Source: Crambe crambe
Lineage: Eukaryota; Porifera; Demospongiae; Poecilosclerida; Crambeidae
Direction: 5' to 3'
NCBI GenBank assembly: GCA_963924555.1
Contig: OZ004590.1
Span: 4,186,501 to 4,250,500, forward strand
Length of the DNA stretch: 64,000 nucleotides
Part shown: positions 1 through 64,000 of the stretch, piece after piece
How positions within the stretch are numbered: the stretch's first letter is position 1
Layout of the letters: each line of letters starts with the position of its first letter
Notes under the pieces: model-generated
Database searches by the model: none
Seen by the model: only the letters and a program-made list of their open reading frames with translations
Told to the model about the DNA's origin: nothing
Position numbers and translations under genes: made by a program

Positions 1-370
1 TCTGTGTGTTCCAGAACTTTCTGTGTGTGCTATGGTCATTTTGAGTAATGGTGTGTTGTCTCACATCTTCATCAATACTAAAAGCAAATGACTAAACAAT
101 GAACTTGCAGTGAGTTCAAATTCAATTTTCAATCTGCCTGGCATAGTATCTTCACTTAAGCTGCATGAGCTTAATGCATTTTATGTTATCTAGAATGAAG
201 ATTTAATCAGTCAGATAATCACTCATCCTTGGGTATGCAAGCAACTTCCATGCATAGCTGCTCTTTTTCTGCAATTTTAATTGCACATCTATTGTAGTTT
301 TCACTGCATGCTCACACGTACATAACTCATAAAAGCTAGCCAGCTATAACTCTTCCATGCAACTACGTAC

Positions 371-3300
371 CTGCTGAGGTCGTGGTGAATTTATGAGGAG
401 TTGATGTCCTAGAAGTACCAAACACTCTGGCAGTGACTGTGACAGTGTAGATACAGAATTCCTGGAGGTTAATGAAACTCGTAGAGGCAGTGGTGGTGTT
501 TATTATTCTACTATCTGTATTTGTTGAACACAATTGTCGGTTGTTGCCAGTCAATCGCTGCAGGGAAATAGTGTAGTTATCTGCTGCTAGACTACCCTCA
601 GGCTGGGACCAGGTAATGATGACTGATGTGGCAGTTATTGATGATGATATGATAGTTGGTGCTAGGAAATCTGTATAAAATATACCACTATGAAAAGTAT
701 TGAACATGCAAAAAATACGAATTACCATTCACAGTGACCTCCACTGGTCCCACTATCTCACTAGGATAGTGCTGGGAAAGGGCCCTCATACTAATATTGT
801 GCACATCTGGCTGTAGTGATATGGTGCGTGAAGTTGCAGAGGAAGCAACAGCAAGGCCAGCACTGAAATCTGTTGAATTAATTGCTATCTGGTACCCCAT
901 ACTAGGTGGAGGGGATGGTGCAGTCCAGGAGACTAACACACTTCTGACTCCATTCTGTCTGACAATAAGGTTAGTCGGAGCTGCTAGGGCACCTGCATGA
1001 CCAAATGAATTAGCTAACTACAACAGACCATTCATTCTGTAATAACAATAACATTATTTGATGACTGCTTCACCACACCAACATTATGAATCACTTGGAT
1101 TTGACTCACATATATTACAGACAAAGTTCACCAGATTTAGATGATGTGTGTAATATTATATACGTAACTTCACCTTATCTCTTTCAGTTTCTGACATGTA
1201 TAAAGACTCTTCCTTATCATACATAAATAATTAAAATAACCTTCTATATTGATATTGGAGGTGAGAGTGTTGGGTGTGGCTCTATTGGAGACAGAGTATT
1301 GGTACATTCCAGGTAGCTTCCCAGTCACTGTCAATGTGCTCCGATAGCGACTATTGCTATATGCATGTGGGTCAGTTACATTATTTACTCCAATGGAAAT
1401 GCTGAATGAGTCATTATTAGTGATGGGTGCACCATTTCTTGTCCAAGTGTAAGTTTCAGGAGGACTTCCTTCAGTATCACCAACCAGAGTGAAGGATGGG
1501 GAGGCAGCCATAAATGAAGATGATGTGATACTTACTCCAGTTATTCTAACAACACCACGTTCTGGAGAAAAATCATTTCAGAGAATGCACATAATTATGT
1601 GGATTATACTCAACTAAAATGGGTGCATGTAGATATTATTTTAATTTTATAGTCATCCTCTCTGCATCTAAATCCATTTTTATGATTTGTTAGCTAATCA
1701 GATTCATCTTCTTAGCAGGCTGTTAACTTCATGATCCTTTCAAATAGCTACAACAATCAAAATACCACATATTGTGCTTTTATCATCATTATACACACAC
1801 TTTCCTTCGAACGACTTTTCATACTATGTCAGCCACTTTAAAATTAAAATGACATCATTTGCATGCGCGTCTGTTACGCGCGTGCAAGCCATATACCCAG
1901 TGAGCTATTAGCTAAAACAGTAAGTAAACTAAAGGTCATTAATAAAAATATCAACTAAAACATGGGTTGATTCAGTAAATAAAGGTCATAAAAAGTAAAC
2001 AAACAAGTGAAGGGAAGATTTTTATGCTAAATAAAAAGGCCAATTTCTGTGAACGAACATCAATATTATGCTGCCTTCAATAATAATCCCTACATCACTG
2101 CCTCCAAGCAGAACACTTTTACACTGACATGAATAATTAAAGCAGCTTGGTTTAGGTAGTGATATAGGTCCGATTATTATTGAAGATAACATAATTTTTG
2201 ATCTGCTATAAAGTACAGACTAAACCTACATGGCCTTTTTATGTAGTATAACCCTTCACTTGTTATAAGGGCAATCTTATGAGCCTGACTGGGAAGGGAA
2301 AGGGTCTCAATTGGGAGATTTTGAATGACTTGTTGATGCAATGAGTATTGCAGGTCATGGAACATTAAATTTAGATGCTGCAAGCTAATCTTGTCAGTTG
2401 AAGTATAAAGACAAATTAACTCACCCATTGCACCACCTCTTTGATAGAATCCTACAGGAATTGCTGTTGAAATTTCACCATTCCGTCGACAAGCAAATAA
2501 TCCATTATGATAACTAAATCCCGAAACATCCACATCATTTGCACTTCTTCCATCATTGACGATTTGGGCTGTGGTGCTTTCCATTGGTATTATCTGGTAG
2601 ATGAGCTTCCCAGGTACATTATAATCAATGTGTTTTATGCTATCTCCTGACCACCAAGCAATAGGGCCAACTGTAGTGATGCAGAGTAGACCACCAGGAC
2701 CATTAGGATTACTGAGTGTTGGTGGAGGTGAATACATAACAGTTTCAACCTCATCATGATATATCAGTGTTGGAATGCCTGTGATGTTATTTCCTCTCCA
2801 AGTAACAGTCACTGCATATAGAGAGTATTCAGTGAGCGACTCTCAGATCATGACTCATTTAAATTGTATTGAGTGCAGTAGCAACTGGATATATAACAAT
2901 GGCAGATAGGTGTTCAATCATGTTGCTAGACCAGCATCTATATACAGTGTGTGTGGAGCTAGATTTCAATATATATTTGATAGGTGTGGTTTTATGAGTG
3001 TTTGTAATTGCACAAGTGAATGCAAAAAATTTCTTCGAAATAAAAATGTGAAGTAGGGATGCTATTGTAACTGCAGCTTCATTATGAAAATCAAGTACTG
3101 CAGCATCGAAGCAGTATGGCCCAAAAATCTAGCTGGAATATGTATTATAACTGCATGCAAGAGAGTGAACTTAGTGAAGTGACCCTTACCCATCATCAAG
3201 TACAAGATACTATTCCTACTTCACTCCCATGATCAAGGGCCAAGGGAGTGAAGTAGGAATAGTATCTCGTACTTGATGATGGGTAAGGGTCACTTCACTA

Positions 3301-5436
3301 AGTTCACTCTCTTGCATGCAGTTATAGTACATATTCCAGCTAGATTTTTGGGCCATACTGCTTCGATGCTGCAGTACTTGATTTTCATAATGAAGCTGCA
3401 GTTACAATAGCATCCCTACTTCACATTTTTATTTCGAAGAAATTTTTTGCATTCACTTGTTTGCATTCTTTTTCTTTGTGATTATGAAAATTGATAGACA
3501 CTAAAGGCTTCCTTGATTGAACTAAATTTATTTAATGATCAGTATTTCATTCTGTTCAGGGAGGAGAGTTTGAAGGATGATCATCTGCAGTGTAATGGAG
3601 TACTGAAAGGAGTAAACATTTTAAAAAGTGAACAGCATTAGCTAATTGTTACATATGTGATCACTGAAATAATTATTGAGATGGTACGTATGTCTTGCTT
3701 GAGGGAGGAGTATGGGGAGTTTATGCATTGGGTGTAGTGATCATAATAGTGGATGCCATCAAATGGCCACATCCTGTGCAGGTGTTATATGAGGAGAACT
3801 GCTATTAATTGCCCCACCCCTTTCATGAGGTAATATCGCGAAGATTTTTTTCATACGAGGCTGCAGCACATTATAGATAGCCCAGCTAGATTTTAGGCTA
3901 TCCCTACTTAACCTTTTTATTTGAAGAAATTTTTTACGCTCACTTGTTTCTATCCTTTTTTCTTAGTGCTTGAAGTTGAATGAGGGAGGCTACAGTACAG
4001 TAGTATACAAAGCCAGCTGTACATAAACCTCTTTTGTAGGTACATACAGTGTCTCTGGTTGAAGAATTTGTTTAGCTATTTAAGTTTTGTTGATATAAAA
4101 CTTTACAGCAACAGCAATGTAAATGACATGTACACGGCATGGTGAAGTGAGCTGACTACACTACAGCCAAGTACTGGCTATAATGCTACTATAGGATGAG
4201 CATCTGTACTGTAATTCAGCAAGGAGTGACTGGAACATCATCAGATAATGAATGAAGACCTTGGCTATAGCTAAACTTAAGCTTACGTGGCTCCGCCCAT
4301 AAGCCCCGCCCCCTTCAAAATGGCGTAGAAAGATTAGCAGCTGTGTTCCGAGTGCTATCGAATAGTGAAGTAGAGCCTTAGTCAAAACTAATAGCAAAAG
4401 ATCAGCCTCTAGGTGCCGCTCTAACAGATGGCCAAAGCAGAATTTTGATGACTATAGCCAGTAAGTCGGTACGTCGATCTTATTATTATTATTATCCTTA
4501 TTATCAGAGAGTGCGGTAGCACTCTCTAAGTAGGGATGGCAGGTCAAAGTCCATAGGACAGTATAAACTAAAAACTCTTCTTTCTCTTCTACCCTTACTC
4601 TACAGGTTCTCAGAAGGCTACAGTGAATTATTATATCTACAAAGAAGAGAGGAGAATGTTCAAAAGCCAAAAATTCATTCGCCAACATAAGAAAAAAACG
4701 AGTTCTAAAATTGACTTTTCGTTCTTTTTCTTTATAATCAGAGAGTGCGGTAGCACTCTCTAAGTAGGGATGGCAGGTCAAAGTCCATAGGACAGTATAA
4801 ACTAAAAACTCTTCTTTCTCTTCTACCCTTACTCTACAGGTTCTCAGAAGGCTACAGTGAATTATTATATCTACAAAGAAGAGAGGAGAATGTTCAAAAG
4901 CCAAAAATTCATTCGCCAACATAAGAAAAAAACGAGTTCTAAAATTGACTTTTCGTTCTTTTTCTTTATAATCAGAGAGTGCGGTAGCACTCTCTAAGTA
5001 GGGATGGCAGGTCAAAGTCCATAGGACAGTATAAACTAAAAACTCTTCTTTCTCTTCTACCCTTACTCTACAGGTTCTCAGAAGGCTACAGTGAATTATT
5101 ATATCTACAAAGAAGAGAGGAGAATGTTCAAAAGCCAAAAATTCATTCGCCAACATAAGAAAAAAACGAGTTCTAAAATTGACTTTTCGTTCTTTTTCTT
5201 TATAATAATCAGAGAGTGCGCTAGCACTCTCTAAGTAGGGATGGCGGGTCAAAGGTCATAAGACTGTATAAACTAAAAACTCTTCTTTCTCTTCTACCCT
5301 TACTCTACAGGTTCTCAGAAGGCTACAGTGAATTATTACATCTACAAAGAAGAGAGGAGAATGTTCAAAGACCAAAAATTCATTCGCTAACATGAGAAAA
5401 AAACGATGTCTAAAATTGACTTTTGTTCTTTTTCTT

Positions 5437-5469
<33 letters not shown>

Positions 5470-8400
5470 CAGATCGACGTACCGGCTTACTGGCTATAGT
5501 CATCAAAATTCTGCTTTGGCCATCTGTTAGAGCGGCACCTAGAGGCTGATCTTTTGCTATTAGATTTGACTAAGGCTCTACTTCACTACTCGAGCACTCG
5601 GAACACTGGCTAATCTTTCGACGCCATTTTGAAGCGCACGTTGGTAGGGGGCGGGGCTTATGGGCGGAGCCACGTAAGCTTAGCTAGTCGTTTAGCTAGC
5701 TATTATTCTTATCTGATGATGTTCCAGTCACTCCTTGCTGAATTGCAGTACAGATGCTCATCTTATAGTAGTATTATAGCCAGTACTTGGCTGTAGTGTA
5801 GTCAGCTCACTTCACCATGCCATGCACATGTCATTAAGCTACATTGCTGTTGCTGTAAAGTTTTATATTAAATAATAGACAAAACTTAAATGGCTAAACA
5901 AATTCTTCAACCAGAGACTGTGTATGTACCTACAAAAAAAAAAGATAAGTTTTATGTAGAGCTGGCTTTGTATAGTACTGTACTGTAGACTCGTGTCAAA
6001 TTAATAATCAGTGCATGCATACTCTCAGTTGAAGTGACAGTCAATACTGCCACTCAATTCTTTACATACACAACTTACATTCAACTTCAAGCACTAAGAA
6101 AAAAGGATAGAAACAAGTGAATGCAAAAAATTTCTTCTAAATAAAAAGGTTAAGTAGGGATAGCTTAAAATCTAGCTGGGCTATATAATGTACTGCAGCC
6201 TCGTATGAAAACAATCCCTACTTTTACAACTGCCATAGCTAGCTATAGGTAGTGGATGTAAATGTAGGGATTGTTTTCATACGAGGCTGCAGTACATTAT
6301 ATAGCCCAGCTAGATTTTAAGCTATCCCTACTTAACCTTTTTATTTAGAAGAAATTTTTTGCATTCACTTGTAATAATAATAATAATGTATAAGATCGAC
6401 GTACCGACTTACTGGCTATAGTCATCAAAATTCTGCTTTGGCCATCTGTTAGAGCGGCACCTAGAGGCTGATCTTTTGCTATTAGTTTTGACTAAGGCTC
6501 TACTTCACTATTCGATAGCACTCGGAACACAGCTGCTAATCTTTCTACGCCATTTTGAAGGGGCGGGGCTTATGGGCGGAGCCACGTAAGCTTAAGTTTA
6601 GCTATAGCCAAGGTCTTCATTCATTATCTGATGATGTTCCAGTCACTCCTTGCTGAATTACAGTACAGATGCTCATCCTATAGTAGCATTATAGCCAGTA
6701 CTTGGCTGTAGTGTAGTCAGCTCACTTCACCATGCCGTGTACATGTCATTTACATTGCTGTTGCTGTAAAGTTTTATATTAACAAAACTTAAATAGCTAA
6801 ACAAATTCTTCAACCAGAGACACTGTATGTACCTACAAAAGAGGTTTATGTAGAGCTGGCTTTGTATAGTACTGTACTGTAGCCTCCCTCATTCAACTTC
6901 AAGCACTAAGAAAAAGGATAGAAACAAGTGAGCGTAAAAAATTTCTTCAAATAAAAAGGTTAAGTAGGGATAGCCTAAAATCTAGCTGGGCTATCTATAA
7001 TGTGCTGCAGCCTCGTATGAAAAAAATCTTCGCGATATTACCTCATAAAAGGGGTGGGGCAATTAATAGCAGTTCTCCTCATATAACACCTGCACAGGAT
7101 GTGGCCATTTGATGGCATCCACTATTATGATCACTACACCAAATGCATAAACTCCCCATACTCCTCCCTCAAGCAAGACATACGTACCATCTCAATAATT
7201 ATTTCAGTGATCACATATGTAACAATTAGCTAATGCTTTTTAAAATGTTCACTCCTTTCAGTACTCCATTACACTGCAGATGATCATCCTTCAAACTCTC
7301 CTCCCTGAACAGAATGAAATACTGATCATTAAATAAATTTAGTTCAATCAAGGAAGCCTTTAGTGTCTATCAATTTTCATAATCACAAAGAAAAAGAATG
7401 CAAACAAGTGAATGCAAAAAATTTCTTCGAAATAAAAATGTGAAGTAGGGATGCTATTATAACTGCAGCTTCATTATGAAAACCAAGTACTGCAGCATCG
7501 AAGCAGTATGGCCCAAAAATCTAGCTGGAATATGTATTATAACTGCATGCAAGAGAGTGAACTTAGTGAAGTGACCCTTACCCATCATCAAGTACAAGAT
7601 ACTATTCCTACTTCACTCCCATGATCAAGGGCCAAGGGAGTGAAGTAGGAATAGTATCTCGTACTTGATGATGGGTAAGGGTCACTTCACTAAGTTCACT
7701 CTCTTGCATGCAGTTATAATACATATTCCAGCTAGATTTTTGGGCCATACTGCTTCGATGCTGCAGTACTTGGTTTTCATAATGAAGCTGCAGTTATAAT
7801 AGCATCCCTACTTCACATTTTTATTTCGAAGAAATTTTTTGCATTCACTTGTTATTATTACAAGTGAATGCAAAAAATTTCTTCGAAATAAAAATGTGAA
7901 GTAGGGATGCTATTATAACTGCAGCTTCATTATGAAAACCAAGTACTGCAGCATCGAAGCAGTATGGCCCAAAAATCTAGCTGGAATATGTATTATAACT
8001 GCATGCAAGAGAGTGAACTTAGTGAAGTGACCCTTACCCATCATCAAGTACGAGATACTATTCCTACTTCACTCCCTTGGCCCTTGATCATGGGAGTGAA
8101 GTAGGAATAGTATCTTGTACTTGATGATGGGTAAGGGTCACTTCACTAAGTTCACTCTCTTGCATGCAGTTATAATACATATTCCAGCTAGATTTTTGGG
8201 CCATACTGCTTCGATGCTGCAGTACTTGGTTTTCATAATGAAGCTGCAGTTATAATAGCATCCCTACTTCACATTTTTATTTCGAAGAAATTTTTTGCAT
8301 TCACTTGTTTGCATTCTTTTTCTTTGTGATTATGAAAATTGATAGACACTAAAGGCTTCCTTGATTGAACTAAATTTATTTAATGATCAGTATTTCATTC

Positions 8401-11400
8401 TGTTCAGGGAGGAGAGTTTGAAGGATGATCATCTGCAGTGTAATGGAGTACTGAAAGGAGTGAACATTTTAAAAAGTGAACAGCATTAGCTAATTGTTAC
8501 ATATGTGATCACTGAAATAATTATTGAGATGGTACGTATTTCTTGCTTGAGGGAGGAGTATGGGGAGTTTATGCATTTGGTGTAGTGATCATAATAGTGG
8601 ATGCCATCAAATGGCCACATCCTGTGCAGGTGTTATGAGGAGAACTGCTATTAATTGCCCCACCCCTTTTATGAGGTAATATCGCGAAGATTTTTTTCAT
8701 ACGAGGCTGCAGCACATTATAGATAGCCCAGCTAGATTTTAGGCTATCCCTACTTAACCTTTTTATTTTTTACGCTCACTTGTTTCTATCCTTTTTCTTA
8801 GTGCTTGAAGTTGAATGAGGGAGGCTACAGTACAGTACTATACAAAGCCAGCTCTACATAAACCTCTTTTGTAGGTACATACAGTGTCTCTGGTTGAAGA
8901 ATTTGTTTAGCTATTTAAGTTTTGTTGATATAAAACTTTACAGCAACAGCAATGTAAATGACATGTACACGGCATGGTGAAGTGAGCTGACTACACTACA
9001 GCCAAGTACTGGCTATAATGCTACTATAGGATGAGCATCTGTACTGTAATTCAGCAAGGAGTGACTGGAACATCATCAGATAATGAATGAAGACCTTGGC
9101 TATAGCTAAACTTAAGCTTACGTGGCTCCGCCCATAAGCCCCGCCCCCTTCAAAATGGCGTAGAAAGATTAGCAGCTGTGTTCCGAGTGCTATCAAATAG
9201 TGAAGTAGAGCCTTAGTCAAAACTAATAGCAAAAGATCAGCCTCTAGGTGCCGCTCTAACAGATGGCCAAAGCAGAATTTTGATGACTACAGCCAGTAAG
9301 TCGGTACGTCGATCTTATTATTATTATTATTATCCTTATTATAAAGAAAAAGAACGAAAAGTCAATTTTAGAACTCGTTTTTTTCTTATGTTGGCGAATG
9401 AATTTTTGGCTTTTGAACATTCTCCTCTCTTCTTTGTAGATATAATAATTCACTGTAGCCTTCTGAGAACCTGTAGAGTAAGGGTAGAAGAGAAAGAAGA
9501 GTTTTTAGTTTATACTGTCCTATGGACTTTGACCTGCCATCCCTACTTAGAGAGTGCTACCGCACTCTCTGATAAAGAAAAAGAACGAAAAGTCAATTTT
9601 AGAACTCGTTTTTTTCTTATGTTGGCGAATGAATTTTTGGCTTTTGAACATTGTCCTCTCTTCTTTGTAGATATAATAATTCACTGTAGCCTTCTGAGAA
9701 CCTGTAGAGTAAGGGTAGAAGAGAAAGAAGAGTTTTTAGTTTATACTGTCCTATGGACTTTGACCTGCCATCCCTACTTAGAGAGTGCTACCGCACTCTC
9801 TGATACTACGGCTGGAGGGGACATTCAAACACGACTTATTTTATTTCTGAACTTGATGTTTGTCACAACTCAAATTTTACGAACCCATGGACTGTTTATC
9901 AAACACCATGCAGTCGACAATATACTTGCCCATTATGAAAAACCTATACTTGAGTCCACACTGCACTCTATTATTGTGAATAGACAGTTTAATTGCATAA
10001 ACAATCACCTCAAGCACAATGTAGTGTACAGTTTTAATGGCTGCTGTTGCTGCAGGTGATCACTTATTTCATGCAATGGATCACTGGCTGAAGTTTGTAA
10101 CTGTCTGAACTTCACATGAGGGGATCTGTGATAAACTAGAACTATGGAGAAGCAAACTTAGTCAGAAACTTCTGACGAAGTCGGATTGAAGTAGAAATAA
10201 GTAAAGAATTCCTCTACAGTCGCTTGTACATCTTCAATCATGATGTAGCTACCGTGTTTCTGAGGTTGCTGTGTACGTGAACATGCATGCAAGCATGCAA
10301 CATGTGTTTGGTTTTGATAAACTGTGTGTTCATAAAAAGTTGTTTTGAAATAATCAAGTTTGGAAATTAGCAAAGTAGTGTTTGAATATCCCTTCTCAGG
10401 CACCGTAGTACGTAAGCAGAGTGATCCAATAACATGAACTTAGGCACACAACCTTTTCAAAACGCTCCAACCTACATAAAATAAACAACTAAAATCGATC
10501 GTATCTTTCTAGCTAACCTTCGTGCATGCTCTCAAAAACAACACTGAATGTGACCACACCCCACAACTAGCCTATTAATTTGAGCCTCAGCTGGGTAGAT
10601 TGCCATTGATCAATATCTAAAATTATCCATGTAGCTATCCATAGCCTAGGTAGATCTAGCTATCTAGCTACCTATGATCTCAAAGGAATAACACAAACAG
10701 AAATGAAGCTTAGGTTGAATAAATCACTTTGCCTCCTGAAATCTTTCACAGTTGATCACATTGATCACATGCGCATACATAGATAAGCCTTTATCATTTT
10801 GAAGACTCTTACTTTGACATGGCAACTAGAACCATATGACTTTATGAACTTTATGCACTTGTACATAGCTATAGTCACAATGTTGTACTGTAAAAACAGA
10901 AGCAAATATATGTCCCAATAATACACACACTATAATAGGTTTGCAGTGCACACTAAATAGTCAAGGCTCTTAACAAGTTAGTCTTTAAAAAGACTAGGAA
11001 TGCCTCGGCACGTACTTAAGTACAATCTAAATTTATATTTATTTTAAATGCTTTTACAGTGAATATGACAGTTTGCTGCATGGGCATAAATAATGAAAAG
11101 TGCAGGGGTTTGCGAGGTCAAATGTTGCCAAAATATTTCTCTCAGCTTCTGGCTGTGGTGATTGAAGTATGTGTACTGGATTCTCTCATTGTTTGGAAGC
11201 CTCAAAGTCTTAGTTCTGAGATTCTCCTTCACCATGGCTGTCTCTTTGGCACTTCAAACGATCACTAGTTTGTGTACATTGCAATCTCTGTTGTTTTTGT
11301 TCACTGCTGTCTTTTAGTCAGTTCTCTGCATGTGATAGTGGGCTTGATTTGTTGGCAAAGAAGGCCAAGAATTTCTTCACAGTTTAGAGTTACCGCGTAG

Positions 11401-12071
11401 TGACTGCGAGCCCGAGCCTAGCTGTTTGTCCTTAGTACTGTATGCCTAGCTATACTGTACTGTATACTAGCTAGCTAGAGCTAAATTAATGCACGTGCTC
11501 GATACGCATCATCGTGCATCATCGCGCATGCGCGTGAAACATACCATCGCCCATAGTCGCTTCCAGCACTGCATGTGCCTCAGCACTTCGGTGCCGAGGC
11601 AAAAAGTGTGGAGGCCCTAGGGGTAGCTGACCACACAACCATAGGCCACAGTAAGGGGGAGGGTAAGGGAGCCCGCAAAGCAGGTAGCTAACATTGTACC
11701 ACAACTCTTACTAGTGTCTGATGGTAACAATTTGACAGTGCTGACATATTTTATGGCCAAAATTGTCTGCATAAATTCATCTAAAGAACATAAACTCTAT
11801 CAGATTAGCTATACTGTAGGTACTTTTATCTTTTTTAACTTCGGTAGTTTAGCTAGCTATCATCATTCCAGGCTTCTTTTATTCTCCTCAAAATACTGTA
11901 ACTACATCTCACCCATAGATGTAGGTTTTATTACTGCATGTTTTTAAGGTATAAGGTATAGCTCTCACACTCTACATAGCTAGCTAGAACTTCATACTCA
12001 CATGGTTGACTTTGTACAGGTACTAGAAGAATCAGTAACGTCAGCATTACCAACATAATCAGTTTCTGCAT
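371..12071 (-). CDS. Gene A: Ig-FN3 transmembrane receptor, 3' end outside window
   Basis: Exons in coding order: signal peptide 12002-12071, NIg 2425-2811, Ig 1241-1561, FN1 726-992, FN2 371-670; FN3 onward lies beyond the left edge. The signal exon starts MQKLIMLVM, has a hydrophobic core and ends in VQSQP plus one base; a GTGAGT donor joins in phase 1 to NIg (TVTWRGNNITG). NIg keeps the Ig core Cys (GGLLC), Trp (IAWW) and Cys (NGLFAC). Ig keeps WTRNG but has Tyr in the second-cysteine position (MYQYSVSN). FN1 and FN2 carry the FN3 Trp (VSWTAPSPPP, ITWSQPEG). Every exon is a multiple of three flanked by phase-1 introns. Intron 1 is about 9.2 kb because of a transposon composite; the matching intron of gene C is 1 kb. 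The FN1 acceptor could instead be at 983, also in frame. Probably a surface receptor; ligand unknown. Assigning the signal exon to this unit rests on order and phase. Confidence 0.8.
3012..3460. repeat. 449 bp near-perfect palindrome, copy 1
   Basis: Starts ACAAGTGAATGC and ends with its reverse complement GCATTCACTTGT; the arms pair along almost the whole length around an axis near 3236. Confidence 0.9.
4506..5447. repeat. Four direct repeats of 234-237 bp, each starting with a hairpin
   Basis: Units start at 4506, 4740, 4974 and 5211. Each opens with a 9 bp stem hairpin (AGAGAGTGC, loop, GCACTCTCT), then AAGTAGGGATGGC. The fourth copy is the most diverged. A long open frame across the units is a by-product of the repeat. 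Confidence 0.9.
6113..6372. repeat. 260 bp palindrome, second subtype
   Basis: Same outer 12 bases as the 449 bp type (ACAAGTGAATGC and its complement) but a different interior, axis near 6240; arms contain AAGTAGGGATAGC. Confidence 0.85.
7404..8308. repeat. Two tandem copies of the 449 bp palindrome
   Basis: Copies at 7404-7852 and 7860-8308 separated by a few bases. The asymmetric centre (CATGATCAAGGGCC) is in opposite orientation in the two copies, so inversion occurred. Confidence 0.88.
9336..9804. repeat. Two inverted copies of the 235 bp unit
   Basis: Reverse complements of the 4506-5447 units, with hairpins at 9549-9570 and 9780-9801. The last marks the right end of the composite. 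Confidence 0.85.
9805..11000. other. Gene A intron 1, ancestral sequence
   Basis: Resembles gene C intron 1 (about 28125-28590), so it is the original intron resumed after the composite. I see no exon, RNA gene or recognisable element here. Confidence 0.6.
11001..11601. mobile_element. TIR element with TGCCTCGGCAC ends in gene A intron 1
   Basis: Left end TGCCTCGGCAC, right end GTGCCGAGGCA; the equivalent place in gene C (28600) lacks it. No coding capacity recognised. Ends are approximate and target duplication was not resolved. Confidence 0.5.
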
Positions 12072-12127
12072 CCTAGAACTGAGGATTGCTTCATAAAACT
12101 CACTACAGTTATACTGCTGAGTCAATA

Positions 12128-12140
12128 TGAACTTTGACCT
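12128..12140 (-). promoter_or_regulatory. DR1-like element upstream of gene A start
   Basis: On the minus strand it reads AGGTCA-A-AGTTCA, two direct RGKTCA half-sites with one-base spacing (DR1), 57 bp upstream of the ATG at 12071. DR1 sites are bound by HNF4/RXR-class nuclear receptors, a class known in sponges. Function is inferred from sequence and position only. Confidence 0.45.
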
Positions 12141-12370
12141 TCTTATTTTAGCTAACATGGTAGAAATAATTGTGGACCTGCATCCATGGTGGACTGAAAT
12201 ACTAACTGCATTGCTGTAGCTATATGGTGTCCTTTCCTGCAGCTTCCACAACCACAGTTTTGCAAGCTTTTTTCAGCAGCAAAGTGGTGCATAGCTATAT
12301 GACTTCAAATCTTACAGAGTGCTAGTATTAAGAACAATACCAGGGTCAAAACTTAGAGGATGGACATAGT

Positions 12371-12537
12371 CAGGGGTGGATACAGGGAGGGGGCCAGGGG
12401 CTGGTGCACCCCCTTCCAATTTCAATTATGCTCATAAAAAATAGCTAGCAGAATAATACTGAGGCATAATAACTGACTTATCCTTTTTTGGCCTCTCATA
12501 TTGCACCATCACCCCCCTTTTCCTGGATCCACCCCTG
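12371..12537. mobile_element. hAT-like MITE, 167 bp
   Basis: Termini CAGGGGTGGATACAGG and CCTGGATCCACCCCTG are near-perfect inverted repeats of the hAT type. Gene C's spacer lacks it at the equivalent site. An 8 bp target duplication is not clean. Confidence 0.6.
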
Positions 12538-12948
12538 ATAGCTAGATTACCTATGGCGATTTCAAAAAGAGATCTCAAAGGCAGTTCAGATGACTAGCTA
12601 GTCCTATCCATCGACACTGTGCATCCAACACAAAGAAAGAATCAAGCTCCATATTGATGGACTGTGAATATTGAATGATAATTTAACACTGCATGGCTGA
12701 AGGTTAGAAGTCTGCTACAGTATAATATGAAAATAATGGCATTTCAGAGCTGGATATTATTTTCTTCAAATAGCTTAGATAATTCAAAAAGTACGGTAAG
12801 CCACCATGAATCTATATAAGTACGTACATACACAGACATGAAAAATCCAGGTCAAAATATAAATATTACGTCATAACAGCTATGGTAAATGTATTCACAC
12901 CATTGAGCTAATAGCTACTACATAATAATGACTAACTAGGATCTTGAA

Positions 12949-15900
12949 CTATGCATTGTCATACACTCCTTCAGAATTAGCTGATGGAGGAACTTCATGA
13001 GGTGGTTGTGCTGCTGTGATTTGCTCATAGGCCACACATGCACTCATTTCCAATTTTTCACCACTATAATAATAGAAATCTGATTACTGAAAGAAAATTT
13101 TTGAATGCAGTAAAATCTGTCTCATTCTAGACGTCTAGTTGTAGCTAACTGCAGCTTATGACCTTGTTATTGCACTTGCATAGATGTGTTCTGCATTATC
13201 CACTTCCCTAAAAATGTGAAGTTATAAGCTTATATATATGCATGGAGGTTATACTCACTTTTTCTTGGTGTGTTTATTGCATACATAGAGTATTATGAAC
13301 CAAATAGTGTTATTCAATATGAGAATCGAAAGGATGGACACAACCACAGCTATGGCAATGTCTCTTCCACATGTTTCAGCTATAAGCACATAAATAGTAG
13401 ATCAGCTGACATAGGACACAGAAGTCACAGAAATCTATATTTACATGTACCAGTATGGCTAGTTACCCACCAGAAAGATTACAAGGTCTCCTGAGTGAAA
13501 CTTCAGATCTCTGTCCCATGACCCTCACATCTCCATACAACAAGGCAACAGCTGCCACTTGAAACTGATAGTCCACATTACTCATCAAATCATCAATCAC
13601 TAGAGAGTTCTGAGAACTGGCAACAGTAATAGACTGTTCATTCCTCCTGCTCCCAGTAGCACTGTAATAAACTGTGTAATTGGTTATCTCCATGATGTCA
13701 ATTCTGTTCCATGACACTCGAACTGAAGTAGAAGTTAATTCCTCTACCCGAACATTCATCACAACAGCTGCAAGAATTATGTATAACAGGTTTAAGACAA
13801 ATGTAAAGAGCCTCAGCCACCTATATGTATCATAGCTAGCTATTGTAAAGGAACTCACGTGGTTCACTAAGTGTGACTGTATTCAAAGAAGCAGCTTCTC
13901 CTTGTCCTACACTAGTGTAGGCTCTGACTGAAATAAACACTCTAGTCCCTGGAGTCAGTCTTGGGATAGTGAATATAGTGTTTGAAATTGTGATGTTGGA
14001 CATGACAGGAGCACTATCATTCACTGTGTAGGAGATCTCGTAACGTAAAATGACTCCATAAGGATTCTGAGGAGCACTCCACATGATGTCTATGGAGGTG
14101 AACTTTATTTTATTTCCTAAATTTGATACAGGACCTGGGGCTACAAAAAAAACATCATAATTACTAGCTTTGATGAATGTCATGCAGCCTTACTATCTTC
14201 AACTGTCTGAATAGTAATGAGATCAGAGAAAGGTCCTGTGCCGATGCTATTGACTCCAGCTACTCGGAAGGTGGAGTTACTGAAAGGAGTGAGTCCACTG
14301 GCAGTGAATCTCCTTTCATCCACCATCAACACACCAGGAATTACACTTCCTTCCAATGATGAGAATTCCACAGTGTAATTAGTGATCATCCCATTACGTT
14401 CAATACACTCAATCTCATTCCAGGACACACTGACACTTCTAGCAGTCACAGAAAATACTATATTCTGTGGAGATCCAGTGGGGACTACAAAAAGAAACAG
14501 CTATTTTATTCATTCATTTAATAGATATTTTTGCTAAACAAATAAACTGCTGACACCATTTCAAGAGCTTTGAGCTATATTACCTGTTGAGATTGTAATG
14601 AATTCATGAGGAGTTGATGTCCTAGACACACCGAATACTCTGGCAGTGACTGTGATGGTGTAGATACTGAATTCCTGGAGGTTAGTGAAACTCGTGGAGA
14701 TAGTGGTGATGGTCATTTGTCTGCTGTCTGTAATTGTTGGACACAATTGTCGGTTGCTGCCAGTCAGTCGCTGCAGGGAAATGGTGTAATCATCTGCTGC
14801 TAGACTCCCTTCAGGCTGGGACCAGGTAATGGTGACTGATGTGGCAGTTATTGATGATGATGTGATAATTGGTGCTGGGAAGTCTGTATAATATTTACCA
14901 CAATGAAAAGTGCTGAATATGCAAGAGTATAAAGTACCTTTCACAGTGACCTCCACTAGTCCCACTATCTCACTAGGATAGTGCTGAGAAAGGGCCCTCA
15001 TACGAATACTGTGCACACCTGGTGTCAATGATATGGTGTGTGAAGTTGAAGAGGAAGCAACATCAATACCAGCACTGAAATCTGTTGAGTCAATTGTTAT
15101 CCGGTACCCCACACGAGGTGGAGGGGATGGTGCAGTCCAGGAGACTAACACAATGCCAATCCCATTCTGTCTGACCATAAGGTTAGTAGGAGTACTACCT
15201 GGATAAATGTTTCATCAGGAGTCATTATAATGATTGGCTCCTAATTATTTGCATTCTGTCTGACCATGAGGTTAGTAGGAGCTGCATAGACTGTTTGTGA
15301 GGAGCAGATAATAATGACTGGCTCTAAAACATGCCCCTCCCTGTTTCTGGAATTAATAGTTACATGTAGCTAGTTATTATCATTCCTTTTATGTTCATAA
15401 TGTTTTTAAATAAGCATATAATCTGGAATTAGGTGACCTTGTGTATATACCATTACCTTCTATAGTGATATTGGAGGTGAGAGTGTTGTTAGTGGCTCTA
15501 TTGGAGACAGAGTACTGGTACACTCCAGGTAGCCTCCCAGTCACAGTCAGTGTGCTCCGATAGCGACTATTGTCATATGCATTTGGGTCAGTCACACCAT
15601 TTACTCCAATGGAAATACTGAATGAGTCATTATTAGTGATGGGTACACCATTTCTTGTCCAAGTGTAATTTTCAGGAGGACCTCCTTCAGTATCACCAGC
15701 CAGAGTGAAGGATGGGGAGGCAGCCATAAATAAAGATGATGTAATACTCACTCCAGTTATTCTAATAACACCTTCATGTACTGGAGAAAAAAATCATTTC
15801 ATAGAATAAATATCTGGTAAATGTTAAATCTGAAAATTTTTGTTGCTAGTCATTTATATTCATAGTCACCTTCCACTAATTACATAATGAAACTATGATA

Positions 15901-18900
15901 GTGTAAAGACTACAAGTAACTACGAGCTTCTTTCATAATCAGTTCAATTATCACTAAGTCTTGTTACAAAGAATATTTTACTCACCTGTCACACCACCTC
16001 TTCTATAATAAAATCCCACAGGAACTGCTGTTGAAATATCACCATTCCGTCGACAAGTAAACAATCCATTATGATAACTAAATCCTGTAAGATTGATCTC
16101 ATCACTTGTCCCAGTTCTCCCATCATTGATAATTTGGGCCGTGAGGTTTCCACTTGGTATTATCTGGTAGATGAGCCTTTGACGTATATTAGTGTCAAAG
16201 GATGATGTACCATCTCCTGCCCACCAAGCAATATTGCCTACTGTAGAGCTGCAGAATAGACCACCAGGACCATTAGGATTACGGAGTGTTGGTGGAGATG
16301 AATATATAACAGTTTCAACCTCATCATGATATATCAGTGTTGGAATGCCTGTAATGTTATTTCCTCTCCAAGTAACAGTCACTGCATATAGAGAATATTT
16401 GGTCATGGTTACCATACATCAGAATTCTGGATAAGAGATGGCTGTGTAATATGTAGTAATAGTAGAAATGTAACCACTCTAGCTAGTTATAAAGCTGATG
16501 AAGTCGATAAAAAGTGTGACATCTATTAAATACACATATTAAGTTTGGTGATTTTAACAGCTAGTCAGTTATTTTTTTAGTTGGAAAAAAGAAAATATAT
16601 ACATTATTGGTTTACATTACTTGGTTGATTCAAAGCTAAATAAATGTACTGAAAAGTAGCTATGCAAGCCAGGCCATGCCCCCACATACGTATACTCTTT
16701 ATAACATGTGTGTGCACTTTATCTTTATCAATATCTGCAGCATAGCACCTTTCTATAGGGCTTGGGGGGTTAGACATTAAACAACGGGTTGGTAGCAAAA
16801 TTTAATGTTTACAAATGAAAAGAATGAAGTTTGGAAATGTGCTTGAATGACGGTACTAGTGCAGTGGTTTACAGCTGCACTAGCTATAGAGTTTTTGTTT
16901 CCAAGCCCCAAAGCTTGTCTAAACTTTTTTAATGTTTGTGTGTATGCATGGTGCTCATAATTATTAACAAGGAATATTATACAGTAGCTATCTTGAACTT
17001 AGCAATTATTTTAGCAAGTTCAATTGCTGCTGAGATAACTGTACAAATGAATAATGAATGGACCACTGCATGGAGTTTCTTTTCAACTTCATGCATTTCA
17101 CCACATGAATATTGTTGGTTTAGCTAATAAAACAAACACTCACATGAGGGGATCTAGAACCATACAACTTTATGAGAGAAATATTTTATGGCTATAGCCA
17201 TGATGTGAGTAATTGTATCATGCCTCATCCACAATGTAGTACGTACACAATTTTGTTATGATAACCATGCATGGAAACCATGGTTGCTCTTATTTTGTAC
17301 TATAGATGTAAACATCATCACTGGCTGAAGTTCGTGAATTCCACCATATGTATGCATGATTGTTGTTGTAGCTATCTAATTATTAGCTCACATGAGAGGA
17401 TTTATAATCTGTAAATTATGAGAGCATAATTATAGCAATGTTGCACTGTAAACAGAAGCATTATAATTATGCACACTAAAATGTCCCAATTCACACAAAC
17501 TATGCTGCATGTATACACTTTCATTTTTCATAGTGTGCAAGATCATTGTATCAATCATGTCTTGTAAACCAAGTAAAGTGCCCGTACATAAAACCTGTGG
17601 AGATGTTAGTACATGCACGTAGCAAAGTTCATAGGAAAGATTGGCTGCATAAAACCCCTGTAGATAGCTTGCAAGGTGTTTTTGGTGCATTAATCATTAA
17701 TTAACATGCAGGCAGTCACATCTTTAGTGTGCAATATGAGGGTAAATTAAATGCAGAAGCAGAAGTTTAATAGTTAGTCAGTTATTTAGTACTTTTTGGA
17801 AAATATATAAGCTATTGGTTTACATTATGAATTTTGAAGCTGAATTTATTAACGTACTGAAAAGTATGCAACCTCAAAAATAAGCCAACCCACGCCCCCA
17901 CAGTACTCTAAAATAGCTAGTTGTGCATGTGTGTGTGTGATACCCCCTTAGGATGTAGTAAAAGGTTCCCACTATTCATTTCAGTGGAGCAATCCTATGC
18001 TTCAGGTCTACCTTAATGTGGTGTGGGAGAGAAGGTGAAACAATAATGATCATCATATCAAGTTACTCCACATCCAGATAATGATGGTCATGAGTATACA
18101 CGTAGTTAATAAGCCCACACATTCTTCAGATGGTGGGACCACTTAAAGCATTACGTAGCTATGTCAACTCAGACTTGTATGTTTCCAACTATGGTTTCAA
18201 TAGTCAAGTGATTGCTTTTGGAGAAAGATATGTATTTGGAGAGAGATAGCTAGTTGCAATTACAAATTGCATGGATTTCTGTACATTACCACTAAGTCTT
18301 GATAAAACACAACAAATATTGTGGAAAGCCCTTGATTTATAGTAAACTCCATTGTATTGTTCTGTCATGCTTGAGGGGCACTATATTTCATTGAACTAAT
18401 GACGCTTGAAAAATAGTCTCTAAGTGACTTCTCTCTGGCACATACACAAGGTGCTTAACTCCTAGCATGAAAATAGTTGAGTATAAGTTCTAAGGGAGAG
18501 GCTCACCCTCTCCCATTTGTTATAGTAAGGGCCGGCTGGGGTATTGCCCCCACCCCCATATTGTTCTTACAACACACTTATGTAACCCATTATAGCTTTG
18601 CCCATCACCATGTGGCACACTATGCAACTAGCCTCGAACCCAGCTCCTCTTTTTCTTTTTTGGGGGGCGGGGGAAATAAAAGGAAAAAAGCCGGAGACTG
18701 GGTTCGAGGCTAACTATGCTACCTGACCAAAGCCATCTGGAAAAGGGTACTGTTTCAGATAGTTGGGGGCTATGATGACCATCTATAGATGTGGTGTAGG
18801 CTCTAGTAAACTATTAAGACTGTAATCGAGCTCAATAGCTAGCTAGAACTTCAGAGACTCACATTGTTGACTTTGTACAGGCACTAGAAGAATCAGTAAT

Positions 18901-20918
18901 ATCAGCATTATCAACATAATCAGTCCCTGCAACCTAGAACTGATATAGAAGTACTGTACGGAATTTCACTTTGGGGGGGGGGGGGAAGCTCACTGATCAT
19001 GTGGCCCAGGCAACAGTGAGGGGGAGGGTGTGGGAGGGAGATGTGCCCCCTCTCGCACAGAGCACAAAAGAAAATTTTACTTTTTTTTGGAGGACTCATT
19101 GTTGGCTAATTCTCCACAAATTCCAATATTCTATTAGGGAAGGGATCACATTTCTTTCAATCAATAAGTATATAGCTATAGCTATAAACCTTATGAATAT
19201 AAAAAAAATTGGGGGGGGGGGAAGCTTCCTCCCCCCTCCGGCCCCCAGTAGATGAAACCCTGCTAATAATGTGCAACATCATTTGTGACTTGAAACAATG
19301 CAGTCACTAATGTGCAACATCATTTGTGACTTGAAACAATGCAGCCACTAATATGCAACATCATTAGTGACTAGACAGTAGACTTTACTGCTGCAGTTAG
19401 TCAATTATATAATGGGTCAAAAAAGTGGGGGGGGGGGGGGGGGGGCTCTAGCCCTCTCACCCCCACCCTCAGCCACCACTGAAAATCTAACAAGAATTCG
19501 ACCCATACAAGATTCTGCCTTGCTATGCATAGTCAGAGAGGGTAAGGAGGAGGCCTGAAGTTTATAAAGAGGTTCAGTTTCAAGGCCATAATAATTATAT
19601 CAATAAGGAGAAAACTGCAAGCATATTAAATACTGCATATGTAGCTAATTCAACTTATGGTAGAGATTATAATAGATAGCTAATGCAAGAACTGTTTTAC
19701 AGATTCTTGTGGCACCAATGAATGATAAGATTGGTACTGGTGCGTGGCTGTGCATAAGATATGAATATGTAGTTATAAAGCTAGGTATGTCCATTCTGAT
19801 TGTTGCTAAGTGTTGTGGAATTTGTGGGACCAAAATTAAATCAGTAAATGAGGTCCTGAAACCCTCCTCAAGATACTCAACAAAGACTCCACATCATCCA
19901 ACAGCATGCACTCAGACAGTGAGGAGTGGATTACTCTTATAGATAGAGGAGGACTCAATTATGTATCAAACAACACATTATCATCTGCTTGTTGAAATGG
20001 AGTATGAACTGCATGTTTTGCTGAAAGAGGAGGATTTACAAGAATTTAAGAGCACAGCAACCACCAAAATTCTACACAATGAAAATGTACTCCATTACTG
20101 TATAGCTATTCTTGTGACAGTTCAATTGCATAAACAATCATCTACAGCTGCTGCTAAGATAACTGCTCTAGCTAAATGAACTACATGCAAGTGTGTTTAA
20201 TAAACAAACCCTCACATTGAGCTAGGGGATTTCATGGCTATCCACTACATGGTTCAATAATTTGTATGCATGGAAAACACCCATCTACAGCTGCTGCATC
20301 CTGCTCTTATTTTATACAATGGCGGTGAACATCATCATGCAATGGATTACTGAAGTTTGTTTAAATTCCATGCATTTCACCACATGCATGATTGTTGATA
20401 GGTGTGCAGTATACACTAAGTAGTACCCATACACAAACACTATAGGTGTGCAATGTATACTTTCATTTTGTATTGCGCATGATCATTGTATCGATAATGT
20501 CTCATGACCAAGCAAAGTGCCTGCACTACACAAAACCTGTGGAGGTGTGAGGTGCTAACTAACTAATGTCATGCATCTAACAGTGTATAGGTTTTTGGGA
20601 AAGATCGTCTGCAATTCCTGTAGCTATACGTACGTAGCTTGGTATTTTTGGTGCATTAATCAAAATGCAGGTAGTCATATTTTTTCTAGTATAATCATTC
20701 TTTATTCCCTCAAAATACTGTACCTACATCTCACTATAATAATATCACCCCATATCCATAGATGTGGTATAGGTTTTATTAAGACTGTTATCAAGGTACA
20801 AGGTAGTTATCACACTATAGCAGCTAAAACTTCTTCATAGAGACTCACATGGTTGACTTTGTACAGGAACTAGAAGAATCAGTAATGTCAGCGTTACCAA
20901 CATAATCAGTTTCTGCAT
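12949..20918 (-). CDS. Gene B: intact Ig2-FN3x5 receptor with ITIM-like tail
   Basis: Exons in coding order: signal 20849-20918; NIg 15986-16381; Ig 15457-15780; FN1 14938-15198; FN2 14584-14883; FN3 14194-14484; FN4 13859-14140; FN5 13471-13767; transmembrane 13259-13379; tail 13163-13207; tail/stop 12949-13063. They total 2502 nt, giving 833 residues with no frame break. The signal peptide is MQKLIMLVTL to VQSQP. The membrane exon has CGRD, then IAIAVVVSILSILIL, NNT and IWFIILYV, followed by a basic HTKKK stop-transfer. The tail has tyrosines in HIYASA, VAYEQI (fits the ITIM consensus) and VYDNA (a YxN, Grb2-SH2-like site). N-glycosylation sequons (NIT, NYT) occur in several domains. Expected: type I plasma-membrane receptor. 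The first tail intron has a weak donor (GTCATA), shared in type with gene D. A second signal-like exon lies at 18863-18932. This is the cleanest full gene in the window. Confidence 0.88.
15252..15286 (-). pseudogene. Fragment of FN1 exon 5' end in gene B intron
   Basis: Repeats the start of FN1 (APTNLMVRQN) with its AG acceptor but stops after about 35 bp. Genes D and G carry the same fragment, so it is an old partial exon duplication. Confidence 0.6.
18629..18712. mobile_element. 84 bp Mutator-like MITE, gene B copy
   Basis: Ends TAGCCTCGAACCCAG and CTGGGTTCGAGGCTA; flanked by ACTATGCAAC and ACTATGCTAC (9 of 10 match), consistent with a 10 bp target duplication. TIR start TAGCCTCG is shared with the nested element at 21690-22459. 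Confidence 0.65.
18863..18932 (-). pseudogene. Second signal-peptide-like exon of gene B, start codon lost
   Basis: Closely similar to the signal exon at 20849-20918, with the same GTGAGT donor and phase, but the initiator ATG is TTG (18930-18932). The next in-frame ATG at 18915-18917 would give a shorter hydrophobic leader ending VQSQQ. No DR1 element lies upstream. Either a relic or a minor alternative first exon. Confidence 0.6.
18973..19445. repeat. Three poly-G runs and 41 bp tandem repeat, gene B copy
   Basis: G-runs of 13 (18973-18985), 11 (19211-19221) and 19 (19427-19445). A 41 bp unit (AATGTGCAACATCATT start) repeats about 2.6 times at 19268-19373. Confidence 0.85.
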
Positions 20919-21149
20919 CCTAGAACTGATAGCTATAAGAAACTGTACTTCATAAGGTTTGCTCACTATAGTAATTAGCTACACTGCTCAGTCAATATGA
21001 ACTTTGACCTTCTCGTGTGATAGTGAAAGAAAAACTAACATTTAAGTGGAGCAAAGTAAAGGCCCCAGATCAAGGGTAGCTACTGTAAAACAGGCCTTGG
21101 CAGGAGAAAAGACACCTAAATAAAGATAAATAATAGCTAACTGAACTTA
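20919..21149. other. Spacer upstream of gene B
   Basis: Promoter-proximal sequence with the DR1 site, nearly identical to 41922-42124. No gene seen. Confidence 0.6.
20998..21010 (-). promoter_or_regulatory. DR1-like element upstream of gene B start
   Basis: Same AGGTCA-A-AGTTCA direct repeat, 80 bp upstream of the gene B ATG at 20918. It is absent near the second signal-like exon at 18863-18932, which argues that 20849-20918 is the real first exon. Confidence 0.45.
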
Positions 21150-21855
21150 GGCCACACCAAGTCAATTATTAGTTTCTGGTCCCCCGCCCGCCTGCTAATC
21201 GCGCTCGCGGGAATTTGAGGACTATAATGATATGTAGCAAAAGAAGTAGAAGAACAGAGGACCTCGTGCGTGTTGTGTGAAATAATTATTGTGAAATGTT
21301 GTACTAGTTAGCTCCACCAGCCATGCCTTTGATCAACGTAACTGTTATATCTGAACATTCTACCCTTCTACCGTGGAAGATTGCAAACTTGCAGCAGCCA
21401 TGATTTTTTATATTTATTTTTTTTATTTAACGTTGCTCAGCAACTGAAATATAAAGGTGTGGAGAGGAGAAGTAAATAATAAGAAAAGTGAGACAAAAGG
21501 TTAGGGTGACGTGTGATTAGTCCAATGCTGGGATGTGGCAGACCCGGGTGATAAGATCTGTTGGGGCCTCCGGTTCCCTGGTTGCATGGCCAATGGTGGA
21601 ACGGGCGCCCCTGATGCTCATGATAGCTGCACGTAGCAGAGAGAATGAGAGACGACATCGGATCCAGCCCATGGTGTTGCTGTAGATATTAGCCTCGTTC
21701 CCAGGCTCTCAGTGAAACGGGAAATGTGGGGGCGGAAAGGAGAGCCTGGTTTCTACTGCACGCACGGGCGTGTAAATTTTGACCACATAATTATATTCAT
21801 AACAAGATTGATGATGTAATTATTAAGTAAACGTCACAATTAGTACAAACACGCG

Positions 21856-22140
21856 ATGATGCATGTCGCTTGTGTGAGCAGAGTGCAGCTATTGCCTTGT
21901 TTAGCAGTTCTGGATTATCATAGAAGTAGGATCAACAAACTCCTGGATGTCCCTGAGCTAGCTCCAGATGACCCCTTCCCATCACACGTCTGTCAAGCTT
22001 GCAAGAGGAGAATAGTTTCCTTGGAGAAGGCAACTGCAAACATTACTAGCTTCAAAGAGCTGGCCAGATCTTCTTTGCGGAGATCCCTTGAGAGCAGGGG
22101 CACGAACACGAACATATCCTTGCCATCAAATACAGCTCGG
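21856..22140 (+). pseudogene. Captured zinc-binding-type fragment in the Mutator-like element
   Basis: Open on the plus strand with HVCQACKRRIVSLEKA near the middle, resembling the second half of a ZAD-like Cys4 module; the first Cys pair is not in canonical spacing. Probably non-functional. Confidence 0.4.
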
Positions 22141-22205
22141 ATAGCCAGCTTCTGCTCTTCCTTCAGCAACAGTTCGGGTAAACCAAGCATTGACAGGGCA
22201 TGAGA
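22098..22205 (-). pseudogene. Captured RecQ-like helicase fragment
   Basis: Minus-strand frame contains LLLKEEQKLAIRAVF and GKDMFVFVP, resembling motif 0 and the approach to motif I of RecQ/DEAD helicases; it is cut before GKS. It partly overlaps the plus-strand fragment, so the two captured pieces abut head to head. Confidence 0.45.
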
Positions 22206-23139
22206 AAGTGCTTGCGGATAGTGGGAACTTGAATCGTTTGAAGAAACGCTAGAAGAAACACTCTCAGAAACGAACTCGCCATCTTGCACAAAAAAACGCT
22301 GATTAGACAAAAATTATAATTATGATGAAATCAAAAACGGGAAAGTACGGAGGGAATCCAAATCCCCCGGAATGTGAGGGATCCGGTCTGCAGTAGAAAC
22401 CAGGCTCTCCTTTCCGCCCCCACATTTCCCGTTTCACTGAGAGCCTGGGAACGAGGCTACTGTAGATATCATCTCTTTTTGTTGAGATAAGAGTGGCCAG
22501 TCTCTTGTATGTGTTTATAGCAGCACGTCCCATGCCACCAGTGCAAGACAGAACGAGGGGAGTGAAAGAGCCATGTTCAACTTCTCTGATTCGTTGATCA
22601 TAGGACCTTTTCTTTGCATTTTCATGGGATCTGTAGCAAGTTGTTAGTTGGGAGTTTCGGTTTGAGGGAGCATATGGGTTGAAAACCCTTACATCAAAGA
22701 AAGCTCTCTCGTGCCTACTTCCCCAGAAGCCATCAGCAGCGATGTCTAAGTGGGCTCCACTCTGACGATTTGATGATTGATTGTGGAGGGCTTCACCTTG
22801 TAGTGGCTGGAGATGTGGCTCTATTGCCACATTGTGGCAAACTTCTGAAAGGAGATGTGCAGTGAAGTCCCGAATCTCATTATGTCTGATGGATGGATAA
22901 CCATGGATAGCCATGATAGTCACAATCACCGCCCGCCCGCATGTTAATTTAAAAGGGGAAAGACCAGAAACTAATAATTGACTTGGTGTGGCCTTAGGTT
23001 TTAAAAATGTTTGTAGATGATGATAAAGGTTTGTTGGATAGCTAGCTAGCTATTTACAATAGAGCACGATTAATTGCTACACCTTCTGAAAATATGGACT
23101 TTTTCTTCCACATAAAAATTAACAATACCAGAGTCAAGA

Positions 23140-23480
23140 CTTAGAGGATGGGCATAACCACAGCTATGGTGATGTCCCTTGAAGCTGCCTTCTATCATGT
23201 TTCAGCTGTAACTCTGCTATTTCAGTTGACACAGAAGCCATTGAGAAATAAAAAAGCTAACCAGAAAGAGATTTTCTCAAAGGCATGCAGTTCAGATCTT
23301 TGTCCCATGACCCTCAGTCACATCTCCATACAACAAGGCAATGATATAGCTCCCACTTTAAACTGATAGTCCACATCACTCATCTAATTACCAATCACTA
23401 GAAAGTAGAGTTTTGAGAACTGGCAACAGTGAAAGACTGTTCCTTCCTCCTGCCCCCAGTAACACTGTTCATGCAAGTGG
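23140..23480 (-). pseudogene. Relic transmembrane and FN5 exons in the B/C spacer
   Basis: Minus-strand text resembles the membrane exon (about 23145-23215) and FN5 (about 23285-23465, matching the segment that encodes the SVTYQFQVAAVALLYGDV-like strand), but has indels and no intact splice pattern. It sits about 200 to 540 bp upstream of gene C's last exon. It looks like the 3' end of an older gene copy. Confidence 0.6.
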
Positions 23481-23843
23481 TTGGGGAACCAATATCATTC
23501 AACCATCTCAGCACCAAAATGAGACTGCTTCAGCAGAGCTTAGCTAATTCTTTCTTTGCTTGGTGTTAACAGATGTAGTGTCAATGGATAGAACTAGTAT
23601 AGGATAGCTTGTATATATGTATTATTGACAGTATAAATAGTCCCTTGAATGGGCCTGGGTTGGGTAACACTGCATGGCTGAAAAGGTTTGAAGTCTGCTG
23701 ATAATAATTATGAAAATAATGGCACTGACGTTATATTTAGCTAAATAGCTCAGTAGTCCCTCGCAATTAATCTAAGCCTGTACAAAGACATAAAAAGAAA
23801 ATTTCAAAAGCTATGGTAAATATATTCACACCAGATTCTTTAA

Positions 23844-26800
23844 CTATGCATTGTCATACACTCCTTCAGTATTAGGTGATGGAGTAACTTCATGAGGTGG
23901 TTGTGCTGCTGTGACTTGCCCATAAGCCATACATGCATTCATTTCCAATTTTTCACCACTATAATATTATGTAAACACAAAATTATAATAGATGATAATA
24001 TAGAAATCTGATATGTATAGGAATGCAGCTATTTCATAGGGTGCCCATTGCTCCAGCACTATTATATGGAATTGATTCAAAATGTTACTGCATCTCTAAT
24101 GGGGCATACATGCTTGTGGCTTTTTCTTTAATACCCCTCCTTGAATTTCTACAGCTCCATTATAAAAAAGAGATTAGTATATTAGAGAGTATTAATAACT
24201 TACCTTGTTGTTGAAGCTTCATAGATGTGTTCAGCATTATTCACTTTGTTGCATGCACAGAGTATTATGAACCAAATAGTGTTATTCAATATAAGAGTCA
24301 ATAGGATGGACACGACCACAGCTATGGCAATGTTTTCAGCTGTAACCACATGAACAGTAATCAGCTGACATAGGACTGAGAACCAATAAATATAGCTAGT
24401 TATACTCACCAGAATGATTACCAGATCTTCTAAGCAACAATTTGGATCTCTGTCCCATGACTCTCACATCTCCATACAACAAGGCAACAGCTGCCACATG
24501 AAACTGATAGTCCACATCACTCAATAAATTACCAATCACAACAGAATTCTGTGAACTGGGAAGAGTAAAAAATTGCTCATTCCTCCTACTCCCACTAGCA
24601 CTGTAGTAAACTGTGTAGTTGGTTATCTCCATGATGTCAATACTGTCCCATGACACTCGAAATAAAGTAGAACTTAATTCCTCCACCCGAACATTCATCA
24701 CAACAGCTGCAATTTTTAGCTATTACTGTATGCATAGCTAATAAAGGAAGAACTCACGTGGTTCACTAAGTGTGACTGTATTCAAGGAAGCAGCTTCTCC
24801 TTGTCCTACACTAGTGTAGGCTCTGACTGAAACAAACACTCTAGTACCTGGAGTCAGTCTTGGGATAGTGAATATAGTGTTTGAAATTGTGTTGTTAAAC
24901 ATGACAGGAGCACTATCATTCACTGTGTAGGAGATCTCATAATGTAAAATGACTCCATAAGGATTCTGAGGGGCACTCCACATAATGTCTATGGAGGTGA
25001 ACTTAGTTTTATTTCCTAAATTTGATACAGGACCTGGGGCTACAAAAAAAAAAATGCTAGCTATGATGAATGCCATGCAGCCTTACTATCTTCAACTGTC
25101 TGGATTGTGATGAGATCAGAGAAAGGTCCTGTGCCAATGCTATTGACACCAGCTACTTGGAAGGTGTAGTTAGTGAAAGGAGTGAGTCCACTGGCAGTGA
25201 ATCTCCTTTCATTCACCATCAGCACACCAGGAATTACACTTCCTCCCAATGATGAGAATTCCACAGTGTAATTAGTGATCATCCCATTACGTTCATTGCA
25301 CTCAATCTCATTCCAGGACACGTTGACACTTTTAGAAGTTACTGAGGAAGTAATTCCTTGAGGAGATCCAGTGGGAACTTATACATTATAAGCCAATTAA
25401 TACAAAATATATATATTGAGTCTGACATACTGTACCAGTTGAGGTTGTGGTGAATTCATGAGGAGTTGATGTCTTAGACATACCAAATGCTCTGGCAGTG
25501 ACTGTGACAGTGTAGATACTGAATTCCTGGAGGTTAGTGAAACTCATTGAGGTAGTGGTGATGGTCATTTGTCTGCTGTCTGTAATTGTTGGACACAATT
25601 GTCGGTTGTTGCCAGTCAGTCGTTGCAGGGAAATGGTATAGTCATCTGCTGCTAGACTACCTTCAGACTGGGACCAGGTAATGGTGACTGATGTGGCAGT
25701 TATTGATGATGATGTGATAGTTGGTGCTGGGAAGTCTGTATAATAATGTACCACTATGAAAAGTGCTGAATATGCAAGAGTATAACACAAAGTACCTTTC
25801 ACAGTGACCTCCACTGGTCCCACTATCTCACTAGGATAGTGCTGGGAAAGGGCCCTCATACAAATACTTCGCACACCTGGCTGTAGTGTTATGGTGTATG
25901 AAGTTGCAGAGAAAACAACATCAATACCAGCACTGATCATGGAGTCAATTGTTATCCGGTACCCCATACTAGGTGGAGGGGATGGTGCATTCCAGGAAAC
26001 TAACACACTTCTGACTCCATTCTGTCTGACAATAAGGTTAGTCGGAGCTGCTAGGGCACCTGCATGACCAAATAAATTAGCTAACTACAACAGACCATTC
26101 ATTCTGTAATAACAATAATACATATTACATTGATGACTGCTTCACCACACCAACATTATGAATCATTTGGATTTGACTCACATATAGTACAGACAAAGTT
26201 CACCAGATTTAGATGATGTGTGTAATATTATATACGTAACTTCACCTTTATCTCTGACATGTATAAAGACTCTTCCTTATCATACATAAATAATTAAAAT
26301 AACCTTCTATACTGATATTGGAGGTGAGAGTGTTGGGTGTGGCTCTATTGGAGACAGAGTATTGGTACATTCCAGGTAGCTTCCCAGTCACTGTCAATGT
26401 GCTCCGATAGCGACTATTGCTATATGCATGTGGGTCAGTTACATTATTTACTCCAATGGAAATGCTGAATGAGTCATTATTAGTGATGGGTGCACCTTTC
26501 TTGTCCAAGTGTAAGTTTCAGGAGGACTTCCTTCAGTATCACCAACCAGAGTGAAGGATGGGGAGGCAGCCATAAATGAAGATGATGTGATACTTACTCC
26601 AGTTATTCTAACAATACCATGTTCTGGAGAAAAATCATTTCAGAGAATGCACATAATTATGTGGATTATACTCAACTAAAATGGATATTATTTTAATTTT
26701 ATAGTCATCCTCTTTGCGTCTAAATCCATTTTCATGATTTGTTAGCTAATCAGATTCATCTTCTTAGCAGGCTGTTAACTTCATGATCCTTTCACATAGC

Positions 26801-29019
26801 TACAACAATCAAAATACCACATATTGTGCTTTTACCATAGTTATACACACAGTTTCCTTCGAACGACTTTTCATACTATGTCAGTCATTTTAAAACTAAA
26901 ATGACATCATTTGCACGTGCGTCTGTCACAATCATGTGCGTGTGCAAGCCATATACCGTACCCAGTGAGCTATTAGCTAAAACAATACAGTAAGTAAACT
27001 AAAGGTCATTAATAAAAATATCAACTAAAACATGAGTTGATACAGTAAGTAAAGGTCATATAAAAAGTAAACAAACAAGTGAAGGGAAAATGTTTATGCT
27101 AAATAAAAAGGCCGATTTTAGGCTATGTAGGGTTAGTCTGTACTTTTACCTATAGCAGTTTCTGTGAACAAACATCAATATTATGCTGCCTTCAATAATG
27201 ATCCCTACATCACTGCCTAAACCAAGCAGAACACTTTTCACTGACATGAACAATTAAAGCAGCTTGGTTTTGATATTGATTATTATTGAAGGCAGCGTAA
27301 TTTTTGATCTGCTATATGTAGGTAAAAGAACAGACTAACCCTACATAGCCTTTTTATGTAGCATAACCCTTTACTTGTTTTATGAGCCTGACTGGGAAGG
27401 GAAAGGGTTCAACAATTGGGAGATTTTGAATGACTTGTTGATGCAATGAGTACTGTAGGTCATGGAACATTAAATTTAGATGCTGCAAGCTAATCTTGTC
27501 AGTTGAAGTATAAAGACAAATTAACTCACCCATAGCACCACCTCTTTGATAAAATCCCACATGAACTGCTGTTGAAATATCACCATTCTGTCGACAAGCA
27601 AATAATCCATTAAAATAACTAAATCCAGAAACATCCACATCATTTGCACTTCTTCCATCATTGACGATTTGGGCTGTGGTGCCTCCCCTTGGTATTATCT
27701 GGTAAATGAGCCTCCCAGGTACATTATAATCAATGTGTTTTAAGCTATCTCCTGACCACCAAGCAATAGGGCCAACTGTAGAGCTGCAGAGCAGACCACC
27801 AAGACCATTAGGATTACTGAGTGTTGGTGGAGGTGAATACATAACAGTTTGAACTTCATCATGGTATATCAGTGTTGGAATGCCTGTGATGTTATTTCCT
27901 CTCCAAGTAACAGTCACTGCATATAGAGAGAATTCAGTGACCGACTCTCAGATCATGACTCATTTGAATTGTATTGAGTGCAGTAGCAACTGGATAACAA
28001 TGGCAGATAGGTGTTTAATCATGTTGCTGGACCAGCATCTAGCTATATGCATGTGTGTGGAACTAGATTTCAATATATTGGATAGGTGTGGTTTTGAGTG
28101 TTTGTAATTGCATATTATGGTGGCTGACAGGGGACATTGAAATACGACTTATTTTATTTCCGAACTTGATGTTTGTCACAACTCAAATTTTACAAACCAA
28201 CTGTTTATCAAACACCTAACCAGTAGACAATCTCCATTATGAAAAACCTATACTTGAGTCCACACTGCACTCTATTAATGTGAGTAGACAATTCAATTGC
28301 ATAAACAATCACCTCATGCACAATGTAGTACACGTACAGTTTTAATGGTTGCTGTTACTGTTACTGTTGTGTGATTACTTCTTTCATAACTGGCTGAAGT
28401 TTGTCTAAACTTCACATGAAGAGATCTGTGATAAACTAGAACCATGTAGCTAATTTTATGAAAGCAATTGTAGTTATAGCTAGTCATGATGTTGCACTGT
28501 AAAAAACAGAAGAGAATTATGCACACTAAAATGTCCCAATACACACACTATAATAGGTGTGCAATGCACACTAAATAGTCAGGGTTGTAACATGCTCTTA
28601 AAAAGTGTGGAGGCCCTAGGGGTAGCTGATCACACAGCCATAGGCCACAGCATAGGGGAGGGATGTGTCCCCTCCCTTGTGCAAACCAGGTAGCTTACAT
28701 TGTACCACAACTCCATGCATGCACACACACTCTTAGCGATGAAGTAGTTCTGGTAATAATTTTGACAATGTGACAGTGCTGACGTAATTAGCTATTTGTG
28801 GCCAAAAAACAGGAAAAATTGTCTGCATAAAATCCCTGTACCTAGTTAGCTAGCTTGGTGTATTATTACTGAACATAATCTCTATCAGACTAACTATACA
28901 CAGGGTTTTTTTTCTTCTTTTTAACTAGAAATTTATAGTAACTCACATGGTTGACTTTGTACAGGCACTAGAAGAATCAGTAATGTCAGCATTACTATAA
29001 ACATAATCAGTTTCTGCAT
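23844..29019 (-). CDS. Gene C: Ig2-FN3x5 receptor with one-base frameshift in Ig exon
   Basis: Exons in coding order: signal 28947-29019 (24 residues, MQKLIMFIVM start); NIg 27530-27916; Ig 26304-26623; FN1 25796-26059; FN2 25436-25735; FN3 25087-25377; FN4 24758-25039; FN5 24410-24706; fused transmembrane plus tail 24204-24339; tail/stop 23844-23958. The Ig exon is 320 nt where A has 321; one A is missing near 26496, so WTRNG shifts frame. All other exons are open, so this is a young pseudogene, a null allele or a sequencing error. The membrane exon runs directly into the first tail segment (CNKVNNAEHIYEAS), without the intron and HTKK residues of B and D, and lacks the CGR before the membrane. 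The tail motifs are MAYGQV and VYDNA. Upstream exons resemble gene A; the 3' half resembles gene E. Confidence 0.82.
27917..28946. other. Gene C intron 1
   Basis: Shows the pre-insertion state of gene A intron 1. A short inverted-repeat-poor sequence; no exon or element recognised. Confidence 0.5.
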
Positions 29020-29091
29020 CCTAGAACTGATAACTACACCTCACAACATAGAACTCAATCACTACAGTTATTATACACTGCTGAGTCAATA

Positions 29092-29104
29092 TGAACTTTG
29101 ACCT
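29092..29104 (-). promoter_or_regulatory. DR1-like element upstream of gene C start
   Basis: Same DR1 sequence, 73 bp upstream of the gene C ATG at 29019. Flanking bases (TATTGACTCAGCAG on the minus strand) are also shared with gene A. Confidence 0.45.
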
Positions 29105-29534
29105 TCTTATGTAAGATAGTAACCATAATTTTGCAAGCTTTCTTCAGCAGCAAAGTGCATGGTGCATATCTATATGACTTCTCTTCCCCAAGAGTATGCT
29201 AGTGATAGATGCCTATTATGGATCGAATATCATCATTACAGGGTTACATTGTAATGTGCTGGCTGAAGATTAGAATTAAGTCAGCATGCTGATGATCTGC
29301 AGCAATCATTAGTTAACAATATAGTTGTTAGTGGTGTTTGAGATTGAAGGAAATACCTCTTGAATTTGACTACTATAATACTATAGCTATTATGTGACTC
29401 TATAGTTAAATGACTGCAAATTTTACAGAGTACTAGCTAGTATGAAGAACAAAATTAACAATACATGCAGGGTCAAGACTTAGAGGAAGGACTTATAGCC
29501 ACAGGCTGTGGTTATGTCCACCCTCTAGCTATAA

Positions 29535-29775
29535 GTCTTGATATCAGCTATGGCGATTTCAGAAAAGAGATTTTCTCAAAGGCAGTTCAGACAACCCTCA
29601 CATCTCCATACAGCAAGCTGCCACTTGAAACTGATAGCTAGTCCACATCACTCATCAAAATTACCAATCACTAGAGTGAGCTATGAAACTGACAACAGTG
29701 AAAGACCGTTCATTCTCCTATAAAGTGTGTAGTTGGTTATCTTCAAGCTGTTAATTCTGTCCCATGATACTTTCT
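29535..29775 (-). pseudogene. Relic FN5 exon in the C/D spacer
   Basis: Eroded match to FN5, including the segment corresponding to TNYTVYY/ITEITN and the paralog strand with GDVRV deleted. It lies about 470 bp upstream of gene D's stop exon, the same relative place as the relics in the B/C and D/E spacers. Confidence 0.55.
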
Positions 29776-30240
29776 CAGGGGAGACAAGTCACTCCACCAT
29801 TTCAACAACAAATCTGGATGAGATAGGCTATGCATGCATCATGCTGTTAATTCTACAGTCTACCCATTATGGAGCTTAATTCTTTCTTTGCACTGGGTGT
29901 TAACATGCACAGTGTCAATGGATATAGGACTATAGTGCATGGTTATATATAGGATAGCTTGAAACATAGATACGTATTTAGATTCATGGTGGCTACTGTA
30001 CTTTTTGAATCGTCTAAGCTATTAGAAATAAGTCCAGTTCTGAAATGCCATAGCAGACTTCTAACCTTCAGCCATGCATGCAGTGTTACCCAATCCAGGC
30101 CCATTCAAAGTTATCATTCAATATTCATGTGTAGAAAATTCAGAATAAAATTAAACTAACAACATAACAGCTAATGGTAAATGTATTCACACCAGTTGGC
30201 TAATAACTACTACATAATAATGACTGACTAGGATCTTAAA

Positions 30241-33200
30241 CTATGCATTGTCATACACTCCTTCAGAATTAGCTGATAGAGGAACTTCATGAGGTGCTGT
30301 GACTTGCCCGTAGGCCATACATGCATTCATTTCCAATTTTTCACCACTATAATAAATAGAAATCTGATAACTGAAAGAAAATTTGAATGCAGTAAAATTC
30401 TATCTCATTCTGCTAACATCTTATGAATTATTATTTGACCTTGTTATTGCACTTGCATAGATGTGTTCTGCCTTATTCACTTCCCTAAATGTGAAGTTAT
30501 AAGCTATTATCAATATGATTCATGCATGGAGGCATATACTCACTTTTTCTTGGTGTGTTTATTGCATATATAGAGTATTATGAACCAAATAGTGTTATTC
30601 AATACAAGAATAAAAAGGATGGACACAACCACAGCTATGGCGATGTCTCTTCCACATGTTTCAGCTGTAAACACATGAACAGTTATAGCTCTATAAACAA
30701 CAGAGAAACAGTTACTCACCAGAAAGACAAAATTTTCTAAATGACATTTCAAATCTCTGTCCCTTGACTCTCACATTTCCATACAACAAGGCAACAGCTG
30801 CCACTTGAAACTGATATTCCACATTACTCAACAAATCATCAATCATGACAGAGTTCTGAAAACTGGAAACAGTAATAGACTGTTCATTCCTCCTACTCCC
30901 GGTAGCACTGTAGTAAACTGTGTAGTTGGTTATCTCCGTGATGTCAATTCTGTCCCATGACACTCGAACTGAAGTAGAAGTCAATTCCTCCACTCGAACA
31001 TTCATCACAACAGCTACAAAAATTATGTATAACATAGGCTCAAGACAAATTTAAAGTGCCTCAGCCACCTATATGTATCATAGCTAGCTATTGTAAAGGA
31101 ACTCACGTGGTTCACTAAGTGTGACTGTATTCAAAGAAATAGCTTCTCCTTGTCCTACACTAGTGTAAGCTCTGACTGAAACAAACACTCTAGTCCCTGG
31201 AGTCAGTCTTGGGATAGTGAATATAGTGTTTGAAATTGTGATGTTGAACATGATAGGAGTACTATCATTCACTGTGTAGGAGATCTCATAACGTAAAATG
31301 ACTCCGTTAGGATTCTGAGGAGCACTCCACATAATGTCTATGGAGGTGAACTTTGTTTTATTTCCTAAATTTGATACAGGACCTGGGGCTACAAAAAAAA
31401 ACAATACTTGCTAGCTATGATGAATGTCATGCAGCCTTACTATCTTCAGCTGTCTGAATAGTAATGAGATCAGAGAAAGGTCCTGCACCAATCCTATTGA
31501 CACCAGCTACTCGGAAGGTGTAGTTAGTGAAAGGAGTGAGTCCACTGGCAATGAATCTCCTTTCATTCACCATCAGCACACCAGGAATTCCACTTCCTCC
31601 CAATGATGAGAATTCCACAGTGTAATTAGTGATCATCCCATTACGTTCAATGCACTCAATCTCATTCCAGGACACACTAACACTTCTAGCAATCGCAGAA
31701 TATACATTCTGTGGAGATCCAGTGGGGACTACGAAAAGGAACAGCTCTTTATTCATTCATTTTAATGATTATTAATGTTGTTTTTGCTAAGAAATAAATA
31801 AAGTATACATTCTGCTGACACTATTTCAAGAGCTTTGAGCTATTGGGTCATACCTGTTGAGGTTGTGATGAATTCATGAGGAGTTGATGTCCTCGATACA
31901 CCAAATGCTCTGGCAGTGACTGTGACAGTGTAGATACTGAATTCCTGGAGGTTAGTGAAACTCGTAGAGGTAGTGGTGATGGTCATTTGTCTGCTGTCTG
32001 TAATTGTTGGACACAATTGTCGGTTGCTGCCAGTCAGTCGCTGCAGGGAAATGGTGTAGTCATCTGCTGCTAGACTCCCCTCAGGCTGGGACCAGGTAAT
32101 GGTGACTGATGTGGCAGTTATTGATGATGATGTGATAGTTGGTGCTGGGAAGTCTGTATAATAATGTACCACAATAAAAAGTGCAAAAATATACACTAAA
32201 AGTACCTTTCACAGTGACCTCCACTGGTCCCACTATCTCACTAGGATAGTGCTGGGAATGGGCCCTCATACGAATACTGTGCACACCTGGCTGTAGTGAT
32301 ATGGTGTGTGAAGTTGTAGAGGAAGCAACATCAAGACCAGCACTGAAATCTGTTGAGTCAATTGTTATCCGGTACCCCATACTAGGTGGAGGGGATGGTG
32401 CAGTCCAGGAGACTAATGCAGTACCTATCCCATTCTGTCTGACCATAAGGTTAGTAGGAGTACTTCCTGTGGATAAATTTTTCATCAGGAGTAATTATAA
32501 TGATTGGCTCCTAATTAATTAATTGGCTCCAATCCCATTCTGTCTGACCATGAGGTTAGTAGGAGCTGCAGGGGCTGTTTGTGAGGAGCAGATAATGACT
32601 TTTGTATATCAGAGAGTACGAAAGTACTCTCTAAGTAGGGATGGCACAGATGCTCCATTGGAGTAGTACTTAATATTTTCTTTCATAACTTCAGAATACG
32701 TACCTCCTGCATTCAGCAACTCCTAACTTGAAGACAGAACACCTTCAATGTGCTAGGACTCAAATATGAAGAGCAGAGAACAAAGCAGTATCATTTTATA
32801 GCGACTTCAAAAATCGCCGTTTTCATCTGGTCATTCGTCATCATCATCCTCATCATCATCATCATCATCAAACAACTTATTTTCAGACATGGTTCATTCA
32901 AATGCAATAATTCCTATACCAATCTACTCAGAAATGACTGCGCTATAATCCTTTACCTTTATGTTCAAAAATAGCACGTCATTTTCCAACTTGTTAGCTT
33001 TCAACCTACAATGAGGCAGACATTATTATGCCCCACCCCGTACACGTGATTCTTGGACCTTGACCTCGCAACTGACTAGTGAATCTGTCATTAGCTTTCT
33101 CGGTCTCTCAATGCTCAGAGCGTTAAACCCTAGGCACTAGTCTGGTTATGAATCAACCCTTGATGCAACAGTATATCAGGTACAAGGCCTTAAAAATTAT

Positions 33201-36200
33201 ATACAAAATTAGGTCAATGGAACTCTTCTGGATCAGATTCATTTCGGCTCATACAATATTATGATGAAATCTGCAATAAACTACATAGCTACAACACATG
33301 AACTTTAACTTTTGATAGCATCCAGTTGCCTGTGATAAAATAATAGAGCATTACATCAAAAAAGATAATGAAAAAGTAAAGATTTATTTTAAACAAAAAA
33401 AGAGAAGTAGGGATGGCTGTATACGGTTCAAAAAAGTTCAGCAACAAGAGAGTGAACTTCAGTCAAGTAACCCCTTACCCATCACCAACTACGAGGTAAC
33501 TATTCCTACTTTATTCCTTTAAATTATATCTCGTCGTGGGAGTGAAGTAGGAATATTTGGCCGTAGTTGGTGGGTTACTTGATTGAAGTTCACTCTCTTG
33601 TTGCTGAACTTTTTTGAACTGTACACAGCCATCCCTACTTCTCTTTTTTATTTAGAATAAATATTTTTTTCCTTTATACCATTACCTTCAATATTGATAT
33701 TGGAGGTGAGAGTGTTGGGTGTGGCTCTATTGGAAACAGAGTACTGGTACACTCCTGGTAGCCTCCCAGTCACAGTCAGTGTGCTCCGATAGCGACTATC
33801 GTCATATGCACTTGGGTCAGTTACACCATTTACTCCAATGGAAATGCTATATGAGCCACCATTAGTGATGGGTGCACCATTTCTTGTCCAAGTGTAAGTT
33901 TCAGGAGGACCTCCTTCAGTATCACCAGCCAGAGTGAAGGATGGGGAGGCAGCCATAAATGAAGATGATGTGATACTACTTAGTCCAGTTATTCTAACAA
34001 CACCACGTACTGGAGATATATATAAAGAAGAGCATGTATTTCATATATAAGTTAAACCTCAGTTCACAATGGTATTATGTCAAGTACATTAAAATCTGAA
34101 AATTTGCATGGCCACAAACCTAAAGCTGAGTACATAGTAAATAAATTAAACATAAACACTACGTTTTCTGTTTGTTGTGATATTTTGGCATGCATAAGGA
34201 AGAAGTGGGGAAAACCTGGACTTTTTTCAGCTAATGAACTGAATTTAGAGAATTATACTCTAGTGTAGATAACATTGAAATGTGTTGGGCTTAATTGTTT
34301 ACGCAGGCTTGTCCCAATTAATATTCCCCTGAACGAGCCTTAGCACAACTAGTAACCATGGATACTTAGTACAAGAATTATAGTAAGATCCACTTTTACC
34401 ACTCCCAGTATTGCATGCCCATACAACAAATAATTGGCAGGCAAAGTGAGGGCCACTACTATAATATGTTCTTCCTGTCCCATCCAGTGGGATATAATGA
34501 CATCATCAGTTAAAGCTTCGCACAAAAAAATGTTGGTAAAATCTTGTGTTGATACCATCTTGTTGTTTGTATTTGTTCATATCCAAAGATATCTAGGAAG
34601 GACTGTCCAATCAGGAAAGTGTATAGCATTTGCATGTTGCCTTATGGCAGGTCATTATGATAGATAAACTCCAGCCTCCTATGAGAGTAAATATACTCAG
34701 TGGGATAATGTGTTTCATTAATAGCTTATTCATCGTAATTATGTCCCCCATTTTGATTATTGCTGTAGTGTTGATGTAGCTTCAATCTTGTCAGGTCATC
34801 CTCATCAAACTCATTCACACCTTTATTCACACTCATATGTATTGAAATTCATTAATTTAGTAGTAGTCCTGCTTGCACCAGTTACCATGGGAAGTTTGGG
34901 GACCTAACTAGTCAGGGATATAGAACCTGCCACATTATGATGCTACCAATTGATCATAATAATATTGCCATACATAGGGTACATGTGGTGTACCAAGTTT
35001 TGCTGTGGACACAAATTAACTCACCTCTCCTACCACCTCTTTGATAAAATCCCACAGGAACTGCTGTTGAAATATCACCATTCCGTCGACAAGTAAACAA
35101 TCCGTTAAAATATCGATATTCAGAAACATCCAAATCATTTGCATTTCTCCCATCATTGACAATTTGGGTTGTGAGGTTTCCACTTGGTATTATCTGGTAG
35201 AGGTACCTCTGTAAATTTGTATCAATTATATTTGTTGAGCCATCTCCTGGATGCCAAGCAATAGGGCCGACTGTAGAGCTGCAGAGTAGACCACGAGAAC
35301 CATTAGGATTACTGAGTGTTGGTGGAGGTGAATACATAACAGTTTCAACCTCATCATGATATATCAGTGTTGGTCTGTTTGTGATGTCATTTCCTCTCCA
35401 AGTAACAGTCACTGCATTATAGAGTGATTACTTTAAAGCTTTAATAATTAGAGTTGGAAGAGTTATTGTATATGAAGAAATATTTGGAGAGTATGCAATA
35501 CAGTGGAACCTCCGAATAATGAACACACTTGAGATCCAGCCTTTTGAGTATATAATTATAGTGAAACCTCTCTAAGCTGACCCTCCCAGAAGCGGACGAC
35601 TTCCATAAAATGGACAACCATCAAAGCACCGATTGAATTTACCATATTTAAAACCTCTGAGAAACGAACTGCCTTTGAACTCCGGACAATGGACAATCGG
35701 GATCAATATAAACCGCCTCCAAAAAGCAGGCATTAGGTCACACCCACAAGCCACTCATAGATTACATGCTAAATGAGTGCATGAATGAAGAGGTAGATGA
35801 ACATTATTGAGCTTTACCTGCTAGTGAAAACAAATCACCTCCTTTTAGGAAAGCACTTGAATGACTACTTTTCTAAAATGAATTAGAATTCATCATACAC
35901 TCATTTTTTTGCATGGGAACAGTAGCTACAAAGAAAGTATAAGCTCCATGCAAAACCTCCAGGATAAGGACAAAGTTCTTTTCCCCAAATGTCCTTTATT
36001 CAGAGGTTCCACTGTATATGTATACAATGGAATTGTTTGTCCTCTTCTTTATCAGAGCTTCACTGTATTCCTGCATAGTCCACTCAGGTCACACTACGTA
36101 TTAGCTATCTTGAAAGTAAATTGAAGTTTAATAGCTATAGTCCTCGTTGGAAAAAAACAACAACAGTTTTTTGAAAATATATACATTATTGGTTTACATT

Positions 36201-38859
36201 ACTTAATTTAGTTTATTCAAAGCTAAATAAACGTACTAAAAAGTAGCTATATGACTCAAAAACAACCCAAGCCATGCCCCCACAATACTCTTTATAACGT
36301 GTGCACTTTATCTTATCGATATCTGCAACATAGCTAGCTTTCTAGGGGAGGGCATGATTAAACAAACATTAAACAACAGGTTCATAGCAAGTGTTTAGAA
36401 ATGAAATGTTCTGAATGACATACTAGCTAGCTATTGCAGTGAGTTTACAGCCTCACTAGATAGTTTTTGTCTGAAAGCCCCAAATTTAAGCCACATGCAT
36501 ATTTTTAACACTCGACATGAGAGGATTTAGAGCCATATGACTTTATACCTAGCCATGACCATACACAAACCTAGATGTTAGCTAATGTGTACATGCATGT
36601 AGCTAGGTTTATAGGAATAAGAGGGTTCACTGTACGTACATGCCTGTTATAAGAGGGTTCTGAATTCCTGTAGCTAATCATCAATCAACATGTAGGCAGT
36701 TAACATAATCAGATTGTAGCTATATAGCTATAGATACTTTAACTAAGGAGGCCTAGGAGTGAAGTAGGAATAGTAGTTTTGTAATAATATTATTGCTGTG
36801 ATTCTTGAGTTTGGTGATGGGTACGGGTAAGGGGTTACTTGACTCACTTATTGCTGAAGGGGGAGTGAAGAGTAGGGATTTATATATGGGCGTGGATATT
36901 GAAATTTTAGGAGGGGTAGGAGTGATAGGAAAGCAGCTAAATTTTACTGCTATCCCTACTTCACTTTTTATTTAGAAGAAATTTTTTGCATTCATAGTTA
37001 TAGGAATACACTTCTGAGAAACCTCTTAGCAGACCCTCCCAGAAGCAGACAAACTCCATAAAACGGAAAACCATCAAAGCGCATTTGGACTATCTCTGAA
37101 CTCTGGACAATGGATAATCAGAATCAATATAAACTGCCCCCGAAAAGCAGACATTAGGTCACACCCACAAGCCACACCCATAGATTACATGCTAAATGAG
37201 TGCATGAATGAAGAGGCAGATGAACATTATAGAGCTTTATCTGCTAGTGAGAAAAAAATCACCTCCTTTAAGAAAGCACTCGAATGACTACTTTCTAAAA
37301 TGAATCAGACACTCATTTTTTGCAGTACAAAGAAAGTATAAGCCAAAACCTCCAAGATAAGGACAAAGATCTTTTCCTAACGTGTCCTTTATTCAGAGGT
37401 TCCATTGTATACACAGGAAGATTGTCCTCTTCTTTATCGGAGCTTCACTGTATTCCTGCATAGTCCACTCAGGTCACTCTTGAAGGTACGTATATTGAAG
37501 TTTAACAGCTAGTCAGTTATTTTTTTAGTTGGAAAAAAGAAAATATATACATTATTGGTTTACATTACTTGGTTGATTCAAAGTTAAATAAACGTACTGA
37601 AAAGTAGCTATGCAACTCAAAAACAAGCCAGGCCATGCCCCCACATACGTATACTCTTTATAACATGTGTGCACTTTATCTTTATCAATATCTGCAGCAT
37701 AGCACCTTTCTATAGGGCTTGGGGGGTTAGACATTAAACAACGGGTTGGTAGCAAATGTTTACAAATGAAAGGAATGAAGTTTGGAAATGTGCTTGAATG
37801 ACGGTACTAGTGCAGTGGGTTTACAGCTGCCTAGCTATAGAGTTTTTATTTCCAAGCCCCAAAGCTTGTCTAAACTTTTTTAATGTTTGTGTGTATGCAT
37901 GGTGCTCATAATTATTAACAAGGAATATTATACAGTAGCTATCTTGAACTTAGCAATTATTTTAGCAAGTTCAATTGCTGCTGAGATAACTGTACAAATG
38001 AATAATGAATGGACCACTGCATGGAGTTTCTTTTCAACTTCATGCATTTCACCACATGAATATTGTTGGTTTAGCTAATAAAACAAACACTCACATGAGG
38101 GGATTTAGAACCATACAACTTTATGAGAGCAATATTTTATGGCTATAGCCATGATGTGAGTAATTGTATCATGCCTCATCCACAATGTAGTACGTACACA
38201 ATTTTGTTATGATAACCATGCATGGAAACCATGGTTGCTCTTATTTTGTACTATAGATGTAAACATCATCACTGACTGAAGTTCGTGAATTCCACCATAT
38301 GTATGCATGATTGTTATTGTAGCTATCTAATTATTAGCTCACATGAGAGGATTTATAATCTGTAAATTATGAGAGCATAATTATAGCAATGTTGCACTGT
38401 TAACAGAAGCATTATAATTATGCACACTAAAATGTCCCAATTCACACAAACTATGCTGCATGTATACACTTTCATTTTTCATAGTGTGCAAGATCATTGT
38501 ATCAATCATGTCTTGTAAACCAAGCAAAGTGCCCGTACATAAAACCTGTGGAGATGTTAGTACATGGCACGTAGCAAAGTTCTTAGGAAAGATTGGCTGC
38601 ACAAAACCCCTGTAGATAGCTTGCATGGTGTTTTTGGTGCATTAATCATTAATTAACATGCAGGCAGTCAACATCTTTAGTGTGCAATATGAAGGTAAAT
38701 TAAATGCAGAAGCAGAAGTTTAATAGTTAGTCAGTTATTTAGTACTTTTTGGAAAATATATAAGCTATTGGTTTACATTATGAATTTTTGAAGCTGAATT
38801 TATTAACATACTGAAAAGTAGCCAACCCACCCAACAGTACTCCATAATAGCTAGTTGTG

Positions 38860-38920
<61 letters not shown>

Positions 38921-41900
38921 TACCCCCTTAGGATGTAGTAAAAGGTTCCCACTATTCATTTCAGTGGAGCAATCCTATGCTTCAGGTCTACCTTAATGTG
39001 GTGCGGGAGAGAAGGTGAAACAATAATGATCATCATATCAAGTTACTCCACATCCAGATAATGATGGTCATGAGTATACACGTAGTTAATAAGCCCACAC
39101 ATTCTTCAGATGGTGGGACCACTTAAAGCATTAGCTATGTCAACTCAGACTTGTATGTTTCCAACTATGGTTTCAATAGTCAAGTGATTGCTTTTGGAGA
39201 AAGATATGTATTTGGAGAGAGATAGCTAGTTGCAATTACAAATTGCATGGATTTCTGTACATTACCACTAAGTCTTGATAAAACACAACAAATATTGTGG
39301 AAAGCCCTTGATTTATAATAAACTCCATTGTATTGTTCTGTCATGCTTGAGGGGCGCTATATTTCATTGAACTAATGACGCTTGAAAAATAGTGACTTCT
39401 CTCTGGCACATACACAAGGTGCTTAACTCCTAGCATGAAAATAGTTGAGTATAAGCTCTAAGGGAGAGGCTCACCCTCTCCCATTTGTTATAGTAAGGGC
39501 CGGCTGGGGTATTGCCCCCACCCCCATATTGTTCTTACAACACACTTATGTAACCCATTATAGCTTTGCCCATCACCATGTGGCACACTATGCAACTAGC
39601 CTCGAACCCAGCTCCTCTTTTTCTTTTTGGGGGGCGGGGGAAATAAAAGGAAAAAAGCCGGAGGCTGGGTTCGAGGCTAACTATGCTACCTGACCAAAGC
39701 CATCTGGAAAAGGGTACTGTTTCAGATAGTTGGGGCCTATGATGACCATCTATAGATGTGGTGTAGGCTCTAGTAAACTATTAAGACTGTAATCGAGCTC
39801 AATAGCTAGCTAGAACTTCAGAGACTCACATTGTTGACTTTGTACAGGCACTAGAAGAATCAGTAATGTCAGCATTATCAACATAATCAGTCCCTGCAAC
39901 CTAGAACTGATATAGAAGTACTGTACGGAATTTCACTTTGGGGGGGGGGGGGGGGGGGGGGGGGGGGAAGCTCACTGATCATGTGGCCCAGGCAACAGTG
40001 AGGGGGAGGGTGTGGGAGGGAGATGTGCCCCCTCTCGCACAGAGCACAAAAGAAAATTTTACTTTTTTTTGGAGGACTCATTGTTGGCTAATTCTCCACA
40101 AATTCCAATATTCTATTAGGGAAGGGATTACATTTCTTTCAATCAATAAGTATATAGCTATAGCTATAAACCTTATGAACATAAAAAAAATTGGGGGGGG
40201 GGGGGGGGGGAAGCTTCCTCCCCCCTCCGGCCCCCAGTAGATGAAACCCTGCTAATAATGTGCAACATCATTTGTGACTTGAAACAATGCAGTCACTAAT
40301 GTGCAACATCATTTGTGACTTGAAATAATGCAGCCACTAATATGCAACATCATTAGTGACTAGACAATAGACTTTACTGCTGCAGTTAGTCAATTATATA
40401 ATGGGTCAAAAAAGTGGGGGGGGGGGGGGGGGGGGGGCTCTAGCTCTCTCACCCCCACCCTCAGCCACCACTGAAAATCTAACAAGAATTCGACCCATAC
40501 AAGATTCTGCCTTGCTATGCATAGTCAGAGAGGGTAAGGAGGAGGCCTGAAGTTTATAAAGAGGTTCAGTTCAAGGCCATAATAATTATATCAATAAGGA
40601 GAAAACTGCAAGCATATTAAATACTGCATGTGTAGCTAATTCAACTTAGGGTAGAGATTATAATAGATAGCTAATGCAGGGAAGAACTGTTTTACAGATT
40701 CTTGTGGCACCAATGAATGATAAGATTGGTACTGGTGCGTGGCTGTGCATAAGATATGAATATGTAGTTATAAAGCTAGGTATGTCCATTCTGATTGTTG
40801 CTAAGTGTTGTGGAATTTGTGGGACCAAAATTAAAGAGGTCCTGAAACCCTCCTCAAGATACTCAACAAAGACTCCACATCATCCAACAGCATGCACTCA
40901 GACAGTGAGGAGTGGATTACTCTTATAGATAGAGGAGGACTCAATTATGTATCAAACAACACATTATCATCTGCTTGTTGAAATGGAGTATGAACTGCAT
41001 GTTTTGCTGAAAGAGGAGGATTTACAAGAATTTAAGAGCACAGCAACCACCAAAATTCTACACAATGAAAATGTACTCCATTACTGTATAGCTATTCTTG
41101 TGACAGTTCAATTGCATAAACAATCATCTACAGCTGCTGCTAAGACAACTGCTCTAGCTAAATGAACTACATGCAAGTGTGTTTAATAAACAAACCCTCA
41201 CATTGAGCTAGGGTATTTCATGGCTATCCACTACATGGTTCAATAATTTGTATGCATGGAAAACACCCATCTACAGCTGCTGCATGCTGCTCTTATTTTA
41301 TACTATAGCGGTGAACATCATCATGCAATGGATTACTGAAGTTTGTTTAAATTCCATGCATTTCACCACATGCATGATTGTTGATAGGTGTGCAGTGTAC
41401 ACTAAGTAGTACCCATACACACACACTATAGGTGTGCAATGTATACTTTCATTTTGTATTGCGCATGATCATTGTATCGATAATGTCTCATGACCAAGCA
41501 AAGTGCCCGCACTACACAAAACCGTGGAGGTGTGAGGTGCTAACTAACTAATGTACAACATGCATGCAGCTAACAGTGTATAGGTTTTTGGGAAAGATAG
41601 TCTGCAATTCCTGTAGCTATACGTACGTAGCTTGGTATTTTTGGTGCATTAATCAAAATGCAGGTAGTCAAAATATTAATATTTTTTCTAGTATAATCAT
41701 TCTTTATTCCCTCAAAATACTGTACCTACATCTCACTATAATAATATCATCCCATATCCATAGATGTGGTATAGGTTTTATTAAGACTGTTATCAAGGTA
41801 CAAGGTAGCTAGTTATCACACTATAGCTAAAACTTCTTCATAGAGACTCACATGGTTGACTTTGTACAGGAACTAGAAGAATCAGTAATGTCAGCGTTAC

Positions 41901-41921
41901 CAACATAATCAGTTTCTGCAT
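30241..41921 (-). CDS. Gene D: intact Ig2-FN3x5 receptor
   Basis: Exons in coding order: signal 41852-41921; NIg 35025-35411; Ig 33686-34009; FN1 32206-32466; FN2 31854-32153; FN3 31441-31728; FN4 31107-31388; FN5 30720-31013; transmembrane 30544-30664; tail 30440-30484; tail/stop 30241-30346. They total 2478 nt, about 825 residues, without stop or frameshift. The architecture matches gene B, including ETCGRD before the membrane and HTKKK after it. The tail is three residues shorter (AAQ-type segment deleted after the middle tyrosine) and has MAYGQV and VYDNA. Introns hold a foldback element about 30 bp from the Ig-exon donor, a pogo-like element and a 4.4 kb block almost identical to gene B's intron 1. 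A second signal-like exon at 39830-39899 has lost its start codon. Expected: type I surface receptor. Confidence 0.87.
32530..32570 (-). pseudogene. Fragment of FN1 exon 5' end in gene D intron
   Basis: Same partial FN1 fragment as at 15252-15286, upstream of the real FN1 exon. Confidence 0.6.
32597..33674. mobile_element. 1.1 kb insertion in gene D FN1/Ig intron
   Basis: Absent from the same intron of genes B and G. It begins with a hairpin (32611-32632, AGAGAGTAC, GAAA, GTACTCTCT) followed by AAGTAGGGATGGC, the family signature of the gene A composite, and ends with a foldback at 33395-33655. Confidence 0.7.
33395..33655. repeat. Foldback with arms of about 120 bp beside the Ig exon donor
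   Basis: Arms begin AGAAGTAGGGATGGCTG and end with the complement; loop near 33520-33540. The right arm ends about 30 bp from the splice donor of the Ig exon at 33685. Confidence 0.8.
34010..35024. other. Gene D NIg/Ig intron, expanded
   Basis: About 1 kb against 205 bp in gene B. The extra sequence has short open frames on both strands that I do not recognise and no visible terminal repeats. Confidence 0.4.
35501..36014. mobile_element. pogo/Tigger-like MITE, 514 bp
   Basis: Ends CAGTGGAACCTCCGAATAA and TTATTCAGAGGTTCCACTG, flanked by TA on both sides. Related truncated copies lie at about 36998-37410 and 62334-62721. No transposase. Confidence 0.7.
36755..36993. mobile_element. Truncated foldback-family copy in gene D intron 1
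   Basis: Right half resembles the 449 bp and 260 bp palindromes (ATCCCTACTTCACTTTTTATTT, then GAAGAAATTTTTTGCATTCA); left arm incomplete. Confidence 0.55.
38862..38919. repeat. (TG)n microsatellite, 58 bp
   Basis: Perfect TG run in gene D intron 1; the gene B counterpart near 17929-17939 is only about 11 bp. Confidence 0.95.
39597..39679. mobile_element. 83 bp Mutator-like MITE, gene D copy
   Basis: Duplicate of 18629-18712 within the copied block, so its insertion predates the duplication. Confidence 0.65.
39830..39899 (-). pseudogene. Second signal-peptide-like exon of gene D, start codon lost
   Basis: Copy of the 18863-18932 relic, with the same ATG to TTG change (39897-39899) and an internal ATG at 39882-39884. 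The change therefore predates the B/D block duplication. Confidence 0.6.
39940..40437. repeat. Three poly-G runs and 41 bp tandem repeat, gene D copy
   Basis: The same three runs are longer here: 28 (39940-39967), 18 (40193-40210) and 22 (40416-40437). The 41 bp repeat is at 40258-40363. Confidence 0.85.
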
Positions 41922-42000
41922 CCTAGAACTGATAGCTATAAGAAACTGTACTTGATAAGGTTTGCTCACTATAGTTATTAGCTACACTGCTCAGTCAATA

Positions 42001-42013
42001 TGAACTTTGACCT
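42001..42013 (-). promoter_or_regulatory. DR1-like element upstream of gene D start
   Basis: Same DR1 sequence, 80 bp upstream of the gene D ATG at 41921. The equivalent position of gene E (about 54866-54878) keeps only one half-site. Confidence 0.45.
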
Positions 42014-42124
42014 TCTCGTGTGATAGTGAAAGAAAAACTAACATTTAAGTGGAGCAAAGTAAAGGCCCCAGATCAACAAGGGTAGCTACTGTAAAACAGG
42101 CCTTGGCAGGAGAAAAGACACCTA

Positions 42125-45018
42125 GCGTAAGGCATCACTATTCGGCCTGATTATTTTCCTCGTGCCGTATCGTCTTCACCGATGGTCGTCAAAGCCTCAA
42201 ACAAGAACCATAAGGAAGATATTTCCTTCCTCCTTAACGTCATATAAATCATTTCTCCCACAATTGGATAGAAATTTTGTAACACTGGATCTACTATATC
42301 AACTAAAGAATCAATAATCGTCCACCATTATCTATCTTCGACCACCCGTTGAAAATCTAATATCAATAAATCGTCCACCCCAGTCTTTCTTTTAAAGTTT
42401 TGCTCCACTACATGTCAGGGCCTCAAGGGCACTTAAAAAGATACTTTTATGCTATAAAATACTAGTCTCTGTCCCAGCCCCCTAGCTCACAGCACTGGAT
42501 GTATTGCATCACCAGCACGCGAGGAAGGGGTCTGGTGGTCGGGCTGCAGCGGTCACGGAACTGAGGAATGTTTGGAATTTTACTTAAATTCAATAATTAT
42601 GCGCATGCGTGTTCATTTTGCCGCGGGAAAAAAGTTATTGCATGCAGCAGCAATGAGGCAGCTTTCTTGCAGGGTCTGTGGGAAAGAGCTCACTGATCAG
42701 AGAGCGCAGGGTTCTCCACAGTAGTGCTAACAAGGAAGTGCTACCTGTTCTAGAGACGTATATCTCCCAGGGAAGGATAAACCCTGCAATGATCTCTCCA
42801 ATAGCTAGTGGTGGACCCTGGATCTGCAAACATCCATGCTATAAAGAGTTAAAGCGAGTTCAAGAGATTCAAAATGAACTGCAGACATCTGGCCTCTTCT
42901 CCATTATTATCAAGTTTCACCTACCACACCCCTTTTCGCGCGAAAGTTAATGTGTGGTAAAGTGGAAATCTAATCATTGCAGTCTACACGCCAGCGTACA
43001 TTTACAATACTTTTATATTACATGATGACGTCATAATTTTTGAGAAAATGGCCGCTGAGGTACATCTCTTGAGCTCGGCTTTTCATCAGACTAGATACCT
43101 TATAGGTGGTAGGTTTGTTCTCAACAGATGGTGATAGGCTTATTCTACCTTACCATCCGCTATGTAAGTAAACAGTAACTCTTTTTAGCATAGAATAGCC
43201 ATGGTGGTTGAGAGTCATGGAAGTTTAGATGGCTTTTAAGGGCCCTTCAGAGAGATGAACAGAAGTTATCTTACTACAAACATATAGTCAGTATGTATTC
43301 TAACATGTATGTCCATACTTTAGGTTGATACTTACATTTTACAGCAAATGGCCCATGTTTGTATATATAAGTGTATGTTTAATATAATCATAGCAGTGTT
43401 AGAATCATTCTCAAGTTAGAATTTTTCATCTGTCTCAAATAATTTTCATGTCTACTTTGATAGGGTAGACTGTTCATTACTGATCTGGCTCAAATAAGGG
43501 TTGATATGTCGGGTGATGGGCAATATTTAGAGTACTGTTCTCTGTGTTGGATCTGATACACATTCACTCCCTATGAGCTTGCAAGTTGCACGGTACTGTA
43601 AACCTGAATGTAGTGTTCCTTGAAAGTGTGTTTACTGTGTTATTCACAGTGAACGCCACCAGTTATTTCCCTGTTAGAAGGTGTGGCTATGTTAGTATGC
43701 CTGTAGACCCTGTTTTGCATTGCAGTTTAATATACCAGTAGTTACTGGTTTAGGCCTTCGGTCCTGGGTGAAAATTTACATTTCCTGCTACTCGGTTATA
43801 GCAAGCTTGACATTGGGTCCAAAATTAATATTTGTTCCATATTCTCTGGATGTGTATACTGCACGCTCTCCTTATGACACAAATGTAGCAGGGGCCACGT
43901 TTACTCTGATGTACTTTACTTGTCATTGATCACTGCAGGCACTGATGTAGAAATTCAAGAAACAAAGCTGTCAAGACTGTAGTCATTGTAGTGTGTATTG
44001 TGATTTATTTGTGGCAAAGATGTGGTGTCATTTATACTTATTATGTTTGAACAGAAATGATTGTTGGATTTATACATACAGTAAGTATTCCTCTATAGAA
44101 TGTACCTGGTATCAAAATGAAATAACTTGTTTACAGGAAATGGCCCTATAATCCAACAATACACTTGAAATTGAGACATGGCTTGATAACTCTCTAGTGG
44201 TAATAGCTACGTGTACCAAATTCACACTAAAGGTCATCTGTGCCGGCCTAAAACTGCCGCCCAAGTCTTGTTGAATTATGTTGACAGAATCCAGAGATAC
44301 AAGGTCATAAAAATTTCCTAGTATCCTAGTGTCCGTATATTCCGCGTGATGAGCATGTAAATGAAATTGTATTGCGTAAATACAACCGGATGCACGCTGG
44401 CGATTAGACTGATTGGGTGCGCCTGAATTCCGGCGCAGTTCCGTGACCGCTGCAGCCCGACCACCAGACCCCTTCCTCGCGTGCTGGTGATGCAATACAT
44501 CCATTGCTGTGAGCTAGGGGGCTGGGACAGAGACTAATAAAATACATCATTATAACAAATTTTATAAAAAATGAGCAAAGCTTTTCTATCATAAAGAGCT
44601 TCACAATTTTCAGTCGAATTTGCTCTTTGTCATAGCGAGGGCTGTACGGATGGATATGACTAGATTCTGTAAGAATATGAAACACAAACCAATGAAGACT
44701 GTTTCTGAGCATTATTATCTGAAAGGAGAGCTTCTGCAGCAGTTACCATTCTACCATAAGTCGATAGTTTTCCTAGCTTTTGAGCAATCTTCTGGAGCCA
44801 TGGGGATGGGTAACGTGAGCTAGCAACTTACTTTCATACTACAGCTGATAAATACTTCTCTTGAAGTCCTGTTTTCTCTCCATAGCTTGTAAGTTTTTCC
44901 CATACATTTTCCAATGCAGCCATTTCTTAGACTCCGTTTACGTTTGTTTACTACCGTAGACTTTCCGTGTCATTAAAACGGTCGATTTAAGATGCGGTCG
45001 AAATTTGATGCCTTACGC
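42125..45018. mobile_element. 2.9 kb TA-flanked TIR element in the D/E spacer
   Basis: Ends GCGTAAGGCATCA and TGATGCCTTACGC, flanked by TA. The B/C spacer shows the empty site with one TA (21113). It has internal inverted arms of about 100 bp (42464-42563 and 44436-44535). A plus-strand region at 42650-42950 has CRVCGKEL and, after a frame break, WICKHPCYKELKR, a Cys-pair module like that in the element at 21690. No transposase recognised. Confidence 0.75.
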
Positions 45019-45020
45019 TA

Positions 45021-45899
45021 AATAAAGATAAATAATAGCTAACTGAACTTAGGTTTAAAAATGTTTGTAGATGATGATAAAGGTTTGTTGGATAGCTAGC
45101 TAGCTATTTACAATAGAGCACGATTAATTGTTACACCTTCTGAAAATATGGACTTTTTCTTCCACATAAAAATTAACAATACCAGAGTCAAGACTTAGAG
45201 GATGGGCATAACCACAGCTATGGTGATGTCCCTTGAAGCTGCCTTCTATCATGTTTCAGCTGTAACTCTGCTATTTCAGTTGACACAGAAGCCATTGAGA
45301 AATAAAAAACTAACCAGAAAGAGATTTTCTCAAAGGCATGCAGTTCAGATCTTTGTCCCATGACCCTCAGTCACATCTCCATACAACAAGGCAATAATAT
45401 AGCTCCACTTTAAACTGATAGTCCACATCACTCATCTAATTACCAATCACTAGAAAAGTAGAGTTTTGAGAACTGGCAACAGTGAAAGACTGTTTCTTCC
45501 TCCTGCCCCCAGTAACACTGTTCATGCAAGTGGTTGGGGAACCAATATCATTCAACCAAAATGAGACTGCTTCAGCAGAGCTTAGCTAGCTAATTCTTTC
45601 TTTGCTTGGTGTTAACAGATGTAGTGTCAATGGATAGAACTAGTATAGGATAGCTTGTAACTAGCTACATATATGTATATTGACAGTAATAAATAGTCCC
45701 TTGAATGGGCCTGGGTTGGGTAACACTGCATGGCTGAAAAGGTTTGAAGTCTGCTGATAATAATTATGAAAATAATGGCACTGACGTTATATTTAGCTAA
45801 ATAGCTCAATAGTCCCTCGCAATTAATCTAAGCCTGTACAAAGACATAAAAAGAAAATTCCAAAAGCTATGGTAAATATATTCACACCAGATTCTTTAA
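45021..45899. other. Spacer between the 2.9 kb element and gene E
   Basis: Duplicate of 22997-23843, carrying the relic membrane/FN5 exons; otherwise no gene seen. Confidence 0.6.
45195..45530 (-). pseudogene. Relic transmembrane and FN5 exons in the D/E spacer
   Basis: Near-identical to 23140-23480, carried along by the block duplication; small indels only. Not expected to be coding. Confidence 0.6.
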
Positions 45900-48800
45900 C
45901 TATGCATTGTCATACACTCCTTCAGTATTAGGTGATGGAGTAACTTCATGAGGTGGTTGTGCTGCTGTGACTTGCCCATAAGCCATACATGCACTCATTT
46001 CCAATCTTTCACCACTATAATATTATGTAAACACAAAATTATAATAGATGATAATATAGAAATCTGATATGTATAGGAATGCAGCTATTTCATAGGGTGC
46101 CCATTGCTCCAGCACTATTATATGGAATTGATTCAAAATGTTACTGCATCTCTAATGGGGCATACATGCTTGTGGCTTTTTCTGTAATACCCCTCCTTGA
46201 ATTTCTACTGCTCCATTATAAAAAAGAGATTAGTATATTAGAGAGTATTAATAACTTACCTTGTTGTTGCAGCTTCATAGATGTGTTCAGCATTATTCAC
46301 TTTGTTGCATGCACAGAGTATTATGAACCAAATAATGTTACAGAGGTTTTCAGGTTGGTTGACACAAAATTTGCCAACAATGCAGAATTAAATTCGTGCT
46401 CGCTAAATTTAAGACCATTGCATTTGTATGACAGTATATTTTACTCGCATGAATTTATTTTGCACATGCGCAAATTCTACTGGTCAACCAACCTGAAAAC
46501 CTCTGTATTCAATATAAGAGTCAATAGGATGGACACGACCACAGCTATGGCGATGTTTTCAGCTGTAACCACATGAACAGTAATCAGCTGACATAGGACT
46601 GAAACCAATAAATATAGCTAGTTATACTCACCAGAATGATTACCAGATCTTCTAAGCAACAATTCAGATCTCTGTCCCATGACTCTCACATCTCCATACA
46701 ACAAGGCAACAGCTGCCACATGAAACTGATAGTCCACATCACTCAATAAATTACCAATCACAACAGAATTCTGTGAACTGGGAAGAGTAAAAAATTGCTC
46801 ATTCCTCCTACTCCCACTAGCACTGTAGTAAACTGTGTAGTTGGTTATCTCCATGATGTCAATTCTGTCCCATGACACTCGAAATAAAGTAGAAGTTAAT
46901 TCCTCCACCCGAACATTCATCACAACAGCTGCAATTTTTAGCTATTACTGTATGCATAGCTAATAAAGGAAGAACTCACGTGGTTCACTAAGTGTGACTG
47001 TATTCAAGGAAGCAGCTTCTCCTTGTCCTACACTAGTGTAGGCACTGACTGAAACAAACACTCTAGTACCTGGAGTCAGTCTTGAGATAGTGAATATAGT
47101 GTTTGAAATTGTGTTGTTAAACATGACAGGAGCACTATCATTCACTGTGTAGGAGATCTCATAATGTAAAATGACTCCATTAGGATTCTGAGGGGCACCC
47201 CACATGATGTCTATGGAGGTGAACTTTGTTTTATTTCCTAAATCTGATACAGGACCTGGGGCTACAAAAAAAACAATAATTGCTAGCTATGATGAATGCC
47301 ATGCAGCCTTACTATCTTCAACTGTCTGGATTGTGATGAGATCAGAGAAAGGTCCTGTGCCAATGCTATTGATTCCAGCTACTCGGAAGGTGTAGTTAGT
47401 GAAAGGAGTGAGTCCATTGGCAGTGAATCTCGGCCTTTCATCCACCATCAACACACCAGGAATTACACTTCCTCCCAATGATGAGAATTCCACAGTGTAA
47501 TTAGTGATCATCCCATTACGTTCAATGCACTCAATCTCATTCCAGGACACACTGACACTTCTAGAAGTCACAAAAAATGCTATATTCTGCGGAGATCCAG
47601 TGGGAACTATAAAAAGAAACAGATAAATTACTATAGTTATGGCTAGTATATTATGCAGAAGCTTGAGTCTAACTAGACCTATACCTGTTGGGAGTGTGGT
47701 GAATTCATGAGTTGATGTCCTAGGTGTACCAAATGCTCTGGCAGTGACTGTGACAGTGTAAATACTGAGTTCCTGGAGGTTAGTTAAACTCATTGAGGTA
47801 GAGGTGGTGGTCATTTATCTGCTGTCTGTAATTGTTGGACACAATTGTCGGTTGCTGCCAGTCAGTCGCTGCAGGGAAATGATGTAATCGTCTGCTGCTA
47901 GACTACCCTCAGGCTGGGACCAGGTAATGGTGACTGATGTGGCAGTTAGTGACAATGATATTATGATGGTTGGTGCTGAGAAGTCTGTATAATACACCAC
48001 AGTAACAAGTTTGTGTCTTAAAGGACTTGATGCCTCGGCATTTAGTATACTTGGCTATAATACAATATCATTTGGGGTTACCTTGTCACTGATTCCCTCT
48101 CTTGTATGCTTTCTTGCTGCTTCTTTAGGCAGTCATGAATCCCTGTTCTCACTTTCATGTTATTCCCAGTACTTTCTCTGATGATCGTTAACTTGTCTAC
48201 TGCCTCTGCTCTTACTGGTTGGCTCTCTTTCTACTTTCTCATGACTGTTAACTTGTCTACTTGTGACTTTGTAGCTTCTGTTCTTGCTTTCTAGTATAGG
48301 CAAGTATAGGCAATGTGCAGCATAGTCTTATTATGCTCTTGATGGTTCTTTCTCACTTGCTAGCTGAGAAAGTTATGCGAATAAGTATTTGCGCATGCTG
48401 TACTAATAAGACATACAAATCATGCGCATGCACAGTCGCCTCCAGCACTGTACCTTTGCAGAGGCAAAAAGTATTGAAGAGTACACACAAAAAGTACCTT
48501 TCATAGTGACCTCCACTGGTCCCACTATCTCACTAGTAGGATAGTGCTGGGAATTTGCCCTCATACGAATACTGTGCACACCTGGCTGTAGTGTTATGGT
48601 GCGGGAAGTTGAAGAGGGAGCAATATCAATACCAGAACTGAAATCGTCTGAATCAATTGTTATCCAGTACCCCATACTAGGTGGAGGTGATGATGGAGTC
48701 CAGGAGACTAATACAGTGCCAATCCCATTCTGTCTGATTGTAAGATTAGTTGGAGTTGTACCTAAGATGAACACAAATATTGAAATAACAAGTGTGAGTA

Positions 48801-51800
48801 TATAACTGCTCAATTACCAGAACTCTCAGAAAATAGCTAGAGCTTAGCAGATTAAATACCTTATTGTGACTTACGTAAAAGCCTGCAAATGATATCATCC
48901 TGAGGCTGCTACTAGCAACCAGACATGATCTTAATACTATGCAAACAAGTACACTGACACAGGTGGCATATTAACTACCTTCTATATTGATATTGGAGGT
49001 GAGAGTGTTGGGTGTGGCTCTATTGGAGACAGAGTACTGGTACACTCCAGGTAGCCTCCCAGTCACAGTCAGTGTGCTCCGATAACGACTTCTGTCATAT
49101 GCACTTGGGTCAGTCACACCATTTACTCCAATGGAAATTCTGAATGAGCCACCATTGGTGATGGGTGCACCATTTCTTGTCCAAATATAAGTTTCAGGAG
49201 GACCTCCTTCAGTATCACCAGCCAGAGTGAAGGATGGGGAGGTAGTCATAAACGAAGACGATGTGATACTTACTCCAGTTATTATAACAACACCAAGTCC
49301 TAGAGAAGATCATCAGTAACAAATAATAAATTTTTTTCCATCGAGAGAGTGCAATAATTATTGACAAAGAGACAACAATCACACTTCTTGTGTAGAAGGT
49401 TTAAGGGGCTCTTAAACCAGGGGCCTTTAACCACTCCATGGCTTCAGACTCAAGAATAGTGGCTATATGTATCCAGGAGGATTGTGTAGGAGTAGAATTA
49501 TAAACTACATAGTTATAACAGAAGACTTTCCAACATAGCAACTGACAGCTGCTCAGGTTTCATTAATTTTACTTAGACCAATAAAACATGTTTTTATTGT
49601 TACACATTACATTACTAGTGCTGCAAAAAAGTATGGTCCATATCAGTGCAATTATAGAATTAATTGAAATTGCATTCCTTAACACTGTACTAGGGCAGTG
49701 TGCAACATTTGACAGCAAGTGAGCGAGCAAGCAAGTAGGTATTCTTTAGTGCTTCAACTCTTTAGAAGATTTAGTTTATATGTACTTAAGCCTAGAGCCT
49801 ATACAACTACTACTATAGCAATGTGCAGCATTTGACAATGAGCAAGTGAGCAATCAAAGTAGCTGATAGGCTCCAGTGCTTGATATTGCTGTCAGAGACA
49901 AGAGTGGTGGTCCCAACCAGGAAGCTCCATACATAGAAAGCTGTAAATGCTTACCATAAGCACTTAGATAAGCCAAGCACCTACAAACCACTTAGATAAG
50001 CCTATCATCTCTATGACAAAAGGCTGCGGATATCAATCCAGCTCGATTACAATTGGAACATGTGCATTATGCATGCGCAGCGCTACTAATTCAGGATACA
50101 TACCACTGTACATAGCCTGGGGCATTTTGGAGTGTAGATATAATTATTTAAAATTTCAATGAATCATGACCTGTGAGTTAGCTCGCTCGCTGAATTATGA
50201 TTTACGCACCTCTTGAATAAAACCCCACAGGAACTGCTGTTGAAATATCAGCATTTAATCGGCAAGTAAACAATCCATTATGATAATTAAAACGAGTGAG
50301 ATCCTGAGTTCTCCCATCTTTGACAATTTGGGCTGTGAGGTTTGCACTTGGTATTATCTGGTATATGATCCTATTACGTCTATTGATATCCAGAATGTAG
50401 TTTGTTAAGCCATTTCCTGGCCACCAAGCAATAGGACCAAATGTATAATTGCAGAGTAGACCACCAGGACCATTAGGACTAACAAGTCTTGGTGGAGGGG
50501 AATATGTAACAGTTTCAACCTCATCATGATATATCAGTGTTGGAATGCCTGTGATATCTGTTCCATTCCAAGTAACAGTTACTGCAAATAATTATAGAGA
50601 ATAATTTTTATGAGCTCACTTTGTGTTATAGCTATAGCACCATGTAGCTATAATTATACTGTACATATATTTAACTGAAATAAAAATGAAGAATGGACTC
50701 ACATGACTTATTTAGTGTCATCAGATTAGTCAAATTAGCTGCTTCTCCTTGACCTATGCTACTATAAGCACTGATAGAGACAGACACTCTAGTCCCTGGA
50801 TTGAGTGCTGGGATGATGAAGGTAGTATTCACAGTTGTATTGGTGACAGGAGCACTACTATTAATGGTGTAGGTGATTCCATAACGTAAAATGATTCCAT
50901 TAGGACTTTGAGGGGGAGCCCAAGTGATGTCTATGTAAGTGAACCTCAGTTTGCTCCTGAGGTCAGATACAGGACCAGGGACTATAAAATAAAATTACAG
51001 TGTTAATATCTAACATAGCTATGGCTTTTAATAGTGAAATTTAAGTCAAACATACTGTCTTCAGCTGTCTCAATAATGATGACATTGGAGAAAGGTCCTG
51101 TGCCATTGCTATTGACTCCAACTACTCGGAAGGTGTAATTAGTGAAAGGAGTGAGTCCACTGGTAATGAATCTCCTTTCATTCATCATCAACACACCAAG
51201 AATTATACTTCCTCCCAATGATAAGAATTCCACAGTGTAATTAGTGATCATCCCATTACGTTCAATGCACTCAATCTCATTCCAGAACAAACTGACACTT
51301 CTAGCAGTCACCGAGTGAGTGATACCCTGTGGAGATCTAGTGGGGGCTGCAACATCAATGAGATTATGAATGTGGTACATCAGAAACTTAATTAACTATA
51401 GATATTGACCTTGTGCAGATATAATAGGCAAGATATATACTGTGGAACCTCCATCCTCTTTCTGTTGTAAAGAGGTTGTCCTCTTTTGGTCATCTTTTTC
51501 AGCTTGACTATTTTTTGAGTGTGATTTTTTTACTACAGTTTTTCTGTGTTCAAATGACTCATAGTGAACAGCACAATTTATTATTCAATTATGAATCATG
51601 CGATCAAAGAAGTAGTAAATTTGGTCATTACCCATGGAATACATAATTATGAGGAACTAAATGAGCAGTAATTACATAGAGACATCAAAATAGAACTTCA
51701 TTATAACTATATACGTATAGAGCTCACTTATATGCTGACGTATAGCTAGCTATATCTGCCTCTTCTCACATTTCAGAATCTAACTCCAATAATTCTGCTT

Positions 51801-54800
51801 CTAACCTCAAAAACTTAAGCAGTAGGCATTAATTGGTAGAATGAATGATCAGGGTTCTCCCTAGGCATCTTAAGGCATAGCGGGGCGCTATGCCTCAGTT
51901 CTATCCGCTATGCTTTGCCCCTTACCGCTATGCCTTCTTCTTGTACCGCTATGCCTTGTAGATAGATTATTCTTGATGTAGCACACCAGATTAGTCATGC
52001 GTGGTTTGCAATAATAACATAATTCCTTATAAGGCAGGTGTTGTTATTGTAGTACACGTGTAGGTTGCAATGCATAATTGCTCTAAAGATCTTTGTAGTC
52101 AGACCAAGGTTAGATGATAGTGGAAGTAGTAAGTGCAGCTCAGCCTCTAAACCTCTTGTGATTAATAAGCTGTTATAGTGCAAATAGAGCTAATCTGGGA
52201 CCTTATTGGATTCGCTATATTTCAGCTTCTGCACTATGCATGGGAGGGGGAACATCCCCCTCCCGCACCCACCCCCTGTGGATGCCATACAAGCTCACCC
52301 CTATGCCTTAAGAAAATCCTGGGGAGAACCCTGATGATGTAATCTATGGAGCTGGTACTGACAGCTACTCAACAAAGGCTAGCTATGTAGTTGGGAGCCA
52401 CTGCTGCTGAGGAGGTTCTATACTATTTAAAGAAGGTGCTGTAACTAGAATAAGGTCAAAAAAGTATACAATTTGCTCAAGTCAGGCACTGTATAGCTAC
52501 CAAAGTCAATTACTTAGCCCATACCGTGATATGCAGGGGTAATAATGCCCTTACGTTTAGTGTTAGAATGGTGAATAAGCTACTAAATTATATACCACCT
52601 CACACTTTATATGTAGCATAATACCTGCCGGGGTTGTGGTGAATTCATAAAGATTTGATGTCCTAGACACACCAAATACTCTGCCTGTGACTGTAACAGT
52701 ATAAATACTGAATTCCTGGAGGTTAGTGAAACTCATCAAGGTAGTGGTGGTGGTCATTTGTCTGCTGTCTGTAATTGTTGGACACAATTGTCGGTTGCTA
52801 TCAGTCAATCGCTGTAGGGAAATGGTGTAGTCATCTGCTGCTAGACTACCCTCAGGCTGGGACCAGGTAATGGTGACTGATGTGGCAGTTATTGATGATG
52901 ATGTGATAGTTGGCATCATGAAATCTGATATCATCAAATACTGTTAACTTGGTATATTGCACCCCTCTTCTATATGTACCTTTCACAGTGACCTCCACTG
53001 GTCCCACTATCTCACTAGGATAGTGCAGGGAAAGGGCCCTCATATGAATACTGTGCACACCTGGTTGTAGTGATATGGTGTGTGAAGTCGCAGAGGAAGC
53101 AACATCAATAACAGTACTGAAATCTTCTGAATCAGATGTTATACGGTACCCCATACTAGGTGGAGGGGATGGTACAGTCCAAGAGACTAACAGACTCGTG
53201 ATCCCATTCTGTATGGCTGTAATGTTAGTGGGAGCTGCACCTGTACCAATACATATCAATAGTCATAATTCAGCAGCCAGATCAGGGGTCATAGGAATTC
53301 AACATGTAGATATATCTATAGGTTTCACCACACCATGGCGTATTATAGTAAGACCAACTTGAGTTTAAATACGTACTACAATTTCAATAGAATTAGTTCT
53401 CATAAATTAGCTTTATGAAACAAATCACTGATATTTTAACCAGAATACTCATTAATAGTACATTATAACCTTCTATTGTGACATTTGAAATGAGAGTGTT
53501 GGATGTGGCTCTATTGGAGACAGAGTACTGGTACACTCCAGGTAGTATCCCAGTCACAGTCAGTGTGCTCCGATAGCAATTATTTTCATATGCACTCGGG
53601 TCAGTCATACCATTTACTCCAATGGAAATACTGAATGAGCCACCATTAGAGATGGGTGCACCATTTCTTGTCCAAGTGTAAGTTTCAGGAGGACCTTCTT
53701 CAGTATCACCAGCCAGAGTGAAGGATGGAGGGGTAGCCATAAATGAAGATGATATGATACTTACTTCAGTTAGTGTAAGGACACCAAAACCTGGATAACA
53801 ATTGGTAAAAATTGCCAGGTTCAATATATTTTTTCCCAAAGACAGCAGGAACCATTCTTAACTATAACCACTAACCTCCTCCTTGCAGTAAAGGGCCGAG
53901 TTTGGAAATTTAACCACCATAATTGATAGACAGCCACATAGTGCATGATGATTATAAGTACAAAAAACTCACCTCTTGTATAAAATCCCACAGGAACTGC
54001 AGTTGAAATATCACCATTCTGTCGACAAGTAAGTAATCCATCGTGCCCATTGGATGTTAGATTACTCCCATCACGGACAAATTGAGCCATAAGGTTTCCA
54101 CTTGGTATTATCTGGTAGAATATCCTCATACTTTTATTAGTAGCAAATTCTATTGTTGTTGAACCATTTCTAATCCACCAAGCAATTGAAGGACTTGTAG
54201 AGTTACAGAGTAGACCACCAGGACCATTAGGATTACTGAGTGTTGGTGGAGGTGAATACATAACAACTTTGACTTCATCATAATATATCAGTGTTGGAAT
54301 GCCTGTGATGTCAGTTCCATTCCAAGTAACAGTCACTGCATAATTATAAAGAAATCAGTCGAATAACCATGAAATTCAATCAAGCAATCAACGTGTCATA
54401 ATATTCATGAATGTAGCAATTTCAGTCCTGAGCATTGTCCCCTCTATAATGAGTATAGCTAGCTAAAGGAAGACTGATGGTGCTTCACTGACTTCACGTG
54501 GACATGCGCAGTTAAGGCTCAAATCAACTTGACCTCTCCGTGACTTGTGCTCTTGATAAGCGTATATGCCAGCTTGATGCAATCATACAATGGATACTAA
54601 AAATAGCTACGTAGCAAGTAGCTATAGCAGTGTGCTTTTCATTATCCTAGCTGTACTTTTGTCCAAACTGACAATTATGTCTCTATCAAAGCCATGAACA
54701 CAGAAAATACATATTTTTATAGCTAGATCAGCTACTTCAGACTCACATGGTTGACTTTGCACAAGATGGATCAGTAATGAATAAAGAACCAGCCTCACCA

Positions 54801-54804
54801 ACAT
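45900..54804 (-). CDS. Gene E: receptor with tandemly doubled ectodomain, broken downstream
   Basis: Exons in coding order: signal 54747-54804 (short, starts MLVRLVLYS); outer module NIg 53973-54335, Ig 53470-53790, FN1 52980-53240, FN2 52625-52924, FN3 51056-51346, FN4 50703-50981; inner module NIg 50210-50581, Ig 48979-49299, FN1 48498-48761, FN2 47685-47984, FN3 47313-47606, FN4 46980-47261, FN5 46632-46928; membrane/tail 46260-46562; tail/stop 45900-46014. The outer FN4 ends in phase 1 (LNKS plus one base) and the inner NIg starts in phase 1 only 121 bp later with no signal exon between, so the two modules read as one gene. A TAA at 47815-47817 replaces the Gln codon found in the paralogs and ends the frame after 999 residues, in inner FN2. 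A 165 bp element also interrupts the membrane exon. Any product would be a secreted 13-domain-type fragment; otherwise it is a pseudogene. Confidence 0.75.
46341..46505. mobile_element. 165 bp MITE inside gene E transmembrane exon
   Basis: Perfect 23 bp inverted ends starting CAGAGGTTTTCAGG, flanked by TA (46339-46340 and 46506-46507). Removing element plus one TA restores the 136 nt length of gene C's exon. In frame it adds NTEVFRLVDQ and then a stop after the first half of the membrane segment. Confidence 0.92.
48031..48478. mobile_element. TGCCTCGGCA-type insertion in gene E inner FN1/FN2 intron
   Basis: Begins TGCCTCGGCA and ends TGCAGAGGCA; the intron is about 513 bp here against about 55 bp in paralogs. 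Same end type as 11001-11601. Boundaries approximate. Confidence 0.5.
49300..50209. other. Gene E inner NIg/Ig intron
   Basis: Contains two loosely similar segments with GTGCAGCATTTGACA-like words (about 49698 and 49819). No exon or element identified. Confidence 0.45.
51850..52333. mobile_element. 484 bp TIR element in gene E outer FN2/FN3 intron
   Basis: Ends CAGGGTTCTCCCTAGG and CCTGGGGAGAACCCTG, flanked by ATGAT on both sides (51845-51849 and 52334-52338). Termini look hAT-like; no coding region. A fragment with a pogo-like end lies at about 51438. Confidence 0.65.
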
Positions 54805-55433
54805 GATGCTCAAATTTCTGCTGTATCATAGAACAATGAGACTACTATTTTCAGTGCTTGAACTTTTTATAATTTTCTCTTTACGTACATCATTTATCAT
54901 GCATCACTCTCAATATTGAGCAAATTGATCATAACTAGCTCATGATATGCACACACACCAACTTGTCCCTAGCCAGCTAGCTAAATACCTAGTTATGCAA
55001 TTTATCTTTTCAGAAACAGAAGAGGAAAGAAAATATTTTTCATTGTTTGAATTCAGCTTATCATAAATTCTTAGCTGTTTTCTTCATTATATCTCAAAAC
55101 AGAGAGGATAGTTAGGCACTGAGACTGAGAAATCTATGACATTCTGGGATGCGCGAGGTCACTACAACTGAGGGCCTGCAGGGTCACTTAGGTTAATAAT
55201 TGGCAAAACTCAATTAGGATTAGCAATAAGCTATGAAATGTGTGGCAATCATAAAATAGCTATGTTATCTAAGGTTAATAATTCTTTTGTTCCTGTTCTC
55301 TACAGAGCAGAGGGATGGTAATACTATTAAATGTATTATTGTTGAAACAACACCATTACATTATCAAACATTGTCTAACATCTAACATTACATCGACATC
55401 GACATTGATATAATATCGACAAGGATAACCTGA
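54805..55433. other. Spacer upstream of gene E
   Basis: A degenerate single half-site replaces the DR1 seen in the other genes (about 54866-54878). No gene or element recognised. Confidence 0.45.
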
Positions 55434-56812
55434 AATATCCTCAATTCTCCAATCACAGACAATCTTGGACATGAGGTTATTTTACTGGCATTAATCCTCA
55501 CATGTTTATTCATATCTTGTTTGTTAAACCATTTCCTGGCCACCACCAACTGTAGAGAGCTGAAAAGTAGACCACCATTAGGATTAAATCCTGATGGTCC
55601 TGATTGTGTTGGTGGAGCAAGCTATGACTTGCTACAGGCTCAACTGAACCGCTTACATCTGGAAAACAATGCAGAAGACGATATGTCTGCTCAAACCTCT
55701 CCAGAACAATGTTAACAATCGGCACCAGCTGCCGTCTAAGTCTAAAAAAATTTTTTATGATTTAATTGTTCATCATCAGATTTATCCTAGCAGGCTGTAA
55801 CTTCATGATCCTTTCACATGCCACAATCAAATTCATATGAGCTAATGGATATTCAATAATGAGTCTAGTAACATATGTATCTGAGTCTAGTCAAATTGCT
55901 AATAATGAACTCACGAATAGTAGGTGTCACCAGATCAGTTGAATTTTCAGGCATTCCTTGACCTACACTAGTGTAGGCACTGACTGAAATAATCCCTTGA
56001 GTCAGTCTTTGGATTGTAAATGCTTTATTCAATTCAGCACAGGAGCACAATTGTTGATGGTGTAGGTGACCTCATAACACCATTAGGACTTTCAGGGGGA
56101 GCCCAAGTGATGTCTATGGAAGTGAACCTTGGGTTGCTCCTGAGACCAGAAACTACACCAGGGACTATACAAAAATTTAATATCACTTTATTGTCATAAT
56201 GTCAAATCAAACTTACTATCTACAGCTATCTGAATAATAGCCATATTAGAGAAAGGCAATGCCACTACTATTGACTCCAGCTACTCAGAAGGTGTAGTTA
56301 GTGAAAGGAATGAATCCACTGGGAATGAATCTCCTTTTTCAGCACACCAGGAAGTACACTTGCTCCCAATGATGAGAATTCCACAGTGTAATTAGTGATC
56401 ATCCCATTACGTTCAATGCACTCAATCTCATTCCAGGACACACTGACACTTCTAGCAGTCACTGAGGGAGTAATACCCTGTGGAGGTCCAGTGGAGACTG
56501 TAACAATTATGGTATGAAAATAGTGCCTAATCAGTTCCATCTTACACTTAGTTAGAATGAATGTACTTACCTGTAGAGAGTGTGGTGAATTCATGAGGAG
56601 TTGATGTCCTAGGTGTACCAAATGCTCTGCCAGTGACTGTGACAGTGTAGATACTGAATTCCTGGAGGTTAGTGAAACTCATTGAGGTAGTGGTGGTGGT
56701 AATCTGTCTGCATGCTGTCTCTAATTGTTGGACACAATTGTCAATTGCTGCCAGTCAGTCGCTGCAGGGAAATGGTGTAGTCATCTGCTGCTAGACTACC
56801 CTCAGGGTAATG
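55434..56812 (-). pseudogene. Pseudogene P: eroded receptor unit
   Basis: Remnants in family order but scrambled at the low-coordinate end: FN2 56571 to about 56806, cut off just after the Trp-proximal strand; FN3 56217-56497 (281 nt against 288 to 291 in intact copies); FN4 55915-56164 (250 nt against 279); and an NIg piece at about 55434-55600 with PGNGL and GG/LNPNG-like remnants. Neither the FN3 nor the FN4 length keeps the frame. The FN4 end (TPTIREFII) is shared with gene G, so P is probably an old duplicate of a G-like gene. No signal, Ig, FN1, FN5, membrane or tail exon is visible. Confidence 0.72.
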
Positions 56813-57402
56813 GCTATAGCTACCTATAAAGCTAAAACAAGATATTTGACCAATACGACTCTGCCTTCTACATGTAGCTATAGGAGTCAGAGAGCCTGGA
56901 TTTTATAAGAGGTTCAAGGCTAGGCCAATAGTGATTATTTGGTCTCACAAGGTCAGGAAGGAGCCAATATGGTAACTAGGAGTGAGGAGGCTTTGGGTCC
57001 ATCTCAACCCCTCCTGACATAGTCTCATTCTTCCCTGTTAATTCCTGTGCTTTTCTTTCTTTCCTTCTTTCTTTCTTCTTTCTTTCTTTCTTCTTTCTTT
57101 CTTTCTTTCTTTCTTTCTCTTTACTAATTTGCACTTTTCCCACCTCCACGCATCATATAATAGCTAGCTGCATGGTCTATATAGCTAGAATCTTATAGAA
57201 TCATTATCATAATTATTATCTAAAATTCTTGACATGCATGGCCATAATTAGCTATATACTTTTCATTATAATAGAGTATAACATCACTGCACACTTGCTA
57301 AAGTTTAGTTAGCTTACTTAGCTATCATTTGTAATCGAATTCAGTTGACAATATAACTGGCTAAAAATAAGGACTGTCATAGTTAGCTACGTGCTAAAGC
57401 AG
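56813..57402. other. Spacer between pseudogene P and gene G
   Basis: Includes a CTTT/TTTC microsatellite at about 57056-57118. No gene recognised. Confidence 0.6.
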
Positions 57403-60400
57403 TTAAATATTATCATACACTTCTTCATTGTTAGCAACTTCATGTGGTGTTTGTGTTGATGGAACTTGTCCATAAGCCACACATGAACTCATATCCACTT
57501 TATCACCAGCACCCATACTAAAGAAGTAAGTGAATAGCTACTGATTAACATGCATTCTCCCCCAATAAGGGATCACAGCAAAATGCTACATAAAATAATG
57601 TCTAATATATTATGGAAGTACCTTGTTGTAACTTCATAAGTGTGTTCCATGTCTTTGTTAGCATCACTTTTTTCCCTACATACAATATTAATCAGTATCA
57701 CGCAATACTGAACTTCGTGCATATCCACCTCTCTCCCCTGGCCCTATAAGCATCTAGACTACATCTAGCGACTGAGTTACTTACTTTGATCTTTTACATG
57801 AATAGAATACTGCAAAAAGGATAGTATTATTCAGCAGGACAGTCAAGAGAAAGGTCACCACAACACTGATGGATATGTCTCTGCCACACATGTAAGTTTC
57901 ACCTGCATGTGTGTACATTTATGAATCAAAGAGAGTAGCTACAAGTGGAAATGCAGGACATTCAACCAATTTTATAGCCAAAGATGAGACAAATGAGGAG
58001 AGAGAAGTCAGACAGAGCTTGAGAGAGTACAATTTGTCTTTGGAGAGTATTGAGAAAAAAAGGACAGGCTTCACTTTGAGCAGAGCATCTTGCCTTATTT
58101 TTATGTTTTACTCTTTGCTTTCAACCATGTCTCTCCATTGTTTATTTTGATACATAGAACTCAATCTTAGCTATCTGGTCTATGTGTGTATTTGGTAATG
58201 GTTATCACATATCACATGGAAAAACACAATGCATGTGCTTTCATGAGTACTTTTTGTTAGTTTGGGGCTTGCTCAAACTCATCTCTATAACACATAAATG
58301 ATGTTAATACTCACCTGGAGAAGGAGGAGATGTAGGAGATACAGCATCAGATCTCTGTCCTGTTAAACTAAATGAACTTCTTCCCTGGACTACAGCTGTT
58401 ACTTGAAAATAGTATGTCACATTACTCAGCAAATTTCTAATGGCTACGGAGTTTTGATTGATGGGAATAGTAATAGACTGTTCACCATCTTGTCTCTCTC
58501 TGTTACAAACGGCTCTGTAGTAAACTGTGTAGTTGGTTATCTCTGCACTGTTGACCATTTCCCATGAAACTCTCACTGAAGTAGCACTTAATCTTTCCAC
58601 CTGAACATTCATCACCATAGCTAAAAAATGTAGATATAAAAATGTGGTAGCTATTTGATATCTATACTTGGCTGTTGCCTTAAGGTTGAGTGCACAGTCA
58701 TAACTATTAGCTTTTTATGAAATTAATAATTTGACCAAAAATAAGAGTATGTAGCTATAGATAGAACATAATAAACTAGTGCCTATTATGTATAGGCATA
58801 GCTATTAATATGCATGTATATTTTTTCAGGGGTTTGAAATTTAAAGGTATAGCCAAGCATGCAGGTACGTAAGACAGTAGCAGCTATGATAAAGTTCATC
58901 ATGAGCAATACCGTTAGACTTGTCACTAATATCTAGCTAGCTTTGAGTTTTCATACATATTTATTGCCATTGCTCTACACCAGTCCACAGATGCAGAGCT
59001 CACATTGTAGTCTCGCACAGCCTAAAGCCTTTCAGGTAATGGTCAGCTGCCCTGAGTATAGGCTATAATAGTATGGAGATGGAAATCTTGCCCTTACTTA
59101 ATTCTTAAACCTTCGTTGAAAACTGGAGAGTATCATCTTGACATTGTTATAAGGCTGAAATAGAATTAAGCATTCTAACCGTTACTGGGATGTAACAGAT
59201 ACACACACTTGAGTACTGTAATTCTTGCATGTGCTGAAGGTTAATAAGATTAACATGAATGAGCTAGTGGATATTCAAGGTGGTCTTGTAACGCATGAGT
59301 CTAGTCTGACAGTTCAAAGTGCTATTGTGTTAATAATGAACTCACGAATAGTAGGTGTCATCAAATCAGTCAGATTTGCAAGCACTCCTTGCCCTAAACT
59401 AGTGTAGGCACTGACTGAAATAGACACTCTAGTCCCTGGAGTCAGTGATGGGATTGTAAATGCTGTATTCAATTCAGTACTGTTTGTGACAGGAGCACTA
59501 TTGTTGATGGTGTAGGTGACCTCATAACGTAAAATGATTCCATTAGGACTTTCAGGGGGAGCCCAAGTGATGTCCATAGAAGTGAACCTTGGGTTGCTCC
59601 TGAGGCCAGAAACTACACCAGGTACTATACAAAGAAATTAATTTCACTTTATCACCATAATGTAGCTACATGCAGTCAAATCAAACCTACTATCTTCAGC
59701 TGTCTGAATAATAGCCACATCAGAGAAAGGTCCTTCACCATTGCTATTGACTCCAGCTACTTGGAAGGTGTAGTTAGTGAAAGGAATGAGTCCACTGGCA
59801 ATGAATCTTCTTTCATTCACCATCAGCACACCAGGAATTACACTTCCTCCCAATGATGAGAATTCCACAGTGTAATTAGTGATCATCCCATTACGTTCAA
59901 TGCACTCAATCTCATTCCAGGACACACTGACACTTCTAGCTGTCACTGAGGGAGTGATTTGAGGTGATCCAGTGGGGACTGTAACAATTAATGATGCCCT
60001 TATATCAATAATTATGGTATGAAAATATTAATCAGTTCCATCTTACACCTTATACTAAGAATGTATTTACCTGTTGAGGTTGTGGTGAACTCATGTGTTG
60101 ATGTCGTAGGTGTACCAAATGCTCTGGCATTGACTGTGACAGTGTAGATACTGAATTCCTGGAGGTTAGTGAAACTCAATGAGGTAGTGGTGATAGTCAT
60201 TTGTTTGTTGTCTGTAATTGTTGGACACAATTGTCGGTTGCTGCCAGTCAATCGCTGCAGGGAAATGATGTAGTCATCTGCTGCTAGACTACCGTCAGGC
60301 TGGGACCAGGTAATGGTGGCTGATGTGGTAGTTATTGATGATGATGTGATAGTTGGTGCTGGGAAGTCTGTATAATAATGTACCACAATGAAAAGTGCTG

Positions 60401-61843
60401 AATATACAAGAGTATAAAGTACCTTTCACAGTGACCTCCACTGGTCCCACTATCTCACTAGGATAGTGCTGGGAAAGGGCCCTCATACGAATACTGTGCA
60501 CACCTGGCTGAAGTGATATGGTGTGTGAAGTTGCAGAGGAAGCAACATCAATACCAGCACTGAAATCTGTTGAATCAGTTGTTATCCGGTACCCCATACT
60601 AGGTGGAGGGGATGGTGCAGTCCAGGAGACTAACACAATGCCAATCCCATTCTGTCTGACCATAAGGTTAATAGGAGTACCATTACCTGGATAAATTTTT
60701 CATCAGGAGTAATTATAATGATTGGCTCCTAATTAATTAATTGGCTCCAATCCCATTCTGTCTGACAATGAGGTTAGTAGGAGCTGCTGAGGCTGTTTGT
60801 GAGGAGCAGATAATAATGACTGGCTCTAAAACATGCCCTTCCCTGTTTCTGGAATCAATAGCTACATGTAGCTATAGTTATTATCATTCCTTAATAAGCA
60901 TCTGTGTCCTTGTGTATATACCATTACCTTCTATAGTGATATTGGAGGTGAGAGTGTTGGATGTGGCTCTATTGGAGACAGAGTACTGGTACACTCCAGG
61001 TAGCCTCCCAGTCACAGTCAGTGTGCTCCGATAGCGACTATCGTCATATGCCCTTGGATCAGTCACACCATTTACTCCAATGGAAATGCTGAATGAGCCA
61101 CCATTAGTGATGGGTGCACCATTTCTTGTCCAAGTGTAAGTTTCAGGAGGACCTCCTTCAGTATCACCAGCCAGAGTGAAGGATGGGGAGGCGGCCATAA
61201 ATGAAGATGATGTAATACTCACTCCAGTTATTCTAATAACACCATCATGTACTGGAGAAATAAATCATTTCATAGAATAAATATCTGGTAAATGTTAAAT
61301 CTGAAAATTTTTGTTGCTAGTCATTTATATTCATAGTCACCTTCCACTAATTACATAATGAAACTATGATAGTGTAAAGACTACAAGTAAGCTGTAACTA
61401 CGAGCTTCTTTCATAATCAGTTCAATTATCACTAAGTCTTGTTACAAAAAGATCACCTGTCACACCACCTCTTCTATAATAAAATCCCACAGGAACTGCT
61501 GTTGAAATATCACCATTCCGTCGACAAGTAAACAATCCATTATGATAATTAATTCCTGTAAGATTGACATCATTACTTCTCCCATCATTGACAATTTGGG
61601 CTATGAGGTTTCCACTTGGTATTATCTGGTAGATGAGCCTTTGATCCCTATTAGTGTCAAAGAGTGATGTACCATCTCCTGCCCACCAAGCAATAGAGCC
61701 AACTGTAGAGCTGCAGAATAGACCACCAGGACCATTAGGATTTCTGAGTGTTGGTGGAGATGAATACATAACAGTTTCAACTTCATCATGATATATCAGT
61801 GTTGGAATGCCTGTAATGTTATTTCCTCTCCAAGTAACAGTCA
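57403..61843 (-). CDS. Gene G: divergent Ig2-FN3x5 receptor, signal exon outside window
   Basis: Exons in coding order: NIg 61457-61843; Ig 60928-61251; FN1 60423-60686; FN2 60071-60367; FN3 59691-59978; FN4 59346-59624; FN5 58315-58620; transmembrane 57785-57902; tail 57622-57675; tail/stop 57403-57517. All are open and phase-compatible. The 5' domains are close to gene B, while FN4, FN5 and the membrane/tail exons are the most divergent in the array. The membrane exon reads ETYMCGRD, ISISVVVTFLLTVLL, NNTILFAVF, then a basic CKRSK. The tail keeps all three tyrosines: HTYEVT, VAYGQV (fits the ITIM consensus) and VYDNI. Conservation of these tyrosines in such a diverged tail suggests selection. 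The upstream region copies gene B/D intron 1 up to about 63832, so the signal exon probably lies beyond the right edge. Confidence 0.85.
58621..59345. other. Gene G FN4/FN5 intron
   Basis: Longer than the 85 bp or so in other genes; nothing recognised. The 57903-58314 intron is likewise featureless. Confidence 0.45.
60748..60788 (-). pseudogene. Fragment of FN1 exon 5' end in gene G intron
   Basis: Same partial FN1 fragment as in genes B and D. Confidence 0.6.
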
Positions 61844-62324
61844 CTGCATATAGAGAATATTTGGTCATGGTTACCATACATCAGAATTCTGGATAAGAGA
61901 TGGCTGTGTAATATGTAGTAATAGTAGAAATGTAACAACTCTAGCTAGTTATAAAGCTGATGAAGTCGATAAAAAGTGTGACATCTATTAAATTAAGTTT
62001 GGTGATCATACTTTTAATGCAGGCTGCAATACAGAGGTAAAAATTGGACATACATCAAAATAGGTAGAAATTGTAAGCGGAGACTTAAGTTACCCTTCTG
62101 ATCACCCAAACCTCCCTAATTCTACCTACAAGAGCTGTTACAGAACTCGTAAAGAGGAATGAAGTAAGGGTTGTCAGTAGTGTGGTTAGAGGTGGGAGGG
62201 ATCAGTAAAGGATAGCTAAGTTCTTGTAGCTAGTAGCTTCACATGCCATTAATGAAGGAAAATATTGTTATGATGAAAAATATACAAACCCTTAGCTAAG
62301 ATAACCACTCTAATATATAGTTAT

Positions 62325-63832
62325 AGGAATACACTTCTGAGAAACCTCTTAGCAGACCCTCCCAGAAGCAGACAAACTCCATAAAACGGAAAACCATCAA
62401 AGCGCATTTGGACTATCTCTGAACTCTGGACAATGGATAATCAGAATCAATATAAACTGCCCCCGAAAAGCAGACATTAGGTCACACCCACAAGCCACAC
62501 CCATAGATTACATGCTAAATGAGTGCATGAATGAAGAGGCAGATGAACATTATAGAGCTTTGAAAAAAATCACCTCCTTTAAGGAAAGCACTCGAATGAC
62601 TACTTTCTAAAATGAATCAGACACTCATTTTTTGCAGTACAAAGAATGTATAAGCCAAAATCTCCAAGATAAGGACAAAGATCTTTTCCTAATGTGTCCT
62701 TTATTCAGAGGTTCCATTGTATACAAAGGAAGATTGTCCTCTTCTTTATCGGAGCTTCACTGTATTCCTGCATAGTCCACTCAGGTCACTCTTGAAGGTA
62801 CGTATATTGAAGTTTAACAGCTAGTCAGTTATTTTTTTAGTTGGAAAAAAGAAAATATATACATTATTGGTTTACATTACTTGGTTGATTCAAAGCTAAA
62901 TAAACACTGAAAAGTAGCTATGCAACTCAAAAACAAGCCAGGCCATGCCCCCACATACGTATACTCTTTATAACATGTGTGTGCACTTTATCTTTATCGA
63001 TATCTGCAGCATAGCACTTTTCTATAGGGCTTGGGGGGTTAGACATTAAACAACGGGTTGGTAGCAAAATTAATGTTTACAAATGAAAAGAATGAAGTTT
63101 GGAAATGTGCTTGAATGACGGTACTAGTGCAGTGGGTTTACAGCTGCACTAGCTATAGAGTTTTTGTTTCCAAGCCCCAAAGCTTGTCTAAACTTTTTTA
63201 ATGTTTGTGTGTATGCATGGTGCTCATAATTATTAACAAGGAATATTATACAGTAGCTATCTTGAACTTAGCAATTATTTTAGCAAGTTCAATTGCTGCT
63301 GAGATAACTGTACAAATGAATAATGAATGGACCACTGCATGGAGTTTGTTTTCAACTTCATGCATTTCACCACATGAATATTGTTGTGTTTAGCTAATAA
63401 AACAAACACTCACATGAGGGGATCTAGAGCCATACAACTTTATGAGAGCAATATTTTATGGCTATAGCCATGATGTGAGTAATTGTATCATGCCTCATCC
63501 ACAATGTAGTACGTACACAATTTTGTTATGATAAACATGCATGGAAATCATGGTTGCTCTTATTTTGTACTATAGATGTAAACATCATCACTGGCTGAAG
63601 TTCGTGAATTCCACCATATGTATGCATGATTGTTATTGTAGCTATCTAATTATTAGCTCACATGAGAAGATTTATAATCTGTAAATTATGAGAGCATAAT
63701 TATAGCAATGTTGCACTGTTAACAGAAGCATTATAATTATGCACACTAAAATGTCCCAATTCACACAAACTATGCTGCATGTATACACTTTCATTTTTCA
63801 TAGTGTGCAAGATCATTGTATCAATCATGTCT
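62325..63832. repeat. Duplicated block, copy 3 (upstream of gene G NIg exon)
   Basis: Matches gene D intron 1 from about 36998 to 38520, including a pogo-like fragment, then diverges at about 63833. No gene seen in 61844-64000. Confidence 0.8.
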
Positions 63833-64000
63833 TGTTCTCTCTCTAGTCAATCATTGGGTAACATATCATGCTATACTTTCTAGCTATTACTTGTCTGCAT
63901 GCATTATTTCCATCTCTTTCTCGTGTGTGGGAGATTATGTATGTTATTGTACACAATCACTATTAGTCTAAGGTTAGTTACATGCACATTTAGATAGATA

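Follow-up and report, generated by a model that had tools for sequence, protein, structure and literature searches.

Candidate SH2-docking receptors with phosphatase sister genes in a tandem array of the sponge Crambe crambe

The window analysed here is a 64,000-nucleotide stretch of the Crambe crambe genome (assembly GCA_963924555.1, contig OZ004590.1, positions 4,186,501 to 4,250,500; the contig is C13 below, and positions without a contig label are those of the window). The exons listed for its receptor genes A to G are on the minus strand throughout. Gene B encodes an N-terminal domain that serves as the family marker (15981 to 16418), an Ig-like exon (15398 to 15793; Pfam Ig_2 at E 1e-4, under the curated cut-off) and a region with four Pfam FN3 domains (13466 to 15211). 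An extra exon lies between these four domains, and the copy of that exon in gene G is FN3 by Pfam. A candidate signal-peptide exon (MQKLIMLVTLTLLILLVPVQSQP, 20849 to 20918) was assigned from its position only. The transmembrane (TM) exon (13259 to 13379) has a core free of K, R, D and E followed by basic KHTKKK. The cytoplasmic tail is encoded by two exons, T1 (13163 to 13207; HIYASA, with the first tyrosine, Y1) and T2 (12949 to 13063; GEKLEMSACVAYEQITAAQPPHEVPPSANSEGVYDNA and a stop, with Y2 and Y3).

The tails of genes B, C, D, E and G are on spliceable exons and share one order: TM, HIYxx or HTYEV, C(V/M)AYxQ(V/I), then VYDN(A/I) and a stop. This confirms the claim of the preliminary description that the five readable tails keep three tyrosine motifs. 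Gene C has T2 at 23844 to 23958 (MAYGQV, VYDNA-stop) and TM and T1 in a single exon at 24204 to 24339 (HIYEAS), a fusion shared with gene E; the two are separate in B, D and G. In gene D we identified T2 (30241 to 30346; MAYGQV, VYDNA-stop), T1 (30440 to 30484; HIYASA) and the TM exon (30544 to 30664), and in gene G T2 (57403 to 57517; VAYGQV, VYDNI-stop), T1 (57622 to 57675; HTYEV), the TM exon (57785 to 57902) and the N-terminal domain (61425 to 61880). Exon ends were computed by script for B to D and counted by hand for E and G. The introns around TM, T1 and T2 read GT-AG in phase 2, and thus the three segments join in frame.

Gene E has a T2 of the same type (45900 to 46014; MAYGQV, VYDNA-stop), but a 165-bp insert with inverted ends (46341 to 46505) splits its TM exon, so it probably does not encode a normal receptor. 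Exon order assigns to gene A a tail just beyond the window (C13:4185287, L044), whose VYDDI end has no YxN. For gene F, no TM or tail match was found up to the N-domain exon of gene E, nor was a fifth FN3 found before that exon. Identity over matched stretches of the array is 99% between genes C and E, about 80% between B and D, and 80-95% for many further copies; because of the C/E and B/D identities, conservation among the window tails alone says little.

The family extends well beyond the window. The N-domain gave 70 long matches (78 minus 8 short fragments), 63 of them on the window's contig, and a second FN3 array contributes about 55 further tail matches. By sequence, the gene B N-domain has no Pfam or PDB match, and an AlphaFold model built from seven window paralogs was uninformative (mean pLDDT 34). 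No tail was recognised in the partial downstream stretches read for nine N-domain genes on C13, at 3206634 (L066/L080, TM found), 3401697 (L067/L081), 3411695 (L068/L082), 3604596 (L070), 3630100 (L049), 3686659 (L073/L083), 4077431 (L087), 4330319 (L086) and 4462627 (L085). Since a tail without CxxY is hard to recognise, tail losses may hide among such genes.

Across 69 tails, the near-constant core around Y2 is CxxYxx-hydrophobic (65 of 69). The suggestion that VYDNA and VYDNI fit pYxN was confirmed in the window tails and extends to 54 of the 69, which thus carry the pYxN site expected of a Grb2-binding receptor. YDD, YDS or YND replaces YxN in six (L044-L047, L110, L117), and nine more lack it because they are truncated or frameshifted, carry an insertion or have an exon that was not read. 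Most tails stop directly after YDN(I/V/A), which puts the Y3 motif at the C-terminus. YxxΦ is also the motif read by the clathrin adaptor AP-2, and both tyrosines could be kept as sorting signals for internalisation rather than for SH2 binding; the hydrophobic residue of the Y2 core and the I or V aligned at Y3+3 in 47 of 57 tails are what such a role predicts. It leaves the Asn aligned at Y3+2 (52 of 58 lesion-free tails) unexplained, and neither Ala at Y3+3 (8 of 57) nor the L041 tail, which terminates at N, fits it. We regard sorting as an unlikely explanation.

VAYEQI in gene B and VAYGQV in gene G are strict ITIMs, and C, D and E have Met at the -2 position, as had been described. Although B and G fit, the ITIM is not the family consensus: the strict form (I/V/L/S)xYxx(I/V/L) occurs in 16 of 69 tails and the other 53 do not fit. 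With a hydrophobic +3, the -2 position is Met in 19 and Ala in 20 of the 69; Ala occupies it in 21 of the 22 tails read on C9 (the exception, L116, carries Val), and many C13 tails have Met there. An SHP2-like gene exists that could serve inhibitory ITIM receptors. It has the order SH2-SH2-PTP (the second SH2 best matches PTPN11, E 1.3e-57), the motif HCSAGIGRTG and a putative last exon with YGN and LYDN. Tandem SH2 proteins usually need two sites, and each tail offers a single ITIM-like one, so that with most tails off consensus a true inhibitory ITIM family seems doubtful.

The C-terminal YDNΦ-stop could instead be a PDZ ligand that tethers the receptor to a scaffold, of the class with Asp at -2 and a hydrophobic end. 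The usual stop after YDN(I/V/A) agrees with this, as does the loss of Asp at Y3+1 in 4 of 8 extended tails vs 2 of 50 others (Fisher p 0.002, overstated by gene relatedness; counts tabulated by hand). Yet all eight extended tails retain the Tyr and the aligned Asn, and a PDZ ligand needs no invariant Tyr at -3, which makes this very unlikely as the explanation of the motif. A PDZ ligand and SH2 docking could coexist.

Selection on the tyrosines was assessed in 58 distinct lesion-free tails. This count omits eight tails that have lesions or lack an end (L030, L040, L042, L048, L059, L090-L092) and L098, which is within the 69-tail set; L043, with a frameshift, is in neither. In L030, YDN has become CDN behind a stop. 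The only codon columns free of amino-acid change are Y2, Y3 and the Cys three residues ahead of Y2. Together these three columns show 12 synonymous and no nonsynonymous changes; Y2 and Y3 alone show 9 and 0. The remaining exon columns hold 243 nonsynonymous and 80 synonymous changes across clades. Given the rest of the exon, the probability of no nonsynonymous change among the nine at Y2 and Y3 is 3.5e-6, with shared descent ignored. The tail sequences are mostly tandem copies and hence not independent. Recent shared descent or gene conversion alone, with tyrosines free of selection, accords with the high identity of many copies but is disfavoured, and hardly credible, against 243 nonsynonymous changes elsewhere and none at Cys, Y2 and Y3 across clades. 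Thus Y2 and Y3 look to be under selection; the invariant Cys is a further constraint.

The presence of Y2 in all 69 tails is not itself evidence, because the exons were picked by Y2. Among 12 recognised tails reached via the TM or N-domain rather than the tail (L050, L060-L064, L084, L088-L092), 11 keep Y2 and L084 has lost it. Y1 is present at 31 of 51 loci and lost at four whose T1 exon could be placed (L027, L031, L032, L042); at the other 16 this exon was not located. L056 has an apparent HTLDEV at the Y1 place that the exon search did not recover, and was scored as not located. The earlier proposal that the tail tyrosines appear selected is supported for Y2 and Y3; Y1 is not a family constant.

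No kinase domain follows the TM in the five window genes with readable tails, each of which terminates at a stop codon, and there is none in C13:3.1-4.5 Mb among the matches listed (121 of 1944 candidates scored). A kinase-tail receptor was rejected on these grounds, in line with the preliminary description, which took the family to lack a kinase domain. It had also suggested a search for activating partners of these receptors, recognisable by charged membrane residues. At 51 loci examined, 50 TMs were located and one contains K, R, D or E; this sole case derives from the insert that disrupts gene E, so no such paralog was found at these loci.

In other genes of the array, an ectodomain of this kind is followed by tyrosine phosphatase exons, a feature beyond the preliminary description. 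At C13:3.58-3.88 Mb, 11 of the 13 phosphatase places among the matches listed lie downstream of a family N-domain. In one gene (L071/L077) a TM is followed by a PTP whose catalytic motif, VHC|SAGVGRTG, is intact and has the HC(x)5R form; a second RPTP gene (L069/L078) was read to part of D1. By Pfam, L069 and L071 contain an I-set domain, and L077 and L078 a Y_phosphatase domain. For two RPTP genes the N-domain was compared with those of short-tail genes: the best identities are 85% (L014) and 91% (L016), and both N-domains fall among the short-tail genes in a 15-sequence tree. Sister genes thus seem to couple this kind of ectodomain to a tyrosine phosphatase, N-domain, TM and phosphatase being linked by same-strand exon order. 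The window genes have no PTP domain after the TM, and PTP exon queries against the window gave no match at E 0.05.

Candidate SH2 partners are encoded elsewhere in the genome. SH2 and SH3 matches occur at three neighbouring places at C17:1.29 Mb; the one that was read is a Grb2 gene whose SH2 and SH3 exons each have Grb2 as best PDB match. Solved Grb2 is matched by its SH2 segment, YFLWVVKFNSLN, which includes the Trp that sets YxN preference. On C15, an SH2 is followed by a kinase in a Src-like arrangement. The genome also gave matches to Wnt, a family known only from animals, which points to an animal source.

On balance, we lean towards SH2-docking receptors with phosphatase sister genes. 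The products would be type I cell-surface receptors with a candidate signal peptide, the novel N-domain, an Ig-like domain, about five FN3 domains and one TM, if the genes are expressed and their exons joined in transcripts as predicted. The short tails would act as phosphotyrosine docking strips, in which a Src-type kinase may phosphorylate Y2 (C-x-x-Y-x-x-hydrophobic) and Y3 (Y-D-N-I/V/A). Phospho-Y3 would recruit Grb2-type SH2 adaptors, and Y2 another SH2 protein, e.g., the SHP2-like phosphatase or tandem-SH2 adaptors; the binding partners and the direction of the signal are inferred. The phosphatase paralogs could erase the phosphotyrosines of the docking receptors. Because they put the same kind of ectodomain on an RPTP, one ligand set could serve both docking receptor and enzyme, which would make the two a functional pair. 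Ectodomain sharing would then become testably tied to kinase/phosphatase balance. A combinatorial repertoire is a tentative extension, possible but short of what we would expect: about 100 docking genes and their phosphatase sisters would draw on one ectodomain pool, carried on either a docking tail or a phosphatase, with the ligand setting phosphotyrosine balance.

In tail design, the family resembles SIRP-alpha/CTLA-4-like checkpoint receptors, which have short tyrosine-motif tails, no kinase, and docking of SHP and adaptors. The Crambe crambe tails differ in pairing one ITIM-like site with one YxN. The phosphatase paralogs resemble two-domain RPTPs: in L071/L077/L118 the best match of a D1 exon is PTPRS, closely followed by alpha and LAR, and downstream lies another PTP domain, by eye without the HCxxGxxR motif. 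The array paralog differs in adding an N-domain and, cytoplasmic to the TM, an I-set domain, and the window differs in having no match to these phosphatase exons. R3 RPTPs are described as having an FN3 ectodomain, a single phosphatase domain and a C-terminal YxN site, the latter also predicted in Amphimedon sequence (PMC5336234). FN3 domains and a C-terminal YxN are shared by the window receptors, which differ in showing no phosphatase domain.

Alr proteins of Hydractinia carry Ig-like domains. Alr and the Botryllus FcoRs, the latter also with Ig domains, are described as recognition-locus membrane receptors with ITIM, hemITAM or core YxxI/L/V tails (PMC12065747). The likeness to the Crambe crambe family, known here from the genes of one assembly, concerns receptor architecture, namely invertebrate membrane receptors with tyrosine motifs in a cytoplasmic tail. 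The sponge family differs in its ectodomain, which joins the novel N-domain to one Ig-like exon and about five FN3, in tails that combine a CxxYxxΦ core with a mostly terminal YxN, and in the phosphatase paralogs of its array. Ectodomain-diverse receptor families that converge on shared tyrosine-motif wiring are described from cnidarians to mammals (PMC12065747); with phosphatase sisters in its array and a pair of invariant docking tyrosines, this tandem family would add another such case. Were the combinatorial repertoire true, it would represent sponge SH2 signalling of an immune- or self-recognition type, independent of the cnidarian and ascidian systems.

The window corresponds to C13:4186501-4250500, and its minus strand is a tandem gene array with the plan candidate signal exon, novel N-terminal domain (N-domain), Ig-like exon, about five FN3 exons, transmembrane (TM) exon and two tail exons, T1 (carrying tyrosine Y1) and T2 (carrying Y2, in a CxxYxx-hydrophobic setting, and Y3, of VYDN type). 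The five tails of the preliminary description (genes B, C, D, E and G) are present and in frame, with introns that read as phase-2 GT-AG. Genes C and E have stretches that are 99% identical and the remaining copies are 80-95% alike across many exons; thus, these five tails alone are insufficient to show selection. Identical 300-base stretches lying 21 kb apart near signal exons (window 19847-20146 and 40833-41132) point to very recent duplication. Gene E is probably a broken receptor, since its TM exon is interrupted by a 165-bp element (window 46341-46505) that has inverted ends and, as judged by reading, a TA target duplication. Gene F (window 50832-54368) has N-domain, Ig and FN3 exons; a fifth FN3, TM and tail were not found in the stretch before the N-domain exon of gene E, and gene F is either truncated or runs on into gene E. 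Four direct repeats with an open frame, about 234 bp apart, occur at window 4492-5443, and their unit was seen again by eye near window 9217-10059 and in L074, a phosphatase-type gene.

We searched the genome (143 Mb, 119 contigs, a single assembly), and the match counts are lower bounds. Wnt matches mark the host as an animal. The gene B N-domain matches at least 78 places, 70 long and 8 fragments. The long matches are on C13 at 3.13-4.52 Mb (63), C1 (5; two genes there appear to hold two N-domains each), C3 (1) and C11 (1). The gene B TM and T2 exons have at least 46 and 42 matches, respectively. A second T2 query, from an FN3 array on C9 reached through its TM, gave 59 matches, 56 on C9, two of these overlapping on opposite strands, and so adds about 55 tails. 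Together with other anchors, the T2 queries bring the short tails to roughly 100, some of them broken.

Constraint was evaluated in 69 tails (49 T2 exons plus 20 C9 tails chosen for spread among the C9 matches). After omission of eight tails with lesions or missing ends, and of one C9 tail that the search pattern did not pick up, 60 tails (58 distinct DNA sequences) entered a codon count by parsimony on a tree, for columns at least half filled. There were 92 synonymous and 243 nonsynonymous changes; nonsynonymous changes were absent from just three columns, those of the Cys three residues before Y2 (3 synonymous), Y2 (3) and Y3 (6). Against the background without these columns (80 synonymous to 243 nonsynonymous), zero nonsynonymous among the nine changes at Y2 and Y3 has a chance of 3.5e-6, assuming independent changes, which only partly holds. 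The columns aligned with Y3+1 and Y3+2 are D and N in 52 of 58 tails each, and elsewhere the tail sequence differs widely from clade to clade. The Cys, present in 58/58, equals the tyrosines in invariance, but the selection pattern for C9 tails required it; we know of no role for it. The majority of tails were found by a tail query, which biases Y2 retention. Among the 12 recognised tails reached by a TM or N-domain anchor (L050, L060-L064, L084, L088-L092), Y2 is retained in 11; in L084 the Y2 stretch is gone and LYDNI is still there. A recognisable tail was not found in the partial downstream stretches read for nine further N-domain genes, which may include losses.

The proposal of three conserved tyrosines stands for Y2 and Y3, unchanged in amino acid across the 58 tails, and fails for Y1, found in 31 of 51 loci. 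Y1 is lost in four (L027, L031, L032 and L042); for another 16, including the members at 3.1-3.35 Mb and both C9 loci read that far, the Y1 exon could not be placed. The ITIM assignment applies in its strict form to 16 of the 69 tails and not to the other 53; where Y2+3 is hydrophobic, the residue at Y2-2 is Met in 19 and Ala in 20. The predicted YxN site is borne out downstream of Y2 in 54 of 69. Six tails (L044-L047, L110 and L117; L044 belongs to gene A and lies immediately left of the window) keep the tyrosine with D or S at +2, and in nine the site is missing because of truncation, a frameshift, an insertion or an unread exon.

The preliminary description proposed an SH2-signalling receptor family; docking of SH2 proteins at Y2 and Y3 would be the simplest account of these tails. 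The genome has 135 SH2 matches. A Grb2 gene was identified on C17 (the SH2 segment is close to solved Grb2, and Grb2 is the best match of the SH3 exon), adjoined by SH2 and SH3 matches at three places, one of them read. Docking of Grb2 at Y3 would be the best-founded single step, because motif and reader are both present in the genome. A gene on C18 encodes SH2-SH2-PTP with HCSAGIGRTG, and its putative last exon contains YGN and LYDN. PTPN11 is the best match of the second SH2 in this gene (E 1.3e-57); for the PTP piece, PTPRS/LAR chains score highest (two domains add up), with PTPN11 next. Such an SHP2-like protein would be a candidate recruit at Y2, left uncertain because the -2 position differs from that of the ITIM. 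On C15, an SH2 is followed by a tyrosine kinase, in Src-like order. A tandem array of 29 SH2 matches (G000:C5:1417826-1522148; L094, L095) encodes, where read, apparent two-SH2 proteins with neither kinase nor phosphatase attached; these are possible readers of the receptor tails.

Two live alternatives may coexist with SH2 docking. The tail end may be a terminal PDZ ligand: Asp is lost in 4 of 8 extended tails versus 2 of 50 others, and although the extended genes are partly related, this hints that a free C-terminus may matter. The Yxx-hydrophobic motifs (hydrophobic at Y2+3 in 65 of 69 tails) may also be sorting signals.

Genes with the same kind of N-terminal part also appear to carry phosphatases. 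In a PTP search (150 of 601 candidates scored), 13 PTP places at C13:3.58-3.88 Mb were among the matches listed; 11 are 4-17 kb downstream of a family N-domain on the same strand, the exceptions being 3779749 and 3872770. In L069/L078 and L071/L077, both read from the final FN3 into the phosphatase, a different TM precedes an I-set Ig domain, after which come PTP exons. The I-set lies on the cytoplasmic side, between TM and phosphatase domain (L069:2426-2923, Pfam E 7e-18; L071:2144-2677, Pfam E 4e-18). L077 is the only one in which the catalytic motif, VHC|SAGVGRTG, was read. For its first PTP domain (D1) exon, PTPRS is the best match, and alpha and LAR score close to it. Downstream of D1 is a second PTP domain (L118; three of four pieces matched by Pfam), in which the catalytic motif was not seen by eye. 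L074 and L075, two further phosphatase-type genes, were read across the last FN3 and TM. The N-domains of two phosphatase-type genes, L016 and L014, reach at most 91% and 85% identity, respectively, to those of short-tail genes (L011 among others), and in a tree of 15 sequences both are interspersed with these. By its last FN3, L075 comes nearest to gene G (76%), while L069, L071 and L074 show about 50% identity to short-tail genes in this exon. PTP exon queries from the phosphatase genes had no match within the window. The two gene types thus have a closely similar N-terminal part and differ in the TM and cytoplasmic part; we infer the linkage of N-domain to phosphatase and of ectodomain to tail from exon order. 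At C9:2.33-3.53 Mb, matches to tyrosine phosphatase are intermingled with FN3 and with exons for short tails (CAAYGHV...KVYDNI), perhaps as a second version of the C13 arrangement.

No description of the receptor family was found by title or abstract in the open-licence literature searched, and passages of PMC11999971, PMC5429095 and PMC3447736 offered no direct information. Two other papers offer comparisons. ITIM and hemITAM motifs are reported for Botryllus FcoR and Hydractinia alr (PMC12065747). Predicted C-terminal YxN sites are reported for R3 phosphatases, Amphimedon included (PMC5336234); a YxN site is present in 54 of the 69 short receptor tails described here.
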